This document shows positions 1 through 64,000 of a DNA stretch of 64,000 nt, in pieces. The notes below the pieces were generated by a model that was not told the origin of the DNA, searched no databases, and saw only the letters and a list, made by a program, of their open reading frames with translations. The DNA is from Micractinium sp. NFX-FRZ (lineage: Eukaryota; Chlorophyta; Trebouxiophyceae; Chlorellales; Chlorellaceae): contig JAPTJF010000251.1 in the NCBI GenBank assembly GCA_029339195.1, positions 25,207 through 89,206 on the forward strand, given 5' to 3'. Each line of letters begins with the position of its first letter. Within the stretch, counting starts at the first letter, position 1. The position numbers and the translations under genes were made by a program.

Positions 1-974
1 CAGTAGTTGCTGAAGTGCCGTGCCTGGAGAGCATGAGCCCGAGCAGCGGGAGCAGCAAGGCAACAGCCAGAGCCACAGCCATGCAAGACGCAGCAATGCC
101 GCAGACCCGACCCCCAGGGGCCTCTATGTAGCGGGCATTTGGACCAGCCATCCCGGCCTCTCAACGGAGCGGCCTTCGGGCGTGGTCAAAGGCACCGCTC
201 TTCCACTCCACTGGTGCTCCAGGAGAACCCTGGAAACAGAAGCAGGCGGGTTCTGAGTATATGTGCTGGGCTGTGAGACAGGCCCACAACCGAGCGGGCG
301 GATAGGCAGGGGAAGTGAGGGATGGGGGCGGCGGTGCCGCCGCCAGGGGCGGCAGCGGTCAACCTAGGGGAGGTCCTGGCAAGTGCTTACGGCTGCGCAC
401 GGCAAGCAGCATAGCTGGCAGTGCAGAGCGCTCATACACGCTGGTGAAGGGCAAGGGCACACCTGAAGCCAGGGGCGCGGGAGCGGAGCTTGGCCGGGTC
501 AGCAACACGGGGGGAAGGGCGGTCAACAGTGGGGCTGCAGCGCACGGGGCCGGGCACTTGCGCAGGACTGGCGGGGAGGTGAAGGGAGCGAGGTTATGTA
601 AAAGGTGTGAGGTGCTATGCATGCTGTGGCTGACCGTGCTGTTGCAGGAGTGGTGCAGGGCATACCAAATTGTAGGGAGGGCAGCTGACTCAGCCTGTCA
701 CACCATAGCAGGCATATAAATGCAGCAGGGACAAGTAAGTGCAGCTCTGCAGGAGGGCACATGACTCTGCTTTCTTGCCGGCACCGCCGGCAAGAAAGCA
801 GGAGGCAGGGGCAGGGTTTGTTGAATTGTGTGTTGTTCTCATAACGTGTGATTGCAAACTTTCACAGGGATTCGTGAATTGAATTCAGTGATCCGGTCAT
901 GCCACAGTGCCAGTAAAGTGGGAGCTGCTGGCCAGGAGAAAGAGAGGCATGCACGCCGCGCCCAAGAGCGCGCG
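1..974. other. Left flank, no confident gene
   Basis: No open frame here shows a recognisable domain or a convincing exon structure. The stretch lies downstream of the stop of the minus-strand FHA-RING gene, so its right part is probably that gene's 3' untranslated region. The one clear object is the perfect hairpin at 767-801. Confidence 0.5.
767..801. repeat. Perfect 16-bp inverted repeat with 3-nt loop
   Basis: The left arm CTGCTTTCTTGCCGGC is followed by ACC and then its exact reverse complement. It lies about 175 bp past the stop codon of the minus-strand FHA-RING gene, probably in or near its 3' UTR. A stem this long and perfect could be an RNA structure or a small foldback element. 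It is not a bacterial-type terminator in this nuclear setting. Confidence 0.85.
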
Positions 975-3900
975 TCAGCGGGCGGGCCGCATACGCTCCC
1001 GCACGTACGCCTGATCCCGTGCCGGGATGTGGCGCAGGTTCTGCACCCCCTCGGTCGACGCCTCTCGCCAGTGCGCAGGCTGCAGACAGGCGAGGTGATA
1101 CCAGCTGAAGCCGCCGCCGCCGCCGCTGCGCCGCCCGCCGAGCGGCCGCATGCCGATGCGCGTAACGTTCTCGCCAATGCCCGCCGTGCATGCAGTGCAG
1201 CGTGCCGTGCTCGATTCAGCCGACAACTCTACCCTGAACTCGTTGCGAGTGGGCGCAGCGGGCGCAGGCGCACGGTGCGGCACGGCGGCGCCCCGCCGTC
1301 GGCTGCCGCCACCACCAGCGGCCCAATGCGGCTCAGGCTGCAAGCCCAGAGGATCCGCAAGCAGCCCGCCGCCAAAGCCTCCAAAACCGCCCAGCGGCCC
1401 AGCACCCAGGATTGTGGCAGCCAGCGCGGCCATCATGTCGGCGCCCCGCCCGCCCCCGCTGCGCCCTGCAGGTGGCACGGCGCAGGCAAGATTGGTTAGT
1501 GGCACACAGGGAGCCAAGTCCTTTGGGATCCGCAGCAGCATTTGAGGCAGGGCAACACACAGCACGCGGCAGGGCTACGCTGGCTGGCCTGAACACAGGC
1601 TTTAAAGGCAGGCACGCCCGGCACGGCAAGCGTGCAGCCATCGCGCTGCAACCTTACCGCCGCTGCCGCCCGCCCGGTCGCGCCCGCCGCCGCCACCGCG
1701 CTCCCAGGGTGATGCCAGCTCCTTCTCCAGCCGCTCCCGCTTGGCCTCCCAAGACGCCACCTTCTCTTGTCGAGACTCCTTGTCCTCAGCTGACAGCTGT
1801 GGTCACAGGAAGGGGGCGGAGCGTACGCGTGGTTATGAGGCGGACAGAACAGGGGGGAACAGTCTGAGGGGGCCAGGACTCCCACCGACTGTGCCTGCGT
1901 TTTACCGACCCCCTGCCCAGCCTCATCTCCCTTCCCCCTGCTGCCTGCTTCACTCCCTCCCTGCCAGCGTTGCCAAGCTGCCCAAGCCTCCCACCTCCAC
2001 CGGGCAGCCACTCACCGATAGGGCGACCATTGAGATGATGTTGTCAATCTGGTGGGCCCGCACCGGCGCTCCCGCAGCCTTCACCCTGCGGAGCGAGACG
2101 ACAGGCAGCATGCCATGGCATTGAGGCGCCACATCAACAGGCACAGCAGTGTGTAGTGGTGGCGGAACATGCGTGCATGCAGGCAGGCAGGCAGAGTGCA
2201 CCACCTTACCATGCTCCTGTCCAGCTGCTGCCTGGCATCACCTCCCAGGCTCTTTGCAAGCGCTCTGCGTGGAACCGCCCAGCGACCCTAACCCAGCCAA
2301 ACCGTGCCCTGTGGCTCGCCTGCAGGTGGGGCACTCCCGCTTGCCCTTGCCCAGCCACCCCGCCAGGCACTCCCCACAGAAGGAGTGGTTGCAGGGGTAC
2401 ATGGAGTGGGTGGCCACCAGCATCTCCTGCAGGGGGTGGGGCAGGTGGGTGGTATGGAAAGACAAGGAGGAGTGGGAAAAGGCAGTGGGAGAGCAGCAGG
2501 ATAGGAGGAGGCGCAGGGCGGGAGCTGGGGCAAGCTGTTGGAGTGGGTGGCCACCAGCATCTCCTGCAGGGGGTGGGGCAGGTGGGTGGGGGTCACGGAC
2601 AACAAGAGTGGGAAAGGGCAGTTTGGAGGCCAGCAGGGTGGTGAGCGGGTGCAAAGGTGCACGGACAGGTAAACGCGGATGCAGTGGGAGCGTAGTGACG
2701 GCAGGAGAGGGGAGGCAGCGGCAGCGGGAAAGGCAGAATGCAGGGCCAGCGGGAGGTGGGGATGTGCGGGGACGACAGGCTGGGGCTGTGCCCTGAAGAA
2801 TGCTGCCCTGGCATGTCCCTGGAGCATAGAAGCTACTGACGCAAGGGCGGGAACGGGGAGTGCGGCAGCCGGGTGCGAAGAAGTGCAGCAGGCAGGCGAG
2901 GGCAGGGAGCAAGATGGTCATCAAGAGGGAGGGCTTGCCTGGCAGATGGCGCACATCAGCTCCTGGTGCATGCTTGAGAGGTCGGTGCCTGGCGCTGCTG
3001 CCGCTGCCGCCGTAGCTGCCGCCGGCTCAGCCCCTGCCGCTGCTGCCGCTGCCGCAGCGCCTGCCGATGCCGCCGGGCCCGGTGCCGCGGCCGCATGGCT
3101 GGTGCCAGCAGTGCAGCGGTGCTGCAGGCGTGCCTCAGGGCTTGGTCTGGCGCGCTTGGACTCCTGTTCAACCTGCAGGGGGCGTGGACACGAGCAGCAG
3201 CACTGTCGTTCGTGGTTGACCAGCAATCAGGTAAGTGGGAGCTCGCAGGGAGCATTGGCAGGGGTGGCGGGGAGCATGGCCTCAAACAGCAGTACATGAA
3301 TTGCGCACTGTCGAGAGCAGAAAACAGTGCAGAGATTGACTGCTCGGTGGTGGCGCACCCCGGCGCCCACCCCGACGCCCGCCCAGCCTACCTCCTGAGC
3401 CGAGCCGTGCCGCCGCTTGCTGGGGGAGCTCGCGAGATCCACAAACTCTGCCGCTGCTGCTGCTGCTGCGCCACCACCCGCTGCCGCCCCACCCGCCGCC
3501 GCTGCAACCTGCGCCCACGACGGCCCTGCGCCAGCCGTGCCGCCGGTACCACCCCAGCCAGGGCGCCGCTGGTGCCCAGCAGCCTGGGGAGAGGGGGAGG
3601 GTGAGTCTGCCGTGAGGTCCACAAGGTCTGGCTCTGCTGCCGGGCGCGGCGGCGGCACCTGCAGCGCCGGTGGCCTGCGCTGTGCAGTGGATGCCGGGGC
3701 TGCTGCTGCTGCCGGAGGGGCTGCCTGCGCTGCACGGTGGCCCATCCCAAAGAACGGCTGCGTAGCACCCTGCACTGGCAGCGTGCCTGGCGGCAGCAGC
3801 TGAGTGGCACCCTGCACCGGCATCGCCCCGGGCGGCAGCTGCTGCGTCGCGCCGTGCATCGGCAGCATGCCTCGCGGCAGCGGCGCTGGCTGCACTGTCG

Positions 3901-5754
3901 CGGGCGTGGGACCACCGGCCCCGCCAGCAGCTGCATCCTCTGCGGGGGCGCTGCCCTGACCAGAGCAGGGCTGCTGTGAGGCCAGGTAGGCTTCATACGC
4001 CTCGATCGCCGCCAGGTCAAGTGCTGCACTTTCATCGCTGTCATCAGCCTGCTCTGCCGCCGTGACAGCAGCGCCTGCCTCTGCTGCCACGCCCGCCGCC
4101 CCTGCCTCTGCTGCCGGCGCAAGCGGCCCCGGCTGCTGCTGCACTGGCATGCTGCCCGGCTGCATTGAGCCACCAGGGCCAGGCTCTGGAGACACCACTG
4201 CCTCCTCGCTGCCCGCCCCTGCCTGCAGGGCTGCCTCTTCAGGCGACCGCGGCGATGCCACCTCCGCGGCCGCCTGCTGCTCAGCCTGCTGCACGCCATG
4301 CTGGCCACGCTGCACGGCGGGCGGCCCCGGGCTGAAGCGGTACACCTCTCGGGCTGGCGCCGCTGGTGCTGCTGCCTGGGGTCCGCCAGGCCCAGCAGCT
4401 TCCATCGAAGGTGACGCCGGGGGCCCCTGCCCCGGTGGCACATAGCTGGCCAGGAATTGGTGCAGCTGGCGCACGCGCCACACCCAGGGGTTGGGGCGCG
4501 GATGGCCTCGCAGCGCAATGGTGCTGGGCCTGCAGCAGTCACCAGAGCTTGGAGGCTGGGTCAGGATGAAGCAGGTACAGGGCAGGCCACAAGCAGCAGC
4601 AGCGGCAGCTGAGCTCGAGAATACCGGGATGGAAGGCGCAGAGACCACAACCAGGCGCATAGGCAGGCGGGAAGGTTGGCGGGCCAGCAGGCGGGAAGCT
4701 AGGCAGCAGGCAGGCTGGCTGGCCCGCTCACCCGCCAAAGGACACGACATCATCTTCTTGCAGCACCCTGCAGGAGCAATGGCACGGTTCAGGCGGGCGC
4801 CCGGTGGGTGCAGGCGGGTGGGAGAGGCAGGGCCGAGAGCCACGCAGGCATCCGCCGCTGGGCATGGGTGCACTGGCGTGCCTTCCACCCAACCCCAAGC
4901 ACGGCCTCGTGCCCTGCCCACACGCAGCCAATTGAAGAAATCACCCCGCCGCGTGCTGCTGGCCTCCATGCGCTGATGACTTGCACGAGCGCTGTTCAAA
5001 GCGCCCCACCATCTGCCCAGCCCGCAAACCCCACACCTTCAACAGCACAACACAACACAGTCGCATTCTTAAGATTCAACAACACAAACACAGCACCGTC
5101 GCTGTCAACCACCGGCTGCTGTTGTGCCACATGCGTTGCCGTTTGGATGAAGTTCACGGGCGCCACCACACCCTCCATCCATCCCAACCAACCACACCCA
5201 ACCACCCTTATAAACCTGCATTAAACCAAAGCAACCAATCAACCCACCGCGTGCTACTGGGCTCCATGCGCTGGTCGTTCACATAGGTGCCATTGACGGC
5301 GCCCAGGTCCACCAGCTGGATGTGGCCATCCACCACTTCCAACCGTGCATGCTGGCGGGACACCTGCAGGTTTGTACAGCTTTGGTGACAACGTCAGACT
5401 GGGGGTGAGAGCCAGGAGGCACAGCGCGCTGGCGGCTGGGCATGCTGAGCTTGCTTTCCTTCCACAGCTCGGCCCAACCAGGCCCCACCCGCCCAGCACC
5501 CACAACTTGCACCCAGCCTGGAAACAGCTATAACACAGCACAGCAGTTCGCAGGGCTGCGTTTCTTGTACCAGTGTCAGCACCCACCATGTTGACGAGCT
5601 TCTCCGGCAGCGGCTGCGCCGACGCGCAGTCCATGCGTATCGCGCTCAGCAGGTTCTGCTCCACGCGTCCCACCGTCACAACACCCCGTCCCGCCACAAA
5701 GGCCTGGTCAAGGGCCACGCTGGTGGCGGGGCTGGGGTTGACTGCTGACAGCAT
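975..5754 (-). CDS. FHA-SIM-RING-PARP-type zinc finger protein, probable E3 ubiquitin ligase
   Basis: Ten exons read in phase on the minus strand: 5754-5587, 5363-~5248, ~4978-~4930, ~4773-4735, ~4532-~3396, ~3177-2939, 2426-2320, 2095-~2014, ~1798-~1665 and 1465-975. The N-terminus is an FHA phosphopeptide-binding domain (VGRVEQN, VSRQHARLE, LGAVNGTYVND, LQEDDVVSFGG). A long Ala/Pro/Gln linker holds three 14-residue repeats around LPPGAMPVQGATQ and two SUMO-interaction-like motifs (DLVDLTADS, FVDLASS). A C3HC4 RING follows, split by an intron: CAIC, then PCNHSFCGEC, then CPTC. Next come RAHQIDNIISMV and a charged helix. The C-terminus is a zinc finger with spacing C-x2-C-x30-H-x2-C (CTAC to WYHLAC), as in PARP fingers. 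FHA plus RING recalls CHFR/Dma checkpoint ligases, and the finger suggests recruitment to DNA breaks. Domains are seen; function is inferred. The exon 2/3 junction is ambiguous because its edge is duplicated. Confidence 0.85.
2404..2589 (-). repeat. 49-bp direct repeat duplicating the RING exon acceptor
   Basis: Positions 2404-2452 and 2541-2589 are identical. On the minus strand each holds a polypyrimidine stretch, the CTGCAG acceptor and the first codons of the RING exon (EMLVATHS). Only the copy at 2404-2452 continues into the zinc ligands PCNHSFC. The other sits upstream in the intron and would run into unrelated sequence. Confidence 0.9.
4949..5273 (-). repeat. 27-bp exon-edge duplication flanking an FHA intron
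   Basis: Positions 4949-4975 and 5247-5273 differ at two of 27 bases. On the minus strand one copy ends FHA exon 2 (coding QRMEPSST) and the other precedes FHA exon 3 (QRMEASST). The intron between is bounded by near-identical sequence, so the splice could fall at several equivalent points. Confidence 0.8.
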
Positions 5755-7195
5755 GGCGGGCGGGTGACGGGGCACACGGGGAAAGCGCTGCCTGCCGCCT
5801 GCGAGCGCTGCGGGACCGACTGGCCGCCTGCTGTGGAGCAGTTGTGCAGAAGGGCATGCAGGCGAGGGGGGTGCAGTTTGATGATTGCCAAGAGACGCAT
5901 GCAGTAGCTTGTGCTGACAAAAGTAGCCCAGCTGCCAGATTAGGGCTGCACAAAGCCTGCCGCAAGCAGTGCAGAGGGTCTCGGCGGCGGACACTGGCGG
6001 GCGCGCTTGGGTCACTCTGTACACAGGGCTCGCGCCTCGGCTGCAGCCCCAAGTTGTCTCCGCCTCGCTTCCGAGCGCCGTTTGCACGCCTGGTTGAAGC
6101 CCACACCCACGCGGGCTGCCCTGCGACAGCCAGTCGGCTGTCTTGAACTCTGCGCACCTGTGAGCTTGATTGGGCGCTGGACACTCACGCCGCCAGCTGC
6201 ATCGCGTCCGTGGCTGCGAGCACGCGGAGGCGAGGGTGAGCGCGAGAACCCCTCGGCGCTCACGTCCTCGAAACTGGCTTTCTCGACCACAGAGTGTTGT
6301 GTTCTGCCGTGGGAAGCGGGCGACGTGAGAGGAGGGCTCCTCTGGGCTGTGTTGCATTGCCAGCGCCGCGCGTGCTGAGGCGTCACGGGACGCCGACTGC
6401 GCGCACTGACTGCACTGAGTTTGTAGTTTTTTTTTAGTTTTTTTTTCTCAAACCATCCGACCTGGCACATTCTGGAAAACGTGGAGCTATGCAGAATCAA
6501 TGGAAGAGCTGCAAATGCCATCATGCCTGAAAATGCACGCTGCTGCTCCCGCTAACGCCGGGGTGCCCAACACTTGCCAGTGCCAACCGCCGCCAACCTT
6601 GGTAGCGAGCAGCCAAACTGGGAGGTGAAGAAAGCGTGCGAAATCCGACTACACGCAACCCTTACAACGGCATTCCCAACCCGGCTTTGTGACCGGCCAG
6701 GTGCAGCCATTTCCTGCCCTGCTGATGGGTACGCCTTCCTGCTACTGTCCACATGGGCCTGCACCCAAGCCTGCACACAAGCACCGCAAGGTCCGGCCAT
6801 CTCCAGCGCCACATTTGAATACAGAGAGGCCAGAGGCTTGGAGCTCTTGCTTTCGTTCTAGAATGTGCCCGAGTAGGCCCAAACTGGCAGCTGTGCAATT
6901 GCAATTGCTGTTGCACTGCATTGGTGCCACTCACAACCGCTTGCTGTGGGGTACAGCCCCTTACCCAAGTGGGTGCTGTTTCTCAAAGTGCTGTAATTCA
7001 ATTTGAAGCCACATGGCAGCACTCGTTAAAACTGCAGCCATATCTCTCGGCCTAAATCGAGGAGACTGTCAGTCGCACTTGATTGACGCAGCAGCTGGAC
7101 GCTGCCGCCACCCGCCACAGCGGGTCCAGCATAGATCTTTGGTTACTGTCGGTGCTTCGCCTGTCAATCCCAACAGCTAACACAGATTTGCGACA
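5755..7195. other. Divergent intergenic region between FHA-RING and MYND genes
   Basis: This 1.4-kb stretch separates two divergently transcribed genes and should hold both promoters and 5' UTRs. A T-rich run lies near 6421-6447. I see no domain-bearing frame or clear promoter element. Confidence 0.4.
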
Positions 7196-9208
7196 ATGTT
7201 CCGGAGGCAACTCACGCTCCTTGGCCAGCTGCAAGCGGGTTTTGCAGAAGGGTGCCGCTCCGAGGCAGCGGCAAAGCGCCTGTTTTTGCAGGCTCAAGAA
7301 CTTGAGCGTCTCTCATTCCAAGAAGAAGAGGACGCGGGGCAGAACACGCCAGAGTTCCGGAGGTGGGAACTCTTGCCTGCTCTGCACGCTAGCTCTCTAC
7401 TGCATTATCGCAAGAGGTGCATATATGTAAATACGATACATCAAGAAGGACAGGGCGTCAGCTGTCTCACCTGCGCGTCCACCACAGCCCCGCCTTCAGA
7501 CTGCACGCCCGCCGCCGCCCTCCCCTCGTGCCCCCCAGAGAGCTCGTGGGACTGGCCACGCGGCTGGTGCAGTTTGGCAGCCAGCTCGTAAACCAAATCA
7601 ATGGGCCAGCGCATCTGGGATCCCTGGTGATGCTGGTCGAACAGCTGGGCGCGGCCATCACGGCGGTCAAGGCGCTGGCTTTGCTGGGCGTGAAACTGAT
7701 GCTGCCGGCGCAGGATGCTTACCGCCTTGCCAGCGCTGCTTCCGTCATATTTGAGGCCGGGCGGCACATGCTGCGCCTGCTGCGCCAGACGGGGACCTCG
7801 CTGGAGGCACTGCTGAAGCTGGAGATACAGGGTGCCATGCTGGTCACGGCGCACCTGCTGCCGCCTGATCAGCAGCCGGCAGCGGCGGCGGCATTTGCGG
7901 GCAGCACAGGCAGGCCAGGCGTGCTGCTGCCATGGATCCGGGAGGTTGTCTGCACACTGGACGCCTGCACAGGTGCGTGTGATTGATCGGTGCCAGGCCT
8001 GTGCTGGGGTGGCCCCTTGCCGGCTCAATGGATCCATTGCTGCGTGCCATCTGGTTGCTGCCGCCTGCCAGCTGGCCGTGTGCTGAGCAACATTCATGGC
8101 TGCCCATCTGACCTCTGCAGGAGAGAACGTCAGCAGGCTGATGCTTGACTTCTGTGTGCTTGCCAACAAGCTGCTGGGTAAGGGACCCTACTCCAAGCAC
8201 GCTGCAGCGCTGGCAGCCGACGCACGCCTGCAGCACGCCATCACCAGCCTGCTGCTGCGCCGCAGCCTGCCAGCCCTGGCGGCCGCGGTGGCCGCTGACC
8301 CAGGGGGGGTGGTGATTGAGAGCAGCTACACGCTCGAAGCACTGTTTGCCTTGCTGGCATCAGACTGCCTGCAGCCCAGCGTCCAGCGGGAGCTACGGCA
8401 GGCGGGCGGCGCTGCGGCGGTCCGGCACGTGGCTGCCATTGCCAGAGCGCTGCCGGCCAGCCAATGCCCAGCTGCAAAAGGTGTGTGCGGCCATATGGGG
8501 TGTGTGCAATCCTCGACCTGTTTTCTGCTGCCTTGGAGCACAGTGTTCAGGAGTGCAAGAGCAAGCCCACTGGATTCCTTCTAGTGTACCCCATGATGTC
8601 AACAGTAGTGCCTCTGTTGTGCTGTGCAGGCTGCCTGCCTCCAGACCTGCCTCTGAAGCGTGCCACAGCTGATTGGACTGGCTTCAGAAACCAGCGGCCA
8701 GCTGGCACTGTGTGCCAGCACTGGTGGTGGCGGTGACATGCTTACCCAGGCAGGCGAGTCGGCCCGGCAGATGCGCGACACACTGGCTGCAGCAGCAGAG
8801 GCCACTGAGAGTGGCGCACCAGCGCTTGCACAGCAGAAGGGGCGACAGCTGGCGAGTGAGGTGCAACGGGTGCTGCTGCCGGCAGCCCTGGATGCAGCTG
8901 CTGCCCTGCAGCAGCACTGGGAGCAGACGGGCCAGCGGCAGGAGGGCAGGCTGCAGCTGGCGCGGGCGGCAGCCGTCCGCAGCTGCGCCAACCTGCGCTG
9001 CGCAAACGTTGGGCTGGGGGGCGGCCCGGACGCGGGCAGCGTGCGCGGCTGCAAGCGCTGCAGCGCCTGCCGTGCAGTGTGGTACTGCAGCACGGCCTGC
9101 TCGCGGGCCGACTGGCGCACGGCCGGCGGCGGGCACAAGTGGACGTGCGAGGCTCTGGCGGCAGAGTTGGCTGGGCAGCAGCAGCTGGCGGCAGCTGGCG
9201 GCAGCTGA
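7196..9208 (+). CDS. MYND-type zinc finger protein
   Basis: Four exons join in phase (7196-7416, 7539-7972, 8121-8480, 8688-9208) to give about 511 residues. The first 450 or so are Ala/Leu-rich helical sequence without a recognised catalytic domain. The C-terminus is a MYND zinc finger: CANLRCAN, then CKRCSACRAVWYCSTAC, then HKWTC, giving the usual paired Cys/His ligands. MYND fingers bind proline-rich peptides in protein partners. Proteins with a helical body and a C-terminal MYND are abundant in chlorophytes and mostly uncharacterised. The start at 7196 gives a charged helix (AAAKRLFLQAQELERL) that splices cleanly into exon 2. The last acceptor, at 8687, was chosen because nearer ones run into stops. 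No SET domain is seen, so it is not a SMYD methyltransferase. Confidence 0.75.
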
Positions 9209-9521
9209 GGGCACGGCGGGGGCGCGGGCCCGTGCTGGCCTGCTTTTCTCTCTCATTTGCAACTGCAACAAAGCATACACTCTTGTGATATCGCAAAGCC
9301 AGATATAGCATCTCAGGCGGCGGGAGAGCAGGGGCCAAGTTGGCCGCCACATCAGCAGCTACAGGCGGTGGAAAGCGCGGCGCGGCCTGGGGATACATAG
9401 GGAGCGCGTTCCGGCCAACTGACATTCATTCCCCAACCTTCGGTTGCCCACAAACCCCGTCAGGCCCCCCAGCCAACTCCCCTTTGCGCACTTCCAACTA
9501 CTCCAGCAGCATCCAGACACA

Positions 9522-11500
9522 ATGGTGTCTGCAGCCACCATCTGCCGCGCCGCGCCTCGCAACGGCGGTGAGGCATTCGGCAGGCCTGCCGAAGCAATTT
9601 GCCCCGGCGGGCAGGCGCGGAGCGGGGCTGGGCGCGGGCCGCAATCTTCCGAAACTGCTGCCCCTCCTCACAGCCCCCCCGCTGCCCTTCCCCCGATTGC
9701 TGCAGTTCTGGTGACCTCTCGGCCGCGGATTGCCAGCGTGCCCCGCTGCTTGGCCGCCAGCGCCACTGCCACGCCCGCCATCAAGTCTTCGCGCGCCTCT
9801 ACGGACCGGAACTCAGTGGTGAGGCGCAGTGCTGACGCGGGATTGGGGAATTGGATTGGCCAATGGCCCTCACACTGCTGGCGGGGCTGCCGCCGCTGCC
9901 GCCATCCCACTGCCAGGTGCACTGCAGGCAGCCCCACCCACCCTGCCTGCCTGCCCATCTGCTCACCCTGCTGCCTGCAGGTGCCCTTCCTTGTGCCCAC
10001 CTGGGCCCCCGCCTCCGAGACGGCACCCTCAGAGCTGCTGCCAGCAGCTGACCTGCCGCGCCCCGCCCGCGCGGTGCTGCCGCCCGCCACCGGACGCGCT
10101 CAGCCCGTCTGCCTGGTGGCCCGCACGCCGCTCGCCTACCATGCCGGCGCCTCCACCGCCTGGCAGGCAAAGAAGACGTATTGTGACATCAACAAGGATG
10201 TCCACCGCTGCATGGCGGGTCTGCGGGCGCAGGAGGTGGAGCACACTGTGCGCAGTTACTTTGGCGACTTTGAGCTGGCTGCAGCCGACGCCATCAGCAG
10301 CATGCACGCCAGCCCCGCCACCGCTACCTACTGCGTGCTCTGGCTGGAGGACAGCTGGGCGCATGTCCTGCGCGTGGTGGCACCCGGCGGCAGCTCCGCC
10401 CTCGTCAGGCTTGACATCGGCCTGCTTGGTGTCGCTGGTGAGCACGTCCGCACGCAGCATACAGTGGGGGCAGTGTGCATTGTGTTGTGAGGGGGATGGT
10501 ACCAGAGGCGGGTTGAAGAGAGGGGAATGGTGAATACAAGGAGGGAGATGAGTGGGGCCTGCTCTGCTCTGCTGCGGTCCCCTTCTGCTCTGCCAGTGCA
10601 CCCCTAGCTGAGCACTGCCCACCCCCTGCGCCCCCCTGCTCTCAACAAGCAGAGGCCGCCGCTGCCGCCGCCACCAGCCTCACCGCCGAGGGCTCCTTCC
10701 AGACCGCCTTTGCTGTGGGCGTGGCAGGCCTGCAGCTGCTGAGCCACCTGAGCTTTGGCAGCAGCACTGCGGCCGCCCCCTACCTGGGCGCTGCACTGGC
10801 GTTCAAGGCCGCCATCACTGCTGCCGTCAGCTCCGGCGCTGTGGCCGTCACGGAGCGCGACGTGCTCGCCCTGACAGCCGCCTGCGCCAGTGCTCACAAG
10901 CACCTGCACCAGAGGCCCTGGTTTGGGCACACCTTTGCTGAGGCCGCAGGCGCCATGCTCAATGGCGGCTGGAGCAGCGGAGAGGTCAGTGGGGCTTGCC
11001 GGCAGGGTGCGGTTGTGGGCGGATGAGTGGGCAGGCTGGGAGGGGTCGTTGCTGGGAAGGCAGGCAGGCACACCGCCTTTCCTGGAGCGCCCCGTGCCCT
11101 CACCTGTGCTGCCTCCCTTCCGTCCACCTTCCCTTCCCGCCCGCAGGCCGCCCTGCAGTACACCGAGGCGTGGTGCGCCATGGTGGCGAGCGGGCGCAAG
11201 CAGTTTGTGTCTGACAAGTACAGGCTGCTGGTGGAGGCGGTGCTGTCGCACCCCCGCCTCACTGCTGCCCAGCTGGACCGCCTGCTGGCCACCGAGCGTG
11301 CCCTGCCCGCCCACGTCACCAGCGGCGTGAAGGGGTGGCTCGCCGCCTGGGAGAAGCAGGTGGTGGGCCGCCGGGAGCGCCTGGCGCACCCCGCTGCCTC
11401 TGCCGCCGTGCAGCGCCTGGCCGGCGCCCCCGCACTGGCGCACGCAGGCAGCGCTGCCCGCCCCCGCTCGGCTGCCACCCTGCAGCAGCTCGCCCGTTGA
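9522..11500 (+). CDS. Unrecognised protein, possibly plastid-targeted
   Basis: Four exons (9522-9818, 9981-10437, 10653-10984, 11147-11500) join in phase to 479 codons plus TGA. I do not recognise the family. The first 90 residues are rich in Ala, Ser, Pro and Arg and poor in acidic residues (MVSAATICRAAPRNGGEAFG at the start), as in algal plastid or mitochondrial transit peptides. The mature part opens VPFLVPTWAPASE, has a denser region around KKTYCDINKDVHRCM and SYFGDFELAAADAISSM, then a hydrophobic Ala-rich stretch (TAFAVGVAGLQLLSHL, AALAFKAAITAAVSSG), and ends in a helical Leu/Arg-rich tail. The hydrophobic part might be a membrane hairpin or simply packed helices. Splice phases agree at all three junctions, so the model is good even though the function is unknown. 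Confidence 0.65.
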
Positions 11501-12639
11501 GCACGCTGCGTGCGCCCCAATGCGGCCAGCCACCGCCCATGATGGATCGCTGCTGCTGCACCAAGCACCTTCCACCCACTTGAATAACTGACAGACCCCA
11601 ACAGCACCAGCTCAGCCTAACCCCCAGTTGTATGTATTCTCAGCCTGGCAGCCAACCGCCAGAACCCAATTTCAACGAAACTCAGCTTGAAACTCAAAAT
11701 CACGAACTGCTCGTTGTTGCGAGCCCCTTGCCTTGTTCTTTCTGCCCTGCCCTGGCGCCAATACGTGCGCCGCAAACTCAGCCTGTCGGTACTGCCCTCC
11801 AAATTGTACAAAACCTCCCGTTATGCCTCCTTCTCTACTTGTCTTCGCATTTCCCTACAACACATTGCCAATTGATCCCTATTGCTTTGTCTGATTCGGG
11901 CCGCAGCCTCTCTGCCATGCTGTGACCCCTCCTTGCCCGCGTGCCGCCTCCCTTGCCGGCACGCCCCCTTGCCCTGCGCCTGTGCCCACAGCCGCTGCCT
12001 AAATCCCCACTTCACCCTGCCAGAGCCTCTCTATTGCTTTGAGATGGCCCTTGCACACTGGGTGCCCTGTTGTAATCAACCCACCTACCATGCATGCGAC
12101 GGAGGGGCAGGCCCCTACATGGAGGAGTCAGAGTTGGGGACAGCCATGGCACTTAGCAGTGTTGCCTTTCTTGGCAGGCCGCACCTGGTCTTGTCACCAT
12201 GACACGCAAATGACACTTAGCAGGCCAGCAGGCCGTTTGTGTGCGTGGGAAATCGGCAACGGGCAGAGCGACGGGATCAGTGCGTGACCTGCATGCATGC
12301 GGGGGGCTGGCTTGAAGCACGCATGCCTGGCGGAGGTCTCGCTCTCTTACAAAAAATGCAGCACTGGCTACCAAGTGGTGCACGGTTCCATCGCAAACAA
12401 ATGTAAGTGATTGGTTGAGGGTGGCAGGGCACAAGATGGGCGCATGTGAGGGTGCAGTTGAAGAACAGCCGGATGTTACAAGTACAGGGGAGGGGGCGGG
12501 GGGGGAGAAATGTGTCGAGGGGGGCGTGAGGTGAGACGAGTGTACAGGGCAAGCATGCAGGTCGGAAACAAAGTAGGCTTTACAGGCTGTAACACAAGGC
12601 GAAATCGCAGCACAGGGAGCTGGGGCATGCAGGTGGGGC
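11501..12639. other. Convergent 3' flanks of two genes
   Basis: This stretch lies between the stops of the plus-strand 479-residue protein and the minus-strand plastid membrane protein, and probably holds both 3' UTRs. The left part (about 11580-11930) is less GC-rich than the genes. A minus-strand TGTAA lies at 12580-12584. No other gene is seen. Confidence 0.5.
12580..12584 (-). promoter_or_regulatory. TGTAA polyadenylation signal
   Basis: TGTAA reads on the minus strand 56 nt beyond the stop codon of the At5g03900-like gene. This is the standard green-algal polyadenylation signal. Confidence 0.55.
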
Positions 12640-15600
12640 TCACCCGCGGTCCTTCTCACGCTGCCGCTGCTGCTGCTGCTGCCACCACAGCGGCGGCACA
12701 TCGCCGCCGCCTGCCTGACGCCTCTGCTGCTCCTCCTGCTGCTGCTGCGACAGCCGGCCGGGGGCCTGCTGCCGCACGCGCTCCCGCTCCCGCATGCGCA
12801 GGCGCTCCTCAAAGTCTGCCGCCTCCACATCTCGGGGCTGCTCGTCCAGCGCGCGGTCGCTGCGGTACACCACGTCCCTGCAAGGCGGTACAGGCGGGGT
12901 GGAAGGGCGGAACAAGTGATTGATTTGGAAGCGTCAGACCTCAAAGTCCCGGCCAGGGCTGCTGCTGCTGCCACAGAGGAGGGAAGCCAGCTTCCCTACC
13001 AACCCCAGCCCCATATGACTGCCCCCCCACCCCCACCCCCTCCTCCTTCTCCTCCTACCTTTCGGTGATCACGCGCTGCTGCGCCTGCTGTGCCGCCCCC
13101 GCCAGCTTGGAGCGCAGCGTGGCATCGGGCTGCGCCAGCAGGCCCAGCGCCTCCTGGCGGGCCTCGTTGCGCGCATCTATGGCCGCGTTGCGGGCCGTGT
13201 TTTGCAGGGAGCGGAAGGCGGGGATGGCAAAGAAGGAGGCAGCGTACACCTGCAGCCAGGATGAGGCAGGACAGAGTCTCATTAACAAGCTGGGTGCTGC
13301 GGGGCAGCCAGGTTCAGGCAGGACAGAATGTCGACAAGTGGGTGCTGCAGGGCAAAATGCTGAGGAAATGGCGGTCGGAACGGGCAGCAGGGCACGCAGC
13401 AAAGTGGCCAGCGACACACGGCTGTGCAGCCGCCCCACCGTCCGTGCTGAACGTGCTTTACTGCCCCCAAGGCCTGAACCTTCCAGGCCGACAGCCAGGC
13501 TGCACCCCCCCGCCCCTGCTCCTGCTATCCTGGAGCCCTTACCCAACCCTCCCAATTCCACCACACCTCTCAGGCCACCCTTCCCCTGGGCCGACAACAC
13601 ACCACCCCAGCCACCCTCCCCCTGGGCCGACAACACACCACCCCGGCCACCCTCCGCCCCCACACACACCGCACCTGCAGGTATGGCATGGCGCCCACCA
13701 CCCACAGCAGGCCATTCCGTGCCAGCGCCACCTTGTTGAGCGGGTCTGCCAGCATGGCGGTGAGGGCCACCACGCCCACCAGGTTGAGGGCTCCCAGCGC
13801 CACCGCCGCCAGCTTCTGCCCGGCAGAGGCAGCCGTCAGCTGCCACTTCTGCTCAAGGGCCGCCGAGCGCGGCGGCGCGGCGCGCCCACGGGCGGCCTGC
13901 GGGGGAGCAGCGGGGCGGCGCGGGTGGCGTGGGGGAGAGGGGGTGAGCTGCCGAGGTTGGCGGCGTGCGCTTGCTCCTAGCACCCAGCCCCACCCGCCCT
14001 CACTGCGGCGGTTGCTATTTGAATCAGGCTCAGGGCGGTCCGGAGCCCGCACACATGCATGCCCCTCCCCCCCCACCCCCCCACACACCAGTGCCGCGGC
14101 CCACATGCCACACAATCAACCCGCCACGATTCACTTGTGCGCTCACCGTGGCGGTCTGCTGCAGCTCCGGGAAGGAGTACACAATGTTGCCGCTGGCGTC
14201 CACGGCGGGGCTGCCGTTGAAGCGGGCTAGCACGGGGAGCATGTACGACTCGTCCACTGAACGCAGACGAGGTGTGGGGGGAGGTGGGGAGGGGCAGGGA
14301 GAGGGATGACGAGCTGGGGCCAGGCAGGCCCGGAGGAGGGCGAGCTGGGGGATGCGGAGGGCGCCTGCCTGCAGCTCCCACCCAACCTCCTCCCCAACCC
14401 ATCCTTGCCTCCTCCCCAACCCATCCTCACTGTCCAACCCAAAGCAGTGAACCCAATGCTTGCAGTAGGGTGATTCACTGCCCTGCCCCGTTCCACACTT
14501 ACAAATGGGTGACTCACTCACCCCATCCCCCCTGCCTCACCCGCGATGCGCTGCCCCCGGTCCGCCGCCAGCTGCCCCGGCTTCAGGTCCAGGAAGGGGG
14601 CCAGCTCCTCGGCCACCACCGTACCGCCACGCGCCTGGATGTACCGCCCAACCTGCGGGACAGGGTGGCCAGGTGCAGGGCAGGGCGAGCAGCGGCTTGA
14701 GAGGCGGTGCACAGGGGCGGGGGATGGGTGCCACCCTGTGGCGACTGGCAGGACAGTCGGGACTGCACCCCCAGCCAGGGCTCACGACAGCCTTACCACC
14801 ACTGCAGGAGGGCATCACCACAAACTCTTGGCCCGCCCGCTGCTGGCCCCCTGCCCTCCCTCCCCGCTGCCTGCAGGGGGCGGGGCTGTGCGCTCACCGC
14901 CTGCCAGCGCTGGCGGTCGTACTCGGCATTCGGGTCGCCGTCGCCAAACACCCAGCTGCAGAGGGGTGGGCAGGTAGGAAGTACGCAATGCAGTTGGATG
15001 CCCGTCTCCCGGAAGCACCCAGCCAAGTATCGGCAGGGGGCAGGGTCGGCAGGGGGGGGACCCAGGACGGCCGTGGGCGGGCAGGCCGGCAGGTGCCTCT
15101 CCTCCACTCTGGTCCCCAAGGACTCATGCCCGCGCTTCCACGGACCCGAGCAGAGTTGACCAGAGTGCCTCCAAAACAGTGTGCTGCCCGGAACCCACGC
15201 CCGAGGATGCCCTTTCTTCTTGCAACAAAACACTCCTCTCCCACTGAAGGAGAGAAGCATGTGTCCACCACAAGGGGGCCTTGTCTTCTTACAGCTCATG
15301 CACCCCACCCACCCCCACCCCGCCACGCGCACACACACACACACACACACACAGCAGCCCACCTGAAGATGGCCTCCAGGAAGTTCATGCCCCCCTGACC
15401 CCCCTGCTGCGCCATGCGCTCGCGGCGGTGGCGGTAGTAGAAGGGGTCCCAGTACCACAGCACGTCCGTGAGGTCAAAGAAGAAGCGGGGGCCGCCGCCG
15501 CCGTAGCCGCCGCCGCGCCGGTTGTTATTGTTGTCGTCTTTGCCGCTGCTGTGAGGTGCGGGAGGGTGGGCGTGAGGGTGAGAGGGTGTCAAGGGGGCGG

Positions 15601-17207
15601 GGTGGGGGACAGTTCGGGGCGGGCGCTGCCGGCCGCACTTGTCAGGCCCTGCTGCCGGTGCGATGGGAGGAAACCGCGGGGCGTGTTCAAGCCAGCAGTA
15701 GCAGCGGCGGCTCTCTGCGTGGCAGCGCCAGGGGTAGCAACACAGTCGGGGCTGTTGCCACCCGTCCCAAATGGCAGCAGCACCCACGACCCACCTGGCG
15801 GCGGGCCAGCACCAGCGATGCAGCCGTTACACCATGCACTTGCCCCTCACCCCCGTCCTGCCCACTCCACTCCCAACACACCCCCTCCTTCTCTGCTTGC
15901 CACCTGGCAACTCCCCAGGTCTTCCACCCCCATCTCCTGCTCCCCCGCCTCCCCACCTGGCGATCACGGTGATGGCAGCAAACACGGCCAGCACGCTGAC
16001 GATGAGGGCGGAGCCAAAGGCTACACGCAGCAGGTACTCGGTGCCCGACTTGACGGCTGCAGGGGCAGCGAGAAGGGACGGCAGGGTTGAGAGGCCCGCT
16101 GATGGCAGTTACTCGGTGCCTGGAGGCCTAGATTGCTGCTTATTGCTCGTCCAGCCAAGCGGCCGTGGCAACATCCACGCACCCATCCATTTATACTTGC
16201 GCCAAGCGTTACGCTTCACCCAGCCACCCAACCCACCCTGGGCGGCGGGCTCCAGACGCAGGAGCAGCGACTTGGAGCGGATGGTGTCCTGAAAGCCGCG
16301 CGAGAAGACCCACACAATCTCTCCATCATCCGCCACCTGTGACCGGGCAGCAGGTCAGAAAGGGAAAGAGAAGCAGTGGGTCAAGGGGGCGGGCAGGTGG
16401 GCAGGGTGGCCAGGCATCCAAGCGGCACGAGATGGCGGGTGGGTGAAGCAGGCAGGCAGGCATGCAGGCAGGCGCAGCCCTGTCCGCCAGCCACCACATA
16501 TGTACGATGCCTCTTCCAGCGCGCCGTACCTGCAGCGTTGCCTGGCTGTCTGCCGCCAGAGCGCGAACAGCGGCCTCTGCCTGGTCCAGACGCAGCCCTG
16601 CAGTGCTGGCCACATCACCTGCGAGCAGATCAGCCGGGAAGGGCGGGCAGCAGCAGCGTTGGCAGGGAGTGGGCAAGCATGGCGCCTGTGCGTGTGCCAC
16701 TCCTGGTCCATGCCACGTGGCCTGTGCGGCGCAAACGTGCTGCACAGCAATGACCAGGAGGTCTGTGGATGCTGCTGTGGCAGGGCGGCCATGGGCCCTC
16801 CCCACGAGCTCCCCTCCACCATGCACCCAACGGCCGAGGCACGGCGACGCACCGACGGTCACGCGACCGCCGCGCTGCGAGATGGCGCGCTCGGCCCGCT
16901 GCCGCACTTCTGGATCCAGCTTGGGGCTCAGCAGCTCTTTGCCCCCGGGCACTGCATCTAACAAAAGCTCCACCGCAGCCGGCCGCTGCGCCGCCGCCAG
17001 CGGCGGCAGACGAACAGCCGCCGCCTCCCGCTTGGGGCTGCCGGGGCTCCAGGGCCGTGGCACCGGCCGCAGGAAGCTGTGGCCGCTGCTTCCTGGCTGC
17101 GGAACGCGCCCCAGGGCGGCCCAGGTGCGCGCCGAGGCCCGTAGCAGGCGCCCCTGACGCGGTGCTGCAGGGGCGACGCCCTGAAGCCTCCCCGCGTGTG
17201 ATAGCAT
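12640..17207 (-). CDS. Plastid membrane protein of the At5g03900 family
   Basis: About eleven exons on the minus strand, first from 17207 to ~16855 and last ~12877-12640. The Arg/Ala-rich N-terminus (MLSHAGRLQGVAPAAPRQG) fits a plastid transit peptide. Conserved blocks follow in order: DDGEIVWVFSRGFQDTIRSK; a membrane helix (ALIVSVLAVFAAITVIA) near 15965-16040; FFFDLTDVLWYWDPFYYRHR and GMNFLEAIF near 15362-15540; WVFGDGDPNAEYDRQRW; YIQARGGTVVAEELAPFLDL; ESYMLPVLARFNGSP; two membrane segments (VALGALNLVGVVALTAML, YAASFFAIPAF); and a charged, Gln-rich tail after DVVYRSDRALD. The order matches the Arabidopsis chloroplast protein At5g03900, sometimes labelled an iron-sulphur cluster biosynthesis family member; its biochemical role is not established. 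I infer a plastid membrane location. An SSGKDDNNNN linker just before the FFFDLTD block looks algal-specific. Confidence 0.85.
13565..13670. repeat. About 36-bp tandem repeat in an intron
   Basis: About three copies of a unit containing CCTGGGCCGACAACACACC lie in an intron of the At5g03900-like gene, just downstream (on plus) of a CT-rich tract. No coding role is apparent. Confidence 0.7.
15327..15352. repeat. (CA)n microsatellite
   Basis: An alternating CA run of about 13 units lies in an intron of the At5g03900-like gene next to the acceptor side of an exon. Confidence 0.9.
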
Positions 17208-18482
17208 TTCGTAAAGCTGTGCTCACTTCGCCCGCCAGGAAACGCAGGCCCGCGCACGACGCGATGAGCGCTTCCCTTCCGTGCGCCTTTCAGAAGCAGC
17301 GGAAAGCCCTGACGTATGGCATCGGTCGATTCGGAAGAATGATCGACGCTGCGCCGTGGCTGGCGCGCCACATAGTGCCGCCGCCACGCTGCGCCCGTCC
17401 GGCAGTCGCCGGAAGCAGGCTCCGCTCCATGCCTCCCTCAACCACTTGGATGGAAAGTTCCGCAGGTGGTATCACACATCGCACAGAGGGACATCTGGTG
17501 CATGCGCTCACTAAATTATGATGGACGGCAGAAGCAGCGGCAACGCGCAACGGGGAGGGCGAGCGGGGAAGGGTGGGAGCCGAACAGGAGGGGGGAGGGG
17601 GGCGCACCCCCGGTGGCATGGCAGGGGAGAGTGGCAGTAGGCGTGTTGTGGGTGCGCCCGCCCTCCGGCAGTGCTGATGGGGATTAGATTCTGAAAAGGG
17701 GCGGGTGGGCGGGAAAAAACTTGTGGGGGCGGGGGCACAGCCTGTGCATTTTGGGGGTGGGCGCAGGGGCTGCGCAACAATGGGTAGTCGAAAGCACGTT
17801 TCGCAGCCTCCCCCGGCCCCTAGTTAGGGATAGGAGGGGGCGGGCCAGAGCCCGAGGCATGCAGGAGGGATGTGTGCCAGGCATGAGAGAGTGTGTGGGT
17901 GCTGCTTGTCAGTGACGGGGGCCAGGCAGCGACGCCGGCGGGCGGGCGGCTGGGGTGGCTTTTTAATAGCCGGTCGCGCGTAAGAAGGCAGGAGCCAGGC
18001 CCAGGGGCGGGGAGAAGACGTGAGTGATTGAGTGATCGCAGAGGGAAGGAGAATATGGTTGGGGCAGGGGTGGTATACACATCGGGACGTCAGCCACCCA
18101 CCGCCCCGGTCACGGCACGCCGCCCACAGAGAGGGGCAGGTGCCGGGTGTGCGGGGGGAGGGGGGGCAGGGAGGCAGGGGCATCTGAAGGCCTCCCGTGG
18201 CCGGGTGCGGCGGGTCGGTTGGGGAGGAGGCACATAGGGTGGGGTGGGGTGGGGTGGGGTGCAGTGGGGGCGGGTACGGCTGGCTGAGCAATTAAACTAG
18301 ACAAACGGCAGCAGACAGAGACATGACAGGGACAGGGGGGGAACAACTGGGGGCCATGCTCTGGGGGGGCCCTGGTCTAGTGGCCGCCAGGGCTCAGGGG
18401 TGGCAACCTAGAATCCCAGCATCGAGGGCTGCTGCCCAGGCATCCAGCAACCCAGGGGCAAAGCCTTGCAGTGCCGTGTGGT
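17208..18482. other. Intergenic region between the plastid protein and RNR2
   Basis: It lies upstream of the At5g03900-like gene and downstream of RNR2, both on minus. It should hold the promoter of the first and the 3' UTR of the second. It is G-rich on the plus strand over about 17570-18360, including the GGGGT run at 18238-18262. No gene is supported. Confidence 0.45.
18238..18262 (+). repeat. GGGGT tandem run, potential G-quadruplex
   Basis: About five GGGGT units in a row lie in the 3' flank of the RNR2 gene. The G-runs are on the plus strand, so the RNR2 transcript would carry the C-rich form. Confidence 0.75.
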
Positions 18483-21400
18483 TCAGAAGTCCTCGTCAAG
18501 CGAAAACACGTGCTCGTGCTTGCGCGCGCCGCTGTTCACGCTCTGCATCACCCCCGCGCGCTGGTACTCCCCCACGCGCCGCTCGAAAAAGTTGGTCTTG
18601 CCCCTGCCGAGGGGGAGGGCCGTGGGAGGAAGGTTAGAATAGGGTTGGATGACTGCGGGTCGTATGGGCCGCAGATACCAACGAGGTGGGTGCTGTGCTG
18701 GTGCTGGTGGCACCCAACCGCGACTTTGCCAGCATGACCACAGCACCCACAGGGCGATGCACACTATCCCATGTCCCACACACCACCACCCCCCCACTCA
18801 CTGCAGGCTGATCATGTGCACAGCACCCACAGGGCGACGCACACTGTTCCATGTCCCACACACCACCACCCCCCACTCACTGCAGGCTGATCATGTGCAC
18901 AGCACCCACAGGGCGACGCACCATGTGCCACACACCACCCCCCGCCCACTCACTGCAGGCTGATCATGTCCATCCAGTCAAAGGGGTTCTGCACGTTGTA
19001 GCGCTTGGGGTAGCCCAGGGCCACCAGCAGGCGGTCGGCAACAAACTCAATGTACTGCAGGCACAGGAGGGCGGGCGGGGCAGTACAGGCGGTCGGCAAC
19101 AAACTCAATGTACTGCAGGCACAGGAGGGGGGGCGGGGCAGTACAGGCGGTCGGCAACAAACTCAATGTACTGCAGGCAGGCACAGGAGGGGGGGGGGGG
19201 CAGTACAGGCGGGCAATTAGAAGCGACAGACACAGCAGAGGGGGAGTGCGTCCATGCCCACCCCACGCGCGCAGCACCGCCATGCGACTCGGGACCTGAC
19301 GCCTGCACCATGATACGTGGGAGGTGCAATGCCGCACACCCCGGCGCCGAGGGGTGCGCGTTCACAACCACAGTGTGTGCCACACAGAGCACCCACAGCC
19401 CCACTTAAAAGCCGCTCTGCACTACGTGCAACACAGGCACGGGTGTCCCCTATGGCGGGCAGCGCACCTGCGCCATGAGCTCGGCGTTCATGCCCACCAG
19501 CGCCACAGAGAGCGCCTCGCAGCAGAACTCGCGCTCCAGCTCCACCGCCTCGGCCACAATGGCGTGCACCGTGGAGGTGGGCAGCCTGCAGAGAGGGGGG
19601 AAAGGGGGCGGGGGACAGGGGGAGGGGAGAGAGGCGGGGGAGGCCTGGGTTGGAGGGGGATGGGGCGACCAAAGCATGGGCCACTGATGGGAGTCGGGGG
19701 ACGGGAGCCGCCGGAAGGCGGTGAAGGGAGCCACGTGTGTGCGCTTGTAGTGTGCAAGGGAGGAGGGCTCGGTACAAAGTAATGATTGCATTCCACAAGG
19801 AGCCGGAGCGCCGTTCGGAGGATTGACAGATCAAGTGTATCGTCCCCGCCCTCCCTGCCTGCACGCTGCCCCACCCAGAACGCGCAGCAGCGGCAGCAGC
19901 AACTGTCAAGGCAGTGGGCCCACAACCAAGTTGGCCCACAACCAATGCAGAGATAAGAGGTAAGGTCTGCCGGCAGGGCAGGCAGGCAGGGCAGGCGGGC
20001 AGGCAGGCAGGGCACAAGGCAGCAGGCAGCAGGCGGTGGCATGCAGGCGGGCGGCCGGGGCGTGCGTGCGCGGCTTGGGTTGCGCTCAGTTGGAGAAGGG
20101 TAAAGGTATCCACCATATGCGGAGTCGGATTGAACAGCAATTGAAGTTTGGGGTGATCATCCCTGCGCGACGCACACGCGACGCCCATGCAGCGCATGCG
20201 GAGCAACAATGCAGGCATGGCACAGCATGCCCAGCACTGGAATGCAGCCCACCCTCCCGTGCGCTCAGTTGGAGAAGGGTAGAGGTATCCACCATGTGCG
20301 GAGTCGGATTGAACAGCAATTGAAGTTGGGGTGATCATCCCTGCGCGTGCCCCACACACCAAACCTCAGCTGTGCAGCTACTTGAGAAAGTGCACCCCTT
20401 AGTCAGCTTCTGCACAGCTTCACCCACATATTCTTCAGCAGCAGCTTGTAAACCCCACCCGCCAAGCCAGCCTGCATACCCTCTTTTGAAAGATGTTGCA
20501 TACCCTCCTGCACCCTGTGCGCCCACCTGTTGCGCAGCAGCTCGTACAGGTGGCAGGCAAAGTCGGTGTGCAGGCCCTCGTCCCGGCTGATCATCTCGTT
20601 GCTGAAGGTGAGGCCTGCAGGCAAGAGGTGAGGAGGGATATGGCAAAGGCGGGGGTTCGTTCAGAAGCGAGCGGGTAGCAGCCAGCTGCACACAACCCTG
20701 AGCCGCTTGCGGCAACGAAGCAGGGCAGCGCCCCCTGGCAACAGAACAGCATGAAGCGCCCGGAATGCAGCCCCATATCCACACGAAACACAGAGAAGGG
20801 AAGGAAGAAAGGAGGGCTCACCCGGCATGAGCTGGCGCTTCTTGAGCCAGAAGATGGAGCAGAAGGAGCCGGAGAAGTGGATGCCCTCCACGCAGGCATA
20901 CGCCACCAGCCGCTCCGCAAAGCACCGGCTGCTGTCAATCCACTTCATCGCCCACGCAGCCTTCTTCTCTGCAGCATTTCAAAGGCAGGGGGGGGTTGAC
21001 GGCATGCTGGTGAGAGAGGGCAAAGGAAGCAGCACAGGCCGGCCACAGGCCAACAGGCGCCGGCAGAGCAGCATGCCCCAGGGGCAGCAGGCGGCGCAGC
21101 CCGTGGCTGCCCACTCCCGGCCCCGCATTGGCATCGCGCCTCCTCTCCTCTCTACTCACGGACCCAGGAAGCGGCGCCAACAGGCCGGGCCACGCTGCAG
21201 CAGGCCCAAGTCGAAAGCAAGGGCACTCACGGACGCATGGGACGGTGTCGACGGCGTGGAAGAGGAGGTCGCGCTGCTGGCGGTCGCTGATGTACTGCTC
21301 CAGCAGCAGGCCGTACATCTCGCTGTGCACGCTCTCAATGGCCGACTGGAAGGCGTAGAAGGCGCGCGCCTCGGGGATCTGCACCTCTGCAGCAGCAGCA

Positions 21401-23046
21401 CGCAAGGGGGAGGGCAGGACCAGCATGAACCGGATGTTAATCCAGGCGCTTGGTACTCTTGATGTCATGATAAAGTTTCGGGGCGGAAGGGGCGGACGAC
21501 GCGCGTCTTGGGCTGCCAGCAAGCCAGAGGGTCGCGACGACAGAGGCGGCACCGTCCGCAGGGCGCGCGGCGGGCCGGAGCATCTTCACGGCCCCTGCTC
21601 GCATGGCCCCAGCTTGCCCACCCCAGCCCGCTGCCGCTGCCACTGCCACTGCCCCCACCCCAGCCCGCTGCCGCTGCCACTGCCACTGCCACTGCCCCCA
21701 TCCCTGCCCCTCCCCTCCCGTACCCTGCATGAAGCGGGTGGACAGGTTCTCCAGCACGATGCCGTCGCTGGCAGCAAAGAAGGCCAGCACCTGCACAAGG
21801 GGCGGCACCCAGAGCTCGAAACCAGTCAGTCAGTCATCAGGCGTATACCAGACCCAGGCAGGGAAGGCAGGTGTGTCTTTGTTGGGGCTGCACCATGAAT
21901 CAGTTACACCCACGTGCCAGCACCCATGCCTCGAGCCAGCTCCCCCATAAGAAATGAAGTGACGCTCACCGCCGGTCAGCCCGCGCCAGGCCCGCCCCCA
22001 CTCCCCCACACTCCAGTCTTGACGCACCCACCCCCGCTGCACGCCAGCCCCACGTGGGACCCTGGCTCACATAAGAGATGAAGTGGCGCTCGCCGTCGGT
22101 CAGCTTGCGCCAGTCCCGCATGTCCTGGCTCAGGTCCACCTCCTCAGCCGTCCAGTAACTGGCCTGCGCCATCTTGTAATACTCAAAGCAGCGGTCATAC
22201 CTGCGCGTTGGTTGGTGCAGAGTTGGTGGCATGTGGGGGAGGGGTGGGCAGAGGCATGGGGCGGGGGCGGCGGCAGGGGCTGGCGTGCGCAGCGCGCAGG
22301 CGGGCGTGCTGCAGGGCTGGGGTAGCCAGCGTGAGGTATTGGCAGGAGAACAGTGCAGCCTGCGGGACTGCCCTTGGCTGAAACAGGGCTGGAAGGTGAC
22401 TGGAGGGTTTCCTAGGGCAGTAGGCCGCACGTTTCCCGCCGCCGCTTCCCGCCGCCGGGGCACCCACTCACTTGACGGGCAGCAGGCAGAAGCGCTCGCT
22501 GTTTGGCAGCAGGATAGGCTCCCGCAAGTCGTGCTCTGCTTGCCGCCATGCCTGCGCTTCGCTAGTGGATGCTGCAGCGGCGAGGTCGGCCGCGCTGTCG
22601 GCGGCGCCACTGCTCCGCCCCGGCGTGCTGCTGCCGTCGTCACTGTCCGTGCTGGACGGCGGCGTCGCTAGTTGCTGCTCGCCGGCTGCTGCTTCTATCG
22701 CGCCCTGACGCCGCGCGGGGCTAGCGGAGAGGGGCGAGCGAGGGGAGGCGCGGCCCTCGGTGCCGGCCACAGCTAGTCCGTCAAATTGCAGCTCAAGTGC
22801 CTTGGGTGAGGGAAGCTCCCCTCGCTGCACGCGCTCCCCCTCCTGGGCTGGCGTTATCGGCGCAGGGCCGCAGCACATGCCGCTCTGCTGCATGCTGAAG
22901 GCCGCAATGCCGCTCCGCTCGTGCTCTCCACTGGCCATCATGCAATCGGTGCGGACAAGAGGCCGATGGCGGACTGATGCCTGGCTGTGGGCGAGTTTCT
23001 TCAAGCCTTCCGGCATGAGCTCGCATGGGGCCGTGGCCGGGAACAT
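18483..23046 (-). CDS. RNR2: Ribonucleotide reductase class I small subunit (R2)
   Basis: About nine exons on the minus strand, from the ATG at 23046 to the TGA at 18483. The R2 subunit holds the di-iron/tyrosyl-radical cofactor that lets the large subunit reduce ribonucleotides to dNTPs. The ferritin-like core is complete: [29 protein letters not shown] (Asp ligand); [13 protein letters not shown] (Glu ligand); [15 protein letters not shown] (Glu and His ligands plus the radical Tyr after EM); [19 protein letters not shown] (Glu ligand); [15 protein letters not shown] (Glu and His ligands); [26 protein letters not shown]. It ends in the seven-residue FSLDEDF tail that docks on the large subunit. 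All ligands are present, so it should be active. Unusual is an N-terminal extension of about 160 residues, Ser/Ala/Glu-rich and low in complexity, in the first exon; initiation could instead occur at a later Met. Several introns carry exon-edge repeats. Confidence 0.95.
18730..18970 (-). repeat. About 78-bp tandem repeat copying an RNR2 donor edge
   Basis: About three copies of a unit containing CACTGCAGGCTGATCATGTG precede the true exon edge near 18957. On the minus strand each copy contains the end of the exon coding DMISLQ and its GTGAGTG donor. The true exon reads on into NPFDWMDM; the copies do not. Confidence 0.85.
19030..19215 (-). repeat. About 57-bp tandem repeat copying an RNR2 acceptor edge
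   Basis: Three copies carry, on the minus strand, CTGCAG followed by the codons for YIEFVADR. Only the copy nearest 19030-19058 continues into [14 protein letters not shown]. The two upstream copies lead into intron sequence, so this intron has three near-identical 3' splice sites. Confidence 0.9.
20082..20347. repeat. About 88-bp direct repeat in an RNR2 intron
   Basis: Positions 20082-20169 and 20261-20347 are almost identical, starting GCGCTCAGTTGGAGAAGGGT and including GGAGTCGGATTGAACAGCAA and GGTGATCATCCCTGCGCG. This unit does not resemble either flanking exon edge, unlike the other repeats in this gene. Confidence 0.9.
21946..22112 (-). repeat. Diverged copy of an RNR2 exon end
   Basis: Positions 21946-21988 match 22070-22112 at 37 of 43 bases. 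On the minus strand 22112-22070 is the true exon end ([11 protein letters not shown], then GTGAGC). The copy would read [12 protein letters not shown] inside the intron and lacks the GTGAGC donor. Confidence 0.9.
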
Positions 23047-24916
23047 GGGCGCTTCTATCGCCTTGCATGCATTGCAATTGGCACCCGTGGATTGCTAAAA
23101 GTTGCGGAGGGATGACGGAGGGTGGGGGCGGTGGCTGAGGTGTGCCGCTCACTGGTTGTGGCATGTTGAGCCAAGATGACGCTTCCAGCGCCTCAGAAAG
23201 CTCAAGATAGGGCACAAGAGCGTGCAGCACATGCTGGACCCGCCGCCGGCTGGTCAGGATTGGGCGCTTGGACCGCCGCCGCCGCTGCCGCCGTTTCACC
23301 GACCCGCTGCTGCTGCCTCAATATTTTTAAGCGGCGATGGTCAACACTCCACCCCAGGCACTCCCTCGCGCCGTTCCCATAACTCTGCTAGGTTGATACC
23401 ATGCCATGGTTGCAGGTGCGGCGGTAAGTAGATGCCGGGGGCTGCTCCAGGCATGCTGAACTCACCCTGCTATTATTTGTGGGTGCCGTGCCCTGATGAC
23501 ACACAAATCCAGGGTGCTGTGATGCTGACCCCGCCAAGTTTGAGAATTCTGTGCGGACGGCACAAGATCAGGGAGAAAAGAGGAGAGGCGGCCGTCCAGA
23601 GGTGCTCTTTGGGAGGAGTCGAAAGAAGACAGCAGCGCTGTCCATGCCCACGGTCCGCGGCTGTGGCGATGCCCACAAAGCACTGTGCCACAGGTTTGCC
23701 TCAACAGTGATTCTTTGTGCAAATTGGGGTCCAGCATCTTCAGGGGGCTTCCCCTTATTCTCAGAGGGGCGCTCCCGTCATTTGAACCAGTCCACGAGCT
23801 GATGCCGTCGGGTGCTTGCACCTGCCGCCCTTGCTGGCGCTCCTACGCCCGCAGTGTTAATTCGATCCAAACGCCCCCAACACTTGTACTTTATCTCTCA
23901 ACGAGAAGTCAGGAAGAATGACGGGGGTGACGCTGCAGATTCACTTCAATTAGGGGCGGGCTGCGCCCCCCCCCACCCCACCCCCCACCGCCCCCGCTGT
24001 CGAAACAGTTTTGTGGACTGGTGGTCGGATTGCCTGAAGGGCACAGAAGGCTGTGAGTATGCATTTCCGCAAGCTATCCGGAGAGAGGCCGACAGGAGGG
24101 AAATAGGGCTGGCAATCAGTTAATGGGGCTAGCAATTCATGATCAGTATCATAGCCTGGCGGTGGTGCCGCCGCCCGCCTCCGCCAGGCTGGGGCGGCAT
24201 CTGCCGCGAAGCCGAGCCCAGACTTGTTCGCTTGGCACCACCTCACCACTCTCTCACTCTTCCACATGATCAACTGCTGGGCCTGGCGAGTTGCTCAGGG
24301 CTTCACGACCACTCGGTGTTTCTTCGCCACTGCCAGCACCCGCGCTCAACCCCTACCCACCTCGCTACCCATCCTGTTCAACGCGATCGGAGGCCGCAGG
24401 TGAGCCTGGTGTGGCGCCCTCCCAGCTCAGTGCCGGCGCCCGTCCTCCCGCTTGGGCCGGACCGCTGCCTGGCTTTGGGGACCAGCTGTTCCTGGGTGCG
24501 TGTCCCAATAACTGCATGTGCAGCCGGAACGCGTGAATGGTATGGCTGCGACCCTCTGCTGGTGTGCCCCCTGCCCTCCTTCCTGAAGGCACTGCCGCCG
24601 CTGCCGCCCCCGCTGCTGCTGCCGCCGTTCCCACCTGTTGCCCACGTGTGCGTCTGCCCTTGCCCTGCAGGACCTCCCTGGCTTCCTTGCAGGCACGCAG
24701 GTGCCTTCTGCGCACCTCAGGTGAGCGCTGCTTTTTGCGGCAGGCTCAGCCCGCCCCCTTGCGAATGGGCAGATGATGGCTGCTTGCATGGGCCTGGCTC
24801 TCCGCTGCATGGCATAACCGCTTCCCTTTGCCCTCTGCCAACCATCCCTTGCAGCCCTGGGCGCCAGCGCTCATACATCCAGAGATCTCCACAGCTGCCT
24901 CCCTCTCTTAGCCAGC
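23047..24916. other. Divergent intergenic region between RNR2 and UVDE
   Basis: This 1.9-kb stretch separates two divergently transcribed genes and should carry both promoters. I see no domain-bearing frame and no element I can name with confidence. A C-rich run lies at about 23968-23994. The part from 24540 to 24900 is the probable UVDE 5' UTR. Confidence 0.45.
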
Positions 24917-27900
24917 ATGGGTCGCCCAAAGCGAGCCGCCAGTAGTGTAGCGGCAGCAGCAGGCGCAGCAGGCGCGCTCAGCCGCGCAGCGCCGGCCACG
25001 CCGGCGCCGCCGGCCCCCGCCGCCGCGCTGCCCCTCAGCCCTGTGCCGCCGGCCAGGCTTGCCAAGCGCCGGCGCGGCGGCAAGGGGGCGGCACCCGCGG
25101 CACCAGCAGAGGCAGCAGCAGTGGCAGCAGCAGCAGCAGCAGTCGCAGGGGGTGTGCCGGTTGACGCCGCCATCCCTCTGACAGCAGCAACCCCAGAGGC
25201 GGCCCCTGCTGCCCTGGAGGATGTGGCACCAGCAGAGGGTGAGGTGCAGGCAGAGGAGGGGGCACCGGCAGGAAAGCTCCTCCGCCGCCGCACGCGGACG
25301 GCTGTTGCCGCACGGCCGGCAGAGGCGGCGGGCGGGGCGGCACGCGAGGGAGCGGCGGAGCGGGAGGGCACAGAGGAAGCGGTGGAGGAGGAGGTGGCAG
25401 AGCAGCCAAAGAAGCGGGGTGGGCGCAGGCGCGTGCCAGACCCCCCGCCGCTCAAGGGTGCGTGGCCCCGCTGCGCCCTGCTGTGCCCGCGGTTGGTTCT
25501 CATTGTCCCCCTTTCTGCGCCCCTGTTGTGCCTCTGCCTCCTGCCTACCTGCAGCCCCGCCCCTGGCGGTCCGCTGCCAGCCCGTCCTCTCTGCATGCAC
25601 CTGCTCACCTTCTTTGCTAAACCTCATCCCACCAGCCCACCGCCTGCAGACCTGCCCACCCGAGAGCTTGTGGGCCGCCTGAGCTCAGAGGGCTACCGCC
25701 CGCCGCCGCTGCCCGTGCCCAACCTTGGGTGAGGAGGAAGGGTGGAGTGGGAGGGGCGCCGAGGGTGGGAGGGTACGGAGAGGAAGGCAGGGCAACTTGG
25801 CGGGGTTGCGCGGTTCGCCGGGAGCCCCACCCAAGGTGTGGCTGCAGTCCCCCTGCCCCACCCCCTTCCGCCTTGTCTGGACGCCCCTGCAGCTAGCTAC
25901 GCCTGCCTCGACATGTGGCTTCCCCTCTTTTCCGACCCGCGGCAGGCAGGCGGCTTCTGAGCTAGCGCTGCTTCCCTCCCCGCCCCTGCAGCTACGCCTG
26001 CCCCGTCACGAGAGCACTGCCTGCCCCCTCCTTGCCTGCAGCGCTGCATGCCTAAAAGTCAAACCCCTTCCCGCCCCTTGCAGATACGCGTGCCTCGAAA
26101 TGCAACCCTGTCCCGCCTGCAGCTATGCGTGCCCTCACAAGACAAGCCCCTGCTCCCCCGCCCTGCAGCTACGCGTGCCTCACAAGACAAGCCCCTGCTC
26201 CCCCGCCCTGCAGCTACGCGTGCCTCACAAGACAAGCCCCTGCTCCCCCGCCCTGCAGCTACGCGTGCCTCACAAGACAAGCCCCTGCTCCCCCGCCCCT
26301 GCAGCTACGCGTGCCTCACAAGACAAGCCCCTGCTCCCCCGCCCCTGCAGCTACGCGTGCCTCAACATGGACCTGCGGGAGCTCAACCCGCCCATCTTCA
26401 CCAGCAGGTGCCCGCTGGTAGTGCAGCAGCAGTACCATCGCCATTGGTAGTGCAGCAGTAATACCATTGCCGTCTTCACCAGCAGGTGCCGCTGCAGGGG
26501 CAGCGGGCGGGGGGATGCAGGGGAGGTGGGGGGGCACCGGTTCCTATGGCGGTCCTGGTGTGTGTGGTACTAGCGGTGCCATACTAGGGAAAGCCGATTG
26601 CGGCCCCCCAGCTCCCATCGTGCCCACCTCCGTTCCCTCCTCTCCACCCGCTCCCTCCCACCCTCCTCCACCCCGCGGCCGCAGGGACTGCATCAAACGC
26701 ACGCTGCAGGCCAAGGGTCTGCCCCACCTGGGTGAGCTGGCGCTGGCCAACTGCCGAGACCTGGCCGCCATCATTCAGGTGGGTGGCTGGGTGGGGTCAT
26801 GGGGTGGGCAGCTGTGTGTGTGGGTGATTCTATGTGGGGGGGCAACTGTGTGGGTGGGTGGGTGGGTGGGTGGGCAGGGGTGTGTGTCAGCAAGTGTGCA
26901 GTTGGCAAGAGGGGCGGGCAGGGAGTGCAGGTGGGGCCGCACGCCAAGGTGGGGGTGCCCGCCAGGGTGTGCCAGGAACCGGCGGAATCGCCCAGGTGTG
27001 ATCGCACACAATGCGTGGCCAGTGTGCAGGGCATTGGTAGCCGAGAACTTGGATGTGGGAGAGAGCGGGTGGGACAGCGGCCGAACCCCGCCCTTTGGTC
27101 TGCAGCAGATCGCCCCCGGCCATTATTATACGCACCACACGCCCAGTGTTTAACAAACCGACCTGCTGCCGCTCCCCATGCTGGCCCATGCCTGCCCCTC
27201 CCCACCCTGCCACGCCCCACTCCTTGCCATCCGCCTGCAGTGGAACCATGAGCACGGCATCAGACTGTTCAGGTGTGGGTGGGCAGCAGTTGGGCAGACG
27301 GGAAGGGGCATGGAGGGGCTGTGTTTTCCTGGCGCAGCTTGCAGGGGTGGCTGGGTCCCTGCCCTGCCCTGCCCTGCCCTGCCCTGTCCTTGCCCATCCA
27401 TGGGATGTAACCGGGATGAGCTTCATCCCTTCCACCAGCCGACCATGTGTGGCCTGCCCCGTCACACCGAGCTGCCTTCCTGTTTACAGCGTGCGCACTT
27501 TCCCCTGCCTGCCCCTTGCAGGATGAGCTCCGTCCTGTTCCCATGGATGGGCACGTTTGACGCCACGCAGCTGCCGCAGTGAGCGGGGGGAAGGGGGGCT
27601 GGGCAAGCGGGGTGGTGGTCCATGTTGGGCGGTCCCTGGGAGGTATTGACCGCTGTAGGGGGCGGGGCAATGTGTGGGGTGGCGGTCGAATGTGTGCCGT
27701 GCTTCCCTCCCCCTCCTGCACCTGTCCGCCACATTGATGCGGCGCCCGCCCGCCACGCACGCCTGGCGGAGAACTTCAGCACCGCAGCAGCGAGAACTTC
27801 AGCACCTCACCAGGTCAACCCAGAGTCGTCTCCCCCGCCTCCTTTCCTCCTCAAAGTGTCCGCCCCCCCACCTCTACCTGCCCCCTCACCCCTTCCGCCC

Positions 27901-30900
27901 CCCTCTCCACTCCCGGACCCTTCTCTCCCCAAGGTATGAGGAGATCAGCACCGCTCTCGCACCTCATCAAGTCCACCCTGTCTCCCCTCCCCTCCCCGCT
28001 AGGTATGAGGAGATCAGCGCCGCTCTGCGCCTGGCGGGTGACCTGGCGCGCCTGTACGGCCAGCGCATCACCTTCCACCCCAGGCGCGTGCAGGGGTGGT
28101 GTCCGGGTTGGGGGATTGGGTTGGGGGAGGGAGCGTCCAGCGAGGGAGGAACGGCAGGGTGTAGGGCAGTGGCTGGGTGCCGGCAGGGCTCTGGCGCACC
28201 ACCTCAGCATCGCACGCCCTCAGGCTGTTCCATTCTTCCCCTTCTCCCACTTCTTCCTCCGGGCCTGCGGGCGCTGCCCCCGGCCGGCCCTGGCCCCCTC
28301 TGCACGCCCTCCTCCACACCCTCCACACCCTTCACCTTCTCACCATCACGTCAAACCACGCCCTGCCCTGGTCTGTCTGCGTTGTGCAGCCACTTCGTCA
28401 AGCTGGGGACCCCCGACGATGAGCTGGCGGGCAAGTCGATGCGGGAGCTGGAGGCGCACTCGCTGGTGGGGCGGGGATGCGATGCTTGAACGAGGGACGG
28501 AGGGTTTTGTACCGTGTGCATCATCGATTGCCTGCTGTCAGCGTGTGCCGCCGGCCGCCTGCGCCTGCCCGGCTTGGCTTGTGCCCCAGCAGGCCCCACA
28601 CGCATGCCCTTGCCTGCCTGCCTGGCCCGCACTCACCGCCTCTGCTCCAGGCACTCACCGCCTCTGCTCCAGGTAACAGCCTTGCCTACTAGCCCACCCT
28701 TCACCTACCCCTGCTCATGTGCCCCACCCCCCCTGCAGATCATGGATCTGATGGGCTTCGAGCCCTCACCATTCAACAAGGTGTGCGCACCCCGCCAGCC
28801 TGCCCCCCTTTGTGTGTGAACAAGCGAGTCCGAGGGCGTGTGGGTGTGTCTCTCACGATGGATGCCTGCACCCTGTAGCTTGGGCGGTGCAGCGTGCGTG
28901 GCACTGGCAGGCAGTTTCTGGGCATCCGTGCACTGGAAAGCTGCCAGGCTGCCAGGCATCAGCAGGTCTTGCATGCTCCCCTGCTGCCCCCTGGTGCCCA
29001 CAACTCGATGCATGCCCGCCACCCTCCCCCTTTGCCCTCCCCTCCCTCATATTGCAGATCAACATTCACGTGGGCGGGTGAGCGGGCAAGCTGTGCGCGC
29101 CTGGCGAAGGAGAGAGCAGCAGGGGCAAAGTACAGCAGCAGGCAACAGCCAGGAGATGGGGGCGGCTGGGCGGAGCCACCCAGCCACCCCGCCCTGCTCC
29201 GCCTGCGCACGCCCGCTCCCCAGCTGTGCTTTACCCTGCCGTGCCAAGCCACCGTGCGCCTCTTGGCACTGCACCTGGTTGCATCAGGATGCCACCCTGG
29301 GCGGCACTGAGTGCACCACGCTGCTGCCTCCACCCCTCCACTTTCCGCAGCGTGTATGCCACCCTGGGCAGCAAGGAGGACACGATGCGGCGGTGGGCGC
29401 ACAACTATGCAAAGCTCAGCCCCGCGTGCCGGGCGCGCATGACGGGTGTGTGGGTGTTGGGGCGGGGGGGTGGGAGGGCGGGCCGGGTAGCCACCCTGGC
29501 GGGCAGGCCGCCTGGCTTCGAGGAGGAGCGGCAACGACGTTTGCTGGCGCACGCGTCACGTATGCTTGACCTGTACCCCGCCCTCAGTGTGTCCTGGTCG
29601 CTCCCATTACCCTCCTGCACTGCTGCACAGTGATATCATCGATGTGCTGTTGGCTTTCAGCAACCCTGTCTGTCCCCCCTTGCCACCACCTGCCACCACC
29701 TGCCACCACCCCCCTCACCCTCATCCTGTCACCCCCCTCCTTGCGCAGTTGAGAATGATGACGTGGCATCCGCCTTCAGCACCCGCGACCTGCTCTTCTT
29801 GCACTCCCTGTGCGGGGTGCCCATCGTGTTTGACTTCCACCACCACAAGGTGGGGAGAGGGGGGCCGAGCAAAACGGTTCCTGTAGCAGCAATGAATCTG
29901 TGTCAATGCTGTTCACGTGCTTCTCGCAGGCTGATTGGTCTCGTGACATACGTGCTGCACCTCCTATGCGCTTGTGCCTTGCTCGCAGCCCCCAGCCCAC
30001 ATCATGCACCCCACGCACAACCATACACGCCCACCGACCCACCCTGCCATACGGCCCCGGGCGCTGTGTCATTTTCCGGAGGCTGAGCGCTGCCTCTCCT
30101 GCCCTGCCTCAACCCATCCTGCCCGGATGCTTCATCCCGCTGCACCTCTGCCCCGTCCCCCTGCGTGCCCCCGCAGTTCTGCCCGGGCGACATGTCTGAG
30201 CGGGAGGCCTTCCTGGCGGCTGTGGCCACCTGGCCGCAGGGGGTGCGCCCGCTGGTGCACTGGAGCGAGAGCCAGGTGGGGGGGCGTTGCTAGGGGCAGG
30301 GCAGGTCCTGCCAATCGCGGTGGCAGCAGCTGCCAGTCAGTGACGCCAGGCTGGCCAGCAGGCCTAGCCCTGCTGTGCACGCTGTGTGGCGTGCACTCAG
30401 CACCAGCACGTTAAGCACGGGTGTGTGCCCCTGTCATGCGGTGCTCAACCTCCCTCCCCTCTCTGATACCGCAGGCAGGGCGCAAGCCGCACGCGCACTC
30501 CGACTACGTGCGTGGCCCCATCTTCCTGCACGGCCTGGAGGGGCGGGTGGATGTGATGATTGAAGCCAAGTGCAAGGTAGGGGGGCGGTGGGGGGTGTAG
30601 CCAACAGCGCTTGGTCTCTCTCCATTCGCAACCGTGGTGCGAGGGGCAGAATGTGGCGAATCGAGGCCGGTGCAGTGCAAGGCTTTTTGTTGTCCCATGC
30701 GCACGAGATGTTGTGCCCTTGTGCTGGTGTGCTGGCATGGTGCCGCGCGTGCAGTCGTGTGTTCGGGGCGTGAAGTGCACCACTGCGAGTGGGTGCAATG
30801 GGTGCACACATGCTGTGCCCCGCACCGCTGCCCGATGCCCCTTCCGCCATGCACCGCTGCCTGCTGCCCCTGCCACCCCGCACCGCCGCCATCTCCTCCT

Positions 30901-31116
30901 GCCCTCGTGCACCGCCGCCTGCTGCCCCTGCCACCCTGCACCGCTCGCTGCCTGATGCCCCTGCCACCTCGGCACCGCGTCTTCCTGCAGGAGCGTGCGC
31001 TGCTGGCGTACCGCGGGGACATCCCCATGCCTGAGGTGCCGGCAGAGGCAGGGGAGGCGGCAGAGGGGGAGGAGGAGGCGGAGGAGGCGGCGGTGGGCGC
31101 CGACTGCTGCGCGTGA
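24917..31116 (+). CDS. UVE1: UV-damage endonuclease (UVDE/UvsE family)
   Basis: About fifteen exons, starting 24917-25457, 25650-25728 and 26351-26407, end at the TGA at 31114-31116. UVDE is a metal-dependent TIM-barrel endonuclease that nicks DNA 5' to UV photoproducts and other distortions. The core carries the family blocks in order: NLGYACLNMDL; ELALANCRDLAAIIQ; WNHEHGIRLFRMSS; YEEISAALRLAGDLARLYGQ; ITFHPSHFVKLGTPDDELAG; IMDLMGFEPSPFNKINIHVGG (interrupted by an intron); VENDDVASAFSTRDLL; VPIVFDFHHHK; VRPLVHWSESQ; PHAHSDYVRGPI. The Glu, Asp and His metal ligands expected in ENDD, DFHHH, HWSES and HAHSDY are present. A 180-residue Ala-rich N-terminus has basic clusters (KRRRGGK, PKKRGGRRR) that could be nuclear signals, and the C-terminus is acidic. 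The FHPSHF junction needs a GC donor at 28084. UVDE is best known from fungi and bacteria. Confidence 0.93.
25887..26407 (+). repeat. Array of decoy splice acceptors before UVDE exon 3
   Basis: CTGCAG-like acceptors with downstream TACGCGTGCCTC-like sequence end at 25892, 25991, 26083, 26122, 26168, 26213, 26258 and 26304, ahead of the true one at 26350. The last copies are spaced 45-46 bp and nearly identical (CTACGCGTGCCTCACAAGAC). The true exon reads CTACGCGTGCCTCAACATGG, coding YACLNM. The earlier copies are more diverged and more irregularly spaced. Confidence 0.92.
26394..26495 (+). repeat. Copy of the UVDE exon 3 donor edge
   Basis: TCTTCACCAGCAGGTGCC occurs at the true exon end (near 26395) and again near 26472 within the intron, so the donor side of the same small exon is echoed too. 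Confidence 0.85.
27934..28045 (+). repeat. Copy of a UVDE acceptor edge
   Basis: GTATGAGGAGATCAGC occurs at about 27933 and again at the true exon start near 28003 (YEEISAALRLAG). The segments between share CT-rich sequence. Fainter GAGAACTTCAGCACC copies lie at 27769-27800. Confidence 0.85.
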
Positions 31117-33267
31117 GCAAGTGCCACTCGCCAGTGGCGCCAGGACTGCTGCCCAGGGCTCTCTGCCCGCCTGTATGTGAGCAGGTGCCAGCTTTGTGGT
31201 AACAGGCTGCCGCGCAGGCCTCTGCCCCCGCCTCTTGTGAGCTTGCGTCATCCCCGGTGATGTGGCGGGCGGCACCTGGCTGTAGAGCACGCCGTCCCTG
31301 GGCATCCACCCGGGGCGAGACTTACCATGCGCCCCACTCAATTCTTTGTGCCCGGCACCCCCCCCCCCCCCCCCCCTACCGCTCCTTGTGCCTTAGCTGA
31401 AATTCTTTGTGCACCATTTGTGTGCGTGTCTTGGCCCGCCCGCGCTGCAGCGCTGGCCCTCAGATCTGCTCCAACGCTCGCCCTGCCAGCCAGCCAGCCA
31501 TCCAAGCCGTTGTTGCATTCCTTGCTGCATCCATCCCCACATCACATCGGCACCTGCCTCCTTCCTTTCCGAAACCAACAATGCAAGTCGTCTTCTGCCA
31601 GTTCTTTCCATGCCCCATCGCCCCGTAACGTGGAACAATGCAACCCTAGCGCAGGCGGCTGCCACCAGGTGACGGGCTGCATGGGTGTGATCAGCAGTAG
31701 GGCAGCGTCACCCTGGGTGGGCGGCGCCACTCATGGGGCGGCGCCCCATGGGGGGCGCATTAGTGGCCAGCTGGCAGGTACTGCTCTGTGGTATGGCTGT
31801 CACCATGGGATGCACGGGCAGGCAGGGCGAGCAGATGGGCAGGCAGCTCGTGTGCAAGTGGTAATGTGCGGTCGTGGGCAGGCAGCCCAGCACGCCTCGC
31901 TGGCATGCTGTGCGCTCGACGGCTGGTGCAAGCTTGTGCGATGGATCAGCGCTCTGTGACGCCTGTGCGACGGCTGCCCACAACCATTCATGCAGAGCGA
32001 GCGGCAAGATTCGACGTGCAAACATGCAGCGCAATCAAGGAGAAGACGCCAACCGACACACCAACAGCTGCCTTACAGTAAGCTGCGGCTAGGACCAGAT
32101 CGGCGGCTGAGCTGGGGGCCCAGTCCCTACCGCCCAGCGCGCCGGCTGTACCAGAGCGGCTGCCTGGGCCTGTACCTGAGGCAGGGGCGGGGCGCGTTGA
32201 GCTCGCCGTGGGGCTGCTGTGCGACGACTGCGCAGGTCACAAGTGCAAGGACCTTTAACCAGTGGGTCAGCGCCAGCAGGCCCGCGGCCCACAAGCACGC
32301 TCGCCTTTGAAGTCTCGCTCGCCCCACGGCGCTCTAGCCACGGGACGTTTGTCTCCCTGACAAGCTTTGCGTACGAGGAAGAAATGCGGGTGAGCAGTCG
32401 CAGAGACATCGGAGAGCGGCCACTTCTCCGGATGGCCGCAAGGGCCACAGCTTGCTCAGCAGGGCCAGCAGGCGCGCCACGGGACTCTTTAGCTGATGTG
32501 CTGCCATCGAGACGCATGCAATGCGCATTGCCACCCAGATGTGGCACATCAGGAGGGGGCATGGATTTCTGCAATCGTGCATTGGGCGGCAACCGAGGTC
32601 AGCGGCGGGCTGAGACGGTGAGGCGGGTTGGCCTGGGCGGTGGGGCAAGGTGCTGGCCTACGTGGGGTGCCTGCAGTTTGGCAGGGAATCAGGCAGGTGG
32701 GCATGCAGAAACCTGCGACCTGCATGCGTGGGGCGGTGGGTTCGGATGAGCGAGGTCCTCTCAGAGCCCCTGCCCCAAAGTTGGTACGCTGCCCGGCTTC
32801 TGGCGTAGTACAAGTGGCAAGGTGCTGGGGCAGGCAAGTTGAGCAAGCGCCTGCTCGTGCCCAGCACTTGCTCAATAAACGCCGCCAGCAGAGCGCTCAA
32901 AATGCAACGTACCCAAAGAACCGAAGATGCAGCTAAGGTGGCGCCGCAGGGTGTTGGCGGCCTGCTGACGGCGCGAGGTGTCCCGTCGCATACTGCGGCA
33001 GCGCAGGCGGCAGCTGCCGCCGCAGCTCCCTGGATGCGATGTGCGGGCTTTCAGCTGTCGCCTCCGACGCCTCCAATCTCAATACCTCTGGCAAGGCCGC
33101 CTGCAAAAAACCCCACGGGCCTGTTCCCACAGACGGCGGCCAGGTCCGGGGAGCTGACATGGCAGTCGGAGCTGACCTGCCGGACCTCCCGCCGGCAAAC
33201 CAGCTTACAGCCGATCCCTACATGCACTCATTCTGCTTGCACCATTCCTACGGCTAATTCTAGCAGC
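31117..33267. other. Intergenic region, no confident gene
   Basis: The left part is the UVDE 3' flank and the right part the M11 protease promoter. It contains a C-run at about 31359-31377. A minus-strand open frame at 32592-32089 has no recognisable domain and no clear splice partners. The 33200-33267 stretch is the likely M11 5' UTR. Confidence 0.4.
31732..31750. repeat. Short hairpin with 8-bp stem
   Basis: CATGGGGC, a GGC loop and GCCCCATG form a perfect short palindrome in the UVDE downstream flank. It may be a structured RNA element or chance in GC-rich DNA. Confidence 0.6.
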
Positions 33268-36200
33268 ATGGTGTCCCGACAGAGTGGCCTCGTCCTCCTG
33301 CACAGCGCAGCGCTTTTGGTGTGCCTCACGGCTCTCCCCTGGCGGGCGGAAGCCCGCTCACTGATGCAGGGAGGCTTTGAAACACTTTCAGGTGCGCTAC
33401 ACCGGGCTGCCCTCTCGAGGTCCTCTCAAGGGCAGCCGGGCACACCGTCACTCGGCCCGCGCACCGCCCTGCTCCTCCCTCGCACGCAGGCAGGGCAGTT
33501 GTCATCTCTGTGGATCAACACGGAGCATCTCACGAACGGTAAGCAGGGGCGTAGGGTGCTACCGGAGGAGCCTGCTGCCTCCCACAGAGGGCGGCAGCTT
33601 CCGCCCTGCCGCCGCGTTGTGGCTTTTGGCGCCTGGTGCACGCCAGCCCTCCCACCCCCTCAGCCGGCAGCCCTCGGCTGGACCGGTGTCATAAACCTGC
33701 GCCCAGTGCTCTCCCGTTTGCCCCTCCCTGCTCATCCCCGCTCCCTTGCCTCCCAAACGAATGCCCGCAGGCTGCTGGCGGTGCGCACCGCCGACGGCAG
33801 GCGGCTGCCCGTCCACGTGGATGACGCTCGCCAGCTAGCAGGCCTGCAGACCGGCATGCAACTGGAGCTCACCGGCCAGTGGTCGCAGCAGGCGCAGCAG
33901 CACCAGGCTGGCGGCCGCCGCGGGCTGGCCGCCGCCAGCGCTGCTGCGGCACCATCCCAGCAGCAGCAGCAGCAGCCGCGCTTTGTGGCGGCGCGCATCC
34001 GCGCCTCCGGCGCCGCCTTTGCGACCCCCACGCTCTCCCCTGCAGCCGGCGACGGCGCGCAGGTCGGCATTGCCTCTGGCGCCACTGTGCGAGCTGCGGG
34101 CGTCATCAGCTCAAACCAGCTCGTGGCAGCAGACGTCAGCACACTTGTGATCCCCAGTGCGTGGGGGTGGGCTGCCAAGGGGGGTTGGGGTGGCAAGGGC
34201 ACTGCTCGCAAGGCCGGGAGCAGGCTGGGGCATCCGGAAGGGGCTTTGTTGAGGCGCATGCACGTGCTCGACTGCTTATTTACTCGCCTGCCACCACTTC
34301 CGCAAGAGGGGCTCTCTTCAGTTCGCTGACCCCCTCACCCCACCCCTATTCTCCCCTCCCCCTGCCCGCCCCGCCCTTTGGTTATGCAGTCGCCGCCGTG
34401 AGCGCCCCCGGCCGCGCCTGCCCGGGCACCGGGCTGCCCCGCTTCAAGCTGCCCCAGGTCCGGGCCGCCCTCTTTGCCGAGGCAAACCCCCGGGGGACCA
34501 CCGTCGGCTCCACCTACAACCGCTGCTCCTACGGCAAGAGCAGGCTGACCACCGGCAACAGCCTGGTGGCCGACGTTGTGGAGCTGCCCTGCCAGGGCAC
34601 CACGTGAGTGCCTTGCTTCCCCAAGTTTGACTGAACATGGGGGGAGGCGGCGGGAGGGGGCGTGGCGGGGGGAGGCGGGGGAGGCGGGGGTGGGGGCAGT
34701 ACTACTCTGGACAAGTAGTACTGCAAAAACAGGGGCTCGAGCTGAGCTCATTAAGTACCCTGGTGCAGAGGTGCAGAGTTGCAGAGAGGGGAGGCTGCGG
34801 ATGGGTGGGGTTTGTCATTGCACCGTGACCAAGCGGCAGCATGACACCTCCGCTGACCCAGCAAGCAAAGCGCGCACCCCTCTGCCCTGCAGCAACAGCC
34901 GCTCCTGGAGCTTCAGCAAGTGCGAGTTTGACGACTTCGACGGCTACTCTGACGCTGCAGACGCCGTGCTGCGCAAGCGAGGCATCGACCTCGACAAGTA
35001 CCGGCACAGGTGCGTGGATGGGACAGGGGCGGTGTGCAGGGCGTGTAGGGTGGGTGGGAGGGCTGTACGGGCGGCTGTCAGGGGGCCGGCTGGCGCTGCA
35101 CGTTACGGGCTGTGGTGATACTAAGCGGCTGGGCAGATCGGTTGTGGGGCAGCAGCGGGCGCTTGCGCGGGTGGCCCCCTGGCCATCCAGCCTGGCTGCT
35201 GACGGCGTGGCCCCGCTCCCCCACCACCGCCGCCCCGCTGCAGGGTGTACCTCCTGCCACCGGGCCCCTGCACCTTTGTGGGAATGGGTTACGTGGGCTG
35301 CGACGGCTCTTACGAGGTGAGCTGCAGCAGGCGACTCCCTCGAGGCGCCCGCCTGCTGCGTCACGCTGCCGCGCACCTGGTAGCCGCCGCGCCCGCCGCC
35401 GCCGCCGCGCCCGCCGCCTTGCATTTTCTTCCATACACAACCCACCCGTTCGTGCTCCCCATCCGAAACCCTCACTCGTGCCTGGCCCTGGCATGACCAC
35501 CCACCCTCGCTTCTTGTGTGTGCTGCAGTGCCGCTCCTGGATCGGGGCGGACTACTGGGCCGCCCCCGCCGCCATGGCGCACGAGATTGGGCACAACCTG
35601 TACATGGGGCACGCCGGGGCGGCCGGCAGCGGCGGCGCCTTTGACGAATGTGAGTGCCAAGCCCTGCAGCGGCTTGGGCACACTTGCACTGGGGGTGGAA
35701 ATGCTGCAGGAGATGTGCGTCTGCGTTGGTGGCATTGGGGTTGCAGGGGGCAACGTGGCGGGGGGACAGGGCTGAGCGGCAGGAGGGCCACACCGCTCCT
35801 CTTGGGGAGGTGCCACCCTTCCCAACAACAGGAATGCCGCTGTTGCTGACCGCCCCGTGCCTCCCTCCCACCCCTTCTCCCATACGCAGATGCCGACCTG
35901 AGCGGCACCATGGGCTACTGCTGCTCCGACCGCTGCCCCAACACCGCGCACGCCTGGCAGCTGGGCTGGGTGAGCGTGCAGCAGCTGGGCGGCGGGGAGC
36001 TGACGCCGGGCGCTACGGTGACAGCCGTCGTGGCCAGCCAGTCGTCCAGCCCCCGAAGCGGCCTGCGCATCGTGCCCAGCTGGGCCAAGGGAGTTGAGCC
36101 CCTGTTTGTGGGGTACCGCACGCGGGTGGGCGGCGACGCGGCGGCCGGCAACAGCATCGCCACGTCATCCGATCCCGCGGGCGCGCGCGCGCGGGCGGGG

Positions 36201-36521
36201 CGGCTGCACGTGTACAGCGCCAAAATCACCAACACCTTTGACCCCAGCGTGACCACGTGGAAGGCCAGCATGAGCGCAGCAGGCGCAGCGTGGACGCACC
36301 CCACCGCCGGCCTGGTGGTGCGGCTGAAGAGCAGCTCCCAGGTGGCGGCGGTGGTCACCGTGTGCCGCGTGGCGGGCGCCGAGACGCCGGCCAGCTGCCG
36401 GGCGGGCGTGGACAACGACTGCAACGGGCTGGCGGGCGGCAGGGACCCCGCCTGCGTGGCGATCGCGCGGCGGGCCGCCGGCAGGGCTGGCAAGCGTGGG
36501 CTGCGGCAGGCGGGGCTGTGA
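33268..36521 (+). CDS. Gametolysin-like M11 zinc metalloprotease, secreted
   Basis: Eight exons (33268-33391, 33490-33538, 33771-34156, 34390-34603, 34893-35009, 35244-35316, 35529-35649, 35890-36521) join in phase to 571 residues. A signal peptide opens the protein (basic start, then LVLLHSAALLVCLTALPW, ending AEA). An N-terminal domain with a Gln/Ala-rich insert precedes the catalytic region. The catalytic motif HEIGHNLYMGH (residues 339-349) fits HExxHxxxxxH zinc binding. It is followed by YADLSGTMGYC, where the Met is the likely turn Met, and by cysteine-rich surroundings. Peptidase M11 enzymes include Chlamydomonas gametolysin, which digests the hydroxyproline-rich cell wall before mating, and Volvox matrix proteases. 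I infer wall remodelling, at mating or at daughter-cell release. The start was chosen because it gives the signal peptide; the open frame extends further upstream without one. Confidence 0.9.
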
Positions 36522-37614
36522 GTGAAGCTCAGGCCACCCTGCGGGGCCCCTTTGCGCACTTACGGCCGTTTACCATACCAATATGATGTCACAAGTTTTG
36601 GCCCCTGCACACTACGTGCACCATCCTCTCACACCGCTCCCCGTTTCATGTTTGCCCCCACTCCCATCACCTTGCCGGCCCTTGCCGCTCATTGCTGCTC
36701 ACCCTGCCGCTGCCAGAGCACCCTTAGTCCTTCCCTTCATGCCGGTGCTGCATCCCCACAGTTCCTCTCCTGCCCACCCCCAACCCGCTTGCACCGCTGC
36801 AGCTACTGTTCCCCCCAGCGCACTCTCCGCCCCGCTTTTCATGTCTTCACCCCTGCTTGCCCCTGCCGTGCACTGAAGCGCGCCACCTGTGCGGGCCGCT
36901 GGCGCTGTTGCTTTCCCTGCCCACGAGCCCGCGCACCTCACCGCTTGTTGCCGCACGCTGTATCAAACACTCCTTGCTCTTCTAACCCCGTGTCCCCAAG
37001 ACCGCTCCCACCAATCTCCTGCTCCACATTTGCACCCCGCTCGCACGTACCCCCCTACTCTCCCCCCCCCCTTTCCGCTCCCCCTCTCCTCCCACCTCCT
37101 AGCAAGTCGTTTCTTTGATCGGACACAACGTGCCCAAACCAAAACGCGCTAAACCTGTTCAAGTATCCAACCACTACCGGTTTGAAACAAGTAGCCCCCT
37201 TCCTGAAAAAAACTGTACTCGCTCCTGTCCCCATACCGGACACTCTCCTCACACACTCCTCCCCTGAAGGGTTATGAATTTCTTAAGCTGAACACACTTT
37301 GTTACCTCACACATGTAAAGCTTTATTTTTCTAAGCCACCCGTCAAGCAGCTTCTGTTCTAGCATGCCCAAGGAAGAAAGCGGCGGTGGCGGTGTGGGGC
37401 ATCTCCAGCAGTCGCCAATGCACATTTGTGTGTCTGATGCATCCTCCCAATGTCGATGCCCCCCCTCCTGAACACACCATCTGGCAGCGCAGCCTTGGGT
37501 GAGTGCTCAGTGCCGCCAGCCTTGGACAACGCAGCCCGCCAGTTTTGGGCGAGCACTCCCCAGCAGCCTTGGACGAGCAGTCCTGCCAGCCTTGGACAGG
37601 CACCCGCGCCAACC
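36522..37614. other. M11 3' flank and 5' region of the next gene
   Basis: A C/T-rich, gene-free stretch after the M11 stop. A plus-strand TGTAA lies at 37314-37318 and could end an 800-nt 3' UTR. From about 37490 to 37602 an imperfect tandem repeat precedes the next gene. Confidence 0.45.
37490..37602 (+). repeat. Imperfect tandem repeat around CAGCCTTGGA
   Basis: The phrase CAGCCTTGG recurs four times, with a variant CAGTTTTGG, at about 22-35 bp spacing. It lies just ahead of, or within, the 5' coding end of the next gene. Confidence 0.7.
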
Positions 37615-40600
37615 ATGCCGCTGCAGAGACGTGCCGAAGCGGCAGGCAGGGGGCTGAGGGCAGCCGCCGAGGCTATGGAGGGCGTGCGTCAGCTCGTGTC
37701 GGACCTGTTCCAGCAGCAGAAGCCGCAGGGGCGGCAGAATGACGCCCCACAAGACGAAGAAGAAGGGGAGGGCGGAGACCCCCGCCTGAGCCGCCTGCTG
37801 ACCTGCCTGGAGATGTCTGGTGGCGCCAATGCAGCCCTGGCCAAGGTTGAGGGGCAGGTTGGGTGGGGCGGGGCGTGAGGCACGAGCAGGGTCAAAGGAA
37901 GTGTGTGCCGAAGCAGAGGCGGGCTGGGCAGGAAGGGCAATGGTGGTGGGTAGGGCTACACTTTTGGGCGCGGGGGAGGGCTCCATCCCCTGATTTTGCC
38001 ACTTCAATCATTGTACTTCAATCACAATGCCACACAATGCCACCTCTGCCTGTCTTGCTCACAAGTGCCGTGCCCGCCCGGCTTCCCGCCCTGCTCGTAT
38101 GCGCCATGCCCGCCCGGCTCCCTGCCCGAGGCCGCCTAACAACCTGAACCCCAACAGCACCATTTCGTTCCCTGCACGCCGTGTGCTTTTTGAAGGGAGG
38201 CGGAAGGGACACCCCTGCTTGCCCCTGCTCAGGCACCCAACATCAGAAGTGAGCTCACCAGAGCTAAGCAGGCATCATGCGCGTGTTCAAGTGCCTGCAG
38301 AGCTTCCTGCCAGAGGGCGCCTCGGACGAACACCGCTTCCTGTCTGTCTTTGTCGCCGCAGCGGTGGCTGGCAGGGTGCAGGATGAGGTGTGTGCCAGGG
38401 TGCTGGCTGCAGCTGACGTGTGTGGTAGCCCGTAGGGTGTGGTAGCCCGTAGGGTGTGGCAGCCCGTGGGGTGTGGGGCGAGTGGGGCAGGGTGCAGGGC
38501 GGACGGGTGGGCGGGCGGGCGGGGTCCGCCACGCATAGTACAGCCGGGCTGCTGCTGGGAGCTGGGCGGGTTGCGTTCGGGAGGTCAGGGGGCGAGGAGT
38601 GGCCGCTGCTGGCTCGGCTTGACAGGCATGCCACCCTGCCCTGTCGTTGTCCCATCTGTCCCGCCCCTGACACGTCACCCACCACACACACACACACTGG
38701 CATGCCCGTGCCCGCAGCTGGCCAGCCTGCGGCGCTGCCTGGAGCAGTGCCCGCCCGACCTGGCGGGGGCGGAGGCGCAGGCCGACTCCACGCTGCAGCG
38801 CCTGCTCATGGCCGCCGTCAGCCTGGCTGTGGACGTCCCTGTGTATGTGAGCGGGTTAGGGTTTAAAGGTTTAAACCCCTATCCTATGAGGTTCAGCAGC
38901 ACTGCAATTTGGCAGTGTGTCTATGTGAGCGTAGGTTCAGCGGCACTGGATGTTGGATGTGTATGCTAGCGTAGGTCCAGCACTCATCGTTGGGCTCATT
39001 ATCCACTTATTTGTGCACTTTTTTAGTCTTGGTTTGAGGCTGGCTGGGTCATGGGAAGCTGCAGCGCCTCTCCGTGGCCGCTGCGGGCACGTTGTGTGTG
39101 TGTGGGGGGGGCACCTGTGGCTGCTCTCTGTTGCAACAGCTGGCACAATCGCCCACTCCCGCCCACCTGCCCACTGCCGCTGGTTGAGTGCAGGCCCGGG
39201 AGGTGGGCGCCCGGGTGGCGCTGTTAGTCCTCGGCTGTTAGCAAACCTGCCCACTGCTGCTGATTGAGTGCAGGCCCGGGAGGTGGGTGCCCAGGTGGCA
39301 CTGCTGGACCTGGACCGACGCTTCCTGGCCCGCCTGGCCGCCAGCAGCGCCTGCCTGCTCGAGCGAGTGGCGCGGCGGGGTGGGTGGGTTGGGGGTGGGT
39401 AGTGGCATGCGCGCTGTGCTGTGCTGTGCTGTGGCAGCCCCACAGGTCAGGGGATGGGAGTGTCCCGTTTGTGGAGCGGAGCTAGCCCTGCCAGCCACCT
39501 GCCCCCCTTGCCGTGCTGCCAATGCCGCCACCATCGCATGCGTCCCCTCTGCCTCGGCCCAACTCTGCCTGCCCCTACCCCTCGCCTCCCCTCCTGTGCC
39601 CTCCCTGCAGCGGGCATAGACGCGTCTGCCTCCCTCTTCCGGCGCTTGGCCTCTCAGATGGACCCGGCTTCTTTCACCACAGACGTGCAGCAGCAGCAGC
39701 TGCTGCTTCTGGAGAAGCTGCAGCCGGGGGCGCCTGCGGAGGGGCAGGGCCAGCGTTCCGGGGCGCAGGCCGTTGCCAACAGCGTGCCAGGTGGCAGCGG
39801 GCAGTACGCTGCTGCGCTGGTCCGCCTGCTGCAGGAGGCTGAGGCGCGCATCAAGGTGGGGGCTCCCTGCAGTCGCTCCTCCTGCTGCAGCCCACGTGGC
39901 AGTCACGACCCTGCCCCCTCCCATTGCTGCAGCTGCTGCATGCAATCTGTTGTCGCGGCTGCCGCTGCTGCCTGCCGTTGCTGCGCACTGACTGTGCCCT
40001 CCATTGCCCATTTGACAGGCACTGGGTTGTGTCCACACGCGCCATGCCTGCCATGGGGCAAGCCTGCGTGTGCCCCATGCCCGCACCTCACCTGTGTGTG
40101 AGCATGTCACCCCGCCCGATCACCCCCTGCCTGTCCTGTCCCTAAAGACTCAGCCCAGCCACCCCCGCCTGCGCTGCGCCCCCCGCCCCCCCGGCTCCCC
40201 CACCCCCCAAGCAGAGGGAAGAGGACTCCGCGATCGACACGGCCGCTGCCCCCATGCTGGGCCGGCTGCTTGCTGGCCCGCAGGGCGCCACGCTGGCGCC
40301 AGCAGAGAGTGTGCTGGACCGGCTTCTCTCGGGTGGGGCTAGGGGAGGGCGGGAGGCGTTGCTGGCTGGGTGGCCGGGCACGCACGAATCTGTCGGGCTC
40401 AAGGCTCTTCCTCCAAAGTGTGCAGACGCCCGTCTCTGTGCCCTGTGCTGCACACAACCCGCCGTGGTCCCCAGAAGCCTCCCACCTTGCTACTTACCTG
40501 GACCCTGTCAACAACTCATCCTTTCTGCCCCTCTTGCAGCCTCGCCCGCACAGCGTGGCGTGCTGACCAGGGCGGCGCTGAGCCGCCGCTTCGAGGTGGC

Positions 40601-42737
40601 CGCCGAGCGCCTCCAGGCTGGCGGCTTCCAGCTTGGCACACGCCAGCCGGGCAGCCTGCCCCCGGTAAGCGGTCGGTCGGCCCACCAGGCTTCCAGGGCC
40701 GCACCGCGGCGGGCAGCAGGCCCTTTGTCGGTGGCAAGCACAATGCAACGCAACGCACTCAACCTCCGCTGCCCGCCACGGGCAGAATACTTTGAATTAC
40801 AATGGTGCCTCAGCCACCCCACTGCAGCACACCCCATCCCATCCCTGCCGCAGATCTTTCAAGCCATGGCCGCTGCCGTGCATGCCAATCACAGCGTGCA
40901 CGCCATGCACGCCCTGTCGCAGCTGCTCACAGAGGCCGCCACCATCGCCGCCGCCATGCCGCCTGACGACCCAGAATGGGGGGCGGTGGCCTCCCTGTTT
41001 GCTGGTGAGCGATTACTGTGAATCAGTAGGCTGCTGCCACCCACCCTGGGGCCGTTCACTGGCTGCTGGCGGGCAGCCAGTGTTGACACCCACTGAAGCA
41101 TGAGGCCGGTGGGCCCGCTGTTTGCTCATGAGTTCGCACCAGGGTGAGGGGACACTAGTAAAACTCGCCCAGGGGGTGTACTTTCAAGTGCCGCCACCTG
41201 GCAGATGTTGCCACCTGGCAGATGATGCCACCGGGCAGATTGAATGGGGACGGTGGCCTCTCCGTTTGCTGGTGGTTGGTTGGTGGGCTGCAATGGGCGT
41301 GCTGGAATGACTGGACGGGATGGTAGCGACAGACCGTTGCCTGCTTGCCTGCCTGCCTGCCAAACCCACCCACGCCCCTGTCCGGGGCAGGCACCCATGC
41401 ATTCCTTCGCCCCACGCCTCGCACCCTCCTCACCACCTCCCCCGCAGGTCAGCTGCTGCCGGCCCTGGAAACAGGACCTCCACTGTTGCTGGCAGCGCGC
41501 CCTGGGCAGCCACCTGCTCCCTCGCAGCCCACCCATCCTCCCCAACCTCTCTCCCTCTCTCCCCCCTCCCCCCGCCCGCAGGCCAGCTGCTGCCCGCCCG
41601 CAACCAGTACCTCCAGCGCGCCCTGGGCGGCCGACTGCTGCCCGACAGCACCGCCGCCGCCCTGCGCCTCTGCGGCTCAGCCGTGGCATCCGCCTTCTCC
41701 AACCGCACCCCCTGGGCACAGCTGCGGGCTGATCTTGGGAGGGATGCAGCCCAGGAGGCGGCGCTGCTGGGCACGCTGCAGGCAGCGCCCAACAACGCGC
41801 AGCACGCGCCTGGCGGGCCGGCGCCGCAGCCACAGGTGCAGGTGCGCTTCTGCTCTGTAGGGCCATGGGGGGGCCGCGTGCCGCCTCGCTAGCGCTTGCC
41901 GCCGATAGCAAGGGGGCAGGCGGTTGCAGCTCTTCCCCGGGAGGCGTCCTTGCCGCCCCCTATCCCCAGTCCCTGCCGCTCTTCCCTTGCCTCCACCCCC
42001 TGGCATTGCACTCCTCCCCGCCTGCCTGCCACGCCCCCGGGGCCTTTGCCTGGCAATGCACGCCCCCTGCCCCGGTCACATGCCCCTCTGCCCCACAAAT
42101 CACGTGCTGCCCACATACACGTGTCGACCCCTCCACCTCCCGCTTTGGCTCAGATGCACGAGCTTCTGGAGGATGTGGAGGCTGACCTGTCACGCCTGCT
42201 GGTGGGTAGGGTGCCCGCTGGGCTCCCCTGCTCCGTTCTCTCTGCGTCCGGTGGAGCTTGGAATGCAGGGTCCCGGTGTAGCCTGGCTTTGCTGGGTTCA
42301 GGAACGGCCTTTAACGTGCCAGGTGCTGGGCAGTGAGTGCGGGATGGGAGGCTGCCCTGGGACTGAGCAGGCTGCCTGGGGAGGCTGGCATATCTGCTGT
42401 TTCAAGTATATGAAGCACTAGCCCTGGCTGCTGCTGCTCCTGCTGCTGCTGCTGCTGCGCCGACTGCTGCTGCCTGCATCCCCTTGGTCCAATTGCTGCC
42501 CTGCTGTGCTGCACCGCTCCTCTCCCTCCCTCCCGGCAGGCATCTAGCCCCACCGGCAACGGCGGCGGCCCGGGCGCCACCCTGGACCTCTCACACCTGA
42601 GGGCCAGCGGCGACCACCAGGCGGCGGCCCTGGTGGTGCAGACTGTGTGCGAGCGCGCGCTGCTGAGGGGTGACACAGCGGCAGCAGATGAGCTGGTGGC
42701 AGCCAGCCGCACGCTGCGCGAAGCGGGCCCGCCTTGA
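37615..42737 (+). CDS. Unrecognised helical protein
   Basis: Around ten exons run to the TGA at 42735-42737. I do not recognise the family. Most exons code Leu/Ala-rich amphipathic helix: AMEGVRQLVSDLFQQQK in exon 1; VFKCLQSFLPEGASDEHRF; LASLRRCLEQCPPDLAG; EVGAQVALLDLDRRFLARLA; LFRRLASQMDPASFTTDV; HAMHALSQLLTEAATIAAAM; QLLPARNQYLQRALGGRLLP; MHELLEDVEADLSRLL. It ends ELVAASRTLREAGPP. There are no membrane segments or obvious active-site motifs. The all-helical pattern would suit a scaffold or solenoid protein. The junction between the first two exons is unresolved by phase, so a small exon may be missing between 37860 and 38270. An alternative in-frame start lies at 37450. Several introns carry exon-edge copies. 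Confidence 0.55.
39190..39316 (+). repeat. Copy of an acceptor edge in the helical-protein gene
   Basis: CTGCCCACTGC, a variable step, then TTGAGTGCAGGCCCGGGAGG occurs near 39169-39210 and again at 39249-39290, where the true exon starts (AREVGAQVALLDLD). The upstream copy reads similarly but ends in a TAG after VALL. Confidence 0.85.
40973..41285 (+). repeat. Copies of a donor edge in the helical-protein gene
   Basis: The exon end coding WGAVASLFA at 40976-41006 is echoed at 41243-41275 (GACGGTGGCCTCTCCGTTTG) and more weakly at 41103-41130 (GGTGGGCCCGCTGTTTGCTC), both inside the following intron. Confidence 0.75.
41446..41640 (+). repeat. Diverged copy of an acceptor edge
   Basis: CCCCGCAGGTCAGCTGCTGC near 41442 resembles the true acceptor CCCGCAGGCCAGCTGCTGCC near 41575. 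The similarity continues for about 60 bp through CAGCGCGCCCTGGGC in both copies. Confidence 0.8.
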
Positions 42738-42845
42738 GAGCGTGGCCGTGAATCATACCTTGGTGCTGGCAGGCGGGACGGCCCCCTTGCAGATCATAAC
42801 ATCGTTCCTCCATCCACACACACAGACACACACACACACACAGCC

Positions 42846-42850
42846 TGTAA
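42846..42850 (+). promoter_or_regulatory. TGTAA polyadenylation signal
   Basis: TGTAA lies 108 nt past the stop of the helical-protein gene, right after the CA microsatellite. Confidence 0.55.
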
Positions 42851-43095
42851 GACACAAGGGGTTGGGGACGAGATAAGTGGGGGTTCCAGGGCCTGCTTTC
42901 TAGCTTCGCTTGATCTGTCCAACACCATGCTTCCGCAGCTGGCACAGGATCTGTCGTGACGGCAGGCAATGCTCCCACGCCCCTGTGCATGTGTCCGCCT
43001 CTGCTCACGTGCAGCGCTGTCAATGTGCTGCCTGCCTGGGCAGCCGAGGATGTGTTGACGTGACACACAGTCTTTGAAACCATTCAATTTGGTAA

Positions 43096-43100
43096 TTACA
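43096..43100 (-). promoter_or_regulatory. TGTAA polyadenylation signal
   Basis: TGTAA on the minus strand lies 42 nt past the DNAAF5 stop codon. Confidence 0.55.
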
Positions 43101-43142
43101 CAGGTCAGGTCAGTGGTGAACAGTAATGCAGACGCTGTCTGG

Positions 43143-46100
43143 TCAGGCCGCACCGCCGCCAGCCGCCAGCAAGCCGTCCAGCAGCTCGCGACTGTGTGCC
43201 TGGTGCACCACCGCTGCCTGCAGCAGGGGCCGTGCGGCACCTGGCCATGCCGCTGCCAGCTGCTCCAGCACGCCAGCCACCGCCTGGGCCACCTCTGGGT
43301 CAGGATCATCCAAATGTAGGAGCAGGCTGCTGACCAGAGAGGAAGCTTCAGCATCTGAAAGCGCCGCTGCCGTGCCAGCCGCTGCCGCCGCTGCTGCCCC
43401 CGGCAGAGCCAGCAGCGCGGCAAGCCACGCACGCAGTGCGGCGCAGGCGCCCACCCGCACGCGGTTGGTGCTGTCGTCCAGCCGGGCTAGCAGGTCGGGC
43501 CGCAGCGCCGCCAGTTGTGCTGCCGGTAGCAGTGGGCCGACTGCAACAGGGGGGGGGGGCGACGGATTGGCGGGCAGAAACAAGAACAGCATGAGAGGGC
43601 GTGGTGAAGTGACATACATGGCCCAGGCCGTGCCAGCGTGGTGTGCAACAAAGCAATCAGTGTGCAAAGAGTGCACTCGCATTGTTGCGCCGCTCCACTG
43701 TCACCGCTCTCAACTCCACTTCCAGCACGCACCCCATCCGCCACCATTGCGCACCAACACGCTCTGTTCCTCCTGCATCACCTCCCATCATCGCACTGCC
43801 CACCCCGCTACCCAGCCAGCCCCACACCCGTCTCACCCACCCCGCTCACCGTAAGCCAGCAGCAGAGCTGCGACGTGGCATGCCAGCTGGCGCACATCGG
43901 GCTCGTACTCCTCATCCAGGCAGCCCGCCACCCGCCCCAGCAGGCCGGTACACTTGGGCTGACCAGCGCCACCGCTTGCTCCTGCCGTGCCTGCCACGGC
44001 TTGCTCCCCCCCTGCTGCCCCGGATCTTGCTGCTGCCAGGCCCTCGTCGCCCATGCACGCCACCGCCGCCAGCTGAGCCGGCGGCAGGCGCTGCCGGCCC
44101 AGCAGGGTGGCCAGGGCAGTGAGCGCGGCGTAGCGTGCCGCTGCTGCCACCCTGCCTGCGTGCCACACGAGCGCCGGCTCAAGCAGGCTCGCCATCAGCT
44201 GCTGCCCCATGGCTGCCTGCGCCCATGCATCCGCCTTGCTGTCATCTTCAAGCAGTGCCGTCAGCAAGTGAAGGGCGTCCAGACGCAGGCGCGGCTCCCG
44301 CTCGTGGTCGGCTGCAAGCAGCTGCAGGGCCGGCAGCGCCACCGGCCACAGCTGCAGCAGCGCGCCGCCAGCGCTGAGCCGCAGCAGCGCCGACGCTGTG
44401 CGCCAGTCGGGGTGGGGCTGCGTCCAGTGCTCATGGCTCTGCAAGCGGGTGGGAGGACAGGCAGGGCGCAGGGGCGCACAGGTGTAAGGTGGAGCAAGCA
44501 GGCGTAGCAACAGTGTGCAACGCCGATGCAACAGAGAGCAGGCTGAGCAAGCTGGCAGCCCTGCTCGTGTGTACCCTTGGATGCACATTGCTCAACGGAA
44601 GGGAAGGAAACCTACCTCCACACAGCGCCGCAGCAGCGGCTGGCCATACTCGTTGCAGAGGTCGGACGCCGACGCTCTGCCCAGCGCCCCCGCCAGCTGC
44701 GCCAGAACAGCAGCCGCGGTCAGCGGGGCAGCACCGCCGCTGGATGCAGCGGCAGTGGTAGCGGGCGCTGCGGGGTTGGGCGCCACTGCTGCCTGCTGGT
44801 CTGCCTCTGCTGCCGCCCACAGCTGCAGCAGGAGCTGGAACAGCTGGGGGCCTGCTACGGACACGCCTGCGCCTGCCCACCGAACCAGGTTTGAGCAGGC
44901 CGCCAGCAGCTGCTGCCGGAGGGGGCCGCCCTCCGGCGCCAGCGCCGCCGACACAAGCGCCCCGCTGCTCAGCGTGGCTGCACACAGCTGCAGGCTGGCA
45001 GCATCCGCTTCAGCACGGGCCTGAGAGGCTGCATACAGCAGCGCCGACAGCACTACAAGCGCGGCGGTGCGCTGCGCCACGCTTTGCTGCTCCTGTGCCA
45101 CTGCCTCTGTGGCCAGCGGCATCCAATTCCGCGGCGGTAGGTTCACACCAAGCACGTGCACGCAGCCCACCGAATGTGTGGCCACGCCTGCAGCATGGGT
45201 CATTCGCAGTGGTGTCAATCAGAGATGCCAGCTCAAGCTAGCGCCAGCATGGCACATGCCTGTCCACCGGCCTGCGTGTGGATGCACCCACGTGCCCCCC
45301 GCAGCTAATGCACATGCTACACACAACCACCACACCCGCAACGCCTGCCCGCTTGCCTGCATCATCGTCCGCCACCGCGTCCCGTAGCCCCAGCAGCACG
45401 CTGGGCAGCAGCGGCAGCACCTCGTCTTCACCATAGACCAGGGAGGCACGCAGCAGGCGGGCCGCAGAGGCCCGCAGCGTGGCTGCAGCATTGACAGCGG
45501 GGAGCAGGCGGCAAACATGCGGGTCAGCAGCAGCCAGTGGCGAGCGGAGAGCCGGCAGCACAGACACTGTCAGCACAGCCGGCATTGCAAATTACAAGAA
45601 CCAGCAGGCACACAAGCAAGGGTGCATAGCACAGCAGCCTATCAGCAGCAGTGCCTAGGCAGCCTAAAACCAGGGCCGCACCTGTCCACTCCCGTAGCTC
45701 TGCCAGGCTCTGCTGCAGCAGGCGGGTGAGCTGCTGCTGCACCAGCCAGCGGGTGGCGGGGGAGGGGCGCCCGCTGCTGAAGGGGTGGCAGTAGCCGGGC
45801 AGCGCCTGCTGCGCCAGCTGGTCGACAGCCATGCCCTCGGCTGCGCCGGCCGAGGAGGAGCCGCCCTGAAGACGGGGGCAGGGCAGGCAGGGGGGGCAGC
45901 GACACGGTGCTTGTGGTGAGCTGAGACAGTGACCACGCGGGCAGGCAGGTGGGGAGTGAGTGTGCAGGCGGGCAGGCAAGCTGGCAGAAGGGGGCAGGCA
46001 AGGCAGACATGTGGCCAGGCAGGGCCAGGCAGGCAAGCTGGCAGAAGGGGGCAGGTAGGCAGGCATGTGGCCAGGCAGGGCAAGGCAGGCAAGCCGGCAG

Positions 46101-48203
46101 AAGGGGGCAGGCAAGGCAGGCATGTGGCCAGGCAGGGTCAGGCAGGTAAGCTGGTAAGGGTGGGCGGGCAGGGCAGGCTGGGCAGGGCAGGCAGGGCAGG
46201 GCAGGGCAGGCGGGAAAGCACGTCAGCCCAAGCAGTCACAGCGCCCGCACCTGTTTGGCCAGGCAGGCGCCAATGGCCTCCAGCTGTTCATACGTGTCCT
46301 GCCTGACCGCCTCCACCTCATCAGTCAGCCCAAGCAGCAGCAGCGGCAGCAGCAGCGGCAGGAACGTGCGGCACTGGTTGGCAGCCCGTCCGTCGTCGTC
46401 GTCGCCGCCGCCGCCGCTGCTGTCGCCGCCCGCTGCCAGCTGGCTGCCCGCCCACTGCGCGGCGCAGCTGAAGAGCGTGCCGCGGATGGTGGGCGCGTGG
46501 TCATGTGCCAGCGGGCGCACCGCTGGCAGCACGACCTCTTGCATAATTGCCATCGGCATGCCACGCACCACGAGGGAGTGCAGCGCCTGCAGGGCCGCCA
46601 GGCGCACGCGGCTGTGCTGGTGCGCCAGGTCAGCAGCCAGCGAGGCCACCAGCGGCTGCAGCAGCGAAGGCGGCAGCGCGTCGGGGCGTGGGCCTAGCAG
46701 AGCCGATAGGTGGGCGATGCTGATGCAGGCCGCCTGCAGGGATCAATTGGGTGGGGCAGGGGGGCACAAGGACACGTTGGAGCTGAGGATGCTGTTGACG
46801 GAGTGGAGGTCTTCAGTTTGGTGCACCAGCCTCGCGGGTGCGCCACGTAGGCAGTCGAGAGGGGCAGGGGGTGGAGTGCGTGTGTGTGCCGAACGGCAAG
46901 GTGTGCACCCATGCCGGACACAGAGCTGCCTGCTGCACCCGGGCCCACAGCTGCCGCAGCTGCCGGTCAACAGGTGCATACCCACAAAAAGTGTGCAATC
47001 AACCGCACCTTCTTGATGTCAGCATACGGGTCGGCCAGCTGGCAGCACAGCGTGGCGCACAGCGGCAGCAGCAAGTCGGCAGGGAGCGGCTGCAGCGGGG
47101 CGGCTGCAGCGGCTTCTCCGCCTGCTGCTGCTGCTGCTGCTGACCGGGAGGCCGCCTCACGCAGAGTGCCCAGCAGCGGCCCTGCCAGCAACTCCGCCAG
47201 CGCCAGCCGCATCTCCTCAGACTCCTCCTGTGGCGGGCTGCTGCCCACCCGCTCCGCCAGCGCGGGCAGCAGCGTGGGCAGCAGCGCCGCGGGTGCCGGC
47301 AGCCGCGGCAGCGCCGCCGCCAGCAGGCCCGCTGCCAGCTCCCGGCACTTCTCTGCTGGGTCGGCCAGCAGGCGCACCAGCGGGACCAGCAGCGGCCCGC
47401 TCAGCTGCGACTGCAGCGCTTCCGGGGTGACGGTGGCGCCGGGTCCCAGCAGCGCTGCATGCAGCTTCTCTACCTGGAGTTGCGGTGATGGAAGAGTGTG
47501 TGGGTGGGGGCGGGGTCAGGGGTGGAGTGGAGGGGTGGAGGGGTGAGGGGGGGGAGCCTGCACCCCCCTGTCAGCAGCACTCGATAGCAGCAGCTGAGAC
47601 AGCCAAGCATGTGCATGAGGAGTTGATTTCCTTGGGTTGCATTCTCTTCAACACCTAAAACAGCACTTGCTGCAAGGCCTCTCGCTGCTGGCTCCCACGA
47701 CCCTCTGCCTGTCCGCCTCCCCGACCGCCCCTGCTGCTCACCGCTCGCCGACGGGTGCTGCGGTCTGGATCGCTCAGGCCATTGATGTCGCGCTGCAGGA
47801 GGGCCTGCTCCAAGTGAGCAGGATGGGTGGCAGGCTGAGAGCTGAGCAACATAGGCGCAGTAGCAACACTCGAGGTGGCTGGTCAACGCGCCCTGCTGGC
47901 GGCGGCGGCGGTCAGTGGCGGCAGAGGGGAGACGGCACCGCAGGGGCTCACCAGCAGCGCTTGGTGGTCGCCCGTCACCCCTTGCTGCTGCTCCTGTCCC
48001 TTATGCGCCTGACCCAGCTGCTGGATGAAGCTGGGACGCTGTGCTCGCTGCTCGGGGCCCCGGTTCTTGTCGAAAGTGCGCACATGGCTGGTCACGCCGG
48101 GCAGTCCTGCAAGCCCGGACAATCCAGGGCCTCGTCGGGCTCCCGAAGGCGCCTGCTGCGCCTTGAGCTGCGCCCAGAGCTCGCCCACGTCTCGCCCAGA
48201 CAT
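43143..48203 (-). CDS. DNAAF5: Dynein axonemal assembly factor 5 (HEATR2)
   Basis: Nine exons on the minus strand, roughly 48203-47951, 47815-47752, 47474-47012, ~46739-46250, ~45872-45682, ~45500-45365, ~45186-44617, ~44441-43853 and ~43541-43143. DNAAF5 is a cytoplasmic HEAT-repeat factor that helps preassemble outer and inner dynein arms for cilia and flagella. The protein is a chain of HEAT helices matching animal DNAAF5 in order: LSDPDRSTRRRA; LLADPAEKCRELAAGLL; VRLAALQALHSLV; LPLLLLGLTDEVEAVRQDTY; LEPALVWHAGRVAAAARYAA (the family's WHAGR block); ARLDDSTNRVRVGACAALRA; LLLHLDDPDPEVAQAV. The Gly/Asp tract (DDDDG) after GGDSSGGGG is a low-complexity insert. The start at 48203 gives MSGRDVGELWAQLKAQQ; an upstream in-frame ATG lies at 48320. 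No break or missing repeat is seen, so the gene looks functional. Confidence 0.9.
45955..46215. repeat. About 57-bp minisatellite in a DNAAF5 intron
   Basis: Three to four copies of a unit like GGCAAGCTGGCAGAAGGGGG followed by CAGGCATGTGGCCAGGCAGG, grading into GGCAGG runs up to 46215. It lies between two HEAT-repeat exons and does not resemble either exon edge. Confidence 0.85.
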
Positions 48204-48613
48204 GCCGGCGGCGATCTGGCTACCTCCAGGTTGTGGGTTTGATTGCCAAAACGGCAAGACAGCGGTGAGCGGGGCATGCAGCCCAGCTGGGCGGCATGGG
48301 AAGGCGCAGCACGACAGCACGCCACTTCCCCTCTTTCAACACTTCTTTGCGTGTGAGCGCATTGCCACCAGCAGCTTGGCCCCTTTCGTGTGCAGTCAGC
48401 CGCCCGCAGGTCTCAAACTCGCTCGCACTCAATATACAGACAGCCGGGCGCAGCTGCAAGCGGGCGTCTGAACCACTCGGGCCGTGCAAGCATCCACACC
48501 GCGGTGCAGGGAATAGGAGCAGGCGGTGCGCGGCCCGGTGACAACAGGCAGCGGCGCAAGCGGCAGAGGCGGCGGCAAGCGGCAGAGGCGGCGGCAAGCG
48601 GCACTCGGCAGCC
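48204..48613. promoter_or_regulatory. Bidirectional promoter region DNAAF5/DRP5A
   Basis: Only 410 bp separate the two divergent start codons, so the promoters and both 5' UTRs must be compact and may be shared. The right end, about 48540-48612, is an imperfect repeat of GGCGGCAAGCGGCAGA in the DRP5A 5' UTR. No TATA-like box is evident. Confidence 0.6.
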
Positions 48614-51600
48614 ATGGCGAGCCAGGCGCAGGATATCTTTGACAACCCCGCCAGCCGCATCCGCTATGAGGCCTACTCGCGCCTGCAAGCGGCGGCGGTG
48701 GCATTTGGCGAAAACCTGCCTATCCCAGAGATTGTGGCGATTGGGGGGCAGTCGGACGGCAAGTCCAGCCTGCTGGAGGCCTTCCTGGGGGTGAGCGGGT
48801 GGCTGCCAGGGCGTGTGCTGGGTGCTTGGTGAAGGGTCCCAGGACAACTGCAGCTAGGCAGCGCAGAAGCAGGCAGTCTCTCAGCAAAGAATAGCTAGCA
48901 TCGGTCCCTGAATGTTCGCGCCCCTGCTGCGGTGCCCCCTGCCCTTCCTCCCACTGCCGCCCGCTGCCCTGCACCCACCAACACCCCCCTGCTCCTGCCC
49001 CTGGCAGTTCCGCTTCAACATCACATCGGTGGAGATGGGGACCCGGCGGCCGCTGATTGTGCAGGTGAGCACTTGAAGCAGCACTAGCGCCTGTGGCGCA
49101 TGAAGAGCACCCAGCCATTGTGGGGCCCCCTGTCCTCCTTCTGCTCCCAGCCCCCAGATCCAGACGTGGGTCCTGCCCTGGGGTGACGTAGCCACCTCGC
49201 CTGCCGTTGAGTCGGATCCTTCGGCACCCATGCCCCTTTCCCCACCCAACTTGCTGATCCCACCATCCTGCAAGTGCAGATGGTGCACGACCCCGCAGCC
49301 CTGGAGCCGCGGTGCCGCCTGCAGGTGCGGGGTCGGTCTGTGAGCAGCGTGCCGCAGAAAATGCAGGAGGGTTTGCTTCACGTGGCCGCCGCTGCAGCAA
49401 GCTGTGCAACGTTGCGCCGCTCCCCAGGAAAGCAGCCTGCGGGCCTGTTGACATCACCAACCGTCCTCGCTATGCTTGCGCATTGCCACCCATGCACCCA
49501 CACACACACCGCAGGACGAGGACAGCGATGAGTACGGCCCTGTCATCCCGGAGGAGGCGCTGGCGGAGGCCATCCGCGACCGCACCGAGACGCACCTGCG
49601 CAAGCTGGGCGCCACCGTCAGCGGCAAGGTGCGGTGGCAGTCATTGCAGATGCTGGAGGAATGGGGGTTTAGAGGAAGGTGGAGGTAGACCCTGGGCTGA
49701 CTGTGGCACCTGGGGATGAGCACTCAGCACCCACAAGCCGCTGTCCTCAGCTCTCCCGTCTGGCTGCCCACCCTCAGCACCTGCACGCACCCTGCGCCCT
49801 GCAGCCCATCGTGATGCGCGCGGAGTTTGCCTATGCGCCCAACCTCACAATCGTGGACACGCCCGGATTTATTCTTAAGGTGCGGTTGCTGCAGTCAAGG
49901 TGGAGTGGCTGCCTGGGTGTGCGGGCTTCTGACAAGTAGATGGCGACCGCACACCATTCCGAGGCTGCTTTGCTCAGCCCAAGGCGGGCACGGCCGGGGT
50001 GCCTGCTGCGCTGCACCCAACTGCCCCTTGTTCGTGTTGCCGCCCAGGCGCGTGCTCTGCCCTGCACCTGCCTGCCCACTAGACTGTCGCTCCCGCCCCC
50101 CTCACTTTGCGTGCTCATCACCCGCAGGCGCGCAAGGGCGAGGCCGACGGCACCCCCGACGACATCCTGGCGATGGTCAAGGCGCAGTGCGCGCCGCCGC
50201 ACCGCCTCATCCTCTTCCTGCAGCAGTCCTCCGTCGAGTGGTGCAGCTCCCTGTGGATGCACATCATCCAGGAGGTGGACCCACACTTCCAGCGCACCGG
50301 TGGGTGGGTGCGGGCGGGTGCTGGGCGGGTGCTGAACGGGCGGGTGCTGGGAGGGGCGGATGGGGAAGTGCAGCTGGGGTGGGCCTTGACTGGGTGCTGC
50401 GCAGGGCAGATGGGGTGGGTGCTGGGTGGGGTTTAATGTGTGCATGTGGTGGATCGCTTTGCTGCCTGCGCCGTGCTGTATTGCTCGGCATCGCAGTACG
50501 ACAACCTTGCGTGCATACAATGAACCTTGTGTGCATATAATGTGTGTCCCCTGCCTGCTTCGCTGCAGTCATGGTTTGCTCCAAGTTTGACAACCGCCTC
50601 AAGGTGCGCTTTGTGCATGTAATGTCACCTCCTCTGCCCTCCATGTCCGGCCCGCTCTGCACTTTCTTGCTCTTATGCCCTGTGCTGCACTGCACTGCCC
50701 CTTCCCTTTTTGCCTTGCTGTACACCGTATGCCTCTGACCGGGCCGCACCTCTCAACTGAGCGCTGCTGTTGGTGCTGCAGGAGTTCAGCGAGCGCTGGG
50801 AGGTGGACAAGTATCTGTCGGCCAGGTGGGGCAGCAGCGCCGGCTGCTGACAGTGGCTTGACACGCAGCCATGCAGCCAACTCTCATTGTTGCCACCGTA
50901 CTGCGACAGTGTGACACATCTCTTGGATGCTGTCCCCCAAGAATCCCTCTCGTCCCCTTTCCTCGGCCCTCTGCCTGCTGCAGCGGCTACCTGCCCCCCT
51001 CCGTCAAGCCCTTCTTTGTGGCGCTGCCCAAGGACCGCGCCGGCGGCGGCGGCGGCATCGCCACCAGCGCCCCCAGCTCAGAGTGGCGCAGGGCCATCCA
51101 GGAGGTGGACGGCTCCATCAAGCAGCACCTGCGCACGGGCATCGAGGGCGGCTTCGATGAGGAGCGCTTTGGCACACGCATCGGCTTTGGCAACCTGCGC
51201 AGGTGGGCGGGGCGGCTGGTGTGAGGCAGCTGCAGCTGCAACGACGGGACAGGCGGGCGCTGGGGGGCGGGCCCCACACTTGCACTGCTCTGGTCTTACC
51301 CCTGTCATCCACACTGGTTCGCCAACATCAGAGTGTACAAACCAAACTGACACCTGTCTCCCCACCTGCCCTGCCACCGCTCTGGCCCCTGGCAGGTTCC
51401 TGGAGGAGGAGCTGGCTCGGCGGTACCGCGACGCCGCGCCCGCCACCCTGGCGCTGCTGCAGGAGCGGTGCGAGTCGGTGGCACGCGAGCTGATTGGCGC
51501 CGACAAGAAGCTGGCAGAGGCGGGGGACGTGGTGTCCCTGCGCCGCTCTGGTGAGCCAGCCAGGTGGTGTTACAAGTGTGCCACGGCCGAGGGACCCTGG

Positions 51601-54600
51601 GCAGTGAGGAGATGGAACGTGGTGTAGCAAGCAAGAGTATGCACAATCCAGGGAGAAGCGACATGCTGCATGCAATAGGGGCATGCTTTGCCAGCTTCCA
51701 CAATGCCAGTAAGCTGCCTGCTTACCACGCCTCTTTCTGCCTCCCTCCCTTTGTTGCCCCATGCAGCCATCCAGTATGTGCTGTCCATCGCCACCCGGGT
51801 GGAGGCCATCCTTGCCGGCTCCCCACTCATCGACCCCATGCAGTACGGCTGGACCACCGAGGAGGAGCGGTCGGCTGCCACCGGCGGCAACGTGAGTTGG
51901 ACCAGCAGGCTGGGCTTGTGCCAGCGGGGGAGCATCAGCTGCAAGAAGCCGTGCAAGGCCACTCGGCCGGCGCCAGTCTGCTTCAGCGCGTACGGTTTCC
52001 ATGCTCCTCCCAGGCACTCTTGCCTCCTCGTGTCCCACCCTCGCCCCCGTGCCTCCCCCGCAGTGGCCCGGCGTGGCGGCGGCGGTGAAGCCTGCCAACG
52101 CGGGGCTGCGCCTGTTTGGCGGCGCCGCCTTTGAGCGTGTGCTGCAGGAGTTCCAGGAGGCGGCAAGCTGCCTGGAGTTCCCCGCCGTGCAGCGCGACCG
52201 TGTGGCCAACATTCTGCTGGCCTACAAGAGCAGGTGCGGGGGCGTGGGAAGGAGGGAAAGAAGGGGGCAGGCTGTGGTGCATTGAAGGCTGACAGGGGGT
52301 TGAGGTGAACAGAACATGCGTGGTGTGCGAGTCGAGCTGCCATCTGCTGTCGACAGCCCCTTTGGTTGCCATGCCTGTGCTGGGACAGCATGGCTGCTGC
52401 CATACTGATGCCTTCCTGGCTCTGGCCCACCTGTTTTTCTCTTGTCAGGAACGGCGGCGGCGTGAGCAAGGCTGCCGAGGAGCTGGCACGGGGTGCTGCT
52501 CGGGAGGCGCTGGAGCCCATGCTGGACGCTGCTTGCACCCGGCTGGGTGCGGTGGTGAAGCGGGCCTATGACATCGCGGCGGAGCAGGCGCAGCTGCAGC
52601 GTGGGGCGGGTGCGTGGGCGCTAGGCTGCCAGGGAAGGCGGTACCGCTGCGACTGTGGAGGGAGAGGCAGAAGTGCTGCAGGCAGGATCGGGGGCGCACT
52701 GTTGCAGTGCAGCAAAGGTGGCGTGAATGGTGCTGGGTGTATATGAGGCTCCCAGATCTCCCTGGCCTCCACCTTGCTCAGCCATCACTGCCCCGCACCT
52801 TGCATCCCTGCCTCCCCGCCTGCAGGCTACGAGCGCCTGCGCCCGTACGTGGCTTTCCACGCTGCCCTGCGCTCCGCCTTCCAGGCATTTGTGGCGGGGC
52901 TGGAGGAGCGGTGCAAGGGCATCGTGCGGCACCACCTGGAGACGGCCACCAGCGAGTATGCCATTGGCCTGCTGGCAGGTGAGCCCCCCAGGGGCAGGTG
53001 TGGGGCAGAGGCTGGGATGCGGAGCTGGGAGCGAGCAGCGGAGGGGGGGCATGGCCACCAGCGTCCGTATGGATGCTGTCGCTGTTGCAGTACTAACCGA
53101 GCTGCTGCCTTTTTCCTGCGCCTGATCAGAACTGCCTCTTCTCACCCATTGGCTGCCACTGCCCGTTCATCCCTCTGCAGACAACGGCGCTGCGGATGAC
53201 GTCCCCTCGGTGTATGAGAGCGAGGCGGGTGACGAGAACGAGCATGCGGCGGGCGGCATGGGCCGCCAGCCATTCGCGGAGACGCAGCAGGTAGGTTGAC
53301 TGCCCCTTGGTTGCTCCCCTGTAGCAACAAGAGGAAGTACAGGTTTCTAAGCATTAGTGGCTCTGCCTGGATTGGCACGCATGCAGTTCTCTGCTCCCCA
53401 CTCCCCGTATTCTCAACGCGTCCTGCTCCATCCCGCCCTGCTCCTTCTCTACCTGTGCAGACGGTGCCCGAGACCCCCAGCCCCGATGTGATGACCGTCA
53501 ACAAGCCGGACCACCTGCGGCGGGCAGCGCTGGCGGCCGCGGCAGCTGCGGGGCGCAACGTGGACGAGGACTCCCCCGGCAAGGGGCGGGTGGCCAAGGT
53601 GGCGCGCACTGCGGCGGGGGCCATGGGCGCACCCAGCGCCAGCTCTGCATACCTCAGCGTCTGCCACCAGGTGCTGGGGGGTGGGGGCGGTGCAGATGCA
53701 AGTTTTGTGTGGTCAGCAACTTGGCCGGTCCGTGGTATTGGCAGTGGGCATGTAGCGGGTGGCTTGCTTGCTGCTCATGACCGAGGCAGAGGCTGACCTT
53801 GCAGCGTTTCTGGCACGCTCGATGCCCAGCTTCACGCTGGCTGTGCCGCACCAACGTGCGACTGCCACGCCCCCATGCAGGCTTCCCGCCTGTTTGGGCG
53901 CATCCGCCAGACGGTGGCCTGCCAGGCGGCGCCCGCCACCCTCAAGTCGGCCTTCCTGGAGCCGGTCAGCGTGCAGCTGGCCTCGGAGCTGAGCGTGGAG
54001 ATGTTTGGGCGCACGGACGAGGACTTCATGGGGCTGTTCACGGGTGGGTGGGTGGGTGGGGGAGGGTGCGTGCAGTGGACGTGGGGTTGGCGTGGCTTGG
54101 TCGACTGACAGGTGTGCGGAGTAGCAGGTGCAAGGCAGAGGGCACCCTAGCACACACGCTGTAGGTGGGTGGGTGAGTTGGGTTGACTGGCAGGTGGATG
54201 TGGGGTTGGGTGGAGGTAGGTGCTCAGCAGAACAGGAGGCCAGGCAGCTGAAGCATCAGTGCACCTGGCGGCCAGCTGGCTCCTGCCACATCAGCGCCTC
54301 AGTGTGGAGTAGGCGGGCCGTCCGTCCGTGCTGCTCAGCTGCATGCTCCCTGCCCCTCCTCTGTGTGCCGCAGCGGCGGGCGTGATGTCGGCGCTGGAGG
54401 CCAGCCGCGACGGGCTGGCCAAGCGGGTGGAGGGCCTCGTGCGCTGCAAGAACGAGGTGAGTGCCTGGAGTGGCTATGCTGAAAGCGATGCCCTGGCAGG
54501 CCAGCATGACCAGTCACTGGTGCATGTGCCAGCAGACGATGGCTGGATGTCGTGTCTGCGTGCTTGCAAATGCCCCGTACTCCTTGTGCCCTGTACTGCA

Positions 54601-54628
54601 GTTCCAAGAGCTGGCGCGCTGCCTGTAA
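48614..54628 (+). CDS. DRP5A: Dynamin-related protein 5A-type GTPase
   Basis: About nineteen exons run from the ATG at 48614 (first exon 48614-48790) to the TAA at 54626-54628. The GTPase domain has the P-loop GGQSDGKSS, the switch region MGTRRPLIVQMVHDP, DTPGF and SKFDNRLKEF. The order continues as in the plant DRP5A family: YLSASGYLPPSVKPFFVALP; GFDEERFGTRIGFGNLR; FLEEELARRYRDAAPATLAL; WPGVAAAVKPANAGLRLFGG; AFERVLQEFQEAASCLEFP; VANILLAYKSR; RHHLETATSEYAIG. A linker with TVPETPSPDVMTVNKPDH leads to a C-terminal helical part ending FQELARCL. The family-typical TVPETPSPD motif and the ending separate it from ARC5/DRP5B and classical dynamins. In Arabidopsis DRP5A marks the cell plate and acts in cytokinesis; a division role here is inferred. 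The last coding exon is only 27 nt (54602-54628), and the TGTAA-like string overlaps the stop. Confidence 0.93.
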
Positions 54629-55250
54629 ACCTTGGCGGCAGGCTGGCAGTGGTAGAAGTGGGGATACCTGGCGGACTCGAGGACGGTGCAGTCCGCCGGG
54701 CCTCCAGGGCTGGGTGCCAAGTGTAGCGGCAGGCCGGAACTGTGCTGCAGCGATGCAGCAACTGTACAAGGCTTGTGTTTGATGTTTAAACTGATGCGCT
54801 TCCTGTCGGGTTCCTTCTGCCCGACTTGTTTTGCTCCCAAGTGCGTGCTGGGTGTATCTGGTAATGCCACACTCGTCGATTGCGGGACGAGCTCGCTTGT
54901 GGCGCTCCAAATTTGGGAGCTAGAGAGCACACAGGCTGATAGAGAGGGACAAGGTTGAAGGCACTGGAAGCCAATGCTGTGACCCCGCCGCATGCTTCTG
55001 CCTGGGAAGCGCCACCTCGCCGCTGGCGGCGGCGCCAGGCGGGCGGTCACAGCCTGGCTGTTTCGATACCGTCGGACGACCACCTCGTTCGGTTACCGAT
55101 CCCATCAGCGGATGTTTCGAGGCACAGGAGTTCCGTCACTGCCCCTGGCATCGCGCCCCTGGCATCGCGCCCCTCTCCGCCATCACTTGGCAGCGAGCGG
55201 CAGCCCTCTAAAGGCGACTGGCGACGATCAGGGGTAATATAGGCGGCGCT
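54629..55250. other. Intergenic region between DRP5A and LIG4
   Basis: This 622-bp stretch holds the DRP5A 3' UTR and the LIG4 promoter and 5' UTR. It is less GC-rich from 54760 to 54960. A 14-bp tandem repeat CTGGCATCGCGCCC lies near 55144-55171. No gene is seen. Confidence 0.5.
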
Positions 55251-58200
55251 ATGGTGGCGGGTGCGCCGCCCGGCTCGCCACAGGGGCCGCCGCCACCGGC
55301 CGGGCCTGCGGGCCAGCTCAACCCGTCGGAGCTCAGCTTCAACACGCTGTGCAAGCTGATGGACACGCTGCGTGCCACCAGGAACCACAATTTGAAAAAG
55401 AAACGGCTGGATCGCTTCATGGAGATCAACATCAGGAAGGAGAGCAGGGACGCCTTCTCCGTCTTCCGCCTGCTGCTGCCGGGGGTGAGCTGGGGCGGGC
55501 GCCGGGTGGTGAGAGCGGGGATGGAGGAAGAAGAGAGCGTGGTGTGCCATGAAACTGGCACACCCGGTTGATGTCTTAGAGGTGTGGACTGAGCGGGCTG
55601 GCCGGCTGGGTGTAGGCTGGCAGAGTGCCAAGCCTGCGGTGGTGGGACTAGGTTATGCTGGGTGCTGCCCGGGCCCCTCCCCGGCTTGCTGCACTCACCT
55701 CATTGCTCAATGCACTGCCGTCCCTGCGGCAGCTGGACATCACGCGGGGCATGCACCACCTTGCTGGAGAGCAAGCCAGGCACAAAGGCTGCAGGCAATC
55801 ATCCACTGCTGCTGACGTCAAGGAACAGTTCACCGCTCTCCCCCCTGCCACAGCTGGACAACACGCGGGGGAACTACCACCTGCTGGAGAGCAAGCTGGC
55901 CACGGTGCTCATCAAGGCAGCCAGCATCGACAAAAAGTCAAAGGAGGCGGAGGCGGTCAAGGACTGGCGCAAGCCTGGGGCCAGCCGCAACGCGGGCAAC
56001 TTTGCAGAGGTGCTGAAGCAGGTAAGGAGGGTGCGCGCCGGCTGGCTTGGGGCGCGTGTGTGTGTGCAGGGGGGCAGGAGCGATGTCAATGTGTGAGGGT
56101 GAGGGCGGTGGCGGCAGGAGTGGGCTCTGTGCACTGGAGTGGAGGTAATGCCCCCCGTGCTGCTGGCAGTGTTGTGCACGTGCTGTTGAGAGGGCAGGGT
56201 CGACATGCAGGGCCGCCGCTATTGCATGGGAGCAGCAGATTTGTAGTCACTGAGTGGTGTGGGGCAGGACGATGGCATGAATACTGCCCACAACTGCTGA
56301 AGCATGTGAGAGGGCGGGTGGGAGGGCGTGCGAGGCGATCCGTTTTTTCCGACTTCCACCCTGCTGTAACCTTCCGTCATCTGTTTTCATGCCCCCCGCA
56401 GCACATCTTTGACCAGTGCTGCTACCTCGACCCAGACAAGGAGGAGGCGCGCCGACTCAAGGTGCGGTGCGTGTGTGGCAGCAGCTGGGCGTGCCGTGTG
56501 GCGGGCCCTTGCAGGCGTTCCTGTCGCCCTGAAGCAGGGAGCAAGGCGTAGGATAGGAGTGGACAGGGGTCCGAGGTGTGGAGAGGTTGGCACAACATTG
56601 CGCCCCACCCCAGCATGCAGCCGGCCCGTGCACCTGAACCATGGAAACATCCCTGCTGGCCGGGTGATGTAGCTGAGCGCTGAGAGGCCCACGCACCCTG
56701 CCTCCCCCTCCCACTTATCTGAGCAGGTGGGTCAGCTGAACGAGGAGCTGGACAGGCTGGTGGCGGCGGCGGGCAACGCGGAGGAGCAGGCGGGGATCTT
56801 CCGCAGGCTCATGGCGGTGAGGCGGGGGGGAGGGGGGCGGGGGAGGGCCTGGGGGGCAGACTGGGAGCAGGGCTCGCTGATGTGGCAGGCATGGAATAGG
56901 GCGTAGCACCAAGGAGGCGCAGGCGGCCATGTTTGGCTGGCTCCTGGCGGTGAGGGTTTGCTTTTTGCGTGTTTGGGGGGTGGCCGTCGAGAGTGAGAGA
57001 CAGAGCACGGCTGTGTGCATGGGACGGGCTACTGGCGGCAAGGCTGGGCGGCGATTGTTGGAGGGAGGAGGCCACCTGCGCAGGCTACCTGAGCAGGCTG
57101 CGCCCTGAGATGTGAGGAGCCCGACCCGACTGCACGGCCGCTCGCTTCTGCCCGCCCGTGCCCGCGCCACACACGCCTCGCGCCGGTGCTGCTCTGCCCA
57201 CATGTGCGACACACGCCTGGGGCGCCCGCCTGCCCGCGTGTATTGCAGACCACCACGCCGGATCAGATGGCCTGGATTGTGCAGATCATACTGAAGAACC
57301 TCAAGGTACGTCGTGAGGCGCACGGGGTGGGCGTGCTTCAGGGAGGGAGGGTGGCCAAGGGGGGGATGCCGCTGCTCGCTCCTGTGCGCTGCCCTGCCCC
57401 GCCACGCCATTCCCTCCCCGTCCCGTCCCCGTGCCCACATTGAGCTTCTTGAGGGATTGGAACGTGTGGCACCCTTCCCCCACTCTGATCCTGCCCCCCA
57501 ACTTGGCCCCCCCTGCCCACCTTGATGGAGTGCGCTGAGGGCACGTCCTCAAAAGACATGTAGCACCCGCCGCCCCACACCGCGCCGACGGCTGCCCCGC
57601 CTCTCCCGCTTCCTCTGGCACGACTGCCTCGCAGATCAACTGCGCCGAGGGCACCTTCCTGAAGCTCTGGCACCCAGACGCGGAGGAGTACTACAACAAC
57701 AGCGGCATGGTGAGCTCCAAGAGCAGTTGGCACGCTGAAGCTGATTGATGGGTGGAGCAGGCACAGAGGGTGGCGGCGGGGAGGTTGGCTGGGATGCTGT
57801 GGAGGTGCACCAGCAGCGGGACGGTCAGGGTCGGCTAGGGTTCTAGTGAGGGCGCAGGTTCACGTGCTGGCGTTGTCGGTAGGTGGGGCGAGGCAGGGTG
57901 CAGCGGTGCAGGAGGGAAGATAGGCTGCGTGCCAATATTGCAGAGCTGACGGCGAGATGAGGAGGTGGGGCATGTGCGGGAGCATGGGCGGGTGAAGGTG
58001 CGTGTGGGTTGTTGTATGAGTGGAGGGGCGTCATCTGCTGCTGCTCGCGGCTGTGGAGAGCCGCTCGCTGCTGCAGATAACAGCAGTTATAGCTGCGCTA
58101 TAACATATGGTTGTTTTCTGGGTGTCAGTGGAATGGGATCTTACAGGGTGTGTGACACGGGAGAGCAACGCGGGAAAGCGGACATGTATCTAGCGCACAA

Positions 58201-61200
58201 TTCCGCGTTCCCGCTTCACTCCCGCTGTGTCACACACCCTGTCAGTCCCTCCTCATTCCACTGACACCCAGTACCAGCAGTACTCCCACCAGCAGAGCGA
58301 GTTTGCAGCTCCCGATGGTTTAGCTGCCAGCTACCGCTGTGGACCCTCTTTTCTCGCGCCCCACACGTTTCGCTGCATAGGGAGCGGGCAGGGGAGGGAC
58401 TCCGCCGCATGCCGCCCAGCTCGGTGCAGCTCTGCTGCTCTCTGGCCCGGTCAAACCAGTGCTTTCCACCCACCCCCCCTCCTGGCAGGACCTGCGCTTC
58501 ATATTCAACGACATGATCAACCCCAACAAGCACTTCAATGCGGTGGGCTGGCGCCAGCGGGGCAGGGGTGGGCTGGGGCGCGCTGCCGCACTCTGCTGTA
58601 GCATTCTGCTCGCCGTGCTGCATGCTGCTGTAGCATTCTGACCTAGCACCTGCCGCCGGGCATGCAGATCATTGGCGGGGGTGTGCACGCCGCCCACCTG
58701 TATAGCGCGCTTGCTGTGTGCGTTGCGTACGGCACTTGTTGCAAGTTGAACACTGGCGCGTGTCTTTCCCCTTTCTCCTCTACACTGCCCTGCCCCGCCC
58801 AGCCCCACACCCGCCGTCTTGCCCGCCCCACACCTGGCCCCTGCGCCAGTCGCCTGCTCCCCCGCAGAGGCTGCAGCCGAGCAAGTCTATGCGCCCCCAG
58901 ATGGCGCGGGCCATCCATATATACTATGGGACGGTATACTATGCAGTAACGCACCCTCCCCCTCGCCCCCCTCCGCCCGCTGCCCCCCTCTGTGCCCGCA
59001 GGCCCTGCAGCCGGGCAAATCGGTGCGCCCCCAGATGGCGCGCGCCACCAACAACGTGCACTGGGCGGCAGAGTACATGGCGCGGAAGCACGGCGGGCGC
59101 TTCCTGGTGGAAAGCAAGTTCGATGGTGGGTGGGTGCTGGGGGGAAGGAGCACTGGTGTGCGCGCGCGTGGGTGTGTGTGTTTGTGTGAAGGGCGTAGGG
59201 TGCTTCGGGCTGCAGTATGCATGGCAACAATAACACGGTGGCCGCTTCCTCGTGGACAGCAAGCTCGCCGGTGGGTGGGTGCTGGCAGGATTCTCTATGT
59301 GTTGTGTGTGTGTGTGTGTGTGTGGAGGGCATAGTGTGGTTGGGGCGGCACAACACTCCGTGCGGCAGCATGAAGGGCGGTTTTTGGTGGAGAGCAGTAT
59401 GTGGCTCGCAGGAGACGTGGTTACTCACCCGCCTTGCATTCCGGCGTGCCCGTGCCAACCACCCCGCATCTCTCCGCGCTGCCCGCCCTGCCCGCCCACT
59501 GTGCGCAAGCAGGCGAGCGCATGCAGGTGCACCGCTACCGGCTGCCGGCGGCGGAGGCTGGGGAGGGGGAGCAGCCTGAGCAGGACACCATTGGCTACTT
59601 CTCGCGCATGGCAATCGAGCACGGCGAGCGCTCCAGCTACAGGCAAGCTCTATCTAGCGGAGGGGGGCGTGGGACGGAGGCCCGGGAAGGAGGGGGAGGG
59701 AGGGAGGAGGGCAGTCGGGGAAGGAGAGGGAGAGGGAGGGAGGCGGGGGGCGTGGGCGCGGGCCTTCATCCATGCAAGGCGTTCAAGCACAGGGGCAGGT
59801 CCTGCTACAGGCACGCCCCGTGCGCTCTTTTGAAACCTGGCGGGCGCTGGCTAAAGCTGGGATGGCAGCCACTACCATTGGCCACTACCATGTACACAGT
59901 TCCAGGTTGGTGCTGTGTGATGGCTGATTCCATCCGGCACGCCACCCGGCTGCCCTCTTCAACCCTTCTGCACCGCTCATGCGACGCCCATGCAACGCGT
60001 GGCATCTTTCCAGTGGCTGATGTCAACATGGGCGCTTGGCCCTCTGCAGCGTGATGGATGACGTCATCCGGCAGGCCACTCGCGGCACCTGCATCCTGGA
60101 TGGAGAGCTGATTGTATGGCACAAGAAGAAGTGAGGGGGGCGTGGGGCTGGGCTGGGGGCGGGGGAATGACAGGGAGAGTGTCCAGCCTGCAGAGACAGC
60201 CCGCAGGGTGGCATGTGCCCACATGCTTTTTGCCGGCACCCTTCCGGCCTGGCTACCCTCCCCGGCCTGCCTCGACTCACCCGCGTTCCTCTCCACCCTG
60301 TGCAACCGCCCACCCTGCAGGGGCGTGTTTGCCACCTTTGGCTCGCTCAAGCCGCTCATCGGCGCCATCAAGGAAAAGAAGAAGGCAGATGACATGGTGG
60401 AGGTGCGCACCTGGTTCATTTACTTCTTATTGCTACGTTTGACTAGCTGTGGGTGTGGGTGTGTCCACAGACGGGTGGAGCGCCAAGCGCTTAAGAACGC
60501 CGTCAAAGTGGGGGGGTGGGTGCGCATGCAGATGAGTGGCCTCCCCGTGTAAAGCTGCCCCAACCCTTCATTCCCTGCCGGTTTGGCCCGCGTGTTTCAC
60601 ATCAGCCCCTGCCCCCTCCCCCTGCCCCTGCCTGCAGTTCAACAGCATCGACGAGGAGAAGGCGGCGGTGAAGGACGAGGATTACGAGGACATGCTTGTG
60701 GGGGTGAGGCGCACTGCCGCAAGCAAACATGAGCTTGGAAGGAAGTAGGTTGAAGGACTATGCAGGGGCATGCTTGCTGGGAGTGGTGAGTGGGGCACAA
60801 GAGCTGGTTGTCAGAGAAGCAGAAAGGCGAGGAGTGGTGAAGGATGGAGGCGTGGTGTGACGTGGTGTGGCGGGTGCGCTGAGCGGTGCTGGGGTTGAGC
60901 ATCGCAATGATTGAAGTAAACCCTGTGTTGTACTGCCTGGTACTGCGCAGGACTGCGAGCTGGTGTACGTTGTGTTTGACATTGTGCACAACGGGGACAG
61001 CGCGCTCAACATGGAGCCGCTCAGCACGCGGCTGCGGGTGCTGGAGGAGTTTGTCACGCCCGTGGGGCCAGGTGGGTCTGCCTCTGGTCTACCTCTATTA
61101 CCGACAGAACTGACAGACAGGCGAGCAGCCTATGCGGGGTCAGAGGGTGTTCAAAGGGGGCGAACGCGGCTTCCGTGCGGCGGCGTGGGGCGGCAGTTAG

Positions 61201-63669
61201 GGGAGCAGCAGGCCGAGGACTGCTCGGCGGCAGTCAGGCCGGTGGGGTGGCCTGGGGGCGAGGGGCTCCCTGGGATGAGCAGGCACGCTTTTGTGCAGGG
61301 GCTGGAGGGGTGGGGGTATGGTGGGTGGGTGGATTGCCGCCAAGCGGGCGGCAGGAAGCTGTATTCACCTCCACTTTACATCCCCCCACCCCTCACGCGG
61401 CTGCCCTCCCTCCCACCGCTGCCCCTCCTCCAACCCGCCCTCCCCCGCAGTGCCCCTGGCCGACAGCTGCGTGTGCGGGCGTGTGGAGGTGCTGCTGCCG
61501 GGCAAGACCCGGTTTGCGGGGCGTCTGTGCTCGCGGGAGGCGTCCACCGCCCAGGAGATCCAGGATGCCATGGAAGAGGTGGATGGGCGGGCGCCTTACT
61601 GGCGTGGTTTGTTTGGCAGTAGGGCGGGAGGGGGCAAGTGACGGTGCGGGGCGGCTGGGGGGAGCGTGTGCATGCAAGAGGTGTGGTTTGCGTAGCAGCA
61701 GCAGAGTGCTATGCAGGATTGGGATGGGGTTGCGGGTGTGTGCGGTGGGGTGAGGAGGGCAGCATGGTCCTAGCCGTGGGCAGCCACTGGCAGTGCTGCA
61801 ATGGAATGGAATGGTGAATGCAATGGAAATTATGGATATGCTTGACATCAAAGTTTCATTTGCCACCTGTCGTCCTCAGGCTCACAGCCTGCACGAGGAG
61901 GGCATCATGGTGAAGGCGCTGGACAGCCACTGGAGCCCCAACGACAGATCAGACCGCTGGCTCAAGTGAGCGCTGCAGCCGGTGGGGGCGGTGGGAGAGG
62001 CGGGGTCCTGGGCCGCCTGCCCCGCCATATCGTTTCCTGTCCCTTCCTTCCTTCCCTCCTGTTACACCGTGCACGTTTCAGCAGAGATGACGGTGCTGTC
62101 GTGCACAAGCCTGACTCTCTGCCCTGCTTGGTGTCACGCGCCAGCTGTGGCCGTGAACCCACAGATGATGCCCTCTTCCCCCACCCCCCTCTGGCCCCCC
62201 AGGCTCCAGCCGGACTACCTGGCCAAGCACTTTTGCCTGTGTGTGCCTCATCTCATCCAACACATGTCAAGATGTGCGACCCCCCCCCACCTCCCTTACT
62301 ACTTACTTATCTTACTCCAGGCTGAAGCCCGACTACCTTGCCAAGATGGAGCTTGATGCGGCCATCATAGGAGCCTGGTGAGCGCTTGCCTTTGTTGCAA
62401 TTGTTTTTGTGTGTTCTTGTGGGCAGCGTGTGTGTGTGTGTGGTTGAGCTGGTTGCGTCCACCCCGCTGCCGGCAGTTGCCCAGAAAACACGTGCTGGAT
62501 TGAACCCACACGTGCGCCTCTGTTCTGCGCAGTATCACTACCTCCCGGCCTGCGTGGCAAACTCAAGCGCATCCCCCCACCCCCCCTTCATTTCGCACAC
62601 TCCTCCGTCCAGGGGCGGCAAGGGCGGGCGGGGCAACCTGTACACTCAGTACCTGCTGGCGCTGGCGGACAACATCCACACCGGACCCTCTGGCGTCATC
62701 AACAAATGGGTCTCCTTCTGCCGGGTGAGCTGGGGGCGGTGGTGCGGGGGAGCGTCGGGGGATGGGGGAGGGGGCTTTGGGCACGCTGGGCCGTTGCGGC
62801 GGCTCTACTGGTGCGGCCAGCAAGCGGGCTGCACAGCAAATGGCCCTTGGAGGAGGGGGAGCATGAGCAGAGTCCAAGCATGGTACTTTACTATAACAGC
62901 AGGTTGTGATGCTTGCTGCTGCCGTGTGCAGGTGGGCAGCGGGCTGGACAACGAGGAGCGGCAGGAGCTGCACGACCGCATCGCGCCGCTCTGCGTGGAG
63001 GCATCGCCACGCCACCCGCCGCCAGAGTGCTACACGTGAGTGTTTGGGCCGGCCACGTGGAACCCAGGCAGGATTTTTGGGTGGGGGGCGGGGGGGTGGG
63101 GGGGTCTCTGTTGCTTGTCGCCTGGGCTTGGGGTGGATCAACAGCTCGCCATTATGCATCCCACTTTTCAGAAGTTTTGCTCCCATTCACCGTCTCTCTC
63201 CTCCTCGTCCTCCCCTCCCCTGCGGTGCGCAGCATCACCGGGCGGGAGAAGCCGGACGTGTGGATCACAGACCCCAACCGCAGCATGGTGCTCCAGGTGG
63301 GCTGCTCTGCACAGGGCTTTTTCCGGCAGCCTGCGTGATGGGTGCGGTGCGTGCTGGAAGGAGAGCCATGCCCGTGTTTGTTGAACCGGAACGGCGGGCC
63401 TGCCCTGCATGTCACTGTTTCAGCTGCCCCCTTGCTGATGTGGTGGCGTCGGTCACTCAATCCGTTGGGCACCCACTCAAACTCAGTGGCATTGGATGTG
63501 CGTGCCCGCCTGTGCGCCAGCCGGCAGCGCCAGCCATCGGCCTGCACCCCACCATCTGTCGGCCTGTACTGCTCTGTGCCTGCAGGTGCAGGCCGACCTG
63601 CGCGCCATCCGCACCACCGTCTTTGCCACGGGCGTCTCCGTGCGCTTCCCACGCATCCAGAAAGTCAGG
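55251..63669 (+). CDS. LIG4: DNA ligase IV, 3' end cut off by the window
   Basis: About twenty exons are visible, the first 55251-55482 and the last 63585-63669. LIG4 seals double-strand breaks in non-homologous end joining with XRCC4. The N-terminal DNA-binding domain starts LSFNTLCKLMDTLRATRNHN and includes LDNTRGNYHLLESKLATVLI. The nucleotidyltransferase core has motif I SKFDGERMQVHRY with the adenylated Lys (its exon junction falls inside the Gly), CILDGELIVWHKK, LVYVVFDIVHNGD, LHEEGIMVKALDS (motif IV) and DRWLKLKPDYL (motif V). The oligonucleotide-binding fold follows: GGKGGRGNLYTQYLLAL, SGLDNEERQELHDRI, KPDVWITDP, VSVRFPRIQKVR. The tandem BRCT domains that bind XRCC4 are not seen and would lie past the right edge. 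A GC donor at 59643 is needed for SSYSVMDDVIR. Many introns carry exon-edge copies. Confidence 0.93.
55733..55898 (+). repeat. Copy of a LIG4 acceptor edge
   Basis: The true exon start at 55854 codes LDNTRGNYHLLESKLA. At 55733-55777 a copy would read LDITRGMHHLAGEQA, preceded by the same GGCAG/CACAG-type acceptor. About 35 of 45 bases agree. Confidence 0.88.
57523..57680 (+). repeat. Diverged copy of a LIG4 acceptor edge
   Basis: The true exon at 57635 starts ATCAACTGCGCCGAGGGCAC. Near 57525 a related string ATGGAGTGCGCTGAGGGCAC occurs, followed by further similarity ending in GCACCC. Confidence 0.65.
58118..58271. repeat. Long imperfect foldback in a LIG4 intron
   Basis: The left arm begins CTGGGTGTCAGTGGAATG and the right arm ends CATTCCACTGACACCCAG, an exact complement over 18 bp. 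Inside, CAGGGTGTGTGACAC pairs with GTGTCACACACCCTG and CGCGGGAA-type strings pair near the loop. The arms are about 60 bp each, with a loop around CATGTATCTAGC. An 8-bp hairpin (GTTATAGC/GCTATAAC) lies just upstream at 58086-58104. It resembles a miniature foldback element or a small-RNA precursor. Confidence 0.88.
58861..59060 (+). repeat. Copy of a LIG4 acceptor edge
   Basis: CCCGCAG and then GCTGCAGCCGAGCAAGTCTA at 58861-58916 mirror the true exon start at 59002 (ALQPGKSVRPQMARAT). Both share GCGCCCCCAGATGGCGCG. The copy is followed by ATATATACTATGGG and does not continue the frame. Confidence 0.88.
59080..59400 (+). repeat. Two copies of the LIG4 motif I donor edge
   Basis: The true exon end codes GGRFLVESKFDG up to 59125. 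Copies at about 59235-59275 (GGTGGCCGCTTCCTCGTGGA) and 59365-59400 (GGGCGGTTTTTGGTGGAGAG) lie in the next intron, each more diverged. The first keeps the GGTGGGTGGGTGCTGG donor context. Confidence 0.85.
59766..59955 (+). repeat. Copies of both flanking exon edges in one LIG4 intron
   Basis: At 59776-59815 a string ending CCTGCTACAGGCACG echoes the upstream exon end CCAGCTACAGGCAAG. At 59919-59953 GTGATGGCTGATTCCATCCG echoes the downstream exon start GTGATGGATGACGTCATCCG. One intron thus carries echoes of both its borders. Confidence 0.8.
62200..62356 (+). repeat. Copy of a LIG4 acceptor edge (motif V exon)
   Basis: CCCAGGCTCCAGCCGGACTA near 62198 copies CCAGGCTGAAGCCCGACTAC at the true exon start 62321 (LKPDYLAKMELD). 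Similarity runs through CTACCTGGCCAAG in both. Confidence 0.88.
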
Positions 63670-63755
63670 TGAGGTTGTCTGTTGGGGCCAGCGGCTTGGG
63701 TGCCTTGAATCTGCCATTCCCTCACACTGATGACTCCTGTGCGCCCGCACGGGCG

Positions 63756-63928
63756 ACAACGTTGGCCAGAGCGGGGGTGTGTTCAAGTGTAACAATACTG
63801 GAATTGACCGCCCCACAACGTTGGCTAGAGCGGGGGTGTGTTCAAGTGTAACAATACTGGAATCGACCGCCCCACAACGTTGGCTAGAGCGGGGGTGTGT
63901 TCAAGTGTAACAATACTGGAATCGACCG

Positions 63929-63932
<4 letters not shown>
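63756..63932. repeat. 59-bp tandem repeat, three copies
   Basis: Copies at 63756-63814, 63815-63873 and 63874 onward start ACAACGTTGGC and contain GTGTTCAAGTGTAACAATAC. The first copy differs at two bases from the others. Each unit ends in CGCCCC, and the third runs straight into the C homopolymer. Confidence 0.95.

Positions 63933-64000
<68 letters not shown>
63929..64000. repeat. C homopolymer, at least 72 nt
   Basis: All bases from 63929 to the window end are C. The tract begins at the CCCC end of the third 59-bp repeat, inside the LIG4 gene. It may be a real poly-C tract, polymerase slippage or an assembly/consensus artefact at a collapsed repeat. Confidence 0.9.

Follow-up and report, generated by a model that had tools for sequence, protein, structure and literature searches.

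Copies of exon edges inside introns of a Micractinium genome are probably the remains of short tandem duplications

Why should introns of a green alga contain extra copies of the ends of the exons that flank them, splice sites included? The question was raised by an earlier note on the last 64 kb of the 89,206-bp contig C251 of Micractinium sp. NFX-FRZ (genome 66.07 Mb, 838 contigs), a stretch that we call the window. That note described such copies, here called echoes, in six named genes. We sampled 329 kb of the 66-Mb genome, comprising a first set of 249 kb and 80 kb held out (contigs C60 and C120); GC content is 60-68% in the window and the stretches sampled. Genes were modeled with a small gene finder trained on 249 kb of the same genome, and the models are predictions without an RNA basis. 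Splice signals in the training set are strong (donors AG/GTGNG, acceptors TGCAG). In the window, Pfam matches of the predicted proteins comprise FHA plus RING, the ribonucleotide reductase small chain (RNR2), UvdE (UVDE) and, for LIG4, the N-terminal, middle and C-terminal domains of ATP-dependent DNA ligases. The Pfam search was run with shortened FHA-RING and UvdE proteins, and the gene finder broke the LIG4 gene into two models. The same search gave no match for the helical protein (37675-42737) or the At5g03900-like protein (12640-17207).

Five of the six named genes have echoes at predicted junctions: FHA-RING (two), RNR2 (three), the helical-protein gene at 37675-42737 (three), UVDE (two clear and two weak) and LIG4 (four clear and three weak). 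The At5g03900-like gene (12640-17207), which had been listed as a weak case, is not confirmed, the repeats found there being just intron-interior ones (13252/13304 and 13559/13595) and one 17-bp match. With the final filter, 15 of the 19 repeat pairs in the window lie at exon edges. The pair that the earlier note had named (2404/2541) is present on the minus strand in FHA-RING: 2402-2452, containing the true acceptor and the start of exon 2320-2426, is identical at 51 of 51 positions to 2539-2589, an echo in the upstream intron at a spacing of 137 bp. In the predicted protein, the copy at 2402-2452 is the one that runs on into the RING domain; the gene finder's 9-bp exon at 2555-2563 is taken as an error. 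The other echo in this gene (4939-4975, minus strand) repeats the donor edge of exon 5248-5363 (true copy 5237-5273) at a spacing of 298 bp and with 89% identity.

RNR2, also on the minus strand, shows arrays on both sides of one exon. On the donor side of exon 18954-19054, a unit of about 79 bp occurs three times (18739-18972), the last copy extending 19 bp into the exon, and on the acceptor side a 58-bp unit occurs three times (19028-19212), each copy with the acceptor and 27 bp of the exon. The third echo (21946-21995, minus strand) repeats the donor edge of exon 22071-22172 (true copy 22070-22119; spacing 124 bp, 86%). The join at this last exon is backed by a protein of Micractinium sp. 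CCAP 211/92, to which the predicted RNR2 protein is 92% identical (276 of 300 aligned positions) in an alignment that runs through the join. A predicted 941-bp intron of the same gene holds an 89-bp repeat (20081-20347; 97% identity, spacing 179 bp) that is found nowhere else in the genome. There are three RNR2 small-subunit paralogues (window 18483-22172, L021 4215-8251 and L022 2103-5975); most predicted intron positions are common to those on contigs C98 and C36, and the window RNR2 has several positions of its own.

The remaining three genes lie on the plus strand. In UVDE, an array of units of about 45 bp (25976-26344), each with an acceptor-like CTGCAG and the start of exon 26351-26407, has that exon as its final copy. 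Upstream of the acceptor, the array (25976-26364) has no stops in the exon frame for 120 codons, so stops alone cannot exclude partial use of the upstream acceptors. The same exon has a weak short echo of its donor edge (26470-26490; true copy 26392-26412, spacing 78 bp). The acceptor edge of exon 28003-28083 (true copy 27992-28026) is repeated at 27923-27957 with a spacing of 69 bp, and that of exon 29351-29445 (true copy 29356-29391) weakly at 29289-29324 (spacing 67 bp, 30.1 bits). The helical-protein gene has echoes of the acceptor edges of exons 39274-39379 (39165-39231; true copy 39245-39311, spacing 80 bp, 88%) and 41582-41841 (41417-41521; true copy 41546-41642, spacing 129 bp, 71%), and of the donor edge of exon 40854-41004 (41242-41274; true copy 40974-41007, spacing 268 bp, 88%).

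Two of the clear LIG4 echoes flank a single exon, 59002-59125: one repeats its acceptor edge (58861-58913; true copy 58995-59047, spacing 134 bp, 85%) and the other its donor edge, with most of the unit aligned (59234-59350; true copy 59089-59214, spacing 145 bp). The other two repeat the acceptor edge of exon 55854-56021 (55722-55776; true copy 55843-55896, spacing 121 bp, 85%) and the donor edge of exon 56727-56816 (56913-56955; true copy 56780-56822, spacing 133 bp, 81%). The weak ones lie at or near acceptor edges, those of exons 60050-60130 (59911-59948; true copy 60045-60082, 33.7 bits), 61880-61965 (61752-61790, near the edge; true copy 61895-61933, 35.6 bits) and 62321-62377 (62199-62227; true copy 62317-62345, 35.6 bits). 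A low-complexity candidate donor-edge echo was also seen at 54043-54213 in the gene at 48614-54628 (spacing 121 bp, 35.6 bits). At the contig end (63756-64000), a 59-bp unit occurs three times and is followed by 72 C.

Echoes are found beyond the window too, on all ten contigs sampled. Across the gene models of the 329 kb, 57 of 554 introns repeat one of their own exon edges, donor or acceptor included, which bears out the abundance reported from the window, and 65 of 554 carry any such local repeat, whether at the edge or not. The first 249 kb yielded 46 direct pairs (at least 36 bits, 3-mer diversity at least 0.5) spaced 15-300 bp apart and none spaced 300-1500 bp apart; inverted repeats, taken as a control, amounted to 2 pairs, neither of them spaced below 300 bp, and a shuffled decoy, run for one third of the spacings, gave none. 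Direct local repeats thus far exceed both controls, and chance is excluded. In the printed alignments, many repeats run across an exon edge and contain its donor or acceptor. With the final filter, and at spacings of up to 320 bp in the 329 kb, there were 69 exon-edge, 17 intron-interior and 4 exon-exon pairs and 15 outside predicted genes, these being counts of pairs in which arrays figure more than once. The four exon-exon pairs have spacings of 84, 99, 78 and 138 bp, all multiples of 3.

The held-out contigs C60 and C120 gave 22 of 41 pairs at exon edges with the windowed final filter. With the first filter they gave 28 pairs (14 edge, 6 intron-intron, 3 exon-exon and 5 outside genes), 19 of them with spacings of 70-150 bp. 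That first complexity filter, which scored the number of different 3-mers in the full alignment, was biased against long young repeats, and the analyses that had relied mainly on it were partly redone with the windowed one; pairs below 36 bits or of low complexity and spacings above 320 bp were left out. In a diagonal scan to 300 bp, unit sizes range from 13 bp up, reaching at least 150 bp in 13 of 136 repeat clusters. The blastn size table is unreliable below about 60 bp: known 45-bp arrays went unreported at that spacing, and we therefore think that the apparent scarcity of spacings under 60 bp is an artefact of the program. Among the youngest repeats seen is a 103-bp unit present three times, at 98-99% identity, in an intron of C120 (L029-L032, joined coordinates 29768-30082).

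Are exon edges special? The earlier note had held that the echoes are not generic intron repeat content, and the comparison of edges with other intron positions goes against it. We matched 35-mers to their own introns, using introns of at least 120 bp from the 249 kb and, for intron interiors, one 35-mer per intron of at least 230 bp. A score of at least 30 was reached by 16 of 344 donor edges (4.7%), 21 of 350 acceptor edges (6.0%) and 9 of 212 intron interiors (4.2%), and by none of the exon-interior 35-mers (0 of 214 and 0 of 223); at p<=0.02 the rate was 12.7% for intron interiors against 8.1% and 10.9% for exon edges. Intron interiors thus match their own introns about as frequently (4.2%) as exon edges do (4.7-6.0%), a likeness that the earlier note itself had named as refuting a special role for the edge. 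With exon interiors clean, this is the pattern expected from short duplications that are tolerated anywhere in an intron. Two further parts of the original description stand: the units do straddle splice junctions, intron bases being present in 41 of 43 echo alignments, and the copies are of different ages.

We consider it probable that the echoes were left by short tandem duplications, head to tail, each of which overlapped one splice junction, and the earlier suggestion of short tandem duplication as their source fits the geometry of the repeats. In 22 repeats the alignment covers at least 85% of the unit. Nine of them are multi-copy arrays or array harmonics; the other 13 have two copies, and in 7 of these the copies abut within 4 bp (5 at exon edges and 2 within introns). 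Echo introns have a median length of 359 bp, against 229 bp for introns without a repeat (p=2e-10), and once the spacing is subtracted their median is 242 bp (p=0.48 versus the rest), so the added length equals the unit spacing. For the analyses of echo halves and splice dinucleotides we used echoes with a spacing of at most 150 bp, one exonic copy only and 15 or more exon bases, which left 40, of which 38 had an intron half of at least 30 bp. The intron half is clearly homologous in 14 of these 38; the other 24 are above chance on average and singly weak or undetectable. Repeats of like spacing also occur away from junctions, namely the pairs counted above that lie within introns, outside predicted genes and from exon to exon (17, 15 and 4).

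The RNR2 paralogues on C98 and C36 allow introns at the same position to be compared. At four shared positions with a repeat in one paralogue, the repeat-bearing intron is the longer in all four, by 299, 150, 117 and 312 bp for spacings of 88, 92, 110 and 105 bp, the excess being near the spacing in only two. A fifth echo intron, with unclear boundaries, differs little in length (262 versus 233 bp). Where neither paralogue has a detected repeat, three shared introns are 233/234, 186/232 and 264/364 bp long, the last pair differing by 100 bp anyway.

The probable course of events is as follows. A unit of about 13 to 150 bp, in a few cases longer, that overlaps one splice junction would be duplicated head to tail; one copy would retain the working exon edge, and the other, lying wholly within the intron, would add the length of the unit, be dispensable and decay, its exon-derived half staying recognisable longest. 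Units confined to an exon would presumably be purged, and those that include one junction would survive with the outer site still in use. With a median length of 229 bp when free of repeats, introns offer little room for units of about 100 bp, and many tolerated duplications must therefore touch a junction. What we observe for the echoes is their position, spacing, added length and recurrence and the neutral decay of their splice sites (below); as to their origin, our best guess is that they arose by end joining of staggered breaks or of nearby nicks on opposite strands. Both of these sources of tandem duplication are described in one paper (PMC5730883, citing Schiml 2016 and Vaughn & Bennetzen 2014). 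The tandem duplication itself is common to that system and the alga, but the work there is experimental, in mouse cells and with overhangs of 46 nt.

Several measurements do not agree with a neutral model in which the ends of units fall uniformly. The exon share of the unit has a median of 29 bp, against 49 bp in simulations (KS p=4e-7), so uniform placement does not hold. As a fraction of the unit spacing, the exon share is above 0.5 in only 3 of 52 unique edge loci, against a simulated median of about 0.45-0.5. The alignments, too, fall short of the simulated ones, at 55 versus 92 bp for old loci and 67 versus 104 bp for young ones. In a comparison of 64 unique loci with spacings of 60-150 bp, old loci divide 44:8 between edge and interior, against 1.35:1 simulated (binomial p=6e-5); the young class, of just 12 loci, divides 8:4 against 1.46:1. 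In 7 of the 38 echoes, at least 90% of the exon half is kept and the intron half is not clearly recognisable. Exon share and age classes together imply that exon-rich echoes are missing and that the patch near the junction outlives the rest. Rescuing the neutral model takes two extra assumptions: a bias, selective or mutational, against exon-rich units and a faster turnover of intron sequence. As possible causes we favour selection against exon-rich copies that would confuse splicing, together with a presumed faster turnover of intron-derived sequence. In the 14 clear cases, gap openings per column are higher in the intron-derived part (0.097 versus 0.016, a difference inflated in part by over-fitting of the alignments); simple-sequence content is alike in exons and introns and gives no cause for faster turnover.

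These misfits count in favour of a process centred on the junction. Splice junctions would then be hot spots, and a patch of about 30 bp of exon and 20 bp of intron would be inserted as a copy some 100 bp inside the intron, or repeatedly renewed through gene conversion or template switching. The short exon share, the short alignments, the excess of edges among old loci (44:8), the presence of the junction in 41 of 43 alignments and the well-kept exon halves beside unclear intron halves (7 of 38) all suit it. However, echo splice dinucleotides decay at the neutral rate, the young loci (8:4, though only 12 in number) are near the geometric expectation, whole-unit tandem copies exist, and repeats of like spacing lie far from junctions. 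We regard this explanation as unlikely; if it is true, copying tied to junctions by repair or template switching lengthens introns genome-wide beside ordinary tandem duplication. Its strictest form, with patch copying as the sole mechanism, was rejected in view of the junction in 41 of 43 alignments and of the whole-unit copies.

A very improbable alternative is that echoes are retained as decoy or alternative splice sites. The splice dinucleotide is indeed intact in 25 of the 40 echoes, but this equals the neutral expectation. Donor echoes keep it in 13 of 18 cases (expected 0.68) and acceptor echoes in 12 of 22 (expected 0.61), the expectations being taken from neighbouring bases; echo sites thus persist at the neutral rate and are not kept above it. 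The spacing modulo 3 shows no significant skew either (30, 20 and 19 pairs with remainders 1, 2 and 0; p=0.20, windowed filter); a skew seen with the first filter (24/13/10) faded with the better one. Nor are codon positions 1 and 2 spared: by codon position of the exon, echoes mismatch at rates of 0.112, 0.122 and 0.175 for positions 1, 2 and 3 (43 pairs; p=0.02 for unevenness). The changes at positions 1 and 2 mean that the protein does not constrain the echo; silent substitution in the exon itself could account for the surplus at position 3.

The birth of introns, which the earlier note had suggested, is hardly credible as the source of the echoes. In the Rogers model, a tandem duplication of exonic AGGT yields an intron as long as the unit, the first copy spanning the donor and the second the acceptor, and there are published precedents (PMC4974935, PMC2891723). 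No case was found here: in 448 introns the donor-to-acceptor signature, in which the two ends of an intron resemble each other when aligned at their junctions, stays near background. A count over 524 introns gave 3 matches, which are read as same-junction echoes that were miscalled as exons of 3 or 9 bp. Moreover, the copies contain existing intron sequence, so the junction predates the duplication.

Assembly duplication is equally hard to credit. Some copies are identical over a stretch (2402/2539), and the poly-C contig end is odd; with its 59-bp units, that end is possibly an assembly artefact, and a 241-bp query across it (63700-63940) matched the genome only at its own place. Edge echoes, however, mostly differ by 8-25% in the exon part, keep register with splice sites, come in different unit sizes and are present on each of the ten contigs sampled. 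Insertion of introners, whose hosts include algae, or of transposons could also supply extra splice sites, and splice-site motifs are present in the echoes, but this has next to no probability, given that what is copied in each gene is an exon edge of that same gene and that four of four intron stretches from the window matched only their own place in the 66-Mb genome (in a search that skips simple repeats and very common words).

Most likely, then, a known type of mutation has overlapped harmlessly with splice sites many times in one genome. If about one in ten introns shows a duplicated junction of its own, small tandem duplications are an important route of intron growth in this alga, and its spliceosome must routinely choose the right site among two or more that are nearly identical. 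Splice-site choice and intron lengthening could both be tested within this one genome, which offers graded natural examples such as the UVDE array. Human introns, too, have reportedly arisen from tandem arrays and been linked to alternative splicing (Zhuo et al. 2007); what those arrays have in common with the ones in UVDE and RNR2 is that tandem arrays contain splice sites.

Single cases of duplication across an exon-intron border are known; the contribution here is how many occur in one genome. A search of the literature, covering titles and the openings of abstracts and few subscription papers, found no such description for a Chlorella-like alga, a weak negative. In the RdRp gene of potato (Ma, Lan & Niu 2016, PMC4974935), one tandem genomic duplication spans an exon-intron border, and another, of 83 bp, lies within an intron. 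As in the alga, an existing intron-exon structure was copied and splice signals were inherited, but in potato there was one event, which gave a new intron, whereas here 57 of 554 introns are involved and the copy merely lies within the old intron. Intron gain in Drosophila (Lehmann et al. 2010, PMC2891723) likewise has local tandem duplications near splice sites reshaping gene structure; there, however, an exonic duplication with a proto-splice site leads to a new intron, and in the alga that signature is near background.
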